Below are positions 1 to 64,000 of a stretch of 64,000 nt of DNA, one piece after another. Source of the stretch: Flavobacterium sp. 5. GTDB lineage: Bacteria; Bacteroidota; Bacteroidia; Flavobacteriales; Flavobacteriaceae. The notes beneath the pieces are model-generated. The model did no database searches and was not told the origin of the DNA. It was given only the letters and a program-made list of their open reading frames with translations. How positions within the stretch are numbered: position 1 is the first letter of the stretch; each line of letters opens with the position of its first letter. The stretch lies in contig NZ_PHUE01000001.1 in assembly GCF_002813295.1 (NCBI RefSeq), positions 744,001-808,000 of the forward strand, read 5' to 3'. The translations under genes were made by a program, and so were the position numbers.

Positions 1-873
1 GGCAATAAATTCAACTAACTCCTTAGAATTTTGGAAAGCATTATGACTTGGCGGTGAAAGAATTGTAGTATGTGGTTCTACTCCTCTAATTTTTGCAATT
101 TGTTCGGTATTTTTTTGGGCAGGAAGAACTCCACCGTGACCAGGTTTTGCTCCTTGCGATAGTTTGATCTCAATCATTTTTACAGCAGGAAGATTTGCTT
201 TTTCTGTAAATTTATCAGCATCAAAATTGCCTTCTGAAGTTCTGCAACCAAAATAACCAGTTCCAATTTGCCAAGTTATATCCCCACCACTCTGATGAAA
301 TTGAGTCAAACCTCCTTCGCCTGTATTATGATAAAAATTACCTTTTTGAGCTCCTTTATTGAGTGCTACAATCGCATTTTCGCTCAAAGATCCAAAACTC
401 ATCGCTGAAATATTCAGTAAAGAAGCTGAATATGGCTGCTTACAATCTGGGCCTCCAACGAGAATACGAGGCAATTCATGATTGACAGATGCAGGAAACA
501 TAGAATGTTTGATTCCTTCATAACTCGATTGGTTTAATACCAGTTGCGTTCCAAATGGAGAAGTTGCATCAATATTTTTGGCTCTTTGGTATATTAGAGA
601 GCGTTGATTTCTTGAAAATGGCTTTCCATCAGTGGTGCGTTCGATGAAGTATTGCTGAATTTCTGGAGCAATCATTTCAAACAAATAACGGAAATACCCC
701 AAAACAGGAAAGTTTCTTAAAATAGCATGCTTCTGTTGAATGGTATTGCAATAGCCTACAATTAGCAGAATTACCATTATTGCAGAAAAGACAAATCCTG
801 TTCTCAAAAAATAATTAAACAACAGTGAAATAATCAATAGTGTTATGCCAATTGTGAATAATTGTTTTCTCAT
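1..873 (-). CDS. FMN-binding glutamate synthase-family membrane protein (5' part, runs off the left edge)
   Basis: The reading frame stays open from the ATG at 873 to the left edge (291 codons), so the C-terminal part is missing. My translation starts MRKQLFTIGITLLIIS and has two hydrophobic stretches at about residues 5-23 and 28-41, which suggests membrane anchoring. From about residue 150 it matches the FMN-binding domain of glutamate synthase (NISAMSFGSLS, NTGEGGLTQFH, SQGAKPGHGGVLP); the same motifs occur in GltB at 53851-58368. The family is a stand-alone FMN domain with no glutaminase domain. Its physiological reaction is not firmly established, so it should not be called GltB. It lies 50 bp downstream of the NYN-LOTUS gene on the same strand and may be co-transcribed with it. 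Confidence 0.85.
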   Translation of the reverse strand, partial: MRKQLFTIGITLLIISLLFNYFLRTGFVFSAIMVILLIVGYCNTIQQKHAILRNFPVLGYFRYLFEMIAPEIQQYFIERTTDGKPFSRNQRSLIYQRAKNIDATSPFGTQLVLNQSSYEGIKHSMFPASVNHELPRILVGGPDCKQPYSASLLNISAMSFGSLSENAIVALNKGAQKGNFYHNTGEGGLTQFHQSGGDITWQIGTGYFGCRTSEGNFDADKFTEKANLPAVKMIEIKLSQGAKPGHGGVLPAQKNTEQIAKIRGVEPHTTILSPPSHNAFQNSKELVEFIA

Positions 874-923
874 TATTGAAACGATTTAAAGGTTAGAAAT
901 GAATTGTATTTTTATCGAAAAGA

Positions 924-1727
924 TTAGGTATAACGCAATCTTACAAAAACATGTTTGATTCCTTTTTTGTCTGATTCTCTTTCGTCTATTTCTAAAATTT
1001 CTGTTAGAGATTTGAGCATAGGTGTTAGTTTTGAAAAGCCATAATTTCTAGGATCAAATTCAGGTTTTTTCTTTACAATTAAATTACCAACATCACCAAG
1101 GAAAGCCCATCCATCATCATCTCCAATTGCATCAAGTGTATCTTCTATGAGTTCGATCGTTTGAGCATCAATTTTGTTTGGAGCGTCTTTTTCGGCAGCT
1201 TTTTTAGATTCTGCAATAGCAGTGGTAACTGGTTTTGGTAATTTACTTTGAGCGTTGGTTGTTTTTCGGGTCTTTTTGATTGCCCCATCCAATACTTCTA
1301 TGAAAATAAATCTATCGCAGGCACTAATAAAAGGTTTTGGTGTTTTTTGTTCTCCAATTCCAATGACTTTCATTCCCGATTCGCGAAGTCGTATAGCTAA
1401 TCTTGTAAAATCACTATCGCTGGAAACGATACAAAAACCGTCCAATTTTCCAGAATACAATAAATCCATGGCATCAATAATCAAAGCTGAATCGGAAGAA
1501 TTTTTCCCAACGGTATAACTGTATTGTTGGATAGGTGTGATTGCATGTTCGAGTAAGACTGCTTTCCAACCGTTTGCATTTGGCTTAGTCCAATCGGCGT
1601 AAATACGTTTGGTGGTTGGTGTTCCAAATTTTGCGATTTCTTCCATCATACCTTTTACATTGCTGTAAGGTACGTTGTCTGCATCAATAAGTACAGCGAG
1701 TTTTAATTCTTTGGAGGTTTGTGACAT
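924..1727 (-). CDS. NYN (PIN-like) domain protein with C-terminal LOTUS/OST-HTH domain
   Basis: 267 aa. The N-terminal NYN/LabA-type PIN-like domain (about residues 8-148) has the acidic motifs LIDADN (13-18), D79/D85 and SSDSDF (102-107) that bind metal in this nuclease fold. A Lys/Ala-rich linker follows (about 150-185), then an OST-HTH/LOTUS domain (about 188-265, GWAFLGDVGNLI), an RNA-binding winged helix. The family architecture suggests an RNA-directed nuclease or RNA-binding factor; substrate and pathway are unknown. There is no signal peptide, so it is expected in the cytoplasm. The ATG at 1727 lies 26 nt after a TATCTTTG box. Confidence 0.88.
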   Translation of the reverse strand: MSQTSKELKLAVLIDADNVPYSNVKGMMEEIAKFGTPTTKRIYADWTKPNANGWKAVLLEHAITPIQQYSYTVGKNSSDSALIIDAMDLLYSGKLDGFCIVSSDSDFTRLAIRLRESGMKVIGIGEQKTPKPFISACDRFIFIEVLDGAIKKTRKTTNAQSKLPKPVTTAIAESKKAAEKDAPNKIDAQTIELIEDTLDAIGDDDGWAFLGDVGNLIVKKKPEFDPRNYGFSKLTPMLKSLTEILEIDERESDKKGIKHVFVRLRYT

Positions 1728-1753
1728 GAAATTTGCGAATGAAATGTTTTTCC

Positions 1754-1761
1754 CAAAGATA
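1754..1761 (-). promoter_or_regulatory. Putative -7 box (TATCTTTG) of the NYN-LOTUS gene
   Basis: This matches the Bacteroidota -7 consensus TAnnTTTG on the minus strand, 26 nt before the ATG. No clear -33 TTG was seen. Confidence 0.5.
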
Positions 1762-1932
1762 CAGGATTATTCTCAATGCAAAAAGTTATTATTATGCTAA
1801 GACACTCATAGAAATCCATACTCTTTCAAAGAAAATATGATCTTAAAAAACGATTAAAAGTTGTAATTAAAAGGTTATTTTTTCAAAATTATTATTAAAC
1901 TTCCGAAATTTTTGCCTTGATTATTATAAAAT

Positions 1933-1970
1933 AAAAACCTTGTCCAATTATTTATTTGAAAAAGGTTTTT
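1933..1970 (-). terminator. Probable terminator downstream of yceI
   Basis: A 9-bp stem (AAAAACCTT / AAGGTTTTT) with a long AT-rich loop lies about 47 nt beyond the yceI stop and ends in a U-run on the minus strand. The long loop makes it a weak call. Confidence 0.4.
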
Positions 1971-2016
1971 AGTTATAAATGAAGTGTCAAAAAAATTTAT
2001 TTCAAAAATTATGGAA

Positions 2017-2577
2017 CTAGGCTTTAATTTCGATCTCTTCTTCAACCAATTCTGAAACCTGAATGTTTGCAATTAGTTTAATATTTTCCCCGAGTCCTAA
2101 ACCGCCTGTATCTGTGAGTATGTTCCAAGTCATCCCAAATTCTATGCGATTGATAATTCCGGTGATTTCAAAACCATGTTTTAAAACACCTTGCCCACTA
2201 TTTTGTGAACCACCATATTCTACATCCAATGTAATTGGTTTAGTAACTCCTCTTAAGGTTAAGTTCCCACCCATTTTGTAATCGCTGCCTCCAGTATTTA
2301 CAAACGAAGTGGACGCAAAAGTGATTGTTGGATATAAATCTGCGGCAAAGAAATCGCCATTTTGCAAGTGCTGATCACGTTGTGCCTGATTGGTATCAAT
2401 ACTTTTAACATCTATTTCAAAAGTTACTTTGGCATCATTAAAATCATCTCCATTGGTAACTATTTTTCCATCGAATTTGTTGAAGGAACCAGTAACATTA
2501 GAGATAAGTAGATGCTTAATTTTAAACTGTACATCGGTGTGTAGTGGGTCAATAACCCATGTTGTTGTATTTTTCAT
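2017..2577 (-). CDS. YceI family protein
   Basis: 186 aa, the usual length for a YceI lipocalin-like beta-barrel. Family features are the start TTWVIDPLHTDVQFKIKHL, the FDGKI segment and the GNLTLRGVTKPITLDVEY block. YceI proteins bind isoprenoid-like lipids. This one has no signal peptide, so it appears cytoplasmic, unlike E. coli YceI. It is divergent from an HxlR regulator with a 121-bp shared intergenic region carrying tandem operator-like repeats, so regulation by that HxlR protein is a reasonable inference. Confidence 0.92.
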   Translation of the reverse strand: MKNTTTWVIDPLHTDVQFKIKHLLISNVTGSFNKFDGKIVTNGDDFNDAKVTFEIDVKSIDTNQAQRDQHLQNGDFFAADLYPTITFASTSFVNTGGSDYKMGGNLTLRGVTKPITLDVEYGGSQNSGQGVLKHGFEITGIINRIEFGMTWNILTDTGGLGLGENIKLIANIQVSELVEEEIEIKA

Positions 2578-2608
2578 AATTTTTTTAATTTAAATTTTAT
2601 TTATAATT

Positions 2609-2616
2609 CAAAAGTA
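2609..2616 (-). promoter_or_regulatory. Putative -7 box (TACTTTTG) of yceI
   Basis: It matches TAnnTTTG on the minus strand, 31 nt before the yceI ATG. The 18-bp repeats at 2644-2679 lie 28-63 bp upstream, where a regulator could overlap the -33 region. Confidence 0.5.
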
Positions 2617-2643
2617 CCTAAATTCACTACCTAAAGTATAGTA

Positions 2644-2679
2644 GTTACCCAGTGGTAAGTGGTTACCCAGAAGTAAGTG
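2644..2679. promoter_or_regulatory. Two tandem 18-bp operator-like repeats between yceI and hxlR
   Basis: Repeat 1 (2644-2661) and repeat 2 (2662-2679) are head-to-tail and match at 16 of 18 positions (GTTACCCAG-NN-GTAAGTG). Each contains a dyad: TTACC-CAGT-GGTAA in the first and TTAC-N6-GTAA in the second. A further ACTAC/GTAGT dyad precedes them (2626-2645). A dimeric winged-helix regulator such as the adjacent HxlR protein is the obvious candidate ligand. Confidence 0.6.
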
Positions 2680-2698
2680 TGTTAAAAAATGAAGAAAA

Positions 2699-3040
2699 AT
2701 GAATCAAAAAGAAGCAGTTTGCCAGCAAAGGATGATGGTTACACGAGACGCCTTAGAAGTGATTCAAGGCAAATGGAGATTACCCATCATTATTTCATTA
2801 ACATTTGGCAACAAAAGGTTTGGAGAGATTCAACGAGAAATTGTTGATATATCACCGAAAATGTTGTCGCAAGAATTAAAAGCTTTGGAGTTGAACAAAA
2901 TTATCACTCGGACACTCTATGATAGTATGCCAATAACTGTAGAATATTCTCTAACTCCATTAGGCCTGTCAATGAAAACATTGCTAGATGAAATTTTAAA
3001 TTGGGGTATTCATTTTCGAAAAGAAATTGTTGGTAAATAG
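2699..3040 (+). CDS. HxlR-family transcriptional regulator
   Basis: 113 aa, one HxlR-type winged helix. The family cysteine near the N-terminus is present (C8), followed by ALEVIQGKWRLPIIISL, the KRFGEIQREI helix-turn-helix, ISPKMLSQELKALE and the wing/C-terminal VEYSLTPLG block. Members often respond to electrophiles, quinones or redox signals through the conserved Cys, but the ligand here is unknown. It is transcribed divergently from yceI across tandem 18-bp repeats, which suggests control of yceI and itself. Confidence 0.92.
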   Translation: MNQKEAVCQQRMMVTRDALEVIQGKWRLPIIISLTFGNKRFGEIQREIVDISPKMLSQELKALELNKIITRTLYDSMPITVEYSLTPLGLSMKTLLDEILNWGIHFRKEIVGK

Positions 3041-3077
3041 CTTAAAATTTCATCTCGTTGATTGAGTTTTTAGTGTT

Positions 3078-3521
3078 TTATTCAAAAAGTGATTTAACTT
3101 TTGGCGACTCTTCCCCTTTTTCGGTTAAATATAAAGCTGGACTATCAGCTTCTAAAAAATTCAAAACTACAGTCAAAACTGTCCCGTCTTTTTTATCATA
3201 CATAATTGAAAAAATACCAATATCTGATTTCTTGCCTGAATTTTGATTGTGCTTTTTAAAATCAGTTTTGTATTCTACAAAGTAAAAATTATTGTTTTCA
3301 TCGTAGAATTCTTTTTTAAACTCGATATAATATTTGTTTTCAATGTTATCCTGAGTATTTTTCTTTAAAAGTGTTCCTTCTTTTGTATCAAAAATAAAAT
3401 CATTTTTCTCTAATGAAAACTCTTGGGGTGGTATACTTTTATATATCGTTTGTACAACGACAGTTTGCGAATACAATTGATTAAAAAAAAGTATCGTAAA
3501 TAGGTATAATAATTGTTTCAT
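3078..3521 (-). CDS. Hypothetical secreted protein
   Basis: Not recognised. I take the ATG at 3521 as start because it gives a clean signal peptide (MKQLLYLFTILFFNQLYSQT, cleavage near residue 18). An in-frame ATG at 3557 would add 12 polar residues before it. The mature 128-residue part is rich in Lys, Glu and aromatic residues (FDTKEGTLLKK, IGIFSIMYDKKDGT) and is probably a small beta-rich periplasmic or surface protein. It is convergent with hxlR, 37 bp apart. Confidence 0.6.
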   Translation of the reverse strand: MKQLLYLFTILFFNQLYSQTVVVQTIYKSIPPQEFSLEKNDFIFDTKEGTLLKKNTQDNIENKYYIEFKKEFYDENNNFYFVEYKTDFKKHNQNSGKKSDIGIFSIMYDKKDGTVLTVVLNFLEADSPALYLTEKGEESPKVKSLFE

Positions 3522-3674
3522 GGTATGTTTGGCATTCCTTTTTATTGTTGAATCCATTCTTGAATATTAGCGTCCAAATATAAAGACAAAATGATACAAA
3601 TCATTTAAAGAACAAAAGACTTTAATAATAAATTGTTTAAAAAAAACCAAAAAAACATTCTAAAATCAGCTGTC

Positions 3675-3826
3675 TAGCCCTGATGGAAATGGAAAGCCTC
3701 GATGGAATAAATCTATTTTTTCTTGTGCTGGTAGAGCGACCAAAGGAAGCTCCTGCCAGTACAATAGAAAAAAAGGTTTATGACTGAGAGCTTGTAATGG
3801 ACAGCAGGAAATTGCTCCTGAAAAAT
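3675..3826 (+). ncRNA. Flavo-1-like structured RNA repeat, copy 1 of 5
   Basis: It starts TAGCCCTGATGGAAATGG and ends with GGACAGCAGGAAATTGCTCC then an A-run, the two conserved ends of the family. The variable middle (about 3716-3770) folds into a long hairpin, TTGTGCTGG pairing with CCAGTACAA, flanked by T-rich and A-rich arms. This copy has a longer insert than the others. Resemblance to the Flavo-1 motif of Flavobacteria is from memory. Plus orientation is assigned from the TAGCCC end. Confidence 0.55.
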
Positions 3827-3863
3827 AAATTTGCTTAAAAGATGCTAATAAAGTATAAATAAT

Positions 3864-3871
3864 TATTTTTG
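3864..3871 (+). promoter_or_regulatory. Putative -7 box (TATTTTTG) of the oxoamine synthase gene
   Basis: It matches TAnnTTTG, 38 nt before the ATG at 3910, between the structured repeat and the gene. Confidence 0.5.
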
Positions 3872-3909
3872 CAACTTCTTAAAATTAATACTACTACAGA
3901 TTATATATT

Positions 3910-5175
3910 ATGGTAAAAGATTTATTCGAAAGAATTCAGAACAATAAAGGGCCTTTAGGAAAATGGGCTTCACAAGCAGAAGGTTATTTTGTGTTTCCAA
4001 AACTAGAAGGAGACTTAGGCCCAAGAATGAAATTTCAAGGAAAAGAGGTTTTAAACTGGAGTTTGAATGACTATTTAGGTCTTGCAAACCATCCAGAAGT
4101 ACGTAAATCCGATGCTGATGCAGCGATTGAATACGGTGCAGCTGCCCCAATGGGAGCACGTATGATGAGTGGTCACACTAAATATCACGAACAATTAGAG
4201 AATGAATTGGCTGCTTTTGTAATGAAAGAATCAGCTTATTTATTGAATTTTGGTTACCAAGGAATGGTGTCTATTATTGATGCTTTGGTTACTAGAAATG
4301 ACGTAATTGTGTATGATGTTGATGGTCACGCTTGTATTATTGACGGAGTTCGTTTGCATAGTGGAAAACGTTTTACGTACAAACACAACGATATTGAAAG
4401 TATGGAGAAAAACCTGCAGCGTGCTACAAAATTAGCTACTGAAACAGGTGGTGGAATTTTATTCATTACTGAAGGTGTTTTTGGAATGCGCGGTCAACAA
4501 GGAAAGTTGAAAGAGATTGTAGAAATGAAAAAGAAATACAATTTCCGTTTGTTAGTTGATGATGCTCACGGTTTTGGTACACTTGGTAAAACAGGTGCTG
4601 GAGCTGGTGAAGAGCAAGATTGTCAAGATGGAATTGATGTTTACTTTTCTACGTTTGCAAAATCTATGGCAAATATTGGTGCTTTCGTAGCTGCTGATAA
4701 AGACATTATTGATTATTTAAAATATAATTTACGTTCTCAAATGTTTGCAAAAGCGTTGCCAATGATCCAAACTATTGGTTCTTTGAAACGTTTGCAATTG
4801 TTGCGTGACAATCCAAGTTTGAAAGACAAATTATGGGAGAATGTAAATGCTTTGCAAGGTGGTTTGAGAAGCAAAGGATTTAATATTGGTGACACTAACA
4901 CTTGTGTTACTCCAGTTTACTTGGAAGGAAGTGTACCAGAAGCAATGGTAATGGTAAATGATTTAAGAGAAAACTACGGTATTTTCTTGTCGATCGTAAT
5001 TTATCCAGTTATCCCAAAAGGAATGATTTTATTACGTGTTATTCCAACAGCTTCTCATACTCTATCTGATATTGATCAAACATTAACTGCGTTTGAAGCG
5101 ATTCGTGAGAAATTAGTAAATGGAACTTATAAAGAGATTGCTTCCAGAACTAAAGTGGATCATGATGCAGTTTAG
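3910..5175 (+). CDS. PLP-dependent alpha-oxoamine synthase (serine palmitoyltransferase / cysteate acyltransferase type)
   Basis: 421 aa, fold-type I PLP enzyme of the KBL/BioF/SPT family. Family motifs are NDYLGLANHPEV (53-64), the PLP-stacking H140, DDAHGFGTLG (217-226) and the Schiff-base lysine in TFAKSMAN (K251). Such enzymes condense an amino acid with an acyl thioester by decarboxylation. In Bacteroidota close relatives make ketosphinganine from serine (SPT) or the sulfonolipid precursor from cysteate. Sequence alone does not let me choose, and 2-amino-3-ketobutyrate CoA ligase is a common automatic label. It is monocistronic, with its own promoter and a strong terminator. Confidence 0.85.
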   Translation: MVKDLFERIQNNKGPLGKWASQAEGYFVFPKLEGDLGPRMKFQGKEVLNWSLNDYLGLANHPEVRKSDADAAIEYGAAAPMGARMMSGHTKYHEQLENELAAFVMKESAYLLNFGYQGMVSIIDALVTRNDVIVYDVDGHACIIDGVRLHSGKRFTYKHNDIESMEKNLQRATKLATETGGGILFITEGVFGMRGQQGKLKEIVEMKKKYNFRLLVDDAHGFGTLGKTGAGAGEEQDCQDGIDVYFSTFAKSMANIGAFVAADKDIIDYLKYNLRSQMFAKALPMIQTIGSLKRLQLLRDNPSLKDKLWENVNALQGGLRSKGFNIGDTNTCVTPVYLEGSVPEAMVMVNDLRENYGIFLSIVIYPVIPKGMILLRVIPTASHTLSDIDQTLTAFEAIREKLVNGTYKEIASRTKVDHDAV

Positions 5176-5204
5176 TTAGCATTCAGCTATAAAATTATAA
5201 TAGT

Positions 5205-5245
5205 ACACCTGAGAGTTTTCAAAACCTCTCAGGTGTTTTTTTTTT
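5205..5245 (+). terminator. Rho-independent terminator
   Basis: A perfect 11-bp stem ACACCTGAGAG / CTCTCAGGTGT with a 10-nt loop is followed by a run of T. Confidence 0.92.
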
Positions 5246-5318
5246 GCTTCATAAAATCAATACTGGCAACCTGTAAAAAAATTAGTATTTTTATGCTTTC
5301 AATAATTAAGACCAAAAA

Positions 5319-6143
5319 ATGAAAAAAAAATTTCTTATACTAATACTGCTTTTTACAACAGCATCTAATTTTGCACAAAAAACAGAATACACTACAATTA
5401 GCAACATCCCTTATTATAATGAAGCTACAGCCAATACAGGTGCATATATCAAAGAGCGTTGCGTAGTGGATATTTATTACCCTAAAAATGTCAAAGGATT
5501 TGCGACAATAGTTTGGTTTCATGGAGGCGGTTTAACCGGAGGAAGCAAAGAACTTCCTGAAGGACTAAAGGACAAAGGCTTTTGTGTAGTTTCTGTAAAT
5601 TATAGATTATCGCCAAAAGTAAAAGTGCAAAAATGTATTGAAGATGCTGCTGCTGCAGTAGCTTGGACATTTCAGAATATTGCAACTTATGGAGGTGACA
5701 AGTCCTTAATTTTTGTTTCTGGACATTCAGCAGGTGCTTACTTATCATTGATGGTGGGACTAGACAAAAAATGGTTAAAAGCTGATGGCATAGATGCTAA
5801 TTCTATTGCAGGATTGATTCCGTTGAGTGCCCAAACCATTACACATTTTGCAATTCGAAAAGAGAGAGGAATTCCAGAAACCCAGCCAATTGTTGATGAA
5901 TTTGCTCCTTTGTATCATGTTCGAGCTGATGCTCCTCCATTGTTATTAATTACAGGTGATAGAGAATTAGAAATGTTGGGACGCTATGAAGAAAATGCCT
6001 ATCTGATGCGAATGATGAAAATTGTGGGGCATAAAGAAACTACTTTGTATGAACTACAAGGTTTTGGACATAATATGACTGAGCCAGCTTTCCCATTGGT
6101 TGTCAAAGAAATTCAAAGAATAGTAGCTTTAAAAAAGAAATAA
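5319..6143 (+). CDS. Secreted alpha/beta hydrolase (carboxylesterase-like)
   Basis: 274 aa with a signal peptide (MKKKFLILILLFTTASNFAQ, cleavage after about residue 19). The hydrolase core has the HGGG oxyanion motif (68-71), nucleophile elbow GHSAG (135-139, S137), ITGDRE (D214) and GFGHNM (H251), a complete Ser-Asp-His triad. The HGGG type places it near hormone-sensitive-lipase or BD-FAE-like esterases; the substrate is unknown. It is the first gene of a tight three-gene operon (gaps of 3 and 1 bp) with an RBBP9-like hydrolase and a sulfurtransferase. Confidence 0.88.
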   Translation: MKKKFLILILLFTTASNFAQKTEYTTISNIPYYNEATANTGAYIKERCVVDIYYPKNVKGFATIVWFHGGGLTGGSKELPEGLKDKGFCVVSVNYRLSPKVKVQKCIEDAAAAVAWTFQNIATYGGDKSLIFVSGHSAGAYLSLMVGLDKKWLKADGIDANSIAGLIPLSAQTITHFAIRKERGIPETQPIVDEFAPLYHVRADAPPLLLITGDRELEMLGRYEENAYLMRMMKIVGHKETTLYELQGFGHNMTEPAFPLVVKEIQRIVALKKK

Positions 6144-6146
6144 AAA

Positions 6147-6695
6147 ATGATTCCGCACTTATTAATTATTCCGGGACTTGGTGATTCTGGAGAGAAGCAC
6201 TGGCAAAGTTTTTGGCTGCAAAAATTCCCTAATTCGACCAAAGTAATACAAGACAATTGGGATGAACCTCAACTTGATGAATGGCTAGCACAACTTGATA
6301 AAAACATTAAGCAAATAAATGAACCCACTATTTTGGTAGCTCATAGTCTTGCTGTTTCTTTAGTAATGCACTGGGTTTCTCAAAATAATAACCCAAATAT
6401 CATTGGCGCTTTACTAGTAGCTCCTGCCGATGTAAATTCACCAGAACATACTCCCGATTTTTTAAGACATTTTTCACCAATTCCTACACAAACAGTTCCA
6501 TTTCCAACAGTTGTAATTGGAACTGAAAATGATACTTATATATCTCTGGAAAGAACCAAAGAATTGGCTTCGTACTGGGGAAGTGATTTTATAAATATTG
6601 GACAACAAGGACACATCAACTCTGATTCAAATTTGGAATATTGGGAAGAAGGTCAGGAATTTTTACAACAATTAATTACAAAAATAAACAGCTAA
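6147..6695 (+). CDS. RBBP9/YdeN family serine hydrolase
   Basis: 182 aa, the usual length for this family of small cytoplasmic alpha/beta hydrolases. It opens with the conserved LIIPGLGDSGEKHWQSFW and has the nucleophile in AHSLA (S67), an acid at D129 (GTENDTY) and H156 (QQGHINSDS). No signal peptide. Bacterial members have poorly known substrates. It begins 3 bp after the secreted esterase and ends 1 bp before the sulfurtransferase, so the three are surely co-transcribed. Confidence 0.9.
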   Translation: MIPHLLIIPGLGDSGEKHWQSFWLQKFPNSTKVIQDNWDEPQLDEWLAQLDKNIKQINEPTILVAHSLAVSLVMHWVSQNNNPNIIGALLVAPADVNSPEHTPDFLRHFSPIPTQTVPFPTVVIGTENDTYISLERTKELASYWGSDFINIGQQGHINSDSNLEYWEEGQEFLQQLITKINS

Positions 6696-6696
6696 A

Positions 6697-7518
6697 ATGA
6701 CACATCCAATCGTTTCTGCATCTTGGCTTCAAGCAAATTTAAATAATCCAGAATTGATTATACTCGAAGCCCGATTAGATCAAAATCAGTCGAATTTAGA
6801 AAATCAAAATCCTGATTTGCAAATAAAAGGCGCTCGCCTATTTGATATCAAAAATAATTTTAGTGACACAAGTAATCCTTTACCAAATACTTTTCCATCT
6901 ACAGAGCAATTTACTACTGAGAGTCAAAAATTAGGTATAAACAAAAACAGTATCATTGTCGTTTATGATACTTTAGGAATTTATTCGAGTCCAAGAGCTT
7001 GGTGGATGTTTAAAGCTATGGGACATTCTGAAGTTTATGTATTGGATGGAGGTCTTCCTGAGTGGATTAAAGAAGGTTTCCCAACAGAAAATCAACAGCA
7101 AACAAATACTTATTCAAAAGGAGATTTCGAAGGCAAATTTCAACCTGAACTGATTAAAAACAAAGAGCAAATTCTAGAAAATATTTCAACCAAAGAAGCA
7201 GTATTGATGGATGCAAGATCATCAGATCGATTTCATGCAACTCAAGAAGAACCTAGAGCTGGTATGAGAAGCGGACATATTCCTGGTTCTATAAATACTC
7301 CTTTTACAGAACTACAACGAAATGGAAAATACAAATCTCCTGCTGAATTGACTGAGATCCTAAACCTCAACGAACAGCCTTTATTATTTACTTGTGGTTC
7401 TGGGATTACTGCCTGTATCGTTTTATTGGCCTGCGAATTGATTTCGGACAATCCAAAAGCAATTTATGATGGTTCCTGGACGGAATGGGGACCAAGTGAT
7501 CTTCCTATTGAAAAATAA
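6697..7518 (+). CDS. Sulfurtransferase (3-mercaptopyruvate / thiosulfate type, tandem rhodanese)
   Basis: 273 aa with two rhodanese domains. The N-terminal inactive one is about residues 5-130 (VVYDTLGIYSSPRAWWMFK), and the C-terminal catalytic one is about 155-270 with active-site loop CGSGITAC (C233). The CGSG(I/V)TA loop is typical of mercaptopyruvate sulfurtransferase (SseA) rather than thiosulfate-specific enzymes. It moves sulfane sulfur to thiols or cyanide in the cytoplasm. It is last in the operon and is followed by a terminator. Confidence 0.92.
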   Translation: MTHPIVSASWLQANLNNPELIILEARLDQNQSNLENQNPDLQIKGARLFDIKNNFSDTSNPLPNTFPSTEQFTTESQKLGINKNSIIVVYDTLGIYSSPRAWWMFKAMGHSEVYVLDGGLPEWIKEGFPTENQQQTNTYSKGDFEGKFQPELIKNKEQILENISTKEAVLMDARSSDRFHATQEEPRAGMRSGHIPGSINTPFTELQRNGKYKSPAELTEILNLNEQPLLFTCGSGITACIVLLACELISDNPKAIYDGSWTEWGPSDLPIEK

Positions 7519-7520
7519 AT

Positions 7521-7558
7521 AAAAAGGGTATTCTTAGAAAACAGAATACCCTTTTTTA
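7521..7558. terminator. Bidirectional terminator between sulfurtransferase and SulP genes
   Basis: The stem AAAAAGGGTATTCT / AGAATACCCTTTTT has an 8-nt loop, with A-run and T-run on both sides, so it can act for both convergent genes. Confidence 0.92.
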
Positions 7559-7574
7559 TTTTAATATCAATTTG

Positions 7575-9107
7575 TTACTCTACAGCTACTTTGTAAGTTG
7601 GGTCTTCTAGAATATTCACATCAATAACCGCATCTGCATTTTGCAATAATTGTCTGCAATTGGAACTTAAATGACGTAACCGAATTGTTTTATTTATTTT
7701 CGCATATCGCTCTGTAATTTTATTAACAGCCTCAATTGCACTCATATCCATAATTTTACTTTCTTTAAAATCAATGATGACCTCATTTGGATCATTTACA
7801 ACATCAAATTTCTCCGAAAATGCAGTAGTTGAACCAAAGAAAAGCGGACCATAAATTTCATAATGCTTCACTCCTTTTTCATCAATATATTTCCTTGCAC
7901 GAATTCTTTTGGCATTTTCCCATGCAAAAACCAAGGCAGAAATAATTACACCAATCAATACTGCCAATGCTAAATTATGCAGAACAACAGTAATCAAAGC
8001 TACTATCACTAACACAAAAATATCATGTTTGGGCATTTTAGTAAAAATTCGGAAACTAGCCCATTCAAAGGTTCCAATTGCCACCATCATCATTACTCCT
8101 ACCAAAGCTGCAATAGGCAATTTTTCGATTACTGGGGCTCCAAATAATATAATTATCAAAATGGTTATTGCTGCAATTATACCCGACAACCGAGCTCTGG
8201 AACCAGCAGACAGATTAACCAGTGTTTGGGCAATCATTGGACAACCGCCCATTCCGAAGAAAAAACCGTTTAAAATATTTGCACTTCCTTGCGCTATACA
8301 TTCTCTGTTACTATTTCCTTTGGTATCCGTTATTTCATCTACCAAATTTAAAGTCAGCAAACCTTCTGTTAATCCTACACCTGCCATAATTAAGGAATAA
8401 GGAAAAATAATTTGTAAGGTTTTAAAATCTAACGGAATATTGGGGATATGGAATGGAGGGAAACCACCACTAATGGAAGCAATATCTTTTACTGTTTTTG
8501 TGTCTATATTCAATACTAACACTACTATAAAAACCACAAAAATTGCAGCTAATGAAGCTGGAATCTTTTTTGTCAATTTTGGAAAACCGATCACAACAGC
8601 TATTGTCAAGGTTACCAAACCCAACATGACATACAAAGAGTTCCCTGAAAGCCAAACACTTTCTCCATTTACAATCGTTTTGAATTGCTCGATTTGTGAC
8701 AAGAAAATAACAATCGCCAATCCATTTACAAAACCATACATAACAGGCTGTGGCACTAACCGAATAAATTTACCCAGTTTGAACAAACCAACCAAAATTT
8801 GAAAAATACCAGCCAAAGCTACTGCGGCAAAAACATAATCCAATCCATTTGATTTCATCAACGCAATCAACACTATAACAGTTGCCCCTGCACCTCCAGA
8901 AATCAAACCTGGTCGTCCACCAAATATTGCTGTTACCAATCCCATTATAAAAGCAGCGTACAAACCGACCAAAGGAGGAAAACCAGCCAAAATAGCAAAT
9001 GATAGCGATTCTGGAATCATCGTCATAGCAACTGTAAGTCCAGCTAAAATTTCGACTTTATAATCTACTTTTTGATTGAAATTGAATAAATTAAAATAAT
9101 GCTTCAT
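7575..9107 (-). CDS. SulP/SLC26 family anion permease with STAS domain
   Basis: 510 aa. The N-terminal sulfate-transporter core (about residues 12-390) shows the signature AGLTVAMTMIPESLSFAILAG and many membrane helices. The C-terminal cytoplasmic STAS domain (about 420-505) has the VIIDFKESKIMDMSAIEAV strand-helix. The transported anion (sulfate, bicarbonate or another) cannot be told from sequence. No carbonic anhydrase or sulfate-assimilation gene is adjacent. The ATG at 9107 lies 29 nt after a TATTTTTG box. Confidence 0.93.
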   Translation of the reverse strand: MKHYFNLFNFNQKVDYKVEILAGLTVAMTMIPESLSFAILAGFPPLVGLYAAFIMGLVTAIFGGRPGLISGGAGATVIVLIALMKSNGLDYVFAAVALAGIFQILVGLFKLGKFIRLVPQPVMYGFVNGLAIVIFLSQIEQFKTIVNGESVWLSGNSLYVMLGLVTLTIAVVIGFPKLTKKIPASLAAIFVVFIVVLVLNIDTKTVKDIASISGGFPPFHIPNIPLDFKTLQIIFPYSLIMAGVGLTEGLLTLNLVDEITDTKGNSNRECIAQGSANILNGFFFGMGGCPMIAQTLVNLSAGSRARLSGIIAAITILIIILFGAPVIEKLPIAALVGVMMMVAIGTFEWASFRIFTKMPKHDIFVLVIVALITVVLHNLALAVLIGVIISALVFAWENAKRIRARKYIDEKGVKHYEIYGPLFFGSTTAFSEKFDVVNDPNEVIIDFKESKIMDMSAIEAVNKITERYAKINKTIRLRHLSSNCRQLLQNADAVIDVNILEDPTYKVAVE

Positions 9108-9136
9108 GAATAGAAATTGTATTTTTTTTAAGGGTG

Positions 9137-9144
9137 CAAAAATA
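9137..9144 (-). promoter_or_regulatory. Putative -7 box (TATTTTTG) of the sulP gene
   Basis: It matches TAnnTTTG on the minus strand, 29 nt upstream of the start codon. Confidence 0.5.
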
Positions 9145-9187
9145 CAATTTTATGATGTTTTTTGACTAAATAAATTTTTGATACTTC

Positions 9188-9610
9188 TTATTGACTATTA
9201 ACTTCTATCTCTTTGTTCATTTTCATATTGCGAATCTTAATAGATTTATATTTCCATATTTTACCTATTCGATCTGCCAAAATATCCATTTTACCTTTTT
9301 CTTTTTCTCCAGAAACTCTAATAGTTATAGAAATCCTTTTATTATCATTAGAATATATTGTATTACCTTCTAGAATCGCTAATTTATCTATTGACTCAAG
9401 TTTACCAAAGTTTTGAATGACCTCCTCATTTTTATTGGCTTTATCAATTGCATTTTGACACAATAAAGGATCTGCATAGGCTTGACCTAAATTTACTACA
9501 TCATCAAAATTTGAAGTTATAATCAATATAAAACCAATAGCAATTATTACTGTAGACCAAAACCATCTTTTCGTCCAAATCCTTTTTTCTTCGATTATTT
9601 CGTTATCCAT
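9188..9610 (-). CDS. Coa1-like (cytochrome c oxidase assembly factor family) membrane protein
   Basis: 140 aa with a single membrane helix at about residues 16-34 after a charged N-terminus, then an extracytoplasmic domain. The pattern of a short helix, VIQNFGKLESI, and ISITIRVSGEKEKGKMDI ending in a W-containing strand resembles the bacterial Coa1 (PF08695) family. The name comes from the mitochondrial factor; the bacterial role is not established and no oxidase genes are nearby. Assignment is by sequence pattern only. Confidence 0.6.
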   Translation of the reverse strand: MDNEIIEEKRIWTKRWFWSTVIIAIGFILIITSNFDDVVNLGQAYADPLLCQNAIDKANKNEEVIQNFGKLESIDKLAILEGNTIYSNDNKRISITIRVSGEKEKGKMDILADRIGKIWKYKSIKIRNMKMNKEIEVNSQ

Positions 9611-9653
9611 TTTTGATTTTTTTGTCTAATTGTTTGTGAATAATTATTTCTTG

Positions 9654-9989
9654 CTACCCAATTCTCAATCCATTTTCAATTTTGAAATCAGGGGCTAATA
9701 AAATAACATCTCCCTCCTCACCTACTGCTCCAAGCACTAAACACTCACTCATGAATTTTCCAATTTGCTTTTTAGGAAAATTAACCACAGCTACAATCTG
9801 TCTTCCTATCAAAACTTCTTTAGTATATCGTTTGGTGATTTGTGCCGATGTTTTTCGGATTCCGATGGTGTTTCCAAAATCTATTGTGAGTTGAAAAGCG
9901 GGTTTTCGGGCTTCAGGAAAATCATTGACTTCAAGTATAGTTCCCACTCGCATTTCTACTCTTTCAAATTCAGTCCACGTTAAATCCAT
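9654..9989 (-). CDS. csaA: CsaA-type tRNA-binding domain protein
   Basis: 111 aa from the ATG at 9989 (MDLTWTEFERVEMRVGTI). An upstream in-frame TTG at 10001 would add only Lys residues from an A-run and is unlikely. It is a stand-alone EMAP/tRNA-binding OB-fold with ARKPAFQLTIDFG, GIRKTSAQIT, QIVAVVNFPKKQIG and SECLVLG. CsaA is described as a small chaperone or secretion-related, tRNA-binding protein; its function in Bacteroidota is unknown. Confidence 0.9.
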   Translation of the reverse strand: MDLTWTEFERVEMRVGTILEVNDFPEARKPAFQLTIDFGNTIGIRKTSAQITKRYTKEVLIGRQIVAVVNFPKKQIGKFMSECLVLGAVGEEGDVILLAPDFKIENGLRIG

Positions 9990-10051
9990 TTTTTTTTTCA
10001 ATTAAGTTACTAAGTTGCTAAGCTACTAAGAATCTAAGAAAACAGTCTAAA

Positions 10052-10084
10052 AAAAAATCCCAAACATAATTGTCTGGGATTTTC
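10052..10084 (-). terminator. Terminator of the PPIase fusion gene
   Basis: The stem AATCCCA / TGGGATT is followed on the minus strand by a run of eight to nine T, about 50 nt after the stop codon at 10136. Confidence 0.85.
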
Positions 10085-10135
10085 TATTTGTATATTCAGC
10101 ATCACTGCCAACTATTAACTGTAAACTGCTAACTC

Positions 10136-11068
10136 TTACTTAACGTCCATCAATTCAACGTCAAAAATCAAAGTTGCATTTGGTGGAATAACACCACCTG
10201 CTCCTGCTGGCCCGTATCCTAAATCAGATGGAATCACAAAACGAGCTTTGTCTCCAACTTTCAACAAAGCAATACCTTCGTCCCAACCTTCAATTACCTG
10301 ACCAATTCCTAATTTAAATTCGATTGGTTTTTTTCTTGGGTAAGAAGAATCAAAAACTTTACCGCTCTCCAATGAACCTTCATAATGAACAGAAACTGTT
10401 TTACCACTTTCTGCTTGTTTACCAGAACCTCTTTGGATGAATTGGTAACGTAAACCACTTTCAGTTTTTTCAAAACCAGCAGCTAATGTTTCCATTTTTG
10501 CTTCTGATTCTGCTTTCAAAGCAGCTTCTTTTTTCAAACGAGCACCTTTTAAACCAATGAAAGCTTCAATAGCATTCCATTTTTGAGCTTCTTCACCAAC
10601 TCTGATAATTTCCAAAGTATCTAATGAATCCCCTTGAGCAACTGCATCAACTACATCTTGTCCTTCAACCACATGTCCAAAAACAGTGTGTTTGTTATCC
10701 AACCAAGAAGTTGGAACGTGTGTGATGTAAAATTGAGAACCATTAGAACCTGGTCCTGAATTAGCCATAGCTAAAACTCCTGGTTTATCATGTTTTAAAG
10801 ATGGGTGAAACTCATCATCAAATTTATAACCTGGATCTCCTGTTCCAGTTCCTTGTGGGCAACCACCTTGAATCATAAAGTCAGGAATAACTCTATGAAA
10901 ATTTAAACCATCATAGAATTTTTGTCCTTGAGGCTTTATTTTGTTTTCCATGTTTCCTTCTGCAAGAGCAACAAAGTTACCTACAGTTCCAGGAGTCAAA
11001 TCGTGTGTTAATTTTACTAAAATCGCTCCTTTTGCAGTATTGAATTTAGCGTATATTCCGTTTTCCAT
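10136..11068 (-). CDS. Dual-domain peptidylprolyl isomerase (cyclophilin + FKBP fusion)
   Basis: 310 aa. A cyclophilin domain fills about residues 1-155 (NFHRVIPDFMIQGGCPQGTG, SNGSQFYITHVPTSWLDNKH, TVFGHVVEG). A charged Ala/Lys/Glu-rich linker follows at about 160-195, then an FKBP domain at about 205-310 (VSVHYEGSLESGKVFDSSY, QVIEGWDEGIALLKVGDKA, YGPAGAGGVIPPNATL). Both catalytic cores look intact, so the protein should isomerise X-Pro bonds through two unrelated folds. No signal peptide, so cytoplasmic. Such cyclophilin-FKBP chimeras are known from Flavobacterium. Confidence 0.93.
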   Translation of the reverse strand: MENGIYAKFNTAKGAILVKLTHDLTPGTVGNFVALAEGNMENKIKPQGQKFYDGLNFHRVIPDFMIQGGCPQGTGTGDPGYKFDDEFHPSLKHDKPGVLAMANSGPGSNGSQFYITHVPTSWLDNKHTVFGHVVEGQDVVDAVAQGDSLDTLEIIRVGEEAQKWNAIEAFIGLKGARLKKEAALKAESEAKMETLAAGFEKTESGLRYQFIQRGSGKQAESGKTVSVHYEGSLESGKVFDSSYPRKKPIEFKLGIGQVIEGWDEGIALLKVGDKARFVIPSDLGYGPAGAGGVIPPNATLIFDVELMDVK

Positions 11069-11091
11069 GTTGTTTATTTTTTATTGAGGTG

Positions 11092-11118
11092 CAAATTTAC
11101 AAATTAATTCAATATCAA
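11092..11118 (-). promoter_or_regulatory. Promoter of the PPIase fusion: -7 TAAATTTG with upstream TTG
   Basis: On the minus strand, TAAATTTG (11099-11092) lies 23 nt before the ATG. A TTG (11118-11116) sits 16 nt upstream, a little closer than the usual -33 spacing. Confidence 0.5.
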
Positions 11119-11128
11119 TTTGTGCTTT

Positions 11129-12295
11129 CTATTTTTTAGAACTTGGTTTGTATGTAAATCCGTAAACTAATAATGATAATAATGCCAAAACAGCGCCTCC
11201 GATAGTAACAGCATGCCATCCTCCCAACTTCCATAACAATAAACCGTAAGCAGATCCGCCAGCAGTTCCTAAAAAACTAAATGACATAAATACAGTATTT
11301 AATCTGTTTCTGGCTTCAGGTAACAGTGAATATACCCGGGTTTGGTTTGAGATATGAACACTTTGAATTCCAACATCAATAAGAACTATTCCGACGATAA
11401 TTCCAATCACACTTTCGGTAGAAAAGTAAAAAACAATAAAACTGATTAAAAGCAATAAACAACCGTAACCAACAGCTATCCTAGAATTTCCTTTGTCTCC
11501 TAGTTTTCCAACTAATGGTGCTGCTAAAGCTCCCGAAACCCCTACGACTCCAAAAAGTCCTATTGTAGCACTATTAAAATGAAACGGTGAATCTGAAAGC
11601 AACAAAACCATTGTTGTCCAGAAAGCACCAAATTGAGCAAAAGCAAACACATTGATTAAAGTTGCTTCCCGCAAAACTGGTTGTGTTTTTATAAGTGTAA
11701 AAAGCGATTGAATTAATTGACCATAAGAACCCTCAAATTGTGGCTTATTTATTGGAAATGTATTCTGAATAACAAAAAATATCAAAAGACAAATTCCAGC
11801 AGCAATCCAAAACATAGACCTCCATCCAAAAACCTGTCCAATGAATCCGCTTAATGTTCTGGAAAGTAAAATTCCTATGAGTAATCCACTCATAATAGTT
11901 CCTACTACTTTTCCACGTTGTTGTGGCTCACATAAAGTAGCTGCCAATGGCAAAATAAGTTGTGGCACTATTGAGGTGATTCCGATAAGCAATGAAGCAA
12001 TTTGTAAAATAAAAAAATTCTTTGAAGTAGCTGCAATAATTAAAGCAATAACAGAGGCAAAAGTAGTTACCAGTATTTGCTTTTTACGTTCAATTTTATC
12101 ACCCAGTGGTACCATAAAGAACAAACCAATAGCGTAACCAGCCTGAGTTAAATAAGTAACTGTCCCGGCATTGGCCTCGGGAATTTTAAATTCCTTGGCA
12201 ATTAAAATAATTAAAGGTTGGCAATAATACAGATTGGCAACTATAAGCCCAGTACAGGCTGCCATAAACAAGACATTCGTTTTCGATAAATTCAT
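11129..12295 (-). CDS. MFS transporter
   Basis: 388 aa, about 12 hydrophobic helices, with the MFS loop 2-3 motif GDKIERKK and a similar loop 8-9 motif (GKLGDKGN). It resembles the YgaY-like / drug-efflux MFS branch, but the substrate is unknown. It lies 39 bp downstream of a cupin gene on the same strand. It also has its own TATTTTTG box only 4 nt before the ATG, which would give a leaderless or nearly leaderless transcript. Confidence 0.9.
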   Translation of the reverse strand: MNLSKTNVLFMAACTGLIVANLYYCQPLIILIAKEFKIPEANAGTVTYLTQAGYAIGLFFMVPLGDKIERKKQILVTTFASVIALIIAATSKNFFILQIASLLIGITSIVPQLILPLAATLCEPQQRGKVVGTIMSGLLIGILLSRTLSGFIGQVFGWRSMFWIAAGICLLIFFVIQNTFPINKPQFEGSYGQLIQSLFTLIKTQPVLREATLINVFAFAQFGAFWTTMVLLLSDSPFHFNSATIGLFGVVGVSGALAAPLVGKLGDKGNSRIAVGYGCLLLLISFIVFYFSTESVIGIIVGIVLIDVGIQSVHISNQTRVYSLLPEARNRLNTVFMSFSFLGTAGGSAYGLLLWKLGGWHAVTIGGAVLALLSLLVYGFTYKPSSKK

Positions 12296-12299
12296 GTTG

Positions 12300-12327
12300 C
12301 AAAAATACTATACTAATTCTGACCCAA
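12300..12327 (-). promoter_or_regulatory. Promoter directly abutting the MFS start codon
   Basis: TATTTTTG (12307-12300) ends 4 nt before the ATG, with a TTG (12327-12325) 17 nt further upstream. If used, transcription would begin at or next to the ATG. Confidence 0.45.
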
Positions 12328-12334
12328 TCTTTAA

Positions 12335-12682
12335 TTATTTCATAAAATCTTCTCGAATGGGGCTAAAAACATCAATCAGCAAACCATCTTCAAGACAAAG
12401 CACACCATGAATTGCGTGAGGCGGAATGTAAAAACAATCTCCTTCTTTCATCACTTTTGTGATACTATTGATTGTCACTTCAAATGATCCTTTGGCTACA
12501 TTGGTAACTTGCGAATGGTAATGATTATGAAGAACTCCAATAGCACCTTTTTCGAAAAGCACATTCACCATCATAATGGTATCATCATACCCCATAATTT
12601 TGCGTTTGATGCCTTCGCCAACCACTTCCCATTCAAATTCATCGTCTTTTATAAATTCTTTGCTTGCTCCAAAACTTTGCAT
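12335..12682 (-). CDS. Cupin domain protein (KdgF-like)
   Basis: 115 aa, a single cupin barrel. Motif 1 matches G-x5-HxH-x3-Q-x6-G (H52, H54, Q58, G65) and motif 2 includes GDCFYIPPHAIHGV (H92), giving a normal metal site with Gln in place of Glu. The spacing resembles KdgF, which linearises unsaturated uronates, but no pectin or alginate lyase gene is nearby, so the substrate is open. It is followed by the MFS transporter on the same strand, so the pair may act together. Confidence 0.82.
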   Translation of the reverse strand: MQSFGASKEFIKDDEFEWEVVGEGIKRKIMGYDDTIMMVNVLFEKGAIGVLHNHYHSQVTNVAKGSFEVTINSITKVMKEGDCFYIPPHAIHGVLCLEDGLLIDVFSPIREDFMK

Positions 12683-12747
12683 CGTATTTTATTTTATTGT
12701 TAAAAACATGTTTTTGTTACACAATTCAATCTCTGTCTATTTCTATG

Positions 12748-12755
12748 CAAAAATA
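12748..12755 (-). promoter_or_regulatory. Putative -7 box (TATTTTTG) of the cupin gene
   Basis: It lies on the minus strand 65 nt before the cupin ATG and overlaps the last bases of the inverted repeat at 12752-12814. The leader also carries a 14-bp perfect palindrome (AAAAACATGTTTTT, 12702-12715). Confidence 0.4.
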
Positions 12756-12814
12756 ACTCATTGATTACAATTCAAACAATATCAAAATTATTTAATTGTA
12801 ATCAATGAGTTATT
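12752..12814. repeat. Perfect 21-bp inverted repeat (terminator or operator)
   Basis: The left arm (12752-12772) and right arm (12794-12814) are exact reverse complements of 21 bp separated by 21 nt. It lies just downstream of the TlpA-like gene and upstream of the cupin gene. On the minus strand it ends in TTATTTTTG, so it could terminate the TlpA-like gene. Its overlap with the cupin -7 box would also allow a regulatory role. Confidence 0.7.
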
Positions 12815-12847
12815 CTGTAAAAACTAAAACCTTTTTAATACTTATAT

Positions 12848-14713
12848 CTACAAACTTAATTGCTCATCAATAAGATGTGTTAAATCTTGTTCGGAAGTTC
12901 CAAATGCAATTACGCTTCCATTTTTGTCTATTAAAATTTTTGTTGGAATTCCCTCTATTTTGTACTTTGTAGTAATCGCATCATCATAATCGAAAACTAC
13001 ATTAAAACTGTATTTCTTATCATTAATAAATGTGGCAACTTTTTCTGTAGTCTCATTATCTTTTCCTTTTTCCCAAGTGTTTACAAATAAAAACACTACA
13101 TTTTTATCTTTGTATTTCGTTACTAAATCCTGCATTGCAGGAAAAGAGGCTTTACATGGTCCACACCAGGTAGCCCAAAAATCAAGTACTACTACTTTGC
13201 CTTTTAGATCTGACAAATTAATTACTTTTCCTTCCAGATTTTTCAAACTAAATTTTATAGCATCTGTGCTACCGTATTTCTTCACAATATCAGCTTTTGC
13301 ATTAGCATTGCCTGTTTCAATAGACTTTGCTTTAATGGCTTTAAAGTTATCCAAAGGCAAATTTAGTTTTCCATATATTGTTTCCAATTGAGCAAGAAGC
13401 ACTCTGGAATTCGTTCCTTTTGACAGTTCCTCTTCTATATATTTTTTTGTGATCTCTGGACCTTTAACTTTTTCCATCATACCAGCATAACGTTCTTTTC
13501 CACCTGTATCCAATCCTCCCAACTGATAGAGCTTATCCTGATATTGAAAAGCTTCATCAAATCGATTCAGTTTATAAAGTACTAAAGCATAAGTGTCTGC
13601 ATACATATTATAAGTTTCATTTAATTCTTCAGGAAAATCAGATTGCTTTTGCAAATCAGATAAAATATCTAATGATCTTTTAGATATTTTTTCGGCAGTA
13701 TCAATGTCCTTTGCAGGAGTTACTAAATCTTGCCCTGATAAATTCCATGCATAATCATTATAAAAAGAAGCCGCTTTGCCTTTACTGGACAATAAATTTT
13801 CGTATTGTTCCATTTTTTGAAAATCTTTGTTTGTCACATATATTTTCAATAAACTTTGATAAAAATAATCTTTGTATATTGGAAGAACATTACTAAATCT
13901 AGTGGTATAAAGATTTAAACGCTCTAAAATATACGCTTCCGTTTTATCTGGATTGTTAGCAAAATCGAAAAAGAATTTGCTCGATTCAAAATTACCATTC
14001 GGATATTTTGCAGTGATTTGATCCTCTACTTGCTTCTTTTCATCAGTCATTTTGAGAGTCCCATAAAGTCTTGCGGCAATTAGCAAGTAGTCTTCCGAGT
14101 TCTTTTTTGCGCATTTTTGGGCAAATGACAACATTTCAACTTTGGTTTTTTCTTTATCAAAAGGTTCTTTTATGTATAAATAATTATTATAACTTTTATC
14201 TTCCTTCATCATCGGATACTTTGCGTATACTTTATTATATTCTGCTATAATACTTTCCGGTTTTGAATCTAGTTTTAAATTGAGTTTCGAAGTCAATGTA
14301 TTGTTAGCGTAATTTATAAGATCTATTCTAGCGATTGCACACTTTGCAATATCGTTTGGGTTGGATGAATTTAAACAAGCGTCATATCCCTTATTTTGGT
14401 TATTATCTATTACTTGTTTTCCATCAATAATAGCTGCAACAAAATACTTAGTTGAATCGGTTACTTTGAGAGAGAACTCATACCCATTTGTTTTTTTTAT
14501 CAGTGGTGCAGTAGCACCCGTAAAATCGAAGTCATTATTATATAGAACTCTGACTTTGGCTCCATTTGGAATTTCAACTCCTTTGGGCGGTTGATAAACA
14601 TAAGTATTTTCTTTTCCGATTTTAATTTTTGAATCTTTCAAATACAGTTTCCCGATTTGTGAAAAAGCGACATTACAACATACCAAAAAAAGTAGCATTA
14701 CTGATTTATTCAT
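12848..14713 (-). CDS. Secreted TlpA-like thioredoxin-domain protein with large N-terminal region
   Basis: 621 aa with a signal peptide (MNKSVMLLFLVCCNVAFSQ). Residues about 20-130 form a beta-rich region and about 150-470 are helical and repeat-like (tetratricopeptide-like, not certain). The C-terminal TlpA/AhpC-type thioredoxin domain (about 480-621) has WCGPC (C517, C520) and the cis-Pro loop EGIPT (P590). The domain suggests a periplasmic thiol-disulfide reductase. The partner is unknown. Bacteroidota encode many such proteins. Confidence 0.88.
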   Translation of the reverse strand: MNKSVMLLFLVCCNVAFSQIGKLYLKDSKIKIGKENTYVYQPPKGVEIPNGAKVRVLYNNDFDFTGATAPLIKKTNGYEFSLKVTDSTKYFVAAIIDGKQVIDNNQNKGYDACLNSSNPNDIAKCAIARIDLINYANNTLTSKLNLKLDSKPESIIAEYNKVYAKYPMMKEDKSYNNYLYIKEPFDKEKTKVEMLSFAQKCAKKNSEDYLLIAARLYGTLKMTDEKKQVEDQITAKYPNGNFESSKFFFDFANNPDKTEAYILERLNLYTTRFSNVLPIYKDYFYQSLLKIYVTNKDFQKMEQYENLLSSKGKAASFYNDYAWNLSGQDLVTPAKDIDTAEKISKRSLDILSDLQKQSDFPEELNETYNMYADTYALVLYKLNRFDEAFQYQDKLYQLGGLDTGGKERYAGMMEKVKGPEITKKYIEEELSKGTNSRVLLAQLETIYGKLNLPLDNFKAIKAKSIETGNANAKADIVKKYGSTDAIKFSLKNLEGKVINLSDLKGKVVVLDFWATWCGPCKASFPAMQDLVTKYKDKNVVFLFVNTWEKGKDNETTEKVATFINDKKYSFNVVFDYDDAITTKYKIEGIPTKILIDKNGSVIAFGTSEQDLTHLIDEQLSL

Positions 14714-14997
14714 CTTATAGATATTTTAGGTTAGTGCCAGTTGAAAAAAAAATCTAACTGACTGATTACTTAGAAATTCAATAGTAAATATAATTGAATT
14801 ATACTACAGGAAATTAATATTGTGAAATAATTATGAAATAGACTTTAACTCAAATTAGAAGTCTTAATTGTAGTCATTTAAGTTTAAAATTCAAATCATT
14901 TAAATTGTATTCCTCTAATTCATTTTGACATTCTACGAAAGTAATCTGAAATTGTAAATAACGACAGCCATACTATTATTAAGGCTCGCCTCTCGAT

Positions 14998-15290
14998 TTT
15001 GTAGGTGTTGCCTATTTTTTTGATAAGCCCTCCTTCAATTTTAATAGGGTCACCTTTAGTTTTAATAGGTCACAACTCAAAAAAAGGTAGGCTTTCCTAG
15101 CCATTTAAAAGGTGCTCCTTTTGATTTCATAGGTGTTACCTATGGTTTGGGTAGGTGCTCCTATGATTTGGGTAGGTGCTCCTATGATTTGGGTAGGTGC
15201 TCCTATGATTTGGGTAGGTGCTCCTATGATTTGGGTAGGTGCTCCTATGATTTGGGTAGGTGCTCCTATGATTTGGGTAGGTGCTCCTAT
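14998..15290. repeat. Intergenic array of about 14 degenerate 21-bp units (array 1)
   Basis: Units 8-14, starting every 21 bp at 15149, 15170, 15191, 15212, 15233, 15254 and 15275, are virtually identical; the last is cut short. Each is built on the dyad TAGG-TGCT-CCTA followed by TGATTTGGG. To the left are about seven diverged units (from 14998) that keep 21-22 bp spacing and mostly keep TAGG-N4/5-CC(T) (TAGGTGTTGCCTA, TAGGGTCACCTTTA, TAGGCTTTCCTA, TAGGTGTTACCTA). The 21-bp period leaves several frames open, producing repetitive ORFs that I do not regard as genes. Confidence 0.92.
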
Positions 15291-15316
15291 CAAAATCATG
15301 GCAAGCCATGATTTTG
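15291..15316. repeat. Perfect hairpin at the right edge of array 1
   Basis: CAAAATCATGG and CCATGATTTTG (11 bp each) are exact reverse complements with a CAAG loop and directly abut the last repeat unit. There is no T-run, so it is not an obvious terminator. Confidence 0.85.
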
Positions 15317-15332
15317 ACAAATACTGCAGCAA

Positions 15333-15372
15333 CAAAAAAAAAACCTCATTCTAATTGCTTAAAACGAGGTTG
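15333..15372 (-). terminator. Terminator of the ABM-domain gene
   Basis: On the minus strand the stem AACCTCGTTTTAA / TTAGAATGAGGTT is followed by a run of about ten T, roughly 90 nt after the stop codon. It resembles the terminator at 34767-34806. Confidence 0.8.
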
Positions 15373-15459
15373 GTTTTATATAATTTATCAGAGATTTACT
15401 GCCTTTGAAAGTCTTTCGATAGCTACTATTGTTACCTATTATCCTAATTCAATTGATTA

Positions 15460-15852
15460 TTAACTTTTTAGTTTAGAAAATATTTCTTTCATAGTTGCTG
15501 GATCTATCACTGACATATCAATAAGTCGAAGGGCTTTGACCATATTGAGTGTAGTGCTTTTGTATTTTTGAAAATGTGGTGTTTTCAAATGTGATTCATA
15601 AGCTTCTTTGTTAACATATATTTCCAAAATTCTTATTTGTGTGGGATTATCCTTTTCAAACATTGGAAAAATTGAAATAACACCAGGCTCTATTTCGACG
15701 GAAGCACTGGATTCTTCTTTAAGAATTTCAATATATTCTTTAAGAAAATTAGAGTCAATCTCGATTTCTGTTAGTCTTACAATCATTTTGTCTTGGGCAT
15801 TGATACTACCAATTGAAAAAAATATCAGTAGTAAAATTAGAGATTTTTTCAT
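15460..15852 (-). CDS. Secreted antibiotic-biosynthesis-monooxygenase (ABM) fold protein
   Basis: 130 aa with a signal peptide (MKKSLILLLIFFSIGSINAQ). The mature part fits the ABM ferredoxin-like dimer fold (PF03992): MIVRLTEIEIDSNFLKEYIEI, a central EPGVISIFPMFEKDNP strand, ILEIYVNKEAYESHLKTPHF and a final helix. Automatic pipelines call such proteins quinol monooxygenase (YgiN-like). A secreted form with unknown substrate is common in Flavobacteria. It lies alone between the repeat array and structured repeat copy 2. Confidence 0.82.
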   Translation of the reverse strand: MKKSLILLLIFFSIGSINAQDKMIVRLTEIEIDSNFLKEYIEILKEESSASVEIEPGVISIFPMFEKDNPTQIRILEIYVNKEAYESHLKTPHFQKYKSTTLNMVKALRLIDMSVIDPATMKEIFSKLKS

Positions 15853-16061
15853 TTTACATTATTTATAATTTAAACTAATTTATGGTTAATTATACTAAGT
15901 AACATTATTCTGCCTCATTAGTCATTCTCACAAACCTATATTATGCTAAATTGTACTTATCTGCTAAGATAATCAAACATAAATTAGTTTAAGTATATGA
16001 AAAACTAAACATAATGATTTTAAATATTTTGCACTTCATTAGAAAACACATTATTTATCTT

Positions 16062-16164
16062 TCTGAAACCGAATGCCCTAGCCCTGATAGTAGTGGAAAT
16101 CCTTTTTATTTTTCCTTTAAAAATAAAAAGATTGCAACGGATAGCAGGAATAAGCTCCAAAAAA
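16062..16164 (+). ncRNA. Flavo-1-like structured RNA repeat, copy 2 of 5
   Basis: It runs from GAAACCGAATGCCCTAGCCC to GGATAGCAGGAATAAGCTCC plus an A-run. The central hairpin is perfect: CTTTTTATTTTT (16102-16113), loop CCTTT, AAAAATAAAAAG (16119-16130). Copy 5 has the same loop with a different but fully paired stem. Resemblance to the Flavo-1 motif is from memory. Confidence 0.65.
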
Positions 16165-16190
16165 AAATGACATCCTTACGAATGTCATTT
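16158..16190 (-). terminator. Terminator of the M3 peptidase gene
   Basis: The stem AAATGACAT / ATGTCATTT has an 8-nt loop and a T-run on the minus strand, 23 nt after the stop codon. It overlaps the end of structured repeat copy 2. Confidence 0.8.
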
Positions 16191-16212
16191 CTATGTATTG
16201 AATTTGATATAA

Positions 16213-18339
16213 CTATTTTGTTAATAGTCCAGCATTTTTTAAGTATGGTTCGATTTGCATATCGTGACCAATGAATTCTTTGAAAGCTTGGTTTAAATCA
16301 ACACTGTTTCCTACAGACAAGATGTATTTCTTGAATCGCTCACAGTTTTCTCTAGTCATACCACCGTGGGCTTGCATCCAGTCATATACATTATAATCTA
16401 AAGTTTTTGACCATGTGTATGCGTAATACCCAGCTGAATATCCACCGCCCCAAATGTGTGCAAAATAAGGAGTGTGGTAACGTGGTGGTACTTCACTAAC
16501 CAATAATCCATATTTTTCTAAAGCTTCTTTCTCGAAAACCAAAGTCGGTTTGAAATCAGATTCTTTTTGAACACTATGCCAAGCCATATCAAGAGTTGAT
16601 GCTGCTAAAATTTCGGTTACATCATATCCTTTATTGAAGGTTTCGGCTTTCTTAATTTTATCGATTAATTCTTGTGGAATTGGTTCTTTGGTTTGGTAAT
16701 GAATCGCATAATTTTTTAGAACTGCTGGGTCTAATGCAGCATGCTCATTGATTTGAGATGGAAATTCTACAAAATCTCTTGGCACTGCTGTACCTGATAA
16801 TGATGTATAGTCTTGGTTCGCAAACAATCCATGTAAAGTATGACCAAATTCATGGAACATAGTTGTCACATCATCAAAACTAATTAAAGATGGGTTTCCG
16901 TCTACTGGTTTAGAGAAATTGTAAACGTTTACAATTACTGGTTTTTGTTTTAAATAATGTGATTGATTAACGAAAGTACTCATCCAAGCACCTCCATTTT
17001 TATTGTCACGAGTATAAAAATCCAAATAGTAAATAGCAATAGAAGTTCCTTTTTCGTCAAAAACCTCATATACTTTTACATCTGGATTGTACACAGGTAA
17101 ATCTGTTCTGACCTTGAAAGTGATTCCATACATTTGCTTGGCTGCATAGAATACTCCTTTTTCTAATACGGCAGTCAATTCAAAATACGGTTTAATTTGA
17201 CTTTCGTCCAAATCGTATTTAGCTTTACGTACTTGTTCAGAATAGAAATTCCAATCCCAAGCCTCCAATTTAAAGCCACCGTTTTGAGAATCTATTAAAT
17301 CTTGAATTTCTTTGGCTTCAACTTTGGCTTTGGCAACAGCTGGAGTAGCAATTTTAGCTAATAAATCCATAGCTGGTTCTGGAGTTTTTGCCATCTGATC
17401 TTGTAGTTTCCACTCAGCAAAACTTTTCTTACCCATCAAATTGGCTTTTTGTAAACGTAGTTTTGCAGTTTTCTCCAAAGTCTCACGTGTATCCCCTTCG
17501 TCATTCTTTTCGGCACGATACCATGATGCTTTATAGATTTTCTCTCTTGTAGCACGGTTTTTTAAACTCACCAATAAAGGCTGTTGAGTTGTATTCAATA
17601 AACCGATTAAATATTTGTTTTCATATCCTGCTTCTTTGGCTTTTTGTTTGGCAGCTTCAATTTCGCCAGCACTCAATCCATCTAAATCGGCAACATTATC
17701 AAATAAAACGGCTCCGTTTTTTCTAGCCAATAACAATTTATTTCCAAAAAGAGTACTTAAAGTAGCTAACTCTTTATTGATATCCTTCATTTTTTCTTTA
17801 TCTGCTTCGGATAAATTAGCTCCGGCTAATTCAAATTTCTGCAAATAATATTCTGTAAGTTTTTTGTCTTCACCTTTCAATTTACTTAAATCGATTGCCT
17901 TGAAACGATTGTACAATTTACTGTTTAAATAAATTTTATCATTGTGCCCAGATAATATTGGAGCATATTCTGCTTCAATAGCCTGCAAGGTAGGATTAGT
18001 GTTAGAACCAGTTAGATTATAAAAAATATCTGTAGCTCTGTTCAAATCTACTCCAGAGGTTTCTAAGGCTAAAACAGTGTTTTGAAAAGTTGGTTTTGCT
18101 GGATTGTTAGCAATGGTTTCAATCTCCTTATCGTGAACTTTTAAACCATATTCAAAAGCAGGTTTAAAATGTTCGTCCTTGATAATACTAAAATCTGGCG
18201 CCTGATACTGTAAAGTACTTCTTTGCAATAGTGGATTTTTCATTTTTACATCATTGTTTTGAGCATTTATAGTTTGCGCCTGCATCGAAAGGACAAAACA
18301 TAATGAATTGGTTAATAATAGCTTATAAAAAACTCGCAT
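16213..18339 (-). CDS. M3 family peptidyl-dipeptidase (Dcp-like)
   Basis: 708 aa, typical for Dcp/oligopeptidase-like M3 zinc peptidases. The zinc motif HEFGH is at 496-500 (context TTMFHEFGHTLHGLF), followed by the Glu-containing DFVEFPSQINEH ligand segment. A signal peptide-like N-terminus (MRVFYKLLLTNSLCFVLSMQ) points to the periplasm, where it would remove dipeptides from peptide C-termini or degrade short peptides. E. coli Dcp lacks such a leader. It is monocistronic with its own terminator. Confidence 0.93.
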   Translation of the reverse strand: MRVFYKLLLTNSLCFVLSMQAQTINAQNNDVKMKNPLLQRSTLQYQAPDFSIIKDEHFKPAFEYGLKVHDKEIETIANNPAKPTFQNTVLALETSGVDLNRATDIFYNLTGSNTNPTLQAIEAEYAPILSGHNDKIYLNSKLYNRFKAIDLSKLKGEDKKLTEYYLQKFELAGANLSEADKEKMKDINKELATLSTLFGNKLLLARKNGAVLFDNVADLDGLSAGEIEAAKQKAKEAGYENKYLIGLLNTTQQPLLVSLKNRATREKIYKASWYRAEKNDEGDTRETLEKTAKLRLQKANLMGKKSFAEWKLQDQMAKTPEPAMDLLAKIATPAVAKAKVEAKEIQDLIDSQNGGFKLEAWDWNFYSEQVRKAKYDLDESQIKPYFELTAVLEKGVFYAAKQMYGITFKVRTDLPVYNPDVKVYEVFDEKGTSIAIYYLDFYTRDNKNGGAWMSTFVNQSHYLKQKPVIVNVYNFSKPVDGNPSLISFDDVTTMFHEFGHTLHGLFANQDYTSLSGTAVPRDFVEFPSQINEHAALDPAVLKNYAIHYQTKEPIPQELIDKIKKAETFNKGYDVTEILAASTLDMAWHSVQKESDFKPTLVFEKEALEKYGLLVSEVPPRYHTPYFAHIWGGGYSAGYYAYTWSKTLDYNVYDWMQAHGGMTRENCERFKKYILSVGNSVDLNQAFKEFIGHDMQIEPYLKNAGLLTK

Positions 18340-18489
18340 ATTAAATATTTTTAAATTAGTAAGCTATAAAATTAACAAAAAAAACTATTTAGCATGTTAA
18401 AATAACAAACAATGCTAAATCCTTACATTATTTAAAAAATAATACCGAACATCTTCAAAAAATTAAAACAATGCAGACAAAATAAATTT

Positions 18490-18497
18490 TATATTTG
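18490..18497 (+). promoter_or_regulatory. Putative -7 box (TATATTTG) of the DUF1569 gene
   Basis: It matches TAnnTTTG, 23 nt before the ATG at 18521. Confidence 0.5.
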
Positions 18498-18520
18498 TTA
18501 AAACACTTTAAAACTAAAAC

Positions 18521-18964
18521 ATGAATTCTATATTCGATAAAAGTGATAACCAATCTATAATAGCCCGAATCAATACGCTGAAACCCGAGAGTACTGCATT
18601 GTGGGGGAAAATGTCAGCAGATCAAATGCTGAAACATGCCAATGAAACTATTATTGTAGCTTTTGGTGAAAACCAAGTGAAAGTAAATTTTGTTTTGAGA
18701 CTTTTGGGGAGAATACTGAAAAAGAACGCTTTTATTAAGGGTTTTGGAAAAAATAGCCCAACTGCAAAAGAGTTTATTTTCATTGATCATTATGATTTTG
18801 ATGAAGCAAAAACCGAATTGATAAAAAACTTTAGCCGTTTTGCCGAAGGAACACAATCGATCAGCGTAATGAATCATCCTTTTTGGGGAAAAATGACTTA
18901 TGAAGATTGGAACAAATTGATGTGGATTCACATAAACCATCATTTAGATCAGTTTGGCGTTTAG
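18521..18964 (+). CDS. DUF1569 / DinB-like domain protein
   Basis: 147 aa. It has the pattern of the DUF1569 four-helix DinB-like family: LWGKMSADQMLKHANETI (H39), SVMNHPFWGKMTYEDWNKLMW, and the terminal IHINHHLDQFGV with His residues suited to a metal site. DinB-like proteins include thiol-dependent metalloenzymes, but this branch has no known activity. It is followed after 27 bp by a nuclease gene, probably in one operon. Confidence 0.8.
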   Translation: MNSIFDKSDNQSIIARINTLKPESTALWGKMSADQMLKHANETIIVAFGENQVKVNFVLRLLGRILKKNAFIKGFGKNSPTAKEFIFIDHYDFDEAKTELIKNFSRFAEGTQSISVMNHPFWGKMTYEDWNKLMWIHINHHLDQFGV

Positions 18965-18991
18965 TATTCAACACAAAAAAAACACTCCTTA

Positions 18992-19639
18992 ATGAGTATT
19001 ATTAGACATAAACATTACTTCTTATCCTATTCTGAAGAGCACGAACAGGCTGAATGGGCAGCCTATTATTTAACAGGTAAATTGCAGTATGAACACCATT
19101 ACGAGCGACCTTATTTTAAACAAGATCCAATGGTAGATACTGAATCAGCACATTGGAGAAACTACAAAGACACCGGTTATGACAAAGGACATTTGGTTCC
19201 TGCAGCCGATATGAAATTTTCTGAAGAGGCGTACAAAGAAACCTTTCTTACTTCGAATGTAGCACCCCAAAACAGAGACTTTAATGCAGGTGTATGGAAT
19301 AGACTCGAACAAAAAGTTCGCTTTTGGGCAGATAAATACACCGCGCTTTTCATAGTAACAGGAGGTATTCTGCAAGACAATTTGATTACTATTGGCGATG
19401 AAGAAGTTTCAGTTCCTGAATACTTCTTCAAAATCGTGGTTCGGGTTCAAAACGATACTTTGGTTATGATTCCTTTTTTAGTTCCCAATGCAAAATCAGA
19501 TGCACCACTCTATACCTTTGCCTCTACTATTGATAAGATTGAAGAAATTACAAAAATAGATTTCAACCAAAAACTAGTAGAGAGAATCGAAGAAAAAATT
19601 CAAAAAGAGTTGAGTTACAAAGAATGGAGCTTTAGTTAA
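18992..19639 (+). CDS. DNA/RNA non-specific endonuclease (NUC1/NucA family)
   Basis: 215 aa. It has the family active site: DKGHLVPAADM (DKGH 64-67 in place of the usual DRGH, catalytic H67) and SNVAPQNRDFNAGVWNRLE, with N98 the likely metal ligand. Most bacterial members are secreted, but this one has no signal peptide and no upstream in-frame ATG before the stop codon at 18962. It therefore appears cytoplasmic, or is exported some other way. No inhibitor gene is evident beside it. Confidence 0.88.
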   Translation: MSIIRHKHYFLSYSEEHEQAEWAAYYLTGKLQYEHHYERPYFKQDPMVDTESAHWRNYKDTGYDKGHLVPAADMKFSEEAYKETFLTSNVAPQNRDFNAGVWNRLEQKVRFWADKYTALFIVTGGILQDNLITIGDEEVSVPEYFFKIVVRVQNDTLVMIPFLVPNAKSDAPLYTFASTIDKIEEITKIDFNQKLVERIEEKIQKELSYKEWSFS

Positions 19640-19685
19640 ATCAAAAGCATGTTAGAAATCTACCATGAATTTTGGGTTTAATTTG

Positions 19686-19693
19686 TACATTTG
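19686..19693 (+). promoter_or_regulatory. Putative -7 box (TACATTTG) of trmD
   Basis: It matches TAnnTTTG, 19 nt before the trmD ATG. Confidence 0.5.
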
Positions 19694-19712
19694 CCGTTCT
19701 TAAAAAAGCAAC

Positions 19713-20390
19713 ATGAGAATTGATATTATAACTGTATTACCTGAATTATTAAGGAGTCCCTTTGAAGCTTCGATTATGAAACGTGCCATAGACAAAGGAT
19801 TGGTAGAGGTTCATTTTCATAATTTAAGAGATTACACTACCAATAAACAAAAAAGTGTTGACGATTATCCTTTTGGTGGTGGTGCAGGAATGGTTATGAC
19901 TGTTCAGCCTATAGATGCTTGTATCACTCATTTGAAAAGCGAAAGATCATACGATGAAATCATTTATATGTCTCCAGATGGTGAAACGCTAAATCAAAAA
20001 ATGGCCAACACCATGTCTATGTATGAAAACATTATCATTTTATGTGGGCATTACAAAGGGGTTGATCAACGTGTTCGAGATCATTTTATAACCAAAGAAA
20101 TCTCAATAGGCGATTATGTACTTTCTGGAGGAGAATTGGGAGCTCTTGTATTATCTGATGCTTTAATCCGATTAATTCCCGGAGTATTAAGTGACGAAAC
20201 ATCTGCCCTGACAGATAGTTTTCAAGATGGCTTACTCTCAGGTCCTATTTACACCAGACCAGCCGATTATAAAGGATGGAAAGTTCCTGATGTACTCTTA
20301 AGTGGTCATTTTGCAAAAATTGACAAATGGAGAGAAGACACTGCCTACGAACATACAAAGAACAGAAGACCTGATTTACTAAACGATTAA
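19713..20390 (+). CDS. trmD: tRNA (guanine37-N1)-methyltransferase
   Basis: 225 aa, the usual length. SPOUT-fold TrmD signatures are present: [22 protein letters not shown] (51-62), [28 protein letters not shown] (trefoil-knot SAM site) and the C-terminal [19 protein letters not shown]. It uses SAM to make m1G37 next to the anticodon and prevents frameshifting. rplS follows about 650 bp downstream with one small secreted-protein gene between. In many bacteria the two are adjacent in a ribosomal operon, so here the operon looks interrupted and each part has its own promoter. Confidence 0.97.
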
Positions 20391-20459
20391 TTTTCGTATA
20401 TTTATACTTTAAAATAAGAATTAGTTCACTCTTTTGAATAACCTTAAAAGTATAAAATC

Positions 20460-20831
20460 ATGAAAGAATTAATCTTCAAAGCAATTTTAATTATTGCGTT
20501 TTTCATATCATCTATTTCATTTGCGCAAGGAATAAATAAAAAATCCTTGTTGAATGAACTAAACAAAACTTATGGCATTGCATTAAGTGAAGATGAAAAA
20601 ACATACTACGAAAATGCCAACAACCAATTAGTATTGGAATTGTTTACTATCGACGAAAAGAATTTATCAAAAGAAGACCGCAATAAACAAATTGATAAAT
20701 TATTTGATAAAAGAGACAAAACATTGACTTCGTCACTGGGCATAAACAAATACAGTGATATCAAAGCTAAAACAGATGAAAAAATAGCGCAAACCATACA
20801 AAAAATAAAAGAAGCCAAAATGGCTCCATAA
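20460..20831 (+). CDS. Hypothetical secreted small helical protein
   Basis: Not recognised. 123 aa with a signal peptide (MKELIFKAILIIAFFISSIS, cleavage after FAQ at about 23). The mature 100 residues are highly charged and predicted helical (LSKEDRNKQIDKLFDKRDKT, KTDEKIAQTIQKIKEAKMA), so it is probably periplasmic. It sits between trmD and rplS with its own terminator. Confidence 0.65.
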   Translation: MKELIFKAILIIAFFISSISFAQGINKKSLLNELNKTYGIALSEDEKTYYENANNQLVLELFTIDEKNLSKEDRNKQIDKLFDKRDKTLTSSLGINKYSDIKAKTDEKIAQTIQKIKEAKMAP

Positions 20832-20854
20832 ATTATTTTTTGGGATACAATTAC

Positions 20855-20892
20855 AACAAAGAGCTTTTATCACTAAAAGCTCTTTGTTTTGA
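20855..20892 (+). terminator. Rho-independent terminator
   Basis: A 14-bp stem AACAAAGAGCTTTT / AAAAGCTCTTTGTT has a 6-nt loop followed by T. Confidence 0.9.
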
Positions 20893-20924
20893 AAAATTTA
20901 CCAAATAGCCCTATCCTAAAAAAA

Positions 20925-20959
20925 TTCATAATTCATAATTCATAATTCATAATTTATAA
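20925..20959. repeat. Five tandem TTCATAA heptamers upstream of the rplS promoter
   Basis: Four exact TTCATAA units and one TTTATAA end 2 bp before the -7 box, so they occupy the -33 region. Related sequence lies by the thiN and DUF1456 promoters. Confidence 0.85.
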
Positions 20960-20960
20960 T

Positions 20961-20968
20961 TACTTTTG
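20961..20968 (+). promoter_or_regulatory. Putative -7 box (TACTTTTG) of rplS
   Basis: It matches TAnnTTTG directly after the heptamer repeat. The predicted leader before the rplS ATG is about 70 nt, longer than for most genes here, leaving room for translational control. Confidence 0.55.
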
Positions 20969-21038
20969 CACCCTCATTAGACCAACCTCTGGCGAAATCC
21001 GCGAATGTTGCTCTTTTAAAACCATAAAATAAAACAAA

Positions 21039-21389
21039 ATGGCAGATTTAATGAAATTCGTTCAAGACGAATTTGTAACAAGAAAAGAATTCCCTGTATT
21101 CGGAGCTGGAGACACAATCACAGTTTACTACGAAATTAAAGAGGGTGAAAAAACGAGAACACAGTTTTTTAAAGGTGTTGTAATTCAAAGAAGAGGTTCT
21201 GCTAACACAGAAACTTTTACAATTCGTAAAATGTCAGGAGCAATTGGAGTTGAGCGTATCTTCCCAGTTAACTTACCAGCTTTACAAAAAATTGAAATCA
21301 ACAAGAAAGGTGCTGTACGTAGAGCTAGAATTTTCTACTTCAGACAACTTACTGGTAAAAAAGCTAAGATTAGAGATAAAAGAAGATAG
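21039..21389 (+). CDS. rplS: 50S ribosomal protein L19
   Basis: 116 aa, standard length. Family features are PVFGAGDTITVYYEIKEGEK, RTQFFKGVVIQRRGS, TFTIRKMSGAIGVERIFP and the basic C-terminus RRARIFYFRQLTGKKAKI. It is a structural protein at the 30S-50S interface. It is followed immediately by a strong terminator. Confidence 0.98.
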   Translation: MADLMKFVQDEFVTRKEFPVFGAGDTITVYYEIKEGEKTRTQFFKGVVIQRRGSANTETFTIRKMSGAIGVERIFPVNLPALQKIEINKKGAVRRARIFYFRQLTGKKAKIRDKRR

Positions 21390-21411
21390 TTTACTACACT
21401 TCTTTAATAAT

Positions 21412-21456
21412 AAAAAGTCCCATTTCGATGTATATCGAATTTGGGACTTTTTTTTT
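21412..21456 (+). terminator. rplS terminator
   Basis: The stem AAAAAGTCCCA / TGGGACTTTTT has an inner TTCGAT/ATCGAA stem and is followed by a T-run. Confidence 0.93.
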
Positions 21457-21592
21457 GATAATTTTTAGGGGTCAAAAATCATAATTTAAGAATCAAATGG
21501 CGTTAAAAATATCAAATTAAAAATATCACAGAATACATATTTAATATTATTTTTTTATATTAAATTTAAAACACTATTACAACATCATTTCA

Positions 21593-21600
21593 TATCTTTG
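21593..21600 (+). promoter_or_regulatory. Putative -7 box (TATCTTTG) of icd
   Basis: It matches TAnnTTTG, 78 nt before the icd ATG. The leader contains an exact 7-bp inverted repeat (GCCTTAT 21604-21610, ATAAGGC 21631-21637) that could form a 5'-UTR hairpin. Confidence 0.5.
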
Positions 21601-21660
21601 CCCGCCTTATCTCAATCGTTATACTTGCTAATAAGGCCAGTTTATAAACTTATGATTTAG

Positions 21661-23916
<2,256 letters not shown>

Positions 23917-23940
23917 TTTATTTAGTTTATATATTTATTC

Positions 23941-23972
23941 AAAAGACAACTCGAAAGGGTTGTCTTTTTTAT
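23941..23972 (+). terminator. icd terminator
   Basis: The stem AAAAGACAAC / GTTGTCTTTT is followed by T. Confidence 0.92.
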
Positions 23973-24087
23973 TTGGTTGTAACTCATCTCTTTCTTTTCA
24001 AATCAAAAAATTTAACATAATTATTTTTCCATAAGTAAGCGAACATTCATTTATAATTAATACTTTTACTTCATCAAAACAAAAGTC

Positions 24088-24678
24088 ATGAGAACAAGAG
24101 ACATCAACAAAGAAGAAATCGTAAAGCAAAAAGCCATCGAAATGCTCGCAAAAAAAGGCATCGAAGGTTTTAGCATGAATCGGCTTGCTAAAGACAGTGA
24201 AATATCCGTCGCCACTTTGTACATCTATTATTCCGACAAAGATGATTTAATTCAAAAACTCGGAATTGAAATTGGACAAGACTTTTTTCATGAAATGGGC
24301 AAAGACTTTTCATCAACAATGCCTTTCAAAGAAGGTTTACGCAAACAATGGGAAAACAGAGCTCGTTTTGCCAAAAAAAACCCTCTAAAGGTAGCCTGTT
24401 GGGAATTATTAAGTCATTCGAGTTACAGGGATTTAATTTTAACAGAAAGTCTTGCTAATTTTAAAATTATAATGACTCAGTTCTTCCAAAATGCTGTTAC
24501 CAAAAAAGAGTTAGTACCAATTAGCCCTGAAGTATTCTGGAGCATTGCTTATGGCCCATTATACTCATTATTACGTTTTGAAAATGAAGGCAAAAATTTT
24601 AGTGGAAAACCTTTTAAATTAACCAAAGAAGCTACTGAAGAATCCTTCGAACTAGTTATAAAAGCATTGACACCATAA
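24088..24678 (+). CDS. TetR/AcrR family regulator
   Basis: 196 aa. The N-terminal TetR helix-turn-helix (about residues 8-55) contains AIEMLAKKGIEGFSMNRLAK and ISVATLYIYYSDKDDLIQKL; the C-terminal ligand domain is not assignable. It heads a three-gene unit with a small HMA-like protein and an MFS exporter (gaps of 11 and 9 bp), the classic layout of an efflux operon repressed by its own TetR protein. A GAA-CA-TTC element at 24041-24048 upstream could be part of an operator, but this is weak. Confidence 0.92.
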   Translation: MRTRDINKEEIVKQKAIEMLAKKGIEGFSMNRLAKDSEISVATLYIYYSDKDDLIQKLGIEIGQDFFHEMGKDFSSTMPFKEGLRKQWENRARFAKKNPLKVACWELLSHSSYRDLILTESLANFKIIMTQFFQNAVTKKELVPISPEVFWSIAYGPLYSLLRFENEGKNFSGKPFKLTKEATEESFELVIKALTP

Positions 24679-24689
24679 AATAATCAACT

Positions 24690-24917
24690 ATGGAAAACCA
24701 TTTAGAAAACGTATTGGTTTTTGCAACCAATATAAAAACCGAAAACGACAAACAAAAAGTAATTAATACACTGGATGAACATTCCGAAATACATGAATGG
24801 AATATTGATCAGGAAGACATTGATTGCGTTTTACGAATTGTAAGTAACACTTTGTCCGAAGAAGAAATAATTAACCTTATTGACAAACACAATTTCGAAT
24901 GTGTTGCATTAGAATAA
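24690..24917 (+). CDS. Small HMA-like ferredoxin-fold protein without CxxC
   Basis: 75 aa. The alternation VLVFATNI, helix EKQ-rich segment, IHEWNIDQEDIDCVLRIVS, helix, FECVALE fits the beta-alpha-beta-beta-alpha-beta fold of heavy-metal-associated domains, but the metal-binding CxxC is missing. Similar small proteins occur widely in Bacteroidota with no assigned role. Position between tetR and the MFS gene suggests an accessory part in the same efflux or stress response. Fold assignment is by pattern only. Confidence 0.65.
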   Translation: MENHLENVLVFATNIKTENDKQKVINTLDEHSEIHEWNIDQEDIDCVLRIVSNTLSEEEIINLIDKHNFECVALE

Positions 24918-24926
24918 ACAAAAGAA

Positions 24927-26201
24927 ATGAAAGAAAAAAATACTCAAGCACCCCCATTTACATCTTATCAAAAATTAGCAGTTTTTTTACTGGCTATCAC
25001 TCAATTTACAGTAATTCTGGATTTCATGGTTATGTCTCCTATGGGTGATATCTTAATGAAATCTCTAAATTTGAAACCAGCTGGTTTTGGACTAGTCGTT
25101 TCGGCCTATGCATTTAGTGCTGGAATTTCGGGTCTGCTTACAGCAGGTTTTGCAGATAAATTTGATCGAAAAAAATTATTATTATTCTTCTATATTGGTT
25201 TTATTGCCGGTACCATTTTATGCGGAATAGCTTCTTCATACCCATTATTAGTAGCCGCTAGAATCATTACAGGTTTATTTGGAGGAGTTATCGGATCCAT
25301 CTCAATGGCTATCGTAGCTGATCTATTTACTCTTCAGCAACGTGGAAGAGTAATGGGGTTCGTACAAATGGGATTTGGTGCCAGTCAGATTTTAGGAATT
25401 CCAATTGGATTATATATTGCTAATGCTTGGGGTTGGCACGCTCCGTTTATCTGGGTAGCCGCGATGGCAGGAATTATAGCATTGATTATAGCCGTTAAAC
25501 TAAAGCCAATCACAAAACATTTAGAAATACAAAGAGACAAATCAGCTTTCAAACATTTAATCCATACTATTGCAAAAAAAGACTATCGAGTTGGTTTTAC
25601 AGCCACAGCCTTACTATCTATTGGAGGCTTTATGCTAATGCCTTTTGGTAGTGCTTTTGCCATTAATAATTTAAAAATAACCGAAAATGAATTACCAATG
25701 GTATTTATGATTGCTGGTTTATCTACATTAATCGTAATGCCTTTAATCGGAAAACTGAGTGATAGAATAGACAAATACAAAATATTTGCATTCGGCTCTT
25801 TATGGACCATTGTAATGATTGCCATATACACTAATCTTGGAGCTACTCCCTTTGTGATAGTTGCTGGTGTAAATGTACTAATGATGATGGGAGTTATGGG
25901 ACGTATGGTACCATCCACTGCTTTGGTAACTGCAATCCCTGACATGCAGGACAGAGGAGCCTTTATGAGTATTAATTCATCATTGCAGCAAATAGCTGGT
26001 GGTATTGCAGCTGCTTTTGCCGGAACAATTGTCGTACAAAAAGATAAATTTAGTCCGCTGGAACATTACAATACTTTGGGAATTATAATTATTTGCATTT
26101 CGATTATATCCATATTGTTAATGTACAGAGTAGATAAACTTGGGAAAAAGAGAGCCAAAGAAAAAACAGAAGATCTTTCTTTTGCAATTCAAGAAGTATA
26201 A
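24927..26201 (+). CDS. MFS transporter (drug-efflux type)
   Basis: 424 aa, about 12 membrane helices. Typical MFS features are ILDFMVMSPMGDILM in helix 1, the loop 2-3 motif AGFADKFDRKKLL and a GRVMGFVQMGFGASQILGIP helix resembling the antiporter motif C. It ends in a polar tail (GKKRAKEKTEDL). The upstream tetR suggests inducible export of a toxic compound; the substrate is unknown. A diverged copy of its last 25 codons lies at 29326-29403. Confidence 0.92.
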   Translation: MKEKNTQAPPFTSYQKLAVFLLAITQFTVILDFMVMSPMGDILMKSLNLKPAGFGLVVSAYAFSAGISGLLTAGFADKFDRKKLLLFFYIGFIAGTILCGIASSYPLLVAARIITGLFGGVIGSISMAIVADLFTLQQRGRVMGFVQMGFGASQILGIPIGLYIANAWGWHAPFIWVAAMAGIIALIIAVKLKPITKHLEIQRDKSAFKHLIHTIAKKDYRVGFTATALLSIGGFMLMPFGSAFAINNLKITENELPMVFMIAGLSTLIVMPLIGKLSDRIDKYKIFAFGSLWTIVMIAIYTNLGATPFVIVAGVNVLMMMGVMGRMVPSTALVTAIPDMQDRGAFMSINSSLQQIAGGIAAAFAGTIVVQKDKFSPLEHYNTLGIIIICISIISILLMYRVDKLGKKRAKEKTEDLSFAIQEV

Positions 26202-26214
26202 TCAAAAAATTAAT

Positions 26215-26238
26215 GCTAGTTGTTATATAACAACTAGC
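26215..26238 (+). terminator. Perfect 24-bp palindrome after the MFS gene
   Basis: GCTAGTTGTTAT is followed directly by its exact reverse complement. It lies 14 nt after the stop, so it probably acts as a terminator hairpin, but no T-run follows, so a binding site is also possible. Confidence 0.55.
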
Positions 26239-26710
26239 AGAACAATTTCAAAAAACAACAAATTAACACTGATTATAAATACAATAACACCAACAAAACA
26301 AGTAATTTCTTAAATACAAAAGTCGTTTGTCGGATATAATTGTTTTTCCCCGATTTAATCAAATATTTTGATTAACCCTCAAACTTACTCAGTACCTTTA
26401 ATATTGCTAAATATCTGATTTTAATTTTATTACACCTACAGACTAGTAAAAAAGGATTTAGTTATTGCTCCCCACAATAGAATATTTTTTTTAATACCCC
26501 ATCTCAATCTATTTCAACCTTTATTTTCCAATATTTTTAGTGTATAAATTCACGTGTAAAACTAATTTATAAACGTATGATTTTCTCAAATTATAAGATG
26601 TCTAATTAAAAAATGAAATAAATGAAACAAAAATTTACCTTCTCTCGAAACCACAATTTCTACTAAAACTTTTTACTAATAATTTAGGTTTAACTTAAAA
26701 TCGAATTATT
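26239..26710. other. 472-bp AT-rich gap without a gene
   Basis: No convincing ORF was seen. The only structure is an inverted repeat TTAATCAAA-TAT-TTTGATTAA at 26355-26375, a possible regulator site. I found no clear TAnnTTTG box for the T9SS gene that follows. Confidence 0.5.
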
Positions 26711-29116
26711 ATGAAAAGAAAAATGACTTTTAAGTTTTTGGAAACATTCTGGAGTGATATGAAATATTGCTTGCTTTCCAAAAGAAATAGTACTGAGTTA
26801 AATTTACAGAAATCATATAGAGAAACACAATTAGGCGGACAAAGGAGATTTAATAGAATCCTGCAAAGTTCATTGTGTTTATTTAGTCTTCTCTTGATTT
26901 TTTTATCAGGTTTCGCTTCTTGGGGACAGACAATTACTCTTACCAATGGAAGCAATGCTCAGGTCAATGCAAATGAATGGGCGGCTGTTTTAAATGCAGC
27001 ATCCATCACCAAGAAAGCTCTTGTGCATGATAACAACAACACTAATGATAGTCAGTTCACAACAGGATCCAAAGATGCCAGTATACTCCCAAGTGGATGG
27101 GAATGGACTAACGGTCAAACCAACAACAAAGGGGATATTTCTAATGCAGGTGCTGCAATTATTGGTGATTATCTATACTTTTTTGGAGACAGAGCTTCTA
27201 TTAATGGAGATGCCCAAATAGGTTTTTGGTTCTTCCTTAATAATGTTGCCTCTACAGGTGATGGGAAAAAAGCGAGTCCATTTACCGGGACACATGCTAT
27301 TGGAGATATTTTGATTTTGAGCAACTTCACAAATGGTGGTGGAACTAGTGGAGTCAGAGTCTACCAATGGGTTGGCATTGGGGGCGCTGGTGCTACAGAT
27401 GGACCTTTTAAACTTCTTCCCGTTTCAGTTGATGATAAAGCAATTGTAAATTCAGGACTGGTTACTGTTCCTACTGGGGTAACTATAGATGGTCAAACAT
27501 GGGCCTATAAAAATCCTGCTGAAGCCCAATATCCAATTGGCGCTTTCTTTTTAGGGCAAATCAAACTTAATGTAGCAGGCAGGGACATTGAAGGCTGTTT
27601 TTCAAGTTTTTTATTAGAAACAAGGAATTCACAGTCTATAGATGCTTCTTTACAGGATTTTGTAAATCACACCTTTGGAGGACACCCTGTACCACTTGTA
27701 TTGACTGGAAGCAGTATTTGCAGTGCAAGCCCAAATACAGGAACCATTACATCAACACCATCATCAGTAATTGGAATAAACTACCAGCTGTATCAAGATT
27801 CAACTCCTGGAGCCCCACCAGCACCAGTTACGGTACAATCTGCTAAAGCTGGTAATGGCTCACCATTAACCTGGTCTGGCTTAGCTTCTGGTACGGGATA
27901 TTATGTTATAAGTTCTGAATCAGATGATGCAACTTGTAATTCAACAAGCAATTCTGTAGATGTTACCATAACCCCTAATCCAACACCTTTAGTAGCCAAC
28001 CAGCCTGCATGTGTAGGCCAAACAGCAACTTTTAGTGTGACTAATTTAGTAGGAACCGGCTACACTTATCAATGGAAATTGGGAGCTAATGATATTCCAG
28101 GTGAAACAAACCCAACTTACACTACTGGTACATTAGCAATAGGCAACAACGGCAATGTGTATACAGCTGTAGTTACTAAAACTGGTACTAGTTGTACAGC
28201 ATCTGATCCAGGAACTCTAACAGTAAATCCTAATCCCACTGCCAGTGCAGGACTTGCTCCGCCAGCAGAATGTCCAGAAGTTGGTGGTAACGATTTCAAC
28301 TTAAGCGGAAGTTTTTCCAATGGAAATGCGCTATGGACAGTTAAAGCAGGATCAGCAACGAATACTGCTGTTGGCTCTGTATCAAGTGGTGGAACTACGG
28401 CTACTCCAATAGTACATGTAAATGGAGTTGGCTCAGTAACTTTTACATTAACAGTTACCAGCAACTACACTCCTTCTTGCGGGACTGCAACGAGTGAGGT
28501 TACAGTTACAGTTAATCCAGCAGCCATTACCCCATCATTAAAAATAATAGACCCGTCACTCTGCGGTACAAATCCAAATACAGGTAGTATCGAGGTGTGT
28601 AGCCCATCTGTGGGAACAAGCTACAAATTATACTTGAATAATGTTCTTTCAAATACAATTGTTGCTGCAGCAGGCACACCTGTAATTTTTAATGGACTTG
28701 GTGCGGGAATCAATCCAAGAATTGATGTTACAACTGGAGCAGGCTGTGCTGCCACAGCTAATTGCAATAACAGGGTAACTGATTGTCCAGCTCCAACTGG
28801 TAAAATTGCAGCCGCAACTTCAACAAAAGAAGTTTTAAAAAGTGATGATGCCAAAAAAGTAGGTTTTACAGTGTTTCCAGTTCCGTTCAAAGACCAACTC
28901 ACTGTTAGATACAATTTTGATTATTCATCTCAAGTATTAATTGAAGTATTTAATTCTCAAGGAAACAAAATACTATCAAAAAAAGAACCGAACAGTAATT
29001 TGAACAAAGAGGTTCAATTGAACCTTAATCGAAATGCTGAAAAAAATGAAATCTATTTTGTAAAAGTTACTACTGATAGAGAAAGCAGCGTCCAAAAAGT
29101 GATTTCATCAAGATAA
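26711..29116 (+). CDS. T9SS-secreted Ig-like repeat protein with type A sorting domain
   Basis: 801 aa. The signal hydrophobic stretch (SSLCLFSLLLIFLSGFASWG) is at about residues 54-73, after an unusually long, polar N-terminal extension. An N-terminal domain of about 250 residues follows (unrecognised, with GDYLYFFGDRASINGDAQIG). Then come three or more Ig/PKD-like Ser/Thr/Pro-rich modules with paired Cys (about 340-700), and a C-terminal type IX sorting domain (about 720-801: FTVFPVPFKDQLTVRYN, VLIEVFNSQGNKI, YFVKVTT). It is likely exported to the cell surface or medium; function may be adhesion. Base composition looks richer in G+C than its neighbours. Confidence 0.82.
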   Translation: MKRKMTFKFLETFWSDMKYCLLSKRNSTELNLQKSYRETQLGGQRRFNRILQSSLCLFSLLLIFLSGFASWGQTITLTNGSNAQVNANEWAAVLNAASITKKALVHDNNNTNDSQFTTGSKDASILPSGWEWTNGQTNNKGDISNAGAAIIGDYLYFFGDRASINGDAQIGFWFFLNNVASTGDGKKASPFTGTHAIGDILILSNFTNGGGTSGVRVYQWVGIGGAGATDGPFKLLPVSVDDKAIVNSGLVTVPTGVTIDGQTWAYKNPAEAQYPIGAFFLGQIKLNVAGRDIEGCFSSFLLETRNSQSIDASLQDFVNHTFGGHPVPLVLTGSSICSASPNTGTITSTPSSVIGINYQLYQDSTPGAPPAPVTVQSAKAGNGSPLTWSGLASGTGYYVISSESDDATCNSTSNSVDVTITPNPTPLVANQPACVGQTATFSVTNLVGTGYTYQWKLGANDIPGETNPTYTTGTLAIGNNGNVYTAVVTKTGTSCTASDPGTLTVNPNPTASAGLAPPAECPEVGGNDFNLSGSFSNGNALWTVKAGSATNTAVGSVSSGGTTATPIVHVNGVGSVTFTLTVTSNYTPSCGTATSEVTVTVNPAAITPSLKIIDPSLCGTNPNTGSIEVCSPSVGTSYKLYLNNVLSNTIVAAAGTPVIFNGLGAGINPRIDVTTGAGCAATANCNNRVTDCPAPTGKIAAATSTKEVLKSDDAKKVGFTVFPVPFKDQLTVRYNFDYSSQVLIEVFNSQGNKILSKKEPNSNLNKEVQLNLNRNAEKNEIYFVKVTTDRESSVQKVISSR

Positions 29117-29136
29117 ACATGAACTAATTTTAATTG

Positions 29137-29168
29137 AAAACATCCGCAACAAACGGGTGTTTTTTTTG
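29137..29168 (+). terminator. Terminator of the T9SS protein gene
   Basis: The stem AACATCCG / CGGGTGTT is followed by a T-run. Confidence 0.85.
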
Positions 29169-29325
29169 CATTATTTAAAAGATGTATATACTAATTGACT
29201 AATATTATTAGCCATTTAATCTTACCCATTTAAAATATAAAAAAAAAGATATGAGCCATTAAACTAAAAACCCATTACCGAACACTTAGTGATACAAATG
29301 GATAAATCGTCTTTTGACTAGCTAA

Positions 29326-29403
29326 TACAGAGTAGATAAAATTGGAAAAAAGAGAGCCAAAGAAAAAACAGAAGATCTTCCGTTGGCAATTCAGGAAATG
29401 TAG
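29326..29403 (+). pseudogene. Remnant: duplicated 3' end of the MFS gene
   Basis: By my alignment 69 of 78 bases match the end of the MFS gene at 24927-26201 (its last 25 codons and stop). The reading YRVDKIGKKRAKEKTEDL is intact with conservative changes (L/I, SF/PL, V/M), but nothing upstream of 29326 matches. It is a gene remnant from a lost paralogue or from recombination, not a functional gene. Confidence 0.85.
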
Positions 29404-29489
29404 AATACTAAATTTAATTTTTTATTTACAAATTAAACCTTTAATCTTTAAAATTATCCAATAGCTAACTAACCGTAAAACCATAGCTT

Positions 29490-30536
29490 ATGAAAGTTAT
29501 TTTACAACTTCTTTTAACTGTATTTCTTATTTCTTCATGTTCCAAAAACGATCCAGAACCGACCACACCTTCTAATGTTGATGATGATTTAGCTGGCCCT
29601 ATTTCACGTCCACAAAGCGGATATGGTGCTGATGGAAAATATACTGTAGCAAAGGTATCGTTCCCAAGTCCATTATATAATGGAAAAAATGTAACTATAT
29701 TTTATCCAAAGGAGATAAATTCTCCAAGGCCTACGATATTTTATTCGCATCCCTATGGTGGTGAAGAAAGTAGCTACAATATTGGATTATATGAATTTAT
29801 AGCAAAAAAAGGATATGTTGTTGTTTTTGCCCCATATCCAACAACAGGCGTGACCATAGACGAGCGATACAGTACTTTGTGGGAAAGCTTTAAAAAAGCG
29901 GTAACAGATTATCCAAATATAATTGATACTTCTAAAGTTGGGTTTATGGGTCATTCCTTTGGAGGAGGAGCTTCTTTTGCTTTAGCACATAAAGGATTTA
30001 TCGACGAAGGCTGGGGAGAAAACGGTCGTTTTATTTTTACAATGGCGCAGTGGTATGCACACCAAATCACAGACGAAGATTTACAAAGTTTTCCAGCAAA
30101 TACAAAATTAATTACGCAAGTATATGATGATGATGTAACCAATGACCATAGGCTAGCTATTGATATTTTCAAAAATATCAATATTTCAAATTCAGAAAAA
30201 GATTTTATTTTAATAAAAAAGAGTGTACTCCCAACTTATACCTATACTGCCGAACATACTTTACCCAATACCCAAACAGCATTTGACGCCTATGATTACT
30301 ACGGTATTTACCGTCTTTTGGACGCGCTTATCGACTACAGTTTTAATGGAAGTGCTGCTGGTAAAAATGTTGCATTAGGAAATGGTTCAGCTGAACAGAT
30401 TACAATGCCAAGTTATAACGGACAAGCATTATCACCATTAGAAGTTACTGATAATCCAACTCCTGCTTACGCTCAAAGCAAATACCAATTTCAATGTAGT
30501 TCAATTAATAATCCCCGTATTGGGAATTGCAAATAA
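29490..30536 (+). CDS. Lipoprotein alpha/beta hydrolase (dienelactone-hydrolase / PETase-like)
   Basis: 348 aa. The lipoprotein signal MKVILQLLLTVFLISSC places C17 as the lipidated residue, so it is membrane- or surface-anchored. The hydrolase core has the SHPYGGEESS oxyanion segment (86-95), nucleophile elbow GHSFGGG (S156), acidic D213-D215 and H256 in AEHTLPN. The GHSFGGG elbow and overall order recall the chlorophyllase / polyester-hydrolase branch. Polyester activity is only a possibility; the natural substrate is unknown. Four Cys lie near the C-terminal half and end, two of which could pair. Confidence 0.82.
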   Translation: MKVILQLLLTVFLISSCSKNDPEPTTPSNVDDDLAGPISRPQSGYGADGKYTVAKVSFPSPLYNGKNVTIFYPKEINSPRPTIFYSHPYGGEESSYNIGLYEFIAKKGYVVVFAPYPTTGVTIDERYSTLWESFKKAVTDYPNIIDTSKVGFMGHSFGGGASFALAHKGFIDEGWGENGRFIFTMAQWYAHQITDEDLQSFPANTKLITQVYDDDVTNDHRLAIDIFKNINISNSEKDFILIKKSVLPTYTYTAEHTLPNTQTAFDAYDYYGIYRLLDALIDYSFNGSAAGKNVALGNGSAEQITMPSYNGQALSPLEVTDNPTPAYAQSKYQFQCSSINNPRIGNCK

Positions 30537-30576
30537 TTATATAAGTCAAGCTAAAAGCTAATTACAAATCATATAT

Positions 30577-30622
30577 AAACCATTTTGTCAAAATTGTTGT
30601 TTTGACAAAATGGTTTTGTTTT
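30577..30622 (+). terminator. Terminator of the lipoprotein hydrolase gene
   Basis: A perfect 17-bp stem (30577-30593 with 30600-30616) with loop TTGTTG is followed by a T-rich stretch. Confidence 0.9.
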
Positions 30623-30721
30623 ATCCAAATTCTCATGTTCTGATATTAACGATAGATTAACACATCTTAAGTACGAATTTAATTGCAATCTATTGATATT
30701 TGCAAAATCAAAACCAAAAAA

Positions 30722-33124
30722 ATGATTATAAAGAAAGTTATTTACATTTCCTTGTTATTGCTCTTTTCCTTTCCTGTTTTCTCACAAGAGGCAAAAAATG
30801 ACGAAACGCACAAACAAAAATTTACTCTTAGCGGAATCATATCGGATTCTAACAGTAATGAAACCTTAATTGGTGTGAATGTTTTAATACCAGAATTAAA
30901 AGTAGGCGCTATGACAAATGAGTATGGTTTCTACTCCATAACACTGCCTGCAGGGAACTATAAAATTCAGATTACATCAATGGGATTTGAAACTATCGAA
31001 GAAACTATTGAATTGAATAAAAACTCAAAAAAGAATTTCAAATTAACTGGCAACGAAAATCTTTTACAGGAAGTAGTTATTAGTACTGAAAAGACAACAG
31101 CCAACATACGAAAACCTGAAATGAGTGTTAACAAACTATCTATTTCGGCTATCAAAAAAATGCCTGTTGTAATGGGAGAAGTTGATGTTATAAAATCTAT
31201 ATTATTTCTGCCTGGAGTTACCAATGCTGGTGAAGGACAATCTGGTTTTAACGTTCGTGGTGGTGGTGCTGATCAAAATTTAATCCTTTTGGACGAAGCA
31301 ATGATTTTTAACTCATCTCACGTTTTTGGATTTTTCTCTGTATTTAACCCCGATGCTATAAAAGATTTAAAATTATACAAAGGCGGAATTCCTTCTAAAT
31401 ATGGTGGACGAGCTTCTTCTGTATTAGATATTTATCAAAAAGACGGGAATAGTAATGATTTCCACATGAATGGAGGAATTGGATTAATTACCAGCCGAAT
31501 TCTTGCCGAAGGACCAATTGTGAAAGACAAAGGATCTTTCTTAATTGGAGGTCGTGCTTCCTATGCGCATTTGTTTCTAAAATTGGCGAATAACGACAAC
31601 TCAGCCTATTTTTATGATTTAAATACAAAGCTGAATTACAAACTCAACACTAATAATAGTTTATTCCTTTCTGGTTATTTTGGTCGGGATGTCTTTTCTT
31701 TAAATGAAACTTTTGCTAATACGTATGGAAACGCAACATTAAATTTGAGATGGAATCATCTTTTTAATGATAAAATATTCTCGAATTTATCTCTTATATA
31801 TAGTGATTATTATTACGGGCTAACACTTGATTTCCTTGGGTTTAACTGGAATTCAGGAATTAGAAATTACAATTTAAAATATGATTTTAAGCATTACCTA
31901 TCTAATAACTTAAAACTTAACTACGGATTTAACTCTACTTATTATGATTTCAATCCAGGAACAATTGATCCAAGTGGTTCTAATTCTAGTGTTAACTTTA
32001 AACAATTAGAAAAGAAATATGCGTTTGAAAATGGTATTTACGTAGAAGCAGAACAAATTATAACCGATAAATTGGCTATCAACTACGGAATACGATATAG
32101 TCTTTTTAACCGATTAGGAAGTTCTACAGTTAATTTATACGAAAATAATCAACCTGTAGCTTACGATTCCGAATTAAAAATTTACGAAAAAGGAACTCCA
32201 ATCGGAACTACTTTTTACAAAAAAAACAAAAGTATTGCTAGTTTTGACAACTTTGAACCTCGCCTTTCTGTAGCTTACGAATTAAGTCAAAACCAATCGG
32301 TTAAAGCTAGTTATAACCGCATGGTGCAATACCTGCAATTGGTATCTAACACAGCATCTCCAACCCCAATAGATATTTGGACCCCAAGTGATAACTACAT
32401 CAAGCCACAAATTGCAGATCAAGTAGCGGTGGGATATTTTAATAATTTTGCATCCAATGAATACACTTTAGAAGTGGAAAGTTTTTACAAGAAAATTAAA
32501 AACCGAATGGATTACATAGATGGTGCCAATTTAATTGCCAACGAAGCCATCGAACAAGTAGTTCTTAATGGAGAAATGCGCTCGTATGGTTTAGAGATAT
32601 TACTGCGAAAAAACACAGGGAAATTCAATGGTTGGATTGCTTATACTTTATCAAAATCACAACAAAGAACACCTGGAAGAACTCCAGACGAAATAGGTAT
32701 CAATAATGGCGAATGGTATCGTTCTGCTTATGATAAAACACACAATTTAGCCTTTACAGGAAATTACACTTTAAGCCCAAAATGGAATTTTGGAGGAAAC
32801 TTCACTTTCCAATCAGGTCAACCTGTAACCTTTCCAAATGGAAAGTATGTTTATCAAGATATTAAAGTGCCGAATTATGGCGAACGAAATGCAAGCAGCC
32901 TTCCATTATATCACCATTTAGATGTATCAGCTACTTATACACCAAAACCGCTTAAAAAGAAAGGATGGCAAGGCGAATGGGTTTTTAGCATTTATAATGT
33001 TTATAATAGAAAAAATGCCGCCTCTATTAGCTTCAGAGAAAATGTAGACACAGGAGCAAACGAAGCTGTAAAACTATCCATTTTTGGAGCAGTTCCATCT
33101 GTTTCATATAATTTTAAATTCTAA
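30722..33124 (+). CDS. TonB-dependent outer-membrane receptor with N-terminal carboxypeptidase-regulatory-like domain
   Basis: 800 aa from the ATG at 30722, which gives the signal peptide MIIKKVIYISLLLLFSFPVF. An upstream in-frame TTG at 30683 would spoil it. A CarboxypepD_reg-like beta-sandwich follows (about 35-110, TLSGIISDSNSNETLIGVNV), then a plug domain (GFNVRGGGADQNLILLDEAM) and a 22-strand barrel ending YNFKF with aromatic terminus. It imports an unidentified ligand with TonB energy. It is the first gene of an operon with the DUF4249 lipoprotein 4 bp downstream, a pairing frequent in Bacteroidota. Confidence 0.93.
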   Translation: MIIKKVIYISLLLLFSFPVFSQEAKNDETHKQKFTLSGIISDSNSNETLIGVNVLIPELKVGAMTNEYGFYSITLPAGNYKIQITSMGFETIEETIELNKNSKKNFKLTGNENLLQEVVISTEKTTANIRKPEMSVNKLSISAIKKMPVVMGEVDVIKSILFLPGVTNAGEGQSGFNVRGGGADQNLILLDEAMIFNSSHVFGFFSVFNPDAIKDLKLYKGGIPSKYGGRASSVLDIYQKDGNSNDFHMNGGIGLITSRILAEGPIVKDKGSFLIGGRASYAHLFLKLANNDNSAYFYDLNTKLNYKLNTNNSLFLSGYFGRDVFSLNETFANTYGNATLNLRWNHLFNDKIFSNLSLIYSDYYYGLTLDFLGFNWNSGIRNYNLKYDFKHYLSNNLKLNYGFNSTYYDFNPGTIDPSGSNSSVNFKQLEKKYAFENGIYVEAEQIITDKLAINYGIRYSLFNRLGSSTVNLYENNQPVAYDSELKIYEKGTPIGTTFYKKNKSIASFDNFEPRLSVAYELSQNQSVKASYNRMVQYLQLVSNTASPTPIDIWTPSDNYIKPQIADQVAVGYFNNFASNEYTLEVESFYKKIKNRMDYIDGANLIANEAIEQVVLNGEMRSYGLEILLRKNTGKFNGWIAYTLSKSQQRTPGRTPDEIGINNGEWYRSAYDKTHNLAFTGNYTLSPKWNFGGNFTFQSGQPVTFPNGKYVYQDIKVPNYGERNASSLPLYHHLDVSATYTPKPLKKKGWQGEWVFSIYNVYNRKNAASISFRENVDTGANEAVKLSIFGAVPSVSYNFKF

Positions 33125-33128
33125 TACC

Positions 33129-33965
33129 ATGAAAAACATAAAACTCTTTATAATACTACTAATTACTTCTTTATCTATTGTAAGTTGCGAAGATGTTATC
33201 AATGTCGATTTAGACACAGCACCTCCAAAATTAGTTATAGATGCTTCAATCAAATGGGAAAAAGAAACCACAGGAAACATTCAAAAAATTAAACTAACAA
33301 CCACAACCGATTATTATTCGAATACTATCCCTGTAGCGACAGGGGCTACTGTTACTGTTACCAACACAACATTAGGAACTCCAGTTACTTTTCAATTTAT
33401 CGAAGACGGACAAACAGGAGAATATATTTGCAACAATTTCAACCCAATTATCAATAATGACTATGCTCTTACTGTAGTTTATAAAGGTCAAACGTACACC
33501 TCAACTTCTAAGTTTATGGCTTCACCAGTAATAGCATCTACTGAGCAATCTGTAAAACCTGGAATTGAAGGCAAAGATGTTTATGAAATTAAATTTTATT
33601 GGCAAGACAACGGAGCCGAGGATAACTTTTATCTTGTAGGAGCCAAAAATGCTAACGTATCCTATCCTGAATATGGAGTACTTACTGACGAATTTTATCA
33701 AGGCAATCAAATGTTTGCTTTCTATCGAGACGACAAAATCAAAAAAGGGGATGTTTTAGAATTCAGTATACAAGGAATCACGGAACAATACAATAATTAC
33801 ATGAATAAGTTACTTAACATTGCTGGCTCCGATGGAGGAAACCCTTTTTCGGCCCCACCAGCTACCTTAAGAGGAAACATTGTAAATCAAACCAATCCAG
33901 ATGATTATCCATTGGGCTTTTTCCATCTTTCTGAAATAGATTCTGATACCTATACTATTCAGTAG
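33129..33965 (+). CDS. DUF4249 family lipoprotein
   Basis: 278 aa from the ATG at 33129 (an upstream in-frame start inside the receptor gene is unlikely). The lipoprotein signal ends LSIVSC, with C20 lipidated. The start EDVINVDLDTAPPKLVIDASI and beta-rich body match DUF4249, whose genes commonly follow a TonB receptor. It probably sits on the outer membrane and helps capture the receptor's ligand, comparable in position to SusD, but this is inferred from context. Confidence 0.9.
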   Translation: MKNIKLFIILLITSLSIVSCEDVINVDLDTAPPKLVIDASIKWEKETTGNIQKIKLTTTTDYYSNTIPVATGATVTVTNTTLGTPVTFQFIEDGQTGEYICNNFNPIINNDYALTVVYKGQTYTSTSKFMASPVIASTEQSVKPGIEGKDVYEIKFYWQDNGAEDNFYLVGAKNANVSYPEYGVLTDEFYQGNQMFAFYRDDKIKKGDVLEFSIQGITEQYNNYMNKLLNIAGSDGGNPFSAPPATLRGNIVNQTNPDDYPLGFFHLSEIDSDTYTIQ

Positions 33966-33980
33966 TTACACTAAAAAATT

Positions 33981-34063
33981 GCGAATTATCAATTATGAAT
34001 TACGAATCAAGAAACACTATCTTTGACTACTAATTCATAATTGTCAATTCATAATTCGTAATT
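33981..34063. repeat. Inverted AT-rich repeat around the thiN promoter
   Basis: The left segment (33981-34008), read in reverse complement, matches the right segment (34031-34063) over about 20 bp with two mismatches (TAATTCATAATTG core). The -7 box at 34018-34025 lies between the arms. Confidence 0.65.
34018..34025 (+). promoter_or_regulatory. Putative -7 box (TATCTTTG) of thiN
   Basis: It matches TAnnTTTG, 42 nt before the thiN ATG. Confidence 0.5.
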
Positions 34064-34067
34064 AAAT

Positions 34068-34730
34068 ATGTCTTCACACCATATCGTTCGCGACGACCAA
34101 GAACCAGCTTTAATTATTGCCAACGGTGCCGCTTGTAATCCCGAATTATTAGGACAACTACTTGAATGGTCTCCATTGGTAATCGTACTCGATTCGGCAA
34201 TAGAACGAGTATTGGAATTGGGAATTAAAGTCGATGTATTACTAGGTGATTTCGATCGTGGATTTGACCCGGAAATTTACAAAGCAAAACAATATCCAAT
34301 AGAAATTGTACATACTCCAGACCAAGACAAAACCGACTTGGAAAAAGCTTTTGAATACCTCATCGAAAGACAAATTCCAGCAGCAAATGTTGTTTGGGCC
34401 ACAGGAAAACGTGCCGATCATACCATTACCAATCTTACAAATATTGTTCGCTATCGTGATCTACTAAAAATTGTAATTCTCGACGACCATTCCAAAATAT
34501 TCTTGCTTCCCAATACGTTTGAAAAATGGTATACCGCTGGTACTCCAATTTCATTAATTCCAGTTGGAGTTGTAAACGGAATCAATTCCAAAAACTTAGT
34601 TTATCCTTTAGAAAATGACACCCTCACTATTGGATACCGAACAGGAAGCAGCAATGAAGTTGTCCAAGATGGACTAGTAAAACTAACCTATACAGATGGG
34701 GATTTATTATTAATGGAATGTATGGATTAA
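34068..34730 (+). CDS. thiN: Thiamine pyrophosphokinase
   Basis: 220 aa, normal length. The catalytic motifs are LGDFDR (59-64), HTPDQDKTDLEKA (82-94) and GKRADHTITNL (113-123), with the C-terminal thiamin-binding beta region. It transfers pyrophosphate from ATP to thiamine to form thiamine diphosphate in the cytoplasm, a salvage function. It is monocistronic with a bidirectional terminator. No thiamine riboswitch was seen in the 102-bp upstream region. Confidence 0.95.
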   Translation: MSSHHIVRDDQEPALIIANGAACNPELLGQLLEWSPLVIVLDSAIERVLELGIKVDVLLGDFDRGFDPEIYKAKQYPIEIVHTPDQDKTDLEKAFEYLIERQIPAANVVWATGKRADHTITNLTNIVRYRDLLKIVILDDHSKIFLLPNTFEKWYTAGTPISLIPVGVVNGINSKNLVYPLENDTLTIGYRTGSSNEVVQDGLVKLTYTDGDLLLMECMD

Positions 34731-34766
34731 CATTTTCAGAGCAGTATTACGATCATTTTATTACAT

Positions 34767-34806
34767 AAAAAAACCTCGTTTTAGTTATCTAAAACGAGGT
34801 TTTTTC
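34767..34806. terminator. Bidirectional terminator
   Basis: The stem AAAAAACCTCGTTTTA / TAAAACGAGGTTTTTT with a short loop lies between convergent genes. Confidence 0.93.
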
Positions 34807-34821
34807 TTTATTAACTTAAAA

Positions 34822-35418
34822 TCATTCCTTAACCAATACAATTGTAGCCTTGTATCCAGTACCCACATTCCATGGCTGACTCGTAATAGCAGTTCCTTTA
34901 TCATCATAAACCTCAAATTGAGCCGTATTTGGTGACGCAAAACCTTCATTCAAAGCTTCAAAATCAATTTTATTAATTCCTGGAACTAAATTTATTTTGA
35001 ACTCTTTAAAGGTTCCATCCAAACGAACTTCAGCTTCAATCACCTTATCATTCAGATATATTTTAATTTTATCACCATCTACAAAAGCAGCGTCCCGAAA
35101 ACGAACTGTAGAGGCAAAAGTTTTTGTTTTAAAACTTCCTAAATACTGGTTTCGTCTATAATAAATTCCTACCGAATCCTTTGGCTCTTTGTATAAACTT
35201 CTATTTTTAAAAAGTTCTTCCGGATTAATTTCAAAAGGATCTGGCTTTTTCTCAACAACAGGCAGCTCTATTTTTGGCTTGATTTCTTCGGGCGGATTAG
35301 CCTTTTTAATATCCATCTTTTTATTTGGAATGGCAATACTTTTAGTATTGAATTCCTCCTGCGCATATCCTTGCAAGGAAATACCTGTAAGCATTATTAA
35401 AAACAAAATTGTTTTCAT
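34822..35418 (-). CDS. Hypothetical secreted protein with C-terminal beta domain
   Basis: 198 aa, function not recognised. Signal peptide MKTILFLIMLTGISLQGYAQ, then a Pro/Lys/Glu-rich spacer (about 20-75), then a compact beta-rich domain (about 80-198) with YLGSFKTKTFASTVRFRDAA, DGDKIKIYLNDKVIEAEV and GINKIDFEALNEG, which looks like an immunoglobulin-like sandwich. Similar proteins occur in other Flavobacteria. Likely periplasmic or outer-membrane associated. Confidence 0.7.
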   Translation of the reverse strand: MKTILFLIMLTGISLQGYAQEEFNTKSIAIPNKKMDIKKANPPEEIKPKIELPVVEKKPDPFEINPEELFKNRSLYKEPKDSVGIYYRRNQYLGSFKTKTFASTVRFRDAAFVDGDKIKIYLNDKVIEAEVRLDGTFKEFKINLVPGINKIDFEALNEGFASPNTAQFEVYDDKGTAITSQPWNVGTGYKATIVLVKE

Positions 35419-35551
35419 ATCATCTAAACTTTAAAAAATTAAAACCTCTATATATAAAACATTCAATTATACTATTTATTGTATTTATAGGACCATGATT
35501 ACCACAAAACACTCATTCGTAATTTATAACTACAATAAATAAAGAGTATCA

Positions 35552-35651
35552 TTTTTTGGAGCTAATCCCGCTTTCGCCTTTATCTTTTTATCTCGATTGT
35601 CATCGATATAAAAAGGATATCGGCTCTATCGGGGCTAGGGCATTTGGTTTC
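35552..35651 (-). ncRNA. Flavo-1-like structured RNA repeat, copy 3 of 5
   Basis: On the minus strand it runs from GAAACCAAATGCCCTAGCC to GCGGGATTAGCTCC plus A-run. The central stem pairs CTTTTTATATCGAT with ATCGAGATAAAAAG around a GACA loop, with one A-G mismatch. It is nearly identical to copy 4, which lies on the other side of the M20 gene in the same orientation. The rest of the 35419-35971 gap shows no gene. Confidence 0.65.
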
Positions 35652-35971
35652 AAAAAACAATATTTTAATTATAAAAAAACCATTTTAGTAAACAAACTAC
35701 ACTAATAATATTTTTAACAAAAAAGACAACAAACACACTTTACTTAACAAATTAAATCCTATTTTTGGGAAAACAATTGTTTTTTCGCAATACAAATGGC
35801 TAAAATCAGGATTTTAAATATTCTTAAATTTTAAATAAATAGTCCCTAATTAAGAGTTTTTCAAGACAAACTGAGGCATCATAAATTGAACCATTAAAGA
35901 AAAAATTAGCAGAAATAATAAAAGGTGAAACCAAAAAACCATAAATAATAAACGAGATAAAATATTCCTAA

Positions 35972-37309
35972 ATGAAAACAAATCAACTTTCCCAACTATT
36001 GAGTGTATCGGCTGTCCTGTTTTTTAGCACGGTAATTTGCAATAAGACAACCGCACAGAATAAAAACTATGCAACAACTATAGCCACTGCAGCAGATAAA
36101 ATTGAACCAAAAGTAATCGACTGGAGACACGACATACATCAAAACCCAGAACTTGGTAACCGTGAAGTACGAACTGCTGCTTTGATTGCCAAACATTTAC
36201 AATCATTAGGAATTGAAGTAAAAACCGGTGTGGGGATTACAGGTGTAGTGGGGATTTTGAAAGGAGATAAACCCGGACCAGTAGTAGCTCTTCGAGCTGA
36301 TATGGATGCACTACCTGTCGAAGAAAAAAATGATTTACCATTTGCTTCAAAAGTAAAAACCACTTATAACGGAAAAGAAACTCCAGTTATGCACGCTTGC
36401 GGACACGATGCTCACGTAGCGATATTGATGGGGGTTGCCGAGATATTATCGGGTATGAAAAAAGACTTAAAAGGTACTGTCAAATTTATCTTTCAGCCAG
36501 CCGAAGAAGGGGCTCCTTATGGCGAAGAAGGTGGCGCAGCTCTTATGATCAAAGAAGGAGTATTGGAAAATCCAAAAGTAGATGTGATTTTTGGATTACA
36601 CATGGATGCACAAACTGAAGTTGGAAAAATTGGCTATCGTCCAGGCGGAATTATGGCTGCCGTAGGATCTCTTAAAATTACTGTAAACGGAAAAGGTTCT
36701 CATGGAGCTGCCCCTTGGTCTGCTATTGATCCGATCGTTGTTTCGGCACAAATAATCAATAATCTGCAAACCATTGTAAGCCGTAATGTAAACATCACCG
36801 AAAATCCTGCTGTAGTAACCATTGCTTCTATTCATGGCGGAAACCGTGACAACATAATTTCAGATAAAGTAGAAATGTTGGGTACTGTAAGAACTTTTTC
36901 AGACTCGGATCAAAAACTAATTTACGACAGAGTCAAACAAGTAGCCGAAAAAACTGCCGAATCTGCTGGCGCTACTGCCGATGTAATCCTACCTTACGAG
37001 CATTATTACCCTGTTACTTATAACAACGAAAAACTAACTGCCGAAATGTTGCCTACCCTGGAAAAATCTGCAGGCAAGGAAAACGTACTATTGAAACCCG
37101 CCATAACTGGTGCAGAAGATTTTTCATTCTTTCAGAAAAAAGTTCCGGGAATGTACTTTTTTATAGGTGGTTTACCAAAAGGCGCCGATTCTAAAACATC
37201 TGGTCCACATCATACCTCTCAATTTATTATTGACGACAAAGCTTTAAAAACAGGATTAAAATCGTTGTCAAATTTGGTCTTGGACTATATGGAGATGACA
37301 AAAAAATAA
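35972..37309 (+). CDS. Secreted M20D amidohydrolase (hippurate hydrolase-like)
   Basis: 445 aa with a signal peptide-like N-terminus (about 1-28, ending TTAQ). Metal and catalytic motifs of M20D are complete: HACGHDAHVA (141-150, C143 and H145), QPAEEG (175-180), GLHMD (208-212, H210), GAEDFSFF and PHHTSQF. The family cleaves N-acyl amino acids or related amides (hippurate, N-acetyl amino acids, amidated auxin). The leader suggests periplasmic action on scavenged conjugates. The gene is flanked by two same-orientation copies of the structured repeat. Confidence 0.93.
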   Translation: MKTNQLSQLLSVSAVLFFSTVICNKTTAQNKNYATTIATAADKIEPKVIDWRHDIHQNPELGNREVRTAALIAKHLQSLGIEVKTGVGITGVVGILKGDKPGPVVALRADMDALPVEEKNDLPFASKVKTTYNGKETPVMHACGHDAHVAILMGVAEILSGMKKDLKGTVKFIFQPAEEGAPYGEEGGAALMIKEGVLENPKVDVIFGLHMDAQTEVGKIGYRPGGIMAAVGSLKITVNGKGSHGAAPWSAIDPIVVSAQIINNLQTIVSRNVNITENPAVVTIASIHGGNRDNIISDKVEMLGTVRTFSDSDQKLIYDRVKQVAEKTAESAGATADVILPYEHYYPVTYNNEKLTAEMLPTLEKSAGKENVLLKPAITGAEDFSFFQKKVPGMYFFIGGLPKGADSKTSGPHHTSQFIIDDKALKTGLKSLSNLVLDYMEMTKK

Positions 37310-37356
37310 CATCCTCCACAAAATAGAGTACTCAAGTTGCTCTAAACAAACTGAAC

Positions 37357-37415
37357 ATAACCCATACATTTGAAGAGATTTAGAACTCCAAAAATGTATG
37401 GGTTATTATTTTTCA
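37357..37415 (+). terminator. Terminator of the M20 amidohydrolase gene
   Basis: A perfect 15-bp stem (ATAACCCATACATTT with AAATGTATGGGTTAT) has a 20-nt loop and a T-rich end that runs into structured repeat copy 4. Confidence 0.85.
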
Positions 37416-37509
37416 GGAGCTATTCCCGCTTTCGCCTTTATCTTTTTGCCTCGATTGTCATCGATACAAAAAGGATATCGGCTCTATCGGGGCTAGGGCA
37501 TTCGGTTTC
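37410..37509 (-). ncRNA. Flavo-1-like structured RNA repeat, copy 4 of 5
   Basis: Same layout as copy 3 on the minus strand, from GAAACCGAATGCCCTAGCC to GCGGGAATAGCTCC. Compared with copy 3, an A-T stem pair is G-C and the next T-A pair is a T-G wobble, so pairing is kept. It abuts the terminator of the upstream gene. Confidence 0.65.
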
Positions 37510-37620
37510 ATAAGTAACTATTTATTTACTGCACTTTTGCAGGAGTAAACTATACAAAACACATAGCCAACTATACGTTTTATATAGTTTGCATATACAT
37601 TTACCATGTACAACTATATA

Positions 37621-37947
37621 TTTAGTATGGCAGAACCTATCTTTTACTATAGTACCACCTATAATTTATCATAGTACAGCCATGCTTTTAGTATAGTACC
37701 ACTTATAATTTAGTATAGTACAACCATTATTTTAGTACAGTATAACCTATCATTTAGTATAGACAGCCTACATTTTAGTATGGTACTACTTATCATTTAG
37801 TATAGTGTAGCCATTGTTTTAGTATAGTATAACCTATCATTTAGTATAGCTAGCCTTCATTTTAGTATGGCATACCCTATCATTTGTTATAGTTAACCTC
37901 CATATTAGTATAGTATAGCCTACTATTTAGTATAGTTATACCATCAA
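37621..37947. repeat. Intergenic array of about 15 degenerate 21-22 bp units (array 2)
   Basis: Units begin with TTTAGTATAG at 37621, 37643, 37665, 37687, 37709, 37731, 37753, 37774, 37796, 37818, 37840, 37861, 37883, 37905 and 37926. The most frequent continuation is TATAACCTATCA. Units 6 and 10 differ at one base; others diverge at 3-8 positions. Less clear units continue left to about 37560. The array fills the gap between structured repeat copy 4 and the leader of the serine hydrolase gene. No ORF spans it. Confidence 0.92.
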
Positions 37948-38056
37948 CTTTATACACCTATAACTAAGTTAACAACTTGATTCTGTAGAGTTTTAAATAC
38001 AATTAAGGTTATTTATCGTATTTTCGTTTAGCAAAAAACACTTAACCTTAAGATCT

Positions 38057-38064
38057 TAATTTTG
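38057..38064 (+). promoter_or_regulatory. Putative -7 box (TAATTTTG) of the serine hydrolase gene
   Basis: It matches TAnnTTTG but lies 119 nt before the ATG, so it implies a long leader if used. Confidence 0.35.
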
Positions 38065-38183
38065 TCAAAAGCAAAACATGTGGCTGTGAAAAAACTATTT
38101 GAAACCTGTTCCATACAACCGATTCTGAGAGGTCATTTTTAAATTTATTCACAACTTTTTGTAACCTTAAAAAAAGATCCATT

Positions 38184-39362
38184 ATGAAAAACAGCATACT
38201 CATTTTGACTTTTATTCTGTTCGCAAGTTTATCATTCGGACAAACAATAAAACGCATTGATGGAACAAAAATCTCCGTTGACAGCATTCAGCATAAAATT
38301 GATTATTTGATGAAAGCTGCAAATGTTTCAGGAGTTGCAGTTTCTATTTTTAATGACAATAAACCCGTTTTTAGTAAAACGTATGGTTTTGCAAATGTTC
38401 CCAAAAAAGAGCCACTCACACAGAATTCTGTTATGTACGGAGCATCCTTTTCAAAAGCTGTTTTTGCGTATATTGTAATGCAATTTGTTGATGAAAAAAT
38501 TATCGATTTGGATAAACCCTTATATCAATATCTCTCCAAACCTCTACCCGATTATGATTTTACCAGCAAAAAACGTGGCTATAAAGATTTACAGAATGAC
38601 GAGAGATATAAAAAAATCACTGCCCGAATGTGCCTCACACACACTACTGGCCTACCCAATTGGCGTTGGATTGAAGAAGATAAAAAACTTAAAATAAAAT
38701 TTGAACCAGGTACACGTTATAGTTACTCAGGCGAAGGGCTTTATTTATTGCAATTTGTATTGGAACAGATTACAAAAAAGAATCTGGAAGAGATTGCACA
38801 AGAAAGAGTTTTCAAACCTTTGGATATGCAATATACAAGCTACATTTGGCAGAAAAAATTTGATAGTAACATTTGTTTAGGACATAATGGAAATGGAGAA
38901 CCATATGAACTCAATCAAACTCAAAACCCAAATGCAGCAGGTTCATTGAGCACAACACTTTCCGATTATACTAAATTCTTTACTGCATTAATAAAAGGAC
39001 AAGGAATTAGCAAAAACGCTTTTATAGAGATGACTTCAGCACAAGTCCGTATCAAATCAAGGCGCCAATTTGGGCCACTTGCAAAAATTGATAGCACAGA
39101 CAATGACGCCATAGCATTAAGTTACGGATTGGGTATTGGCGTTTTCAAGACACCTTATGGAAGAGCTTTTTTTAAAGAGGGACACGATGATGGTTGGGGA
39201 CATTATTCTATTTGTTTTCCAGATAAAAAAATTGCCATAATCATAATGACAAACAATGATAACGGCGAAAGTATTTTTAAGGAACTTTTAAAGTATTCCA
39301 TTGGTGACAGTTTCACACCGTGGCAATGGGAAAATTATATTCCTTATAATGCAAAGAACTAA
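38184..39362 (+). CDS. Secreted class C beta-lactamase-family serine hydrolase
   Basis: 392 aa with a signal peptide (MKNSILILTFILFASLSFGQ). The penicillin-binding/beta-lactamase fold has SFSK (S88, K91) as the SxxK catalytic pair, YSG (181-183) as the YxN-like motif and HDDGW near the KTG position. Family members include AmpC-like enzymes, esterases and D-aminopeptidases; the replaced KTG and the YSG favour an esterase or peptidase over a true beta-lactamase, so resistance should not be inferred. Confidence 0.88.
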   Translation: MKNSILILTFILFASLSFGQTIKRIDGTKISVDSIQHKIDYLMKAANVSGVAVSIFNDNKPVFSKTYGFANVPKKEPLTQNSVMYGASFSKAVFAYIVMQFVDEKIIDLDKPLYQYLSKPLPDYDFTSKKRGYKDLQNDERYKKITARMCLTHTTGLPNWRWIEEDKKLKIKFEPGTRYSYSGEGLYLLQFVLEQITKKNLEEIAQERVFKPLDMQYTSYIWQKKFDSNICLGHNGNGEPYELNQTQNPNAAGSLSTTLSDYTKFFTALIKGQGISKNAFIEMTSAQVRIKSRRQFGPLAKIDSTDNDAIALSYGLGIGVFKTPYGRAFFKEGHDDGWGHYSICFPDKKIAIIIMTNNDNGESIFKELLKYSIGDSFTPWQWENYIPYNAKN

Positions 39363-39416
39363 ATAATACGAAGGTTTATAAAAACAGCCTACAAGAATAA
39401 CATTCAAATAAAAAAC

Positions 39417-39779
39417 ATGAATAATCTCGACACTCACAATCAACGTATCGCAAAAATGACTTTCGCTACTGTCTATCCTTTGTATCTCGCAAAGATTGAA
39501 AAGAAAGATAGAACAAAAGAAGAGTTGCATCAGGTTATAAAATGGCTAACAGGCTTCGATGACGATAAAATTCAAGAACTTATAACTGAAAAAGTAACTT
39601 TCGAAGCCTTCTTCGAACAAGCTACGCTAAATCCAAATGCTCAACTCATAACCGGTGTAATATGTGGATATCGTATCGAGGAAATCGAAAATACTTTGAC
39701 AAAGCAGGTTCGTTATTTGGATAAGCTGGTCGATGAGTTGGCAAAAGGCAGAAAAATGGAGAAGATTTTACGTGGTTAA
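39417..39779 (+). CDS. DUF2200 family protein
   Basis: 120 aa. It matches the conserved DUF2200 family along its length: HNQRIAKMTFATVYPLYLAK, EELHQVIKWLTGFDD, FFEQATLNPNAQLITGVICG and YRIEEIENTL. The function of this family is unknown; it is small, soluble and cytoplasmic. It lies 54 bp downstream of the serine hydrolase on the same strand. Confidence 0.9.
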   Translation: MNNLDTHNQRIAKMTFATVYPLYLAKIEKKDRTKEELHQVIKWLTGFDDDKIQELITEKVTFEAFFEQATLNPNAQLITGVICGYRIEEIENTLTKQVRYLDKLVDELAKGRKMEKILRG

Positions 39780-39857
39780 TAAATCGCAAACAAACTTCAT
39801 TCTCATCCTAAAAATAGCTGTAAACAACTGTTATACCGATTACAAAAATGGTTTCAC

Positions 39858-39865
39858 TATCTTTG
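39858..39865 (+). promoter_or_regulatory. Putative -7 box (TATCTTTG) of rlmF
   Basis: It matches TAnnTTTG, 16 nt before the ATG. Confidence 0.5.
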
Positions 39866-39881
39866 CACCGAAATTTAGAAA

Positions 39882-40835
39882 ATGAAATCAATAAAAAATA
39901 CCGAAAAGACAAGTTTACATCCAAGAAATCCTCATCGATTTGGATATAACTTTGAACTATTAACACAAAATAATCCCGAACTAGGGAAATTTGTTTTTGT
40001 TAATAAGCATGACATTGAAACAATTGATTTTAGTGATCCTCAAGCTGTAAAATTACTCAACCAAGCTTTATTACAAACGGATTACGGTATTCAAAATTGG
40101 GACATTCCTAAAAATTATCTTTGTCCGCCAATTCCTGGACGTGCAGATTATATTCATTATCTAGCCGATTTGTTGGCTTTATCTAATAAAGGAAAAATCC
40201 CAGAAGGGGAAAATGTATTGGGTCTTGATATTGGTGTAGGTTCAAATTGTATCTACCCTATTCTTGGTCATGCAACTTATGGATGGAATTTTGTAGGTAC
40301 TGATATCGACTTAAAGGCTATCGAAAATTGCAGTAAAATTATTGAAGCTAATCCAAAACTAATCGAGGCTATTAGCTTACAACAACAAACCGAATCTCGT
40401 TTTATTTTTAAAAACATTATCACACCCGAAGATAGATTTACTTTTATACTTTGCAATCCGCCTTTTCATAATTCTGCCGAAGAAGCACAAAAAAGCACTA
40501 CTCGAAAAGTAAATAATTTGAATCCAAAAGCACCGAAAATAGACAAACCTGTTTTGAACTTCGGTGGTCAAAATACCGAATTGTGGTGTGATGGAGGTGA
40601 ACTCGGATTTATCAAACAAATGATCTACGAAAGTGCCAAATACCCTATGCAATGTTTATGGTTTACCACTTTAGTTTCTAAAAGTGATAACCTAAAAAGC
40701 ATTTATAAAACATTAGCCAAAGTACAACCTGCAACTATAAAAACGATTGACATGGCTCAAGGCCAAAAAACCAGCCGATTTGTTGCTTGGTCATTTTTAA
40801 CCGAAGAACAGCAAGAAAACTGGAAGTTTGAGTAA
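39882..40835 (+). CDS. rlmF: 23S rRNA (adenine1618-N6)-methyltransferase
   Basis: 317 aa, matching RlmF/YbiN length. It has the N-terminal LHPRNPHRFGYNFELL, SAM-binding GLDIGVGSNCIYPILG (114-129), acidic VGTDID (138-143) and the N6-adenine methyltransferase motif CNPPFHNS (191-198). It methylates A1618 of 23S rRNA. It is monocistronic and lies upstream of uvrB. Confidence 0.95.
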   Translation: MKSIKNTEKTSLHPRNPHRFGYNFELLTQNNPELGKFVFVNKHDIETIDFSDPQAVKLLNQALLQTDYGIQNWDIPKNYLCPPIPGRADYIHYLADLLALSNKGKIPEGENVLGLDIGVGSNCIYPILGHATYGWNFVGTDIDLKAIENCSKIIEANPKLIEAISLQQQTESRFIFKNIITPEDRFTFILCNPPFHNSAEEAQKSTTRKVNNLNPKAPKIDKPVLNFGGQNTELWCDGGELGFIKQMIYESAKYPMQCLWFTTLVSKSDNLKSIYKTLAKVQPATIKTIDMAQGQKTSRFVAWSFLTEEQQENWKFE

Positions 40836-40940
40836 TTAAGCTTTCTAACTACATTATGCAGATTTAAGATTTTAATCTCAATTTACAATTTATTGTCTCA
40901 AATCTTCAAACTGCAATCTAGTCATTGCCAATAAACTTTG

Positions 40941-40948
40941 TAACTTTG
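40941..40948 (+). promoter_or_regulatory. Putative -7 box (TAACTTTG) of uvrB
   Basis: It matches TAnnTTTG, 25 nt before the ATG; a near-identical AAACTTTG precedes it. Confidence 0.5.
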
Positions 40949-40973
40949 TAATTCTAAACCTTGAAAAAAGCAC

Positions 40974-42965
40974 ATGGATTTCAAAGTAGTTTCAGATTAT
41001 AGTCCAAAAGGAGATCAACCGCAAGCTATTGAGAAATTAGCTCAAGGTATTGAGGCAGGTGAACAATTCCAAACACTTTTGGGAGTTACAGGCTCAGGAA
41101 AAACATTTACAGTTGCCAATGTAATTCAGGAAGTGCAAAAGCCAACTCTAATTTTAGCTCACAATAAAACTTTGGCAGCTCAATTATATTCGGAGTTCAA
41201 ACAGTTTTTTCCAAATAATGCTGTAGAATACTTCGTTTCCTACTACGATTATTACCAACCAGAAGCTTTTATGCCCGTTACAGGGGTTTTTATCGAAAAA
41301 GATTTGTCTATTAATGAAGAGCTTGAAAAAATGCGTTTAAGCACTACTTCTTCGCTCCTATCGGGACGCAGGGATATTATTGTGGTCGCATCTGTTTCTT
41401 GCATTTATGGTATTGGAAATCCTGTAGAATTTCAAAAGAACGTCATTGCTATCGAAACCAATCAAATCATTTCAAGAACCAAATTATTAAAAAGTCTGGT
41501 TCAAAGTTTGTATTCCAGAACAGAAGCAGATTTTACTCCTGGTAATTTCAGAATCAAAGGCGATACAGTTGAAGTGTATCCAAGTTATGCCGATGATGCA
41601 TTTAGGATTCATTTTTTTGGTGATGAAATTGAAGAAATCGAAAGTTTCGACACCAAGACTTCCAAAGTCATTGAACGCTTCAAAAAACTTACTATTTATC
41701 CAGCTAATATGTTTGTAACTTCTCCAGATGTGTTGCAAAATGCAATTTGGGAAATCCAACAGGATTTGGTCAAACAAGTAGATTATTTTAAAGAGACTGG
41801 AAAACATTTAGAAGCAAAACGTTTAGAAGAACGAACTAATTTCGATTTAGAAATGATTCGGGAATTGGGGTATTGCTCAGGAATTGAAAATTATTCCCGT
41901 TACCTCGACGGCAGAGAAGCTGGTACAAGACCTTTCTGTTTATTGGATTATTTCCCAAAAGACTTTTTGATGGTTGTGGATGAAAGTCACGTAACGATTT
42001 CACAAGTACATGCCATGTATGGAGGTGACCGTTCACGTAAAGAAAATTTGGTGGAATACGGTTTTAGATTACCCGCAGCAATGGACAATAGACCATTGAA
42101 ATTTGAAGAATTTGAAGCGATGCAAAACCAAACTATTTATGTTTCGGCAACGCCAGCTGATTATGAATTACAAAAATGTGATGGTGTTTATGTAGAGCAA
42201 ATTATTCGTCCAACGGGATTATTGGATCCAATTATTGAAATCCGACCAAGTTTGAATCAAATTGATGATTTGATAGAAGAAATTCAGCAACGATGTGAAT
42301 TAGACGAACGTGTTTTAGTAACCACTTTGACCAAAAGAATGGCTGAAGAGTTGGCTAAATACTTAACTAAAGTAAACATTCGTTGTCGTTACATTCACTC
42401 AGATGTAGATACTTTAGAACGAATTGAAATCATGCAGGATTTACGAAAAGGAATATTTGATGTTTTAATTGGTGTGAATTTATTGCGTGAAGGATTGGAT
42501 TTACCTGAAGTTTCATTGGTAGCAATTTTAGATGCTGACAAAGAAGGATTTTTAAGAAGCCACCGTTCACTTACACAAACTATTGGTCGTGCCGCAAGGA
42601 ACTTAAACGGAAAAGCAATTATGTATGCCGACAAAATCACAGCCAGCATGCAAAAAACAATTGATGAAACTGAATATAGAAGAACCAAACAAATCAATTT
42701 CAATACAGAGAACAATATTGTCCCTCAGGCTTTAAATAAAAAAATTGAGAGTGCCTTTACCAATAACAAATTGGTAGAATACGAATTGGGACATATTATG
42801 AATGCAGCAGCAGAACCCGAAACTGCTTATATGTCAAAACCAGATTTAGAAAAATTGATTCGCGAAAAACGAAAAGCAATGGAAAAAGCCGCAAAAGATT
42901 TAGACTTTATGCAGGCAGCAAAATTCCGTGATGAGATAAAAAAATTACAAGAACAAATTCATTAA
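40974..42965 (+). CDS. uvrB: Excinuclease ABC subunit B
   Basis: 663 aa, full length. Helicase motif I GVTGSGKT (37-44), the beta-hairpin EYFVSYYDYYQPEAFMP, motif II DESHVT, motif VI QTIGRAARNLNGKAIMYAD and the C-terminal UVR domain (about 628-663, AAKDLDFMQAAKFRDEIKKL) that contacts UvrC are all present. It works with UvrA and UvrC in nucleotide excision repair. Its last 4 bp overlap the convergent terB-like gene. Confidence 0.98.
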   Translation: MDFKVVSDYSPKGDQPQAIEKLAQGIEAGEQFQTLLGVTGSGKTFTVANVIQEVQKPTLILAHNKTLAAQLYSEFKQFFPNNAVEYFVSYYDYYQPEAFMPVTGVFIEKDLSINEELEKMRLSTTSSLLSGRRDIIVVASVSCIYGIGNPVEFQKNVIAIETNQIISRTKLLKSLVQSLYSRTEADFTPGNFRIKGDTVEVYPSYADDAFRIHFFGDEIEEIESFDTKTSKVIERFKKLTIYPANMFVTSPDVLQNAIWEIQQDLVKQVDYFKETGKHLEAKRLEERTNFDLEMIRELGYCSGIENYSRYLDGREAGTRPFCLLDYFPKDFLMVVDESHVTISQVHAMYGGDRSRKENLVEYGFRLPAAMDNRPLKFEEFEAMQNQTIYVSATPADYELQKCDGVYVEQIIRPTGLLDPIIEIRPSLNQIDDLIEEIQQRCELDERVLVTTLTKRMAEELAKYLTKVNIRCRYIHSDVDTLERIEIMQDLRKGIFDVLIGVNLLREGLDLPEVSLVAILDADKEGFLRSHRSLTQTIGRAARNLNGKAIMYADKITASMQKTIDETEYRRTKQINFNTENNIVPQALNKKIESAFTNNKLVEYELGHIMNAAAEPETAYMSKPDLEKLIREKRKAMEKAAKDLDFMQAAKFRDEIKKLQEQIH

Positions 42966-43393
42966 TTGAGTTGCTCTTGGAAAAGGCTTAAAAGTACTTC
43001 GGGAGAAATCATCGCATTAGAAGATTCTTTCATCATCTTTAAAATACGGTTAGTAGCACTTGGATTCAATCCCATGTTAATTGCAATTTGGCGAATGGCT
43101 TCTTCTTCTTTTGAATGCAAAACACCGTCGCAATGCATTAACAATGCCAAACGATAAAATTGCTGAATCCTTTCAAACTCTGATTTGATAACTCCGTCAG
43201 GCAATTCTTGATGAAACAATTCATTGAATTCATTTTTGTTAAGACCTAGTTCCTGAGCCACTATCCAAACAAATTGATATTCTCTTTCATGCAATCTGCC
43301 ATCGACAACTGAAAACGCAATCATCTCCGATAATAACTTTATTTTTTCTTCCTGGGTATTCATCAAATTAGTATTTTTAGCTAAAATATTCAT
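42962..43393 (-). CDS. TerB family protein
   Basis: 143 aa, an all-helical TerB-like fold: EEKIKLLSEMIAFSVVDGRL, REYQFVWIVAQELGL, RLALLMHCDGVLHSKEEEAI with the acidic DG loops that bind metal in TerB. No other tellurite-resistance genes are nearby, so a resistance role should not be assumed. A second start at 43363 (MNTQEEK) is possible and would remove 10 residues. Its 3' end overlaps uvrB by 4 bp tail to tail. Confidence 0.82.
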   Translation of the reverse strand: MNILAKNTNLMNTQEEKIKLLSEMIAFSVVDGRLHEREYQFVWIVAQELGLNKNEFNELFHQELPDGVIKSEFERIQQFYRLALLMHCDGVLHSKEEEAIRQIAINMGLNPSATNRILKMMKESSNAMISPEVLLSLFQEQLN

Positions 43394-43420
43394 TTTTTCT
43401 AAATCTAAAATAAATTCGCC

Positions 43421-44227
43421 TTGAAAATATTTATACTAATTCCGTTTTTTCTAATTTTTGGCATAACAGCTGCTCAAGAAAGTACCGCTTCCAAACAAGT
43501 TTCAATTTTTACAATGGAAGTACCTCAATTGAAAACTACAAGAAAAATTTGGTTGTATTTACCAATAGGCTATGAAACTTCTACCAAAAAATATCCTGTT
43601 ATTTATATGCATGATGCTCAAAATTTATTTGACAAAAAAACCTCTTATGCAGGAGAATGGAATGTTGATGAGAAACTAGATAGTTTGAAGGCTCAAGTAA
43701 TTGTAGTAGGAATTGAAAATGGCGGAGAAAAACGCATCGACGAATTAACTCCTTATAAAAACGAAAAATATGGTGGTGGAGAAACCGATAAGTATCTCGA
43801 TTTTATTGTAAAGACCTTAAAACCTGAAATCGATAAAAAATACAGAACAAAACCTAATGCCAAAAGCACCACAATTATGGGGAGTTCATTGGGCGGATTA
43901 ACTTCTTATTATGCCGTTATAAAATACCCAGAAGTTTTTGGAAAAGCAGGTGTTTTTTCTCCTGCCTTTTGGATTAACCGAACAGAAATAAATGACTTAA
44001 CTACCAATAGTAAAAAACTAAAAGTCAAAATTTATTTCCTCTGTGGAGATTCTGAAGGAAATGATGACAGCATGGTTAAAGATCTTGACCACATCGAACT
44101 TTTACTAAATACCAATCGCTGTTATTGCTTACACCTTAATAAAAAAGTAATTATAAAAGGTGGTCATCACAATGAAAAACTATGGAGAGATGGTTTTTCG
44201 AATGCAATTCTGTGGTTAGGTTATTAA
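43421..44227 (+). CDS. Secreted esterase of the esterase D / IroE-like family, TTG start
   Basis: 268 aa. The first codon is TTG: it is the only start that yields the signal peptide (KIFILIPFFLIFGITAAQ), the frame upstream reaches a stop at 43406, and the next ATG (codon 32) would delete the signal. The hydrolase fold has YPVIYMHDAQNLF, the nucleophile elbow GSSLGG (S156), GD (D210) and GGHHNEKLW (H249/H250), as in PF00756 putative esterases. Substrate unknown. It is divergent from terB and convergent with the thioredoxin-like gene. Confidence 0.85.
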   Translation: MKIFILIPFFLIFGITAAQESTASKQVSIFTMEVPQLKTTRKIWLYLPIGYETSTKKYPVIYMHDAQNLFDKKTSYAGEWNVDEKLDSLKAQVIVVGIENGGEKRIDELTPYKNEKYGGGETDKYLDFIVKTLKPEIDKKYRTKPNAKSTTIMGSSLGGLTSYYAVIKYPEVFGKAGVFSPAFWINRTEINDLTTNSKKLKVKIYFLCGDSEGNDDSMVKDLDHIELLLNTNRCYCLHLNKKVIIKGGHHNEKLWRDGFSNAILWLGY

Positions 44228-44240
44228 AAATTTAGCAAAG

Positions 44241-44276
44241 ATTCTAAAGCAATTTACTTTTTAGAATATTCTTTTT
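44241..44276 (+). terminator. Terminator of the esterase gene, overlapping the neighbour's 3' end
   Basis: The stem ATTCTAAA / TTTAGAAT is followed by ATTCTTTTT. Its right part lies inside the last codons of the convergent gene at 44254. Confidence 0.45.
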
Positions 44277-45765
44277 CCATTTGAGTAATGATACTTCTTA
44301 TAGATTCTGAACCAATTCCTTTAGCTTTAATGACTTTATTTTTATCTAAAATATAAATCACGGGTGTAGTCACTACATCGTATTTGTCTTTTAGGTTATT
44401 GATATGAACTCCATCATAAACATTAATCCAATCTACCTTATTGTCGACAATGTATTTTTTATATTTATCAAATTCGTTTTGAGTATAAACCCCAAAAACC
44501 TGAACAGCTTTATTTTCTTTCAATAAATCATGGTATAATTCGAGAATTTTAGGTACTTCTTTTTGGCAATGACCACAGTCCACATCCCAAAAAAGAAGAA
44601 TCAAATAATCTGCTTTTATACTGGATAATGTCACGTATGTTTTTTCAATTTCGTCCTTATTGGCATAATAAATCTTGGTTATTTCATCACTTGTTTTTGC
44701 TGTATCAAAACCCATTTTAGCTATTTTATCATGCCCAGGTATATCAATCATATACAATTCGGGAGCAGTTTTCCCAAGTTGTAATGGTGCCAAAACATCA
44801 CCCCTGTTTATAATAATCTTGATTACACTATCATCATAAACACCTTTGGCTTTTCCTGTTTTAAAATAATTATTAACCATATATACAAACACTTTATCCA
44901 TTCCCATAATTTTAGGAATCTCGTAGGTCTGAGTAAAATAAGCCAATAACAGCATATTCATTTTAGTTCCTTGCTTCGTTTTTAGCATCATTCTGTCAAT
45001 TTCCGCACAAATCGAATCTGGATGTTGCACCACAGTGGTATTAAAATATTGCTTTATTTTATTAGCAAAAAATGGATTATTTAACATGGCATCATCTTCG
45101 AAATTAACTCCATCCCAAAAATGTTTTTTATAATATGTATAAGAATAAATACTATCGGGTCTGCCGTTGGAAGCTTTTGGAACATCCTTAGCTATTTTTT
45201 CAGTCTTTAAATTGAGTATTTCTGAAAGATAGGTGCCTTTGTTTTGAGTAATATAATTTAAATCATTTTGCAGAATAACTTCATTCAAAACTTTTAATTC
45301 ATTAGCGATAAGCTTAGTTGAATCAGATTTTTTTTCCTCTTTAATAGCTTTTTTAAAGCTGTTGAATTCTTTGTTTTTATCAGAAACAAAACGAATATAA
45401 TTAAAGAAATTTTCATTTTGTTTAGAGTTGATTGCCTTCAAATTTTCTACTAAACTAGATTTGTCCGTAGTAATTTGTTGTTTTTGAGATTGATCATCAA
45501 TAATGAAATCAAAATAATTCCCTTTGTCCTGACTGAGTAAAAAGTAAACACCTTTGTCTAATTTCTTCTTCCCTTTAAAAACAATATTTCCATTTACCAC
45601 TTTTTTACAAGTATCAGAAATATACAATTTATCAAATTGGTAAAAAGCTAAATAAGCAATAGTATCTTTACAATTTTTCAAATTAATCTTAATCTCATGA
45701 CCAGTCTGTGCTTGTGCAAACTGTAAACAAACAAAAAAAACAAAAGACATTAAAAATTTCTTCAT
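44254..45765 (-). CDS. Secreted thioredoxin-like protein with DUF4369/DUF5106-type N-terminal regions
   Basis: 503 aa with a signal peptide (MKKFLMSFVFFVCLQFAQAQ). A beta-rich DUF4369-like region (about 25-115) is followed by a helical DUF5106-like region (about 130-330) and a C-terminal thioredoxin domain (about 340-503) with active site CGHC (C397, C400) in FWDVDCGHCQKEVP and cis-Pro loop VTTPV. The CGHC centre is protein-disulfide-isomerase-like, so it may oxidise or isomerise rather than only reduce. Likely periplasmic; partners unknown. Confidence 0.87.
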   Translation of the reverse strand: MKKFLMSFVFFVCLQFAQAQTGHEIKINLKNCKDTIAYLAFYQFDKLYISDTCKKVVNGNIVFKGKKKLDKGVYFLLSQDKGNYFDFIIDDQSQKQQITTDKSSLVENLKAINSKQNENFFNYIRFVSDKNKEFNSFKKAIKEEKKSDSTKLIANELKVLNEVILQNDLNYITQNKGTYLSEILNLKTEKIAKDVPKASNGRPDSIYSYTYYKKHFWDGVNFEDDAMLNNPFFANKIKQYFNTTVVQHPDSICAEIDRMMLKTKQGTKMNMLLLAYFTQTYEIPKIMGMDKVFVYMVNNYFKTGKAKGVYDDSVIKIIINRGDVLAPLQLGKTAPELYMIDIPGHDKIAKMGFDTAKTSDEITKIYYANKDEIEKTYVTLSSIKADYLILLFWDVDCGHCQKEVPKILELYHDLLKENKAVQVFGVYTQNEFDKYKKYIVDNKVDWINVYDGVHINNLKDKYDVVTTPVIYILDKNKVIKAKGIGSESIRSIITQMEKEYSKK

Positions 45766-45865
45766 AGTAAAAAATAATCTTTAGGAATAGTATCACTTTA
45801 TCTTTCAAAAATAATAGAATTAAAATGTATTTTCAAATCTGCGCGATTATTTATTTTATACAGCA

Positions 45866-45899
45866 GTAATTCGTAATTTTTAATTCATAATTCATAATT
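45866..45899. repeat. AT-rich TTCATAA / TTCGTAA repeats upstream of the DUF1456 gene
   Basis: TAATTCGTAATT is followed by TAATTCATAATTCATAATTT, ending 10 bp before the -7 box. It is related to the repeats at the rplS and thiN promoters. Confidence 0.7.
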
Positions 45900-45909
45900 T
45901 GCAAATGCT

Positions 45910-45917
45910 TATCTTTG
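45910..45917 (+). promoter_or_regulatory. Putative -7 box (TATCTTTG) of the DUF1456 gene
   Basis: It matches TAnnTTTG, 18 nt before the ATG. Confidence 0.5.
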
Positions 45918-45935
45918 CCCTTTAAATAATAAAAA

Positions 45936-46403
45936 ATGACAAATAACGATATATTCAAAAAACTTCGAGTGGCCTTGATGTTACGCGACGATCAAATAAT
46001 AGAAATTTTAGAATTGGTAGATTTTAGAATTTCAAAATCTGAATTGGGAGCTTTTTTCCGTGATGAAAAACATGAAAACTACATGGAATGTGGCGATCAG
46101 GTTTTACGCAATTTCCTAAACGGGTTGGTAATTCATTTAAGAGGAACCAAAGAAAACCCTAAAAACCCAAATGAAGTTTTAGCTAAACACAAAGCAGAAA
46201 TTCCGAAGGCAGCAACTTCAAAAGACAGACCAGAATTTAAAGCTAAACCAAAGGATGCAGAAAAATCCAGAGGAGACCAAAGCCCATCAAAATCTGGTTC
46301 TGGTGCCAAAAAACCTAACAAAAAAGAATTCCCAAAAGGCAACGGAAAAACTTCTCCAGTAGAAAAAGTAAAATACAATTTTGGTAAAAACAAAAAATCC
46401 TAA
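45936..46403 (+). CDS. DUF1456 (YehS-like) protein
   Basis: 155 aa. Two DUF1456 repeats occupy about residues 1-70: NNDIFKKLRVALMLRDDQII with SKSELGAFFR, then YMECGDQVLRNFLNGLV. A long Lys/Pro/Gly/Ser-rich basic tail (about 72-155) is probably disordered and might bind nucleic acid. Function unknown. Confidence 0.9.
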   Translation: MTNNDIFKKLRVALMLRDDQIIEILELVDFRISKSELGAFFRDEKHENYMECGDQVLRNFLNGLVIHLRGTKENPKNPNEVLAKHKAEIPKAATSKDRPEFKAKPKDAEKSRGDQSPSKSGSGAKKPNKKEFPKGNGKTSPVEKVKYNFGKNKKS

Positions 46404-46423
46404 GCTAGCTTAGGATTTTTTTA
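46392..46423. terminator. Bidirectional terminator (AAAATCCTAAGC palindrome)
   Basis: AAAATCCTAAGC / GCTTAGGATTTT with a TA centre and flanking A and T runs lies between convergent genes. It is nearly the same hairpin as that at 49203-49242. Confidence 0.92.
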
Positions 46424-47125
46424 TATCTTATTTTGATCAATACGTTCGAAAAATACATTTTTGAACGTTGCTCCTATTGGTAATTCTTTGTTATTGATAA
46501 AAACAGAAAAACTATCTGTAGAATCAATTTGTTTTAAAGCCACGACAAACGATTTATGAATTTGAATGAAATCATTTTCAGGCAAGGATTCAATAACATT
46601 TTTCAAAGACGAATGTGTGATAATCTGTTGCTTTAAAGTATGAATACAAACATAATTCTGGAGACTCTCTACATACAAAATATCATTTAAAAGTAATTTC
46701 TGAAATTTGTTTTTACCATCTGTTTTTATAAAAATAAATTCTGACGAACTACTGTTTTCAACTTCGGATTTAGCATCAGAACTCAATTTTGAAACTGCCT
46801 GATAGAAACGCTCAAAAGCTATTGGTTTCAGCAAATAATCAACTGCATTTAACTCAAATCCTTCTAATGCAAAATCAGGGTAAGCAGTTGTAAAAATAAC
46901 TTTTACATCTTTAGAAATAATTTTAGAAAATTGTATTCCTGTTAACTGAGGCATTTGAATATCTAAAAAAACCACATCAACTTTATTGGAATTCAAAAAT
47001 TCTAATGCTTTTAATGAATCATTAAAAACACCAACCTCTTCAAGAAAAGAAACCTTTTCTAAATAGTTTTTTAAAATACGAGTTGCTGGCGGTTCATCAT
47101 CAACAATTATACATTTGAATTTCAT
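46421..47125 (-). CDS. LytTR-family response regulator
   Basis: 234 aa. A receiver domain (about 3-118) has the acidic pair D9/D10, phospho-acceptor D55 in VVFLDIQMP, and VDYLLKPI. The C-terminal LytTR DNA-binding domain (about 130-230) contains FIFIKTDGKNKFQKL, ILYVESLQNYVCIHT and IHKSFVV. Its start codon overlaps the end of the histidine kinase gene by 4 bp (ATGA), so they are translated together as a LytS/LytR-like pair. The target genes are unknown. Confidence 0.95.
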   Translation of the reverse strand: MKFKCIIVDDEPPATRILKNYLEKVSFLEEVGVFNDSLKALEFLNSNKVDVVFLDIQMPQLTGIQFSKIISKDVKVIFTTAYPDFALEGFELNAVDYLLKPIAFERFYQAVSKLSSDAKSEVENSSSSEFIFIKTDGKNKFQKLLLNDILYVESLQNYVCIHTLKQQIITHSSLKNVIESLPENDFIQIHKSFVVALKQIDSTDSFSVFINNKELPIGATFKNVFFERIDQNKI

Positions 47126-48168
47126 AAACTTATTTTTAAAGGGATTTTCAAATACATCTTAAAGATATTATTTTCTGCTGTATTTTCAAGTACAAATTTA
47201 TCCTTATAGGCATATTCCAAACGCTTCATTAAATTATCAAAGCCAATACCCGTAGAATAATAATGCTCTCCTCCCATACTATAATTGAAAGTATAAATTT
47301 CTAGAAAACCTTCATTTATTTTAATTGTAATAATCGCTTTTTTATCAGGATCATTTAGTGTTCCGTGCTTAAAAACATTTTCTATAAAATGAATTAAAAC
47401 AGATGGTACTATTTTTTCAGATGTATAATCTCCTTCGATTGAAAAATCTAGATAAAGCTGATCTTCAAATCTTTTCTTTTGTAAATGAATATAATTTTCT
47501 ACAAATTGAATTTCTTTAGAGAGTAATACTTCCACTTTATCTGTTTCTGTAATTACGTAGCGAAGTAAATCTGACAATACTAAAACATCTGAAGCCATTT
47601 CATCATCTTTGCCAACCAATTGACTATAAAATGTATTTAGTGTATTGAATAAAAAATGAGGACTAACTTGAGATTTCAGCATTTGAAATTCAACTTTTTT
47701 ATTCTCTAAAAGCAATTCTTGATTCTGTTGATAAGCTTCTTGAAATTTCCAGAATAAAAAACTTAAAGAACTTAGAATCAAAGCAGGTAATCCGAAGAAA
47801 AAATTATCTCTGATGTAGAATTCTATTTCTCTGCTTTTCTCTACATAATTATGAATTCCAATAATTTCAAAAAGAATTACCTCTTGAAAAAGGTATCGAA
47901 CTCCTGCAAAAAGAACTAATGAAATAGGAATGGTTAGTAAGTAAATAAAAATCTTTTTCTTGTTTAAAAACCAATTACAAAAAGTATAAAAATTAATACT
48001 ATACACCACAAAAAGGGCTAGTAATTGGCTAAATGAAAACAGAAAGAATAGTTTATTAAGAATAGAAGCTCCATCTTTTTCTCCTACACCAATATCCCAG
48101 ATGTAAAGAGCGACAAACAAGCCTAAGAATAAGACAATATGATAATAGAAAGGAATTTTTAATTTCAT
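47122..48168 (-). CDS. LytS-type sensor histidine kinase
   Basis: 348 aa. Four or so membrane helices (about 7-24, 40-60, 75-95, 122-140) are followed by a short coiled coil and the His_kinase domain. The phospho-acceptor is H171 in KSQVSPHFLFNTLNTFYSQL, and the ATP-binding part has PSVLIHFIENVFKHG and GIGFDNLMKRLEYAY. There is no periplasmic sensor domain, so sensing is probably within the membrane. It is the first gene of the two-component operon. Confidence 0.94.
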   Translation of the reverse strand: MKLKIPFYYHIVLFLGLFVALYIWDIGVGEKDGASILNKLFFLFSFSQLLALFVVYSINFYTFCNWFLNKKKIFIYLLTIPISLVLFAGVRYLFQEVILFEIIGIHNYVEKSREIEFYIRDNFFFGLPALILSSLSFLFWKFQEAYQQNQELLLENKKVEFQMLKSQVSPHFLFNTLNTFYSQLVGKDDEMASDVLVLSDLLRYVITETDKVEVLLSKEIQFVENYIHLQKKRFEDQLYLDFSIEGDYTSEKIVPSVLIHFIENVFKHGTLNDPDKKAIITIKINEGFLEIYTFNYSMGGEHYYSTGIGFDNLMKRLEYAYKDKFVLENTAENNIFKMYLKIPLKISL

Positions 48169-48187
48169 AGTAGCTTTAGAATAATAT

Positions 48188-48195
48188 CAAAAATA
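48188..48195 (-). promoter_or_regulatory. Putative -7 box (TATTTTTG) of the histidine kinase operon
   Basis: It matches TAnnTTTG on the minus strand, 19 nt before the ATG. Confidence 0.5.
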
Positions 48196-48388
48196 CAATT
48201 ATACCTTTTAATGAAAACAATATTTATATGAAACATCAATTTCTGGGGATGATCACTCAAAAACGGTACACAACCTTTTTTTTATATCAATTTGACTAGT
48301 TGGTAATTTGGAATTTGGTGTTCATCAAAAATTAGAAGATGTTGTTTAAATCACTGCTACTTTAGCATAGAATTTAAATCAAATCATC

Positions 48389-49189
48389 ATGCAAAAAATC
48401 ATTTTATTATTAGTCCTTTTTACATTGAATGCAGTTTCTGCTCAACCTAAGAAAAAACAAATCCTAGTAATAGGAACTTTCCATTTTGAAAATCCAGGAC
48501 TCGATGTCGCTAAAGTCAATACGTTTAATGTGATGACTGACAAAAGCCAAAAGGAACTAGAAAACATTACTAACAAAATTAAAAAGTTTGGTCCTGACAA
48601 AGTTTTTGTGGAATGGAATTATGAAAAACAAGACAAGCTTGATAAATTTTATAATAGAAATACTGATAGCATCCTTAAAAAAAATGCAGACGAAATTGTA
48701 CAATTAGCATTACGATCTGCTAAAAAACTAGGTCATAAAAGGTTATTTGGTATTGATTACAATCAGACTAATTTCCCTTATGATAGTTTGACTAAAGGTA
48801 TGACAGAAGCCAATCAGGTGGGGTTATTAAAAAGTAATTTGGAGACGATGGCTTATTATGAAAACTCTCAAAATGAAAAAATTGCGAAATATAACTTGAC
48901 GGAACTTCTTGTAGATATAAATACAACAAAATCTAATGCCGAAAATATTGAATGGTATCTTGGAACGGCAAATAGAGCAGGTAAAGTTGATAATTTTGTA
49001 GGCGCTTATTTGGTCTCTGAATGGTATAGAAGAAATCTTTATATGTATTCTTTAATTCAGAAACTGACGGAGAGTAAGGACAATAAAGTTATGGTACTTC
49101 TTGGTGCTGGTCACGCTGCCATGCTACGAGAATTTATAAAGCATGATCCTAATTTTGAAATTATAGAACTAGCTACTATTTTAAAATAA
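48389..49189 (+). CDS. Secreted DUF5694 (TraB/TIKI-like) protein
   Basis: 266 aa with a signal peptide (MQKIILLLVLFTLNAVSAQ). It has the DUF5694 start ILVIGTFHFENPGLD, KVFVEWNYEKQ, a central LFGIDYN, and the C-terminal VMVLLGAGHAAMLREF. The GTFH and GAGH histidines at opposite ends recall the TIKI/TraB metalloprotease superfamily (GxxH motifs), so a metal-dependent hydrolase is possible but unproven. Likely periplasmic. Confidence 0.85.
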   Translation: MQKIILLLVLFTLNAVSAQPKKKQILVIGTFHFENPGLDVAKVNTFNVMTDKSQKELENITNKIKKFGPDKVFVEWNYEKQDKLDKFYNRNTDSILKKNADEIVQLALRSAKKLGHKRLFGIDYNQTNFPYDSLTKGMTEANQVGLLKSNLETMAYYENSQNEKIAKYNLTELLVDINTTKSNAENIEWYLGTANRAGKVDNFVGAYLVSEWYRRNLYMYSLIQKLTESKDNKVMVLLGAGHAAMLREFIKHDPNFEIIELATILK

Positions 49190-49202
49190 TAAAATAAATC
49201 TA

Positions 49203-49242
49203 ACATAAAAATCCTAAGCAAGCTTAGGATTTTTATGTTTTT
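49203..49242. terminator. Bidirectional terminator with 17-bp perfect stem
   Basis: Arms 49203-49219 and 49222-49238 are exact reverse complements with a 2-nt centre. It lies between the convergent DUF5694 and selO genes. Confidence 0.92.
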
Positions 49243-49260
49243 ATTGGTTTACAAGCCTGA

Positions 49261-50826
49261 TTAAGAACTACAACTTAACATCGAACAACCTACTTTGTCT
49301 CTGGCCCAATCGGGTCTTTTGGCAAACCATTTTTGGCTGTCAGGTTGTTCGTCATAGGGTTTTTTAAGCAATTCGAAAAATTCATTTACTAGAGAATAAT
49401 CGCCTTTATCAGCTTCGTCGATACTTAGCTGTGCCATATAATTTCGTAATACATATTTTGGGTTTACAGTATTCATTTGTTGCTTTCTTTCATCGTCAGT
49501 AAGTATTTCTTCACTGATTCTATCCGAATAATGATTTAGCCAAGTATGCCAATTATTTAAGGTTGTTTCTGTTATATCCTTTTCGTTATAAAAAGCTTCT
49601 TTGATTGTGTCGAAAGCAGCTTCTGTGGTATCTTCTTTTTGGATGTTTCCTAGATTTCTAAAGAAAATAGTCATATCGGTCTCTACCAATTGCAGTAATT
49701 CTGTTAGGTTTTCTATTAAAATAGCATCTTCCTCTTTTATTATTTTGAAGCCTATTTTGTTTCGCATCATATTCAAATACTCTTTTTGATAATCGACACT
49801 GTAAGCATTTAAGATTTCTTCGAGTGGTTTGGCATCATTGATTAAAAGGTATAAAGCATTCGCTAATTTGTAAAGATTCCACAATGCAATTTCGGGTTGG
49901 TTCCCGAATCGGTATCTTTTATTTTGCCTATCTGTTGTATTGGGTGTCCAATTTGGATCGTAATCTTCCAACCATCCGTAAGGTCCGTAATCTATAGTTA
50001 TGCCGTGAATTGACATATTATCGGTATTCATCACTCCGTGAACAAAACCAACGCGCTGCCAATGCACAATCATATCTAGTGTTGTTCTAGTAATTGCTTG
50101 AAAAAAGTCAAGATATTTTGTTATACCCTCGCTTTTAATAGTTGGAAAATGGTGCTTGATGGTAAAGTCTGTCAGCAATTTGAGATTGACACGATCGTTG
50201 CGTGAGTAGAATAATTCGAAACTACCAAAACGTATAAACGATGGTGCTACTCGACAAACGACAGCTCCTTTTTCGTAAGCTGGATTTCCATTGTATAGTA
50301 TATCACGTAGAACTTCGTCTCCCGAAAGCATTAGTGAAAGTGAACGGGTTGTGGGAACGCCTAAATAATGCATCGCTTCGGCGCAAAGATGTTCCCTGAT
50401 GGAAGAACGCAATACCGCAAAGCCATCGGCGGTGCGAGAATATGGTGTAGGTCCTGCGCCTTTTAGTTGTAAGGTGTAGGATTTATTATCATGAGTGACT
50501 TCGGTTAGGTTGATGGCGCGCCCATCTCCTAGTTGTCCTGCCCAATTCCCAAATTGATGTCCTGCGTAAGGCAGAGCAAAGGGTTTTGTATTTGGATAAA
50601 CTGTCTTACCTGAAAAAACATTTAAAAAATCATCTGATTGAATATCTGACTGAGATAATCCTAATAGATTGGCGACTTCGGCAGAAGCATGAATCAAGGA
50701 AGGATTTGACGGCTGTTTTGGTGTTACATACGAAAAACAGGCACGTTCTACTTGTCTTGGAATATTGATTTCACTTGGATCTGCTGGCAATTCGGTTGTG
50801 AAATTATTTTGAATATGAAGTTTCAT
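49261..50826 (-). CDS. selO: Protein adenylyltransferase SelO
   Basis: 521 aa, a SelO/YdiU pseudokinase-fold AMP transferase. Family blocks are PYAGHQFGNWAGQLGDGRAI (87-106), LKGAGPTPYSRTADGFAVLR (121-140), the catalytic-loop-like HGVMNTDN (263-270) and DYGP (279-282). The protein ends MLSCSS, with C519 at the position of selenocysteine in eukaryotic SelO. SelO transfers AMP from ATP to Ser/Thr/Tyr of redox-related proteins; the terminal Cys is thought to form a regulatory disulfide. Cytoplasmic. Confidence 0.96.
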   Translation of the reverse strand: MKLHIQNNFTTELPADPSEINIPRQVERACFSYVTPKQPSNPSLIHASAEVANLLGLSQSDIQSDDFLNVFSGKTVYPNTKPFALPYAGHQFGNWAGQLGDGRAINLTEVTHDNKSYTLQLKGAGPTPYSRTADGFAVLRSSIREHLCAEAMHYLGVPTTRSLSLMLSGDEVLRDILYNGNPAYEKGAVVCRVAPSFIRFGSFELFYSRNDRVNLKLLTDFTIKHHFPTIKSEGITKYLDFFQAITRTTLDMIVHWQRVGFVHGVMNTDNMSIHGITIDYGPYGWLEDYDPNWTPNTTDRQNKRYRFGNQPEIALWNLYKLANALYLLINDAKPLEEILNAYSVDYQKEYLNMMRNKIGFKIIKEEDAILIENLTELLQLVETDMTIFFRNLGNIQKEDTTEAAFDTIKEAFYNEKDITETTLNNWHTWLNHYSDRISEEILTDDERKQQMNTVNPKYVLRNYMAQLSIDEADKGDYSLVNEFFELLKKPYDEQPDSQKWFAKRPDWARDKVGCSMLSCSS

Positions 50827-50947
50827 CTGTTGTATAAATTAATATACTGTAAAGGTATTTCATATCTGACAGATTATTGAAATCTTACGATAACTTTATT
50901 TTATATGTAGAATCGTTATACTTATAAAACGTAATGAGCAGATAATT

Positions 50948-50978
50948 TTGAAGATTACAAAATATTAATTTAGTTTTG
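50948..50978 (+). promoter_or_regulatory. Promoter of the flavoprotein gene: TTG then TAGTTTTG
   Basis: TTG (50948-50950), 20-nt spacer, TAGTTTTG (50971-50978), then 11 nt to the ATG: a good match to the Bacteroidota -33/-7 arrangement. Confidence 0.6.
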
Positions 50979-50989
50979 CGAAAAAAGAC

Positions 50990-52132
50990 ATGAAATCATT
51001 TGATGTAGCGATTATTGGTAGCGGTCCCGCAGGTGCTTCGGCGGCTTTTGAATTATCTAAATCAGGTATTTCTGCTGTAATTATTGAAAAGGAAACCCTG
51101 CCAAGATATAAAACTTGTGGAGGAGGACTTGTTTATAGAGGCCTAAAAAATATGCCATTTGATATTACATCGGTAGTTGAAAAAGAATTTTATGCTATTG
51201 ATACTTATTTTTCTAAAAAACATCCTTGCATAACAACCCGAAGAGAAAATCCAATTGTAAGCATGGTGATGCGCGATGCTTTTGACAATTTAATAGTTGA
51301 TAAAGCTAAAAATAACGGAGTCACTTTACTGCAAAACCATAAAGTTTTGGATATTACTTTTGGAGATGTCCTAACCATTCATACTACTGAAGGAGATATT
51401 ACAACTAAGTTTATTATTGCTGCGGATGGGGCATTGAGTCCGATAGCTAAAATAGCTGGCTGGAAAGAAACGAGAACTCTAATTCCTGCATTGGAATATG
51501 AAGTTGAAGTTTCTGCCGCTGATTTTGAACGATTGTCTCACGATGCCCGATTTGATATTGATGCTATTCCTTATGGATATGGATGGTGTTTTCCTAAAAA
51601 AAATCATCTCTCTATTGGGGTTGCTGTTGTTGTAAAAACCAACAAAAAAATCAATCTGAAACAGTATTATGCAGACTATTTGAAAACGCTTGGCATTACT
51701 GAAATTATTACTGAAGTAGGACATGGTTTTGTTATTCCGGTATCGCCAAGAACTGATACTTTTGTGCGAAAAAATGTTTTTTTGACAGGAGACTCCGCAG
51801 GTTTGGCAGATCCATTGGTAGCAGAAGGTATCTCTAATTCTATTTTGAGCGGTGTACAAGCTACCCAAGCTATTATAGAAAGTAATTTGGATCCAGAGAA
51901 AGCAGCGTCCTTATATATTGAAAAATTAGAAGCGACTATTTTACCCGAAGTTGAAAAAGCTGGAGTGTTGGCACATCATTTCTATCATAAAAAAACATTT
52001 AGAAATATTATTTTAAAAAAATACGGTCAGTATGCTGCTGAAGCAATGACTGATTTGTTTATGGGAGAAAGAACATATCCTAAAGACTATATGAAGAGGA
52101 TTAGTAGACAAATTAAAGAAGCTATTTTTTAA
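50990..52132 (+). CDS. FAD-dependent oxidoreductase, geranylgeranyl reductase family
   Basis: 380 aa. The N-terminal Rossmann FAD motif is AIIGSGPAGASAAFELSKSG (7-26), with RYKTCGGGLVYRGL and the second FAD motif FLTGDSAGLADPLVAEGISN. This pattern belongs to the geranylgeranyl-reductase branch of PHBH-like flavoproteins, which saturate isoprenoid double bonds. In non-photosynthetic Flavobacteria the substrate is not known; carotenoid, quinone or other prenyl chains are possible. It is a single gene with a good promoter and terminator. Confidence 0.88.
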   Translation: MKSFDVAIIGSGPAGASAAFELSKSGISAVIIEKETLPRYKTCGGGLVYRGLKNMPFDITSVVEKEFYAIDTYFSKKHPCITTRRENPIVSMVMRDAFDNLIVDKAKNNGVTLLQNHKVLDITFGDVLTIHTTEGDITTKFIIAADGALSPIAKIAGWKETRTLIPALEYEVEVSAADFERLSHDARFDIDAIPYGYGWCFPKKNHLSIGVAVVVKTNKKINLKQYYADYLKTLGITEIITEVGHGFVIPVSPRTDTFVRKNVFLTGDSAGLADPLVAEGISNSILSGVQATQAIIESNLDPEKAASLYIEKLEATILPEVEKAGVLAHHFYHKKTFRNIILKKYGQYAAEAMTDLFMGERTYPKDYMKRISRQIKEAIF

Positions 52133-52191
52133 TTCTGATTAAGTTCCTGTTTGTAGAACTACTTAAAAATACTATTTAAACTTTTATTTCA

Positions 52192-52225
52192 TAAAAAAAT
52201 CCTGAGCTTTCACTCAGGATTTTTA
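52192..52225. terminator. Bidirectional terminator
   Basis: The stem AAAATCCTGAG / CTCAGGATTTT has flanking A and T runs and lies between convergent genes. Confidence 0.93.
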
Positions 52226-52248
52226 ATATATTGATTTTTCTTATTGTA

Positions 52249-53442
52249 TTAAGAAAGGGCAGCTTGTACTTGATCAGCAGCTTCTTGAAACTGAGTAGCT
52301 GATAAAATTGGCATTCCAGAATTGTCAATTAATTCTTTTGCAATTTCAGCATTTGTACCTTGCAAACGAACAATGATTGGCACTTTAATAGCGTCTCCCA
52401 TGTTTTTGTAAGCATCAACAACACCTTGAGCAACACGATCACAACGAACGATTCCTCCGAAAATATTAATTAAAATTGCTTTTACGTTTTGATCTTTTAA
52501 GATGATACGGAAAGCAGTTTCAACACGTTTTGCATCAGCAGTTCCACCTACGTCAAGGAAGTTAGCAGGCTCGAAACCAGCATACTTAATTAAATCCATA
52601 GTTGCCATTGCAAGACCAGCACCGTTTACCATACATCCTACAGTTCCGTCAAGATCTACGTAGTTTAATCCTACTTCTTTAGCTTCAACTTCGATTGGAT
52701 TCTCCTCACGGATGTCACGCATATCAGCATATTTCTTTTGTCTGTATAAAGCATTATCATCGATATTTACTTTAGCATCAACAGCTAAAATTTTATCGTC
52801 TGAAGTTTTTAAAACTGGGTTGATTTCGAACATAGAAGCATCAGAACCAATGTAAGCATTGTATAATGAATCGATAAATTTCACCATTTCTTTGAAAGCA
52901 TTTCCAGAAAGACCTAAGTTAAAAGCAATTCTTCTAGCTTGGAAACCTTGTAATCCAACAGCTGGATCAATTTCTTCAGTAAAAATTAAGTGAGGAGTAT
53001 GTTCAGCCACTTCTTCAATATCCATTCCACCTTCAGTAGAATACATAATCATGTTACGACCTGTAGCTCTGTTTAAAAGAACAGAAACATAAAACTCAGA
53101 AGTTTCACTTTCACCTGGATAATAAACATCTTCAGCGATTAAAACCTTGTGTACTTTTTTTCCTTCAGCAGAAGTTTGAGGAGTAATTAATTGCATACCG
53201 ATGATTTCGCTTGCAACTCCTTCTACTTTGTCAATTCCTTTGGCAAGTTTAACTCCACCACCTTTTCCACGTCCACCTGCGTGAATTTGTGCTTTAACCA
53301 CATACCAACTTGTACCAGTTTCAGTAGTTAATTGTTTTGCAGCAGCTACAGCTTCTACAGGACTATTAGCTACAATTCCGCGTTGAATGCGAACTCCATA
53401 GCTAGCTAAAATTTCTTTTCCTTGATATTCGTGTATGTTCAT
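52249..53442 (-). CDS. sucC: Succinate-CoA ligase, ADP-forming, beta subunit
   Basis: 397 aa, standard length. The N-terminal ATP-grasp domain (MNIHEYQGKEILASYGV, KAQIHAGGRGKGGGVKLAKG) is followed by FEINPVLKTSDDKILAVDAK and the C-terminal ligase domain (NFLDVGGTADAKRVETAF, ILINIFGGIVRCDRVAQGV). With SucD it makes ATP or GTP from succinyl-CoA in the TCA cycle. sucD is not adjacent, so the two subunit genes are separated, as is usual in Flavobacteria. Confidence 0.97.
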   Translation of the reverse strand: MNIHEYQGKEILASYGVRIQRGIVANSPVEAVAAAKQLTTETGTSWYVVKAQIHAGGRGKGGGVKLAKGIDKVEGVASEIIGMQLITPQTSAEGKKVHKVLIAEDVYYPGESETSEFYVSVLLNRATGRNMIMYSTEGGMDIEEVAEHTPHLIFTEEIDPAVGLQGFQARRIAFNLGLSGNAFKEMVKFIDSLYNAYIGSDASMFEINPVLKTSDDKILAVDAKVNIDDNALYRQKKYADMRDIREENPIEVEAKEVGLNYVDLDGTVGCMVNGAGLAMATMDLIKYAGFEPANFLDVGGTADAKRVETAFRIILKDQNVKAILINIFGGIVRCDRVAQGVVDAYKNMGDAIKVPIIVRLQGTNAEIAKELIDNSGMPILSATQFQEAADQVQAALS

Positions 53443-53491
53443 AATATAGAATTTGTCTGGATTCTGAATCTATTTCAGAATAAAAGTGGCA

Positions 53492-53499
53492 CAAAAATA
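53492..53499 (-). promoter_or_regulatory. Putative -7 box (TATTTTTG) of sucC
   Basis: It matches TAnnTTTG on the minus strand, 49 nt before the ATG. Confidence 0.5.
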
Positions 53500-53824
53500 G
53501 CAAAATTTAATTTAATTGAAATTATTTTAATTATATAATCTATATATAAAAGTAAAAATATTGAATCACAGCACCTAAAACGTAATAGTGACTAAAATTT
53601 AAAAATAATGAGTTATTTTGTTAAAATAATTAACACTAAAAAGTATAACCCTATATTTATTACAAAAACAGATACAATCAAAAAATTAAAAAAATATTTT
53701 TTGCTGATATATCAATTCAAAAGTAAAAAATCAACATTATTATCAATTATTCATTACTTTTTTAATTTTATAGCAAAAATAGAACCTTAGTTCGAGATTC
53801 ATTAGTTATATGTTATGAAATCTT
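53500..53824. other. Very AT-rich gap between the sucC and gltB promoters
   Basis: About 325 bp with no convincing gene. The only ORF (53608-53790, 60 codons) has a composition explained by AT bias (many Lys, Ile, Phe) and no recognisable start context. Confidence 0.6.
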
Positions 53825-53832
53825 TAATTTTG
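53825..53832 (+). promoter_or_regulatory. Putative -7 box (TAATTTTG) of gltBD
   Basis: It matches TAnnTTTG, 18 nt before the gltB ATG. Confidence 0.5.
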
Positions 53833-53850
53833 TAAAAAAAAATATCAAGC

Positions 53851-56800
53851 ATGAGAGTTAAAGAACAAGGTCTTTATTTACCCGAATTTGAGCACGACAA
53901 CTGTGGCGCAGGATTTATATGTAATTTGAACGGAATTAAGTCTAATGACATTATTCATAAGGCTCTGGACATCCTAATTAAGTTAGAACATCGTGGAGCT
54001 GTAAGCTCGGATGGAAGAACTGGAGATGGAGCTGGAATCTTATTTGATATACCACATGATTTCTTTAAAAAAGTATGTGATTTTGAAATTCCAGAAGTTA
54101 GAGAGTATGCTGTAGGTATGGCTTTTATGCCAAAAAGCATTAATCAAGTTGCTTTTTGTAAACAAACTTTTGAATCCGCCATAAAAGATCAGAATCTATC
54201 TATTTTAGGATGGAGAGATGTTCCTGTAGATGTTTCTAATTTAGGGCAAATAGCAGCTGAGAAAGAACCAACGGTTAAACAAGTATTTGTTGGTAAAAAC
54301 GGTTTAGATATTACTGAGCAACAATTCAATGCCAAATTATTTATGGCTAGAAAAATTGCTGAGCACACGATTCGCAACTCAAGAACTTCTGAAAGTCATA
54401 TGTTTTACTTTTCAAGTTGTTCTACTACTACTATAATATATAAAGGTCTATTGATGCCAGAAGATATCAGTAGATATTATACCGATTTAATGGATAGCGA
54501 TTTAGTAACTCGCTTAGCATTAGTTCACCAACGTTTCTCTACCAATACTTTCCCATCATGGGATTTGGCACAACCATTTAGATATATGTGTCACAATGGT
54601 GAGATCAATACATTAAGAGGAAACGTGAGCAGAATGCGTGCTCGTGAAGAATTAATGAAAAGTGATGTTTTTGGAGATGATTTGAAAAAATTATTCCCAA
54701 TCATCTTAGAAGGAAAATCAGATTCAGCTTCTATGGATATGGTTGTTGAGTTATTATTGATGACTGGTCGTTCTTTACCAGAAGTTATGATGATGGTTGT
54801 TCCTGAAGCTTGGGAAAAACACAAAACCATGTCTGATGAGAAAAAAGCATTCTACGAATACAATGCATGCATCATGGAACCATGGGATGGTCCAGCTTCG
54901 ATTCCATTTACTGATGGAAACGTTATTGGAGCATTATTAGATAGAAATGGATTGCGTCCTTCACGTTATACTTTAACTAAAAGTGGTTTTGTTATCATGT
55001 CATCAGAAATTGGTGTATTGGATGTAAAACCAGAAGATGTAGTTCAACATGGAAGATTAGAGCCAGGAAAAATGTTCTTGGTTGACATGAATGAAGGCCG
55101 TATTATTGAAGATGATGAAATCAAACATTCAGTAGTAACTAAACGTCCTTATAGAGAATGGTTGGATAATAATTTGTTACAATTGGCTCAAATTCCATAT
55201 ACGAATAATCCAATTCCAACTGAAGAAACAGAATTCGAAACTAGACAGCGTTTGTTCGGATACACTATTGAGGATTTGAAAACTATCATTAATCCAATGG
55301 GAGGTCAAGGTAATGAAGCCTTAAGCTCTATGGGTAATGACACTCCTCTTGCAGTTTTATCAGATCAGCCTCAATTGTTGTATAATTATTTCAAACAGTT
55401 ATTTGCTCAAGTTACCAACCCTCCTTTGGATGGTATTCGTGAAGAAATAATCACAGATACAAGTTTAGCAGTTGGTGCAGATTACAACATCTTCGATATC
55501 ACTGATATTCATTGTAAAAAAATAAAAATTCAAAACCCTGTTATCTCTAATGAGGATTTGGATAAAATAAGAAACATTGATCATGCCGATTTTAAATCTG
55601 CTACTATTTCTACTTTATACAAAATAGAAAAAGGAGTAAATGGTTTAGAGCGTGCTTTAGAAAAATGTGTACAAGCAACTTTTAAAGCAGTTAACGAAGG
55701 TGCAAATATCATTATACTTTCTGATAGAGGTGTTAGTGAAAAAATGGCTCCAATACCAATGTTATTGGCAACATCTTATATTCACCACTCTTTGAATCTT
55801 TTAAAAGTTCGTTCAAATTTTGGCATCATCATCGAATCTGCTGAACCACGTGAGCCGCATCATTTTGCTTTATTATTTGGATATGGTGCTAGTGCGATCA
55901 ACCCTTACATGGTAAATGAAATTCTTCATGACCAAGTAAATCAAGGTTTTATTACAGGAGTAAAAGCAGATTATGCAATTACAAACTATAATAAAGCTAT
56001 TGCAAAAGGGATTCTGAAAATTATGAACAAAATAGGAATCTCTACTTTACATTCTTATAAAGCAGCTCAGATTTTTGAAATTCTAGGTTTAAATAAAACT
56101 TTTACTTCTAAATACTTCCCTTATACTCCTTCAAGAATAGAAGGTATTGGTCTAATGGAAATTGAAAGAGAAGTTAAGAAAAGACACCAAAACGCTTTCC
56201 CAAAATCTAAAATTGCAAATCTATTGCCATTAGAAATTGGTGGAATTTACAGATGGAGAAGAAATGGTGAAAAACACATGTTCAATCCAACTACAATCTC
56301 AAAATTGCAGCAAGCGGTTCGATTGAATAGCCCAGAAAGCTATAAAGAATACTCTAATATGGTTAATGAACAAAGTGAAAACTTGATGACCATTAGAGGT
56401 TTATTTGAATTTAATAATTTAGATCCAATTTCTATTGACGAAGTAGAACCATGGACTGAAATTGTGAAAAAATTCAAAACTGGAGCTATGTCTTACGGAT
56501 CTATCAGCCAGGAAGCTCACGAAAATCTAGCGATTGCGATGAACAGAATTGGAGGTAAATCTAATTCTGGTGAAGGTGGAGAAAACCCAAAACGTTTCCA
56601 AAAAGAATTGAATGGTGACTCTAAAAATAGTGCTATCAAACAAGTAGCATCTGGACGATTTGGAGTATCTATCAACTATTTGACAAATGCTCAAGAGATT
56701 CAGATAAAAATGGCTCAAGGTGCAAAACCTGGAGAAGGTGGTCAATTACCTGGTGAAAAAGTTGTGCCTTGGATTGCAGAAACAAGAAATTCTACTCCTT

Positions 56801-58368
56801 ATGTAGGTCTTATTTCTCCTCCTCCGCACCACGATATTTACTCTATTGAAGATTTATCTCAATTGATATTTGATTTAAAAAATGCCAACAGAGAAGCTAG
56901 AGTTAACGTTAAGTTAGTTGCTGAAGTTGGAGTTGGAACTATTGCTGCTGGTGTTGCTAAAGCAAAAGCAGACGTTATATTAATTTCTGGATATGATGGA
57001 GGAACAGGTGCTGCACCATTAACTTCATTACAACATACAGGTATTCCATGGGAACTTGGTCTTGCCGAAGCACAGCAAACTTTAATATTGAATGATTTAA
57101 GAAGCCGTGTGGTTTTAGAATGTGATGGTCAATTGAAAACGGGACGTGACGTAGCTATCGCTGCCTTACTTGGTGCTGAAGAATTTGGATTTGCAACTGC
57201 ACCTCTTGTAGCTTCAGGTTGTATCATGATGAGAGCTTGCCACTTGAATACTTGCCCAGTAGGTATTGCAACACAAGATCCTGAATTGAGAAAGAATTTC
57301 AAAGGAACTCCAGAGCACATTATTAACTTCATGTACTTTATCGCTGAAGAGTTAAGAGAAATTATGGCTCAACTTGGTTTCAGAACATTGAAAGAAATGG
57401 TTGGACAATCTCAAAAACTAAATGTTAATAAAGCTATCAAGCATTATAAAGCAAATGGTTTAGATTTATCTACTATTCTTTACAAACCAGAGAAAGCAAA
57501 AACAGTTCCAAATCACAATACAACTACTCAAGATCACGCATTAGAAAATGTACTTGATTTTGACATTATAAAAGCAGCTATTCCTTCTATTTATAGAAAA
57601 GAAAGAACTAGAGTTACATTTGATATCAAAAATACAGACCGTTCTGTAGGTGCGATTTTAAGTAATGAAATTTCAAAAATATATGGTTCTCAAGGATTAC
57701 CTGAAGATACTATTCTTGTTGACTTTACAGGTTCTGCAGGACAAAGTTTTGGAGCTTTTGCTACTAATGGATTATCATTTAAGATTCATGGAAACTGTAA
57801 TGACTATTTAGGAAAAGGACTTTCTGGAGGTAAATTAATTATCAAAGTACCACCTACAGCTACTTTTGTACCAGAAGATAATATTATTATTGGTAACGTG
57901 GCTCTATACGGTGCAATCACTGGAGAGGCTTATATCAATGGTATGGCTGGAGAACGTTTTGCAGTTAGAAACTCTGGAGCTACTGCTGTTGTTGAAGGAA
58001 TTGGAGACCACGGTTGTGAATACATGACTGGAGGAACAGTAGTTATTCTTGGTAAAACAGGAAGAAACTTCGCAGCTGGTATGAGCGGTGGTGTTGCTTA
58101 TGTTTATGACGACAAAAAGAAATTTGAAGATGGATTGTGCAATATGGAAATGGTTGCCTTAGAAACATTAGAAGAAGAAGATTTAGCTAAATTAAAACGC
58201 TTGATCAAAAATCATTCAATGTACACCAATAGTCCTTTAGCGAAACGCTTATTAGGAGATTGGGAAAATGAGAGCAAACATTTCATAAAAGTTATGCCAA
58301 CAGATTACAAAAAAGCATTACAAAGATTGGCAGAAGAAAAGCAAATTCAAGAATTAATAGCACAATAG
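53851..58368 (+). CDS. gltB: Glutamate synthase large subunit
   Basis: 1505 aa, the full bacterial alpha subunit. A 17-residue propeptide precedes C18 (EFEHDNCGAGF), the N-terminal nucleophile of the class II glutaminase domain (about 18-430). Then come the central domain (about 470-760), the FMN-binding synthase domain (about 800-1190; GGENPKRF, AQGAKPGEGGQLPGEK, DGGTGAAPLTS) with the 3Fe-4S cysteines C1124, C1130 and C1135, and the GXGXG beta-helix (about 1240-1440). With GltD it converts glutamine and 2-oxoglutarate to two glutamates. gltD starts 2 bp downstream. Confidence 0.98.
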   Translation: MRVKEQGLYLPEFEHDNCGAGFICNLNGIKSNDIIHKALDILIKLEHRGAVSSDGRTGDGAGILFDIPHDFFKKVCDFEIPEVREYAVGMAFMPKSINQVAFCKQTFESAIKDQNLSILGWRDVPVDVSNLGQIAAEKEPTVKQVFVGKNGLDITEQQFNAKLFMARKIAEHTIRNSRTSESHMFYFSSCSTTTIIYKGLLMPEDISRYYTDLMDSDLVTRLALVHQRFSTNTFPSWDLAQPFRYMCHNGEINTLRGNVSRMRAREELMKSDVFGDDLKKLFPIILEGKSDSASMDMVVELLLMTGRSLPEVMMMVVPEAWEKHKTMSDEKKAFYEYNACIMEPWDGPASIPFTDGNVIGALLDRNGLRPSRYTLTKSGFVIMSSEIGVLDVKPEDVVQHGRLEPGKMFLVDMNEGRIIEDDEIKHSVVTKRPYREWLDNNLLQLAQIPYTNNPIPTEETEFETRQRLFGYTIEDLKTIINPMGGQGNEALSSMGNDTPLAVLSDQPQLLYNYFKQLFAQVTNPPLDGIREEIITDTSLAVGADYNIFDITDIHCKKIKIQNPVISNEDLDKIRNIDHADFKSATISTLYKIEKGVNGLERALEKCVQATFKAVNEGANIIILSDRGVSEKMAPIPMLLATSYIHHSLNLLKVRSNFGIIIESAEPREPHHFALLFGYGASAINPYMVNEILHDQVNQGFITGVKADYAITNYNKAIAKGILKIMNKIGISTLHSYKAAQIFEILGLNKTFTSKYFPYTPSRIEGIGLMEIEREVKKRHQNAFPKSKIANLLPLEIGGIYRWRRNGEKHMFNPTTISKLQQAVRLNSPESYKEYSNMVNEQSENLMTIRGLFEFNNLDPISIDEVEPWTEIVKKFKTGAMSYGSISQEAHENLAIAMNRIGGKSNSGEGGENPKRFQKELNGDSKNSAIKQVASGRFGVSINYLTNAQEIQIKMAQGAKPGEGGQLPGEKVVPWIAETRNSTPYVGLISPPPHHDIYSIEDLSQLIFDLKNANREARVNVKLVAEVGVGTIAAGVAKAKADVILISGYDGGTGAAPLTSLQHTGIPWELGLAEAQQTLILNDLRSRVVLECDGQLKTGRDVAIAALLGAEEFGFATAPLVASGCIMMRACHLNTCPVGIATQDPELRKNFKGTPEHIINFMYFIAEELREIMAQLGFRTLKEMVGQSQKLNVNKAIKHYKANGLDLSTILYKPEKAKTVPNHNTTTQDHALENVLDFDIIKAAIPSIYRKERTRVTFDIKNTDRSVGAILSNEISKIYGSQGLPEDTILVDFTGSAGQSFGAFATNGLSFKIHGNCNDYLGKGLSGGKLIIKVPPTATFVPEDNIIIGNVALYGAITGEAYINGMAGERFAVRNSGATAVVEGIGDHGCEYMTGGTVVILGKTGRNFAAGMSGGVAYVYDDKKKFEDGLCNMEMVALETLEEEDLAKLKRLIKNHSMYTNSPLAKRLLGDWENESKHFIKVMPTDYKKALQRLAEEKQIQELIAQ

Positions 58369-58370
58369 TC

Positions 58371-59825
58371 ATGGGGAAAATAGGAGGATTTAAAGAATAT
58401 AATAGAGCCGACGAAAGTAACGTTGCTGTTCAAGAAAGAGTTACAAATTATAATGAGTTTACAATTCCGTTATCAAAAGAAAAAATCAAAGAACAAGGTT
58501 CTAGATGTATGGATTGCGGAATTCCATTTTGCCATAGTTCTTGCCCATTAGGAAATTTAATTCCTGATTTTAATGACATGGTACACCAAGAAGAATGGGA
58601 AAGTGCATTGGAAATTTTACAATCAACCAATAACTTTCCAGAATTTACAGGTCGTTTATGTCCTGCTCCATGTGAAAAATCATGTGTACTAGGAATAATA
58701 CAAGAACCAGTTGCTATCGAGAACATTGAAAAAAATATTATCGAAAGAGGTTTTGCTGAAGGATGGATCAAACCACAAACTCCAGAAGTAAGAACAGGAA
58801 AAACTATTGCTGTAATTGGATCTGGTCCTGCTGGATTGGCTGCTGCTCAACAATTAAACCGTGCAGGTCATACTGTTACTGTTTTCGAAAGAGACAATGC
58901 AATAGGAGGTTTATTACGTTATGGAATTCCAAATTTTAAATTAGAAAAAGGAATTATAGACAGACGTGTTAAAGTATTAGAAGCTGAAGGAATTACTTTT
59001 AAAACGAATATAAACGTAGGTGTTAACTTTAGTGTAGAAGAATTAAATTCTTTTGATTCTATCGTATTATGCGGTGGAGCTACCGAAAGAAGAGGATTAC
59101 CTACTAAAGGTGCAGACAGTAAAGGTGTTGTTCAAGCAATGGATTTCTTGACACAACAAACTAAAGTAGTTTTTGGTGAAAAAATAGAAGATCAAGTATT
59201 AGCTACTGGTAAAGATGTTATCGTTATCGGTGGTGGTGATACAGGTTCTGACTGTGTTGGAACTTCAAACAGACATGGTGCAAAATCGGTTACGAATTTT
59301 GAAATCATGCCAAAACCACCAATCGGAAGAAGTGAAACTACTCCTTGGCCATTTTGGCCTTTACAGTTGAAAACATCTTCATCTCATGAAGAAGGATGTG
59401 ATAGAAACTGGTTAATTAATACTAAAGAATTCCTTGCTAACGAAAAAGGAGAATTAGTAGGATTGAAAACTGTTGAAGTTCAATGGAAATTAACTCCAGG
59501 ACAAAGACCAGAATTAATCGAAAAAGAAGGTTCTGAAAAGACTTGGCCTTGTGATTTGGCCTTGTTAGCTTTAGGGTTTACAGGTCCAGAAAAAACATTA
59601 GCAGAGCAATTAGGTTTAGAAGTTGATTTTAGAACTAATTATAAAGCTACCAATTATCAAACGAATGTTCCTCACATCTTCACTGCTGGAGATATGAGAA
59701 GAGGACAATCTTTAATTGTATGGGCTATCTCTGAAGGTCGTGAAGCTGCAAGAGAAGTTGATTTATATTTGATGGGGTATAGCAATTTGCCAACAAAAGG
59801 AAATGGTGATTTACCTGCTTTGTAA
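58371..59825 (+). CDS. gltD: Glutamate synthase small subunit
   Basis: 484 aa. The N-terminal domain carries two 4Fe-4S cysteine clusters: C46, C49, C54, C58 (RCMDCGIPFCHSSCPLGN) and C97, C101, C105 (LCPAPCEKSC). An FAD-binding GSGPAGLAAA motif follows at 151-160, then an NADPH-binding GGGDTGSDCVGTSNR and the terminal GDMRRGQSLIVWAISEGREA. It passes electrons from NAD(P)H to the FMN of GltB. The 2-bp gap to gltB indicates translational coupling. Confidence 0.98.
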   Translation: MGKIGGFKEYNRADESNVAVQERVTNYNEFTIPLSKEKIKEQGSRCMDCGIPFCHSSCPLGNLIPDFNDMVHQEEWESALEILQSTNNFPEFTGRLCPAPCEKSCVLGIIQEPVAIENIEKNIIERGFAEGWIKPQTPEVRTGKTIAVIGSGPAGLAAAQQLNRAGHTVTVFERDNAIGGLLRYGIPNFKLEKGIIDRRVKVLEAEGITFKTNINVGVNFSVEELNSFDSIVLCGGATERRGLPTKGADSKGVVQAMDFLTQQTKVVFGEKIEDQVLATGKDVIVIGGGDTGSDCVGTSNRHGAKSVTNFEIMPKPPIGRSETTPWPFWPLQLKTSSSHEEGCDRNWLINTKEFLANEKGELVGLKTVEVQWKLTPGQRPELIEKEGSEKTWPCDLALLALGFTGPEKTLAEQLGLEVDFRTNYKATNYQTNVPHIFTAGDMRRGQSLIVWAISEGREAAREVDLYLMGYSNLPTKGNGDLPAL

Positions 59826-59845
59826 TATTTGAAACAATAAATTAA

Positions 59846-59888
59846 AAAATCCCTTGATATCATTTTTATCAAGGGATTTATTTTTTAA
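59846..59888 (+). terminator. gltBD terminator
   Basis: The stem AAATCCCTTGAT / ATCAAGGGATTT is followed by a T-rich tail. Confidence 0.92.
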
Positions 59889-60095
59889 ATCAGATTAAAA
59901 TTTCAATTCGTTAAAAATTTAATTATTTATCAAAAATTACGTTAACGAATTATTCATTAAATCATTCGATATTTGATTTATTAGATATCTTATAGTTTTT
60001 TTTTAAAAACATAAAAGTTAAAAAAATCAACAAACACGAAGTATTTGTTACAATAAAAACAAATTGTTATATTTTGTTAAATAGTTTCAAATTGT

Positions 60096-60126
60096 TTGGT
60101 CGTAATATCAAAGAATAATAAATTTG
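60096..60126 (+). promoter_or_regulatory. Promoter of lysA: TTG then TAAATTTG
   Basis: TTG (60096-60098), 20-nt spacer, TAAATTTG (60119-60126), then 23 nt to the ATG. No lysine riboswitch-like structure was seen. Confidence 0.6.
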
Positions 60127-60149
60127 TAAAAAATTAGAAATAAATAAAG

Positions 60150-61379
60150 ATGCAAGCAAACGATTTACTACACTTAGCAGAACAATTTGGAAGTCCACTT
60201 TATGTGTATGATGCAGAGAAAATACAATCCCAGTATAATCGGTTAACGAAGGCATTTTCAAAGGTTGCCAATTTACGCATAAATTACGCCATGAAGGCTT
60301 TATCCAATGTTGCCATTCTTCAGCTATTAAGAGATATGGGATCTGGATTAGATACGGTTTCCATTCAAGAAGTACTATTGGGTTTACATGCTGGTTATGC
60401 TCCAGAAAAAATATTTTACACACCAAACGGTGTTTCCCTAGAAGAAATAGAAGAAGTACATGCATTAGGTGTACAAATTAATATTGACAACTTATCTATA
60501 TTGGAGCAATTTGGTGCAAAACACCCACATGTTCCAGTTTGTATACGCATCAATCCACACGTTATGGCAGGTGGAAACGCTAACATTTCAGTAGGACATA
60601 TCGATAGTAAATTTGGTATTTCTGTACACCAGTTGCCTCATTTGGTACGTATTGTTGAGAATACAAACATGAATATTGTTGGTATCCACATGCATACTGG
60701 ATCGGACATTTTGGATATTGAAGTATTTTTATATGCAGCTGAAATTTTATTTGATGCAGCAAAAAACTTCAAAAACTTAGAGTTTTTAGATTTCGGAAGC
60801 GGATTCAAAGTTCCTTACAAAAAAGATGATATCGCAACTGACATAGATGAATTAGGTAAAAAATTATCTAAAAGATTCAATGCTTTCTGTACAGAATACG
60901 GTAAAGATTTGACTTTAATATTTGAACCAGGAAAATTCTTAGTGAGTGAAGCCGGATTCTTTTTAGCTAAAGTAAACGTAGTAAAGCAAACTACTTCTAC
61001 TGTTTTTGCAGGAATTGATAGTGGATTTAATCACTTGATTCGTCCAATGCTTTATGGTTCTCAGCATTTTATTGAAAACATATCTAATCCAAAAGGAAAA
61101 GAGCGTTTTTACTCTGTTGTAGGATACATTTGCGAAACAGATACTTTTGCAACCAACAGAAGAATTTCAGAAATAAAAGAAGGAGATATTTTATCTTTCC
61201 GTAACGCTGGAGCTTATTGCTTCTCAATGTCTTCTAATTATAATTCCAGATACAAACCAGCTGAAGTATTATGGATGAATGGTAAAGGATATTTGATCAG
61301 AGCACATGAAAAATTTGAAGATTTATTACAAAATCAAATTTCATTGCCAGTAGAAAAGAAAGAAACTGCAACAGTTTAA
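60150..61379 (+). CDS. lysA: Diaminopimelate decarboxylase
   Basis: 409 aa, fold-type III PLP enzyme. PLP lysine K49 is in NYAMKALSN. Other family motifs are DTVSIQEVLLGLHAG, GHIDSKFGI, GIHMHTGSDI, DFGSGFKVPY and the substrate/PLP loop FEPGKFLVSEAGF, with CETDTFATNR as the dimer-contributed Cys motif. It makes lysine from meso-diaminopimelate in the cytoplasm. It is monocistronic with promoter and terminator. Confidence 0.97.
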   Translation: MQANDLLHLAEQFGSPLYVYDAEKIQSQYNRLTKAFSKVANLRINYAMKALSNVAILQLLRDMGSGLDTVSIQEVLLGLHAGYAPEKIFYTPNGVSLEEIEEVHALGVQINIDNLSILEQFGAKHPHVPVCIRINPHVMAGGNANISVGHIDSKFGISVHQLPHLVRIVENTNMNIVGIHMHTGSDILDIEVFLYAAEILFDAAKNFKNLEFLDFGSGFKVPYKKDDIATDIDELGKKLSKRFNAFCTEYGKDLTLIFEPGKFLVSEAGFFLAKVNVVKQTTSTVFAGIDSGFNHLIRPMLYGSQHFIENISNPKGKERFYSVVGYICETDTFATNRRISEIKEGDILSFRNAGAYCFSMSSNYNSRYKPAEVLWMNGKGYLIRAHEKFEDLLQNQISLPVEKKETATV

Positions 61380-61383
61380 TAAC

Positions 61384-61417
61384 TAAAAATCCCGAAATAA
61401 CATTCGGGATTTTTTTA
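61384..61417 (+). terminator. lysA terminator
   Basis: The stem AAAATCCCGAA / TTCGGGATTTT is followed by T. Confidence 0.93.
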
Positions 61418-61479
61418 TGTCAAAAAACTGATTTTGATTACTATTGTAGATAAAAACAAAGAAGTACTATGTTTGTCTT

Positions 61480-61565
61480 TAGCCCTGATCGAAACGGCAT
61501 CCTTTTCTTTTTTCCTTTAAAAAAGAAAAGATATAGTGTAGAGCAGGTACAATGTTCCTAAAAAT
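61480..61565 (+). ncRNA. Flavo-1-like structured RNA repeat, copy 5 of 5
   Basis: It begins TAGCCCTGATCGAAACGGC and ends with GAGCAGG...GTTCCTAAAAA. The central hairpin is perfect: CTTTTCTTTTTT (61502-61513), loop CCTTT, AAAAAAGAAAAG (61519-61530). Loop and layout match copy 2, while the stem sequence differs with pairing preserved. Confidence 0.6.
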
Positions 61566-61614
61566 GTCTAATGTTTCTGCTCCAAAATAAAACAATAAAA
61601 CTAAATTTAAAAAA

Positions 61615-62583
61615 TCAAGGATTAACGAATTTTTCGATACTATTATGTATTGGTTTTATGGTTTTTAAATAAGCATAAATTGCTTTTAAATCATCTTCTT
61701 TCATTTTACCATACATCGTCCAGGGCATAACAGTGTTAAAAGTACCTTTTGTTACTTTATTTGGGACGTAAGTGCTGTCTGTGTAGGATTTAAAACGTTT
61801 TACAAAATCTGCTTCTGTCCATTTTCCAATACCAGTATTTTTATCCTGTGTTATATTAGCAGATTTAACTATTCCTCCCGTTACCATAGGAAACTCAAAA
61901 CCACCTGCCAATTCCATGCCTTCAATTGGTTTACCTTTATCCTGTTTAGAATGGCATTCGGAGCATGAAGCTGCATTAAAAAGATAGTCTCCATAAGCAA
62001 CTGAATTACTTTTAGATGGTATTTTAGAATAATGTGGTGCTTTTGGGATTGTATTAATTATGAAACTCATTGGAAAATCAGCAACCGATTCTGGAACCAC
62101 ATTTTTGATAGATTTTAAGCTTCTTAAATACACAATAATAGAAACCAGATCCTCTTTATCCATTTTACCAAAATTAGGATGCGGCATGACAGGAAATAAA
62201 GCCGTACCATTTTTAGTAACACCACTTGTAATTGCCCTTAAGATTTCAGCATCACTCCAATCACCAATTCCGGAAGGAGTAATATTTTTGGAATAAAAAC
62301 TTCCAGGAAACCCAAATCTTTGATCAAAAACCTCTCCACCTTTACCAAGAGTCCCTTCAACTAATGGTCCTGAAAATTCATTCCAATTTCTAGTTGAGTG
62401 GCAATCAATACAAACACAAACATTATTAGCTAAATATTTCCCGCGTTCTAATCTGCTTGTTGTCGACTCAACTTTAAGATATTCTAATTCACCAACATTA
62501 GGTAACGCGAATTTTACATACAGCAAGAATGCTACTAAACCAATTACAAGTACCAATAAAATTCTTTTAATAATTCTCTTCAT
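61615..62583 (-). CDS. Membrane-anchored diheme cytochrome c
   Basis: 322 aa. An N-terminal membrane anchor (about 8-26) is followed by two cytochrome c domains with heme sites CIDCH (58-62) and CSECH (207-211). Probable axial Met ligands lie in FPVMPHPNFG (M133) and NTVMPWTMYGKM. The layout resembles the diheme subunits of alcohol/aldehyde dehydrogenases or other periplasmic electron carriers. No dehydrogenase gene is adjacent, so the partner is unknown. Confidence 0.9.
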   Translation of the reverse strand: MKRIIKRILLVLVIGLVAFLLYVKFALPNVGELEYLKVESTTSRLERGKYLANNVCVCIDCHSTRNWNEFSGPLVEGTLGKGGEVFDQRFGFPGSFYSKNITPSGIGDWSDAEILRAITSGVTKNGTALFPVMPHPNFGKMDKEDLVSIIVYLRSLKSIKNVVPESVADFPMSFIINTIPKAPHYSKIPSKSNSVAYGDYLFNAASCSECHSKQDKGKPIEGMELAGGFEFPMVTGGIVKSANITQDKNTGIGKWTEADFVKRFKSYTDSTYVPNKVTKGTFNTVMPWTMYGKMKEDDLKAIYAYLKTIKPIHNSIEKFVNP

Positions 62584-62640
62584 AATTAAAAAATATTTAA
62601 ATAAAACTATTTCAATTTAACAGTTTTAACTTTAATTATT

Positions 62641-62648
62641 CAAAAATA
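62641..62648 (-). promoter_or_regulatory. Putative -7 box (TATTTTTG) of the cytochrome c gene
   Basis: It matches TAnnTTTG on the minus strand, 57 nt before the ATG and just after the terminator of the upstream phosphatase gene. Confidence 0.45.
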
Positions 62649-62667
62649 ACAAAAAAACATATAAAAC

Positions 62668-62706
62668 TAAAAAATCCCATTCGTCTAAACAAATGGGATT
62701 TTTTAT
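62668..62706 (-). terminator. pafA terminator
   Basis: The stem AAAATCCCATT / AATGGGATTTT lies 15 nt after the pafA stop, with a T-run on the minus strand. Confidence 0.9.
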
Positions 62707-62721
62707 TACTTCTAAAACAAT

Positions 62722-64000
62722 TTATTTCTTAACAAACAATTCTTCTAAAACTTCAGCTTCTGAACCGTTTGGAGTAGTAATTTTAAGCATTTTAGAAAGA
62801 GTCGGAGCAATTTCTGTAATATATTCTTTTTTATTAGATTCACCTTTTGGAACATGCCAACCATAAAAAAGTAACGGCACATTAGTATCATAACTATTAG
62901 GAGTTCCGTGAGTAGTTCCTGTCTCTATGCTTTCCAAATATCCCGCACCTTGAAGAACAACAAGATCACCACTTTGTTTAACATCATATCCCTTAAATAT
63001 AAAATTTAAATAATAATCCTGACCGGTAGCACCCAAAATCTCTTCTTGCGTATATACTCTCTTAATGTAATCTTGTGTCATTAAAAAATCTTTGAAACTT
63101 TGTTTTACTTTAGGTAGTTCCAAGCCTTTTTCTTTTATTAGTTCTCTATTTAAGAAAACATTAAAGTTAGAATAATTCGACACTAAATTAACCCCAAATG
63201 TATCCGTTGAAAATTTATTAAGGGAATTAAAAATTTCCTTTGAAGGTATGTTTGTTACATTATATTTACGGTCTTTCAAATAAATAGGATTTTCAGCAAC
63301 AGCATGATCTGCAGTTAAGAAAACCAAATAATTATCTTTACCCACAGTCTTATCCAAATTCTCCAAGAAAGCAGCAATAGTAAGATCCAAACGTAAATAA
63401 GTATCTTGAACTTCCATAGATCTTGGACCAAAATTATGCCCTACATAATCAGTTGAAGAAAAACTTACAGCTAAGAAATCGGTAATATTATCTTTTCCCA
63501 GTTCTTCTTTATCTATTGCTCTTATGGCTAATTCCGCCAAAAAGTCATTCCCAAATGGAGTTGATTTCAAAACTTCCATTCCACTTTCTTTATAAACTTT
63601 ACTTAAATCATAAGGAAATACAGGAGGTAATATTTTACCTAAATTACCTTCATAAGGATTATTGTCAGGTAAACTTTCGTTATAAGTTTCAACAGGCTTC
63701 AATAAACTCCATCCTTTATCGATATATTTCATGTAATTCTTCTCAGCATTGAATTGAGTAACCCAATCCGGCATTTTATCGCCATAAAAAGTACTCGAAA
63801 TAAACGCTCCCGATTTAGTACACCAAAAAGCCCAATTAGCAAAATGACCAGCTGGTAAAATAGCACCACGATCTTTAATACTCAAACCAATAACTTTACC
63901 CTTAAAGTTTGTTGCCATTCTCAATTCATCGGTAATTGTAGTACTCAAAAGATTTTTCGGAGACATTGCTCCTTCTTTTTCAGCCCCTTCTACTAGTGTT
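62722..64000 (-). CDS. pafA: PafA-type alkaline phosphatase (5' part beyond the right edge)
   Basis: The frame is open through the right edge: codons before the internal ATG at 63966 read TLVEGAEKEGA, matching PafA sequence upstream of MSPKNLLSTTITDEL. The true start, signal peptide and Thr nucleophile are therefore outside. About 426 codons are visible with the zinc ligands in SSTDYVGHNFGP and LTADHAVAEN and the C-terminal H in GTTHGTPNSYDTNVPLLFYG. It is a broad-specificity periplasmic phosphomonoesterase common in Flavobacteria that is active even with phosphate present. Confidence 0.92.
   Translation of the reverse strand, partial: TLVEGAEKEGAMSPKNLLSTTITDELRMATNFKGKVIGLSIKDRGAILPAGHFANWAFWCTKSGAFISSTFYGDKMPDWVTQFNAEKNYMKYIDKGWSLLKPVETYNESLPDNNPYEGNLGKILPPVFPYDLSKVYKESGMEVLKSTPFGNDFLAELAIRAIDKEELGKDNITDFLAVSFSSTDYVGHNFGPRSMEVQDTYLRLDLTIAAFLENLDKTVGKDNYLVFLTADHAVAENPIYLKDRKYNVTNIPSKEIFNSLNKFSTDTFGVNLVSNYSNFNVFLNRELIKEKGLELPKVKQSFKDFLMTQDYIKRVYTQEEILGATGQDYYLNFIFKGYDVKQSGDLVVLQGAGYLESIETGTTHGTPNSYDTNVPLLFYGWHVPKGESNKKEYITEIAPTLSKMLKITTPNGSEAEVLEELFVKK

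What the first reader, a model, noticed from the sequence alone, without database searches (positions are those of the whole stretch)
14998..37947. Both arrays share one architecture despite different unit sequences
Units align as TTT-(G/A)G, then a (T)AGGT or (T)ATAGT block, then 3-4 variable bases, then CCTAT(G/C)A. The diverged units of array 1 (for example TTTTAATAGGTCAC) look intermediate. Two loci 22 kb apart with about the same unit length, unit number (14-15) and array length (about 300 bp) suggest one class of intergenic element, not chance satellites. I know of no named family for it.
Basis: inference. Interest (0 to 1): 0.75.

Follow-up and report, generated by a model that had tools for sequence, protein, structure and literature searches.

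The report
Protein-linked 21-base-pair repeat arrays
The two repeat arrays belong to one widespread, apparently undescribed class of DNA element, built from near-palindromic sites spaced two helix turns apart; elsewhere such arrays sit beside genes for an unnamed small protein family, which suggests a genome-wide protein-and-site system.

Summary
Observation confirmed. Both arrays are chains of a 17-bp site (CCTAt-N7-aTAGG-like) every 21-22 bp; a unit profile built without array 1 chains array 2 into 16 units (0/200 shuffles reach it). They are not alone: 11 type-1 loci (array 1 included) and 2 type-2 loci lie in this 4.97-Mb Flavobacterium genome, and arrays of this build occur in other Bacteroidota and a few MAGs of other phyla. 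New: such arrays are linked to an undescribed ~160-aa protein family, here 'famX', without Pfam match. Of 50 famX genes tested in the genus, 44 have a 21/22-bp array within 600 bp 3'; 1 of 49 has one 5'. Array letters differ by famX subfamily. This genome holds 5 famX genes, each beside an array, and at least 28 'solo' arrays in six letter classes; five of one class lie about 0.7 kb upstream of 16S in rRNA operons. I read the arrays as tandem operator platforms for a sequence-specific dimeric factor of the famX module, acting in trans. Binding is not shown.

The parts
14967..15302 (+). Array 1 (type 1): 16 units of 17 bp at 21/22-bp period; the T-rich strand is +
   Evidence: unit profile score 257, 0/200 shuffles
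14967..15135 (+). Position-specific first units of array 1, homologous unit by unit with most other type-1 copies and with famX-linked arrays of other species; the later core units are replaced here by tail units
   Evidence: alignment of array 1 to famX-linked arrays L136/L133 scores 146/140, shuffled mean about 20.6, 0/100 reach
15110..15290 (+). Recently duplicated, nearly identical 21-bp units (8.6 copies)
15290..15317 (.). Palindrome that closes array 1; a variant closes the 2588-kb copy
   Evidence: sequence
15333..15372 (-). Terminator-like hairpin with T-run of the ABM-domain gene (minus strand), beside array 1
   Evidence: read from the sequence; long loop, missed by the strict scan
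37550..37940 (+). Array 2 (type 2): about 16 units, half-sites CTAT../..ATAG, period 22
   Evidence: chain score 78.3 with the type-1 profile, 0/200; alignment to the 436-kb sister 144, 0/100
37418..37498 (-). Flavo-1 RNA motif (RF01705), its 5' end facing array 2
   Evidence: Flavo-1 lies near several arrays
37359..37405 (+). Terminator-like hairpin (long loop) after the upstream M20 peptidase gene
   Evidence: read from the sequence; not found by the scans
12848..14713 (-). Neighbour of array 1: thioredoxin/AhpC-TSA-domain protein gene, its start towards the array
15460..15852 (-). Neighbour of array 1: ABM-domain protein gene, its end towards the array
35972..37309 (+). Neighbour of array 2: M20-family peptidase gene, its end towards the array
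38184..39362 (+). Neighbour of array 2: serine hydrolase gene of the beta-lactamase fold (PF00144), its start towards the array

Best explanation
The arrays are tandem DNA-binding platforms. Each unit is a 17-bp near-palindromic operator, and units are set 21-22 bp apart, two helix turns, so all sites face one side of the DNA. They belong to a genome-wide system with several letter classes. A class typically has one master locus (a famX gene, often a terminator, then an array) and a set of solo arrays elsewhere with the same letters. A dimeric sequence-specific factor of the module is proposed to coat its arrays cooperatively. That factor would be famX itself or, in one subfamily, the Cro/C1-like HTH protein encoded after the array. 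The complex would act on chromosome structure or nearby transcription; for one class this would be upstream of rRNA operons. Shown: the architecture, the classes, the linkage to famX, the placing. Inferred: protein binding, cooperativity, function. The window arrays are solo copies. Array 1 is homologous to arrays that follow subfamily-A famX genes in other species; no subfamily-A gene was found in this genome. The partner of array 2 is unknown; its 436-kb sister has an HTH gene beside it.
For: Gene-first test: the best self-match lag (12-40 tried) in the 600 bp 3' is 21/22 at >=0.45 for 44 of 50 famX genes of the genus (37 at >=0.5), against 1 of 49 on the 5' side (Fisher p 3e-20). The 50 are part of the 80 places listed; without three genes first met through their arrays it is 41 of 47; related genes are not independent. 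Outside the genus 17 of 29 famX loci have a 21/22 lag at >=0.45 as best of both flanks. Over 97 famX loci, 10 of them found array-first, the best lag at >=0.5 is 21 in 54, 22 in 13, other in 5. All 6 clearly array-positive genomes hold famX, against 41 of the other 293. Letters cluster by famX subfamily (0.60 within, 0.49 between, 0 of 1000 permutations). Arms covary within arrays (4-14 z 3.4, 5-13 z 1.8; 3-15 z 4.9, but these two positions were also used to pick units), while 6-12 avoids pairing (z -6.2). Solo relatives exist of three own famX-linked arrays. The 347-kb famX array aligns with five arrays 673-705 bp upstream of 16S at 291-317, shuffled maximum 79.
Against: No binding was measured and no structure could be predicted. 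FamX proteins are mostly acidic (pI near 5 in most), unlike typical DNA binders. The HTH gene follows the array only in one subfamily (22 of 62 loci, one gene counted twice; the profile was made from six such genes). Letters and subfamily travel together by linkage, so their correlation alone does not prove recognition. Only 13 of 47 array consensus units are palindromic at p<0.05. Six of 50 famX loci in the genus lack a clear 3' array; one of them has it 5'. Outside the genus 12 of 29 fail. The five rrn arrays share long near-identical flanks and were found through their arrays, so they count as one case and say nothing on operons without one.
Confidence: 0.6

Rival explanations
1. Non-autonomous mobile repeats (MITE-like, as BrickBuilt): the arrays spread by transposition or gene conversion, and famX is the driver or a passenger of this selfish element.
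For: Dispersed intergenic copies with a shared core, patchy presence (6 clear genomes of 299), many solo copies, composites with Flavo-1 and long shared flanks at rRNA operons. Units 0 and 10 of the core are reverse complements at a spacing of 185-191 bp in the seven copies where the scan found both.
Against: Right ends of type-1 copies share no common terminus that I could see. FamX matches no transposase family. A fixed 21/22 period across unrelated letter classes and covarying arms point to selection on a DNA site. Target-site duplications and empty sites were not tested.
Confidence: 0.25
2. Structured RNA: the arrays are transcribed and work as chains of RNA hairpins.
For: The type-1 array at 3219 kb folds far better than shuffles on both strands (z -10 and -14).
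Against: Consensus RNA fold of 12 cores is only -5.1 kcal/mol. Array 2 folds no better than shuffles (z 0.5). G-T pairs are not favoured over A-C. In 39 of 64 famX loci with a 3' array a terminator-like hairpin lies before the array, 0 of 99 shuffled controls. The T-strand has no fixed sense to neighbours.
Confidence: 0.06
3. Neutral satellites: slippage makes tandem repeats without function.
For: Nearly identical tail units show recent tandem growth (2588-kb copy).
Against: The period is 21 or 22 in 67 of 72 famX loci with a clear repeat, the linkage to one protein family holds in and outside the genus, and pair 6-12 is avoided.
Confidence: 0.05

Closest known systems
BrickBuilt MITE of Porphyromonas gingivalis (PMC4596501; outline, abstract and passages seen)
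   Same: Bacteroidota; tandem short repeats without spacers; many copies (19), always intergenic; one copy lies beyond a Rho-independent terminator
   Different: 23-nt unit, leader and tail with terminal inverted repeats and 4-bp target duplications; no linked protein family reported in what I read
REP/REPIN elements with RAYT (PMC3116915, PMC3733652; search listing with starts of abstracts only)
   Same: Intergenic palindromes dispersed in a genome; cognate single gene beside some copies (recalled)
   Different: RAYT is a Y1 transposase relative (recalled); famX matches no such family; here long tandem arrays at fixed helical phase
Operator or partition arrays: lambda OR, F sopC, plasmid iterons, Fis sites upstream of rrn (all recalled)
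   Same: Repeated palindromic or direct sites phased on the helix; 17-bp operators as in lambda
   Different: Here about 10-28 sites per array, tens of arrays per genome, several letter classes, a new protein family
Flavo-1 RNA motif RF01705 (no clue on function in PMC9723704, one passage seen)
   Same: Neighbour of several arrays, its 5' end towards the array in all cases looked at
   Different: A separate element: 115 matches in the genome; 46 of 53 further ones tested have no array within 500 bp

Membership tests
BrickBuilt-type MITE | 23-nt tandem unit | tested here: not met
   Period 21 or 22
BrickBuilt-type MITE | Terminal inverted repeats at both ends | tested here: inconclusive
   Left end GCCATAC conserved, right ends differ by eye; an internal inverted pair at 185-191 bp
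BrickBuilt-type MITE | Target-site duplication or empty site | not tested
   No near-identical genome was examined
REP/RAYT | Linked gene is a Y1 transposase (RAYT) | tested here: not met
   FamX: no Pfam, PHROGs or PADLOC family at E<=0.001; one NCBIfam match of L083 at E 3.6e-5 lies far below its cut-off. Whether the genome holds a RAYT elsewhere was not tested
REP/RAYT | 20-40-bp palindrome tagged GTAG or CGTC at one end (abstract listing) | not tested
   No tag search was made
CRISPR array | Repeats separated by unique spacers | tested here: not met
   Units are parted by 3-5 bp only; no Rfam CRISPR match in the window
Plasmid iterons / partition site | Adjacent replication or partition gene | tested here: not met
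   FamX members tested match no Pfam family at E<=0.001; no plasmid record encodes a relative of the F. aquicola member
Structured RNA family | Conserved RNA fold with covariation | tested here: not met
   RNAalifold -5.1 kcal/mol on 12 cores; in the window Rfam finds only Flavo-1 and an L19 leader
Cro/C1-type operator | 17-bp near-palindromic site bound by an HTH dimer | not testable with these tools
   Site length fits; the HTH-like gene after the 436-kb array has only a weak HTH_26 match (E 0.017, below cut-off); binding needs an experiment

The most novel reading that the evidence does not exclude
A chromosome-wide, multi-class trans-acting system new to biology: each famX (or its HTH partner) reads its own letter class of helically phased tandem operators, from the master array beside its gene and from solo arrays at chosen sites, perhaps one upstream of every rRNA operon. 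It would organise the nucleoid or tune growth-rate genes, with parallel orthogonal classes in one cell.
Probability: 0.4. Interest if true: 0.93.

Novelty: categorically new. Interest (0 to 1): 0.85.

Why it matters
A protein family with hundreds of members (230 at E<=0.001 in one search, 547 in a second that scored only 8000 candidates; of each the 120 listed are unnamed, hypothetical or uncharacterized) gets a first strong genomic clue: it travels with long arrays of near-palindromic DNA sites. If the arrays are protein platforms, Bacteroidota carry natural counterparts of the lacO/tetO arrays that laboratories build, in several orthogonal letter classes per genome. These would serve as locus tags and as a test bed for how site letters and reader co-evolve. 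The rrn-upstream arrays make a link to growth control directly testable.

Tried and rejected
RNA-structure reading: rejected as the main reading. Terminus or replichore preference: not found (the terminus is only inferred as opposite dnaA, 3211.7 kb). Gene-orientation rule: none. Phage or plasmid origin: the unit pattern gave 1 stretch in viral contigs that looks like chance; the F. aquicola famX gave none in plasmids, phages or viral contigs; other subfamilies were not searched there. The first single-sequence search suggested that this genome lacks famX; profiles corrected this to 3, then 5 genes. Array 2 against the 22-bp array of the own famX at 347 kb: no significant letter similarity (33 of 100 shuffles reach it), so I do not assign array 2 to it. 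The 3647-kb array is no relative of the 2002-kb one (51 of 100). Left out of counts as weak: 2680 kb (inside a long open frame by eye) and 36 kb, G049, 448 kb, 3362, 2368 and 1025 kb. In the genus scan the reversed control pattern gave 1-2 matches in about 25 of 299 genomes, so the 1 and 2 matches of G024 and G180 are at chance level and were not counted. Of the 45 stretches several have only 2-3 units and are probably chance. Three of the 47 famX genomes have only E 0.005-0.01. My first gene-first count (46 of 52) wrongly held two loci from outside the genus (L100, L137); one search is the recount. In one search I dropped broken or partial genes (L211, L212) and repeats of the same gene. Some MAG assignments (Planctomycetaceae, Verrucomicrobiaceae) may be binning errors.

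Literature: (listings; two papers opened) showed no description of these arrays or of famX. The library lacks most subscription journals, so this is no proof of absence.
Full report
WHAT IS THERE. Both arrays exist as described. Array 1 is best given as 14967-15302: its left part is homologous, unit by unit, to other copies, its right part is nearly identical 21-bp units, and a palindrome closes it. Array 2 is about 37550-37940. The rigid element is a 17-bp unit, CCTAtnATTTTgaTAGG in type 1, and units are mostly separated by 4 or 5 bp. In 229 units from 13 type-1 arrays (11 of this genome, 2 of a relative) spacers are 4 bp in 171, 5 in 49 and 3 in 9, the value for each last unit being assumed. 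A profile of these units without array 1 chains 16 units in array 2 (78.3, shuffled maximum 12.5). So the two arrays share one architecture though their letters differ.

COPIES IN THE SAME GENOME. BLAST with array 1 and with the 3219-kb copy gives 11 type-1 loci including the window's; array 2 gives a sister at 436 kb and a partial match in the 3824-kb array, which has a type-1 start and a type-2-like tail. Most of the 13 type-1 copies, two of them from another species, keep the same order of distinct units over the first 210 bp; the copies at 759 kb (array 1), 1440 and 2772 kb depart in the second half. This is a shared core and not a simple satellite. All lie between long open frames by my reading, short frames that run through arrays ignored.

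WHICH BASES ARE SELECTED. Across 50 arrays (one of them in twice) the arms covary: pairs 4-14 and 5-13, z 6.8 and 6.9 in 397 distinct units picked without use of these positions. With shuffles inside each array the signal stays for 4-14 (z 3.4) and is weak for 5-13 (1.8), while pair 6-12 avoids complementarity. G-T is not preferred over A-C. The consensus RNA fold is poor. This favours a double-stranded near-palindrome with a 7-bp T-rich middle over an RNA hairpin. Within type-1 units alone the covariation is weak, because the half-sites hardly vary.

BEYOND THE GENOME. A 38-bp two-unit pattern finds 45 stretches in the genome collection, among them Flavobacterium branchiophilum, aquicola, psychrotolerans, aquariorum and seoulense, Epilithonimonas mollis, and MAGs named Chryseobacterium, Chitinophagales, Prevotellaceae, Planctomycetaceae and Verrucomicrobiaceae. 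In 299 genomes of the genus 8 match with one mismatch allowed, six of them clearly (5 or more matches), this genome 65 times; the reversed control pattern gives 1-2 matches in about 25 genomes and none here. Type-1-like arrays are thus rare, but multi-copy where present.

A LINKED PROTEIN FAMILY. Comparing neighbours showed the same ~160-aa protein beside an array in F. aquicola, F. aquariorum (twice), G283, F. branchiophilum, Epilithonimonas and a Chryseobacterium MAG. It has no Pfam match. Homologues found by protein also had arrays next to them: clear in L137, weak in the distant L134, and in L135 only by eye and below my threshold. Profiles then found the family beside arrays in further taxa: 12 of the 45 pattern stretches hold a member. 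In the genus the profile finds it in 47 of 299 genomes, among them all six clearly array-positive ones. In the phylum it is in 26 of 296 genomes and 18 of 139 genera.

GENE-FIRST TEST. For famX genes I took the flanks and asked which lag from 12 to 40 gives the best self-match. In the genus 44 of 50 genes have lag 21 or 22 (fraction >=0.45) within 600 bp 3', 37 at >=0.5; upstream 1 of 49. The 50 are those of the 80 places for which DNA was at hand or fetched; the rest are mostly weaker matches. Misses are L135, L158, L159, L163, L172 (a repeat of about 43 bp by eye) and L173 (array 5'). Among 51 window genes only two pass at >=0.5, and these are the two arrays of the finding. Outside the genus 17 of 29 pass at >=0.45, 15 at >=0.5, and 2 have another lag at >=0.5. 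One subfamily has the array 5' (L173, L219, L228, L229). A terminator-like hairpin lies before the array in 39 of 64 loci, 0 of 99 shuffled controls. Array letters cluster by subfamily. A Cro/C1-like HTH gene follows the array in 22 of 62 loci (one gene counted twice), all of one subfamily by N-terminal motif; one member of it, L163, lacks the gene.

THIS GENOME'S SYSTEM. There are five famX genes, at 347, 1391, 2002, 2385 and 3193 kb, each beside an array, that at 2385 kb on the 5' side. Relatives of the 2002-kb array stand alone at 1288, 1551, 2286 and 4893 kb. Relatives of the 3193-kb array stand alone at 1006, 2200, 2917 and 3677 kb and at 2448 kb. Relatives of the 347-kb array stand 673-705 bp upstream of 16S in five rRNA operons (letters aligned). 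These operons were met through Flavo-1 and their arrays and share long flanks; I do not know how many operons the genome has or whether any lacks the array. One array at 3647 kb has letters of its own. With 11 type-1 and 2 type-2 loci this makes at least 28 solo and 5 gene-linked arrays; the census is partial. Array 1 aligns with the famX-linked arrays of G117 and G283 far above shuffles, so it is a solo relative of arrays of famX subfamily A, a gene that the searches did not find here.

FLAVO-1. Five of the 13 first loci lie within 200 bp of a Flavo-1 match (0.4 expected within 400 bp under random placing, which ignores that both avoid genes), and the four solos of the 2002-kb class lie about 54-132 bp from one (coordinates). 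In all nine the Flavo-1 5' end faces the array. Of 53 further Flavo-1 loci (the 61 best by score less eight that lie in the window or near known arrays), 7 have an array on the 5' side and none on the 3' side; five of the seven are the rRNA operons and count as one case.

MECHANISM AND DOUBT. A constant period of two helix turns across unrelated letter classes, near-palindromic units, and a cognate gene beside one array of a class fit operator arrays read by a dimer that assembles along one DNA face. The mobile-element rival stays open, since copies spread somehow and no empty site was tested; both may be true.

NOVELTY. No Pfam, PHROGs or PADLOC family at E<=0.001 and no NCBIfam family above its cut-off for the members tested, no clear PDB relative by sequence (best E 0.0067, a designed helical protein), no Rfam match on the arrays in the window, and no paper found (searches named in Tried and rejected). 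The nearest published element is BrickBuilt, which differs in period, ends and linked gene.

Noticed in passing
window 16076-16155, 35560-35640, 37418-37498, 61477-61554, 3672-3815: Five Flavo-1 motifs in 64 kb; 115 matches in the genome. Arrays lie on their 5' side, so Flavo-1 may be part of the same intergenic landscape.
   Followed up: partly
window 20923-20961, 34031-34063, 45867-45899: Three heptamer repeats with the same 7-bp letters (AATTCAT / TAATTCA), perhaps another dispersed short tandem repeat.
   Followed up: no
L303-L307 (rRNA operons): Arrays of 22-bp units about 0.7 kb upstream of 16S vary in length between operons (about 263-420 bp) while their flanks are nearly identical.
   Followed up: partly
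L314, L315, L317: Three of four solo arrays of the 2002-kb class lie between divergent genes; by recalled sequence look the neighbours include polA, topA and sufS.
   Followed up: no
L172, 3' of the famX gene: A higher-order repeat of about 43 bp by eye, close to twice the usual period.
   Followed up: no
L023, about 80 bp before the 167-kb array: An unusually long T-run (over 40) beyond a terminator-like hairpin.
   Followed up: no
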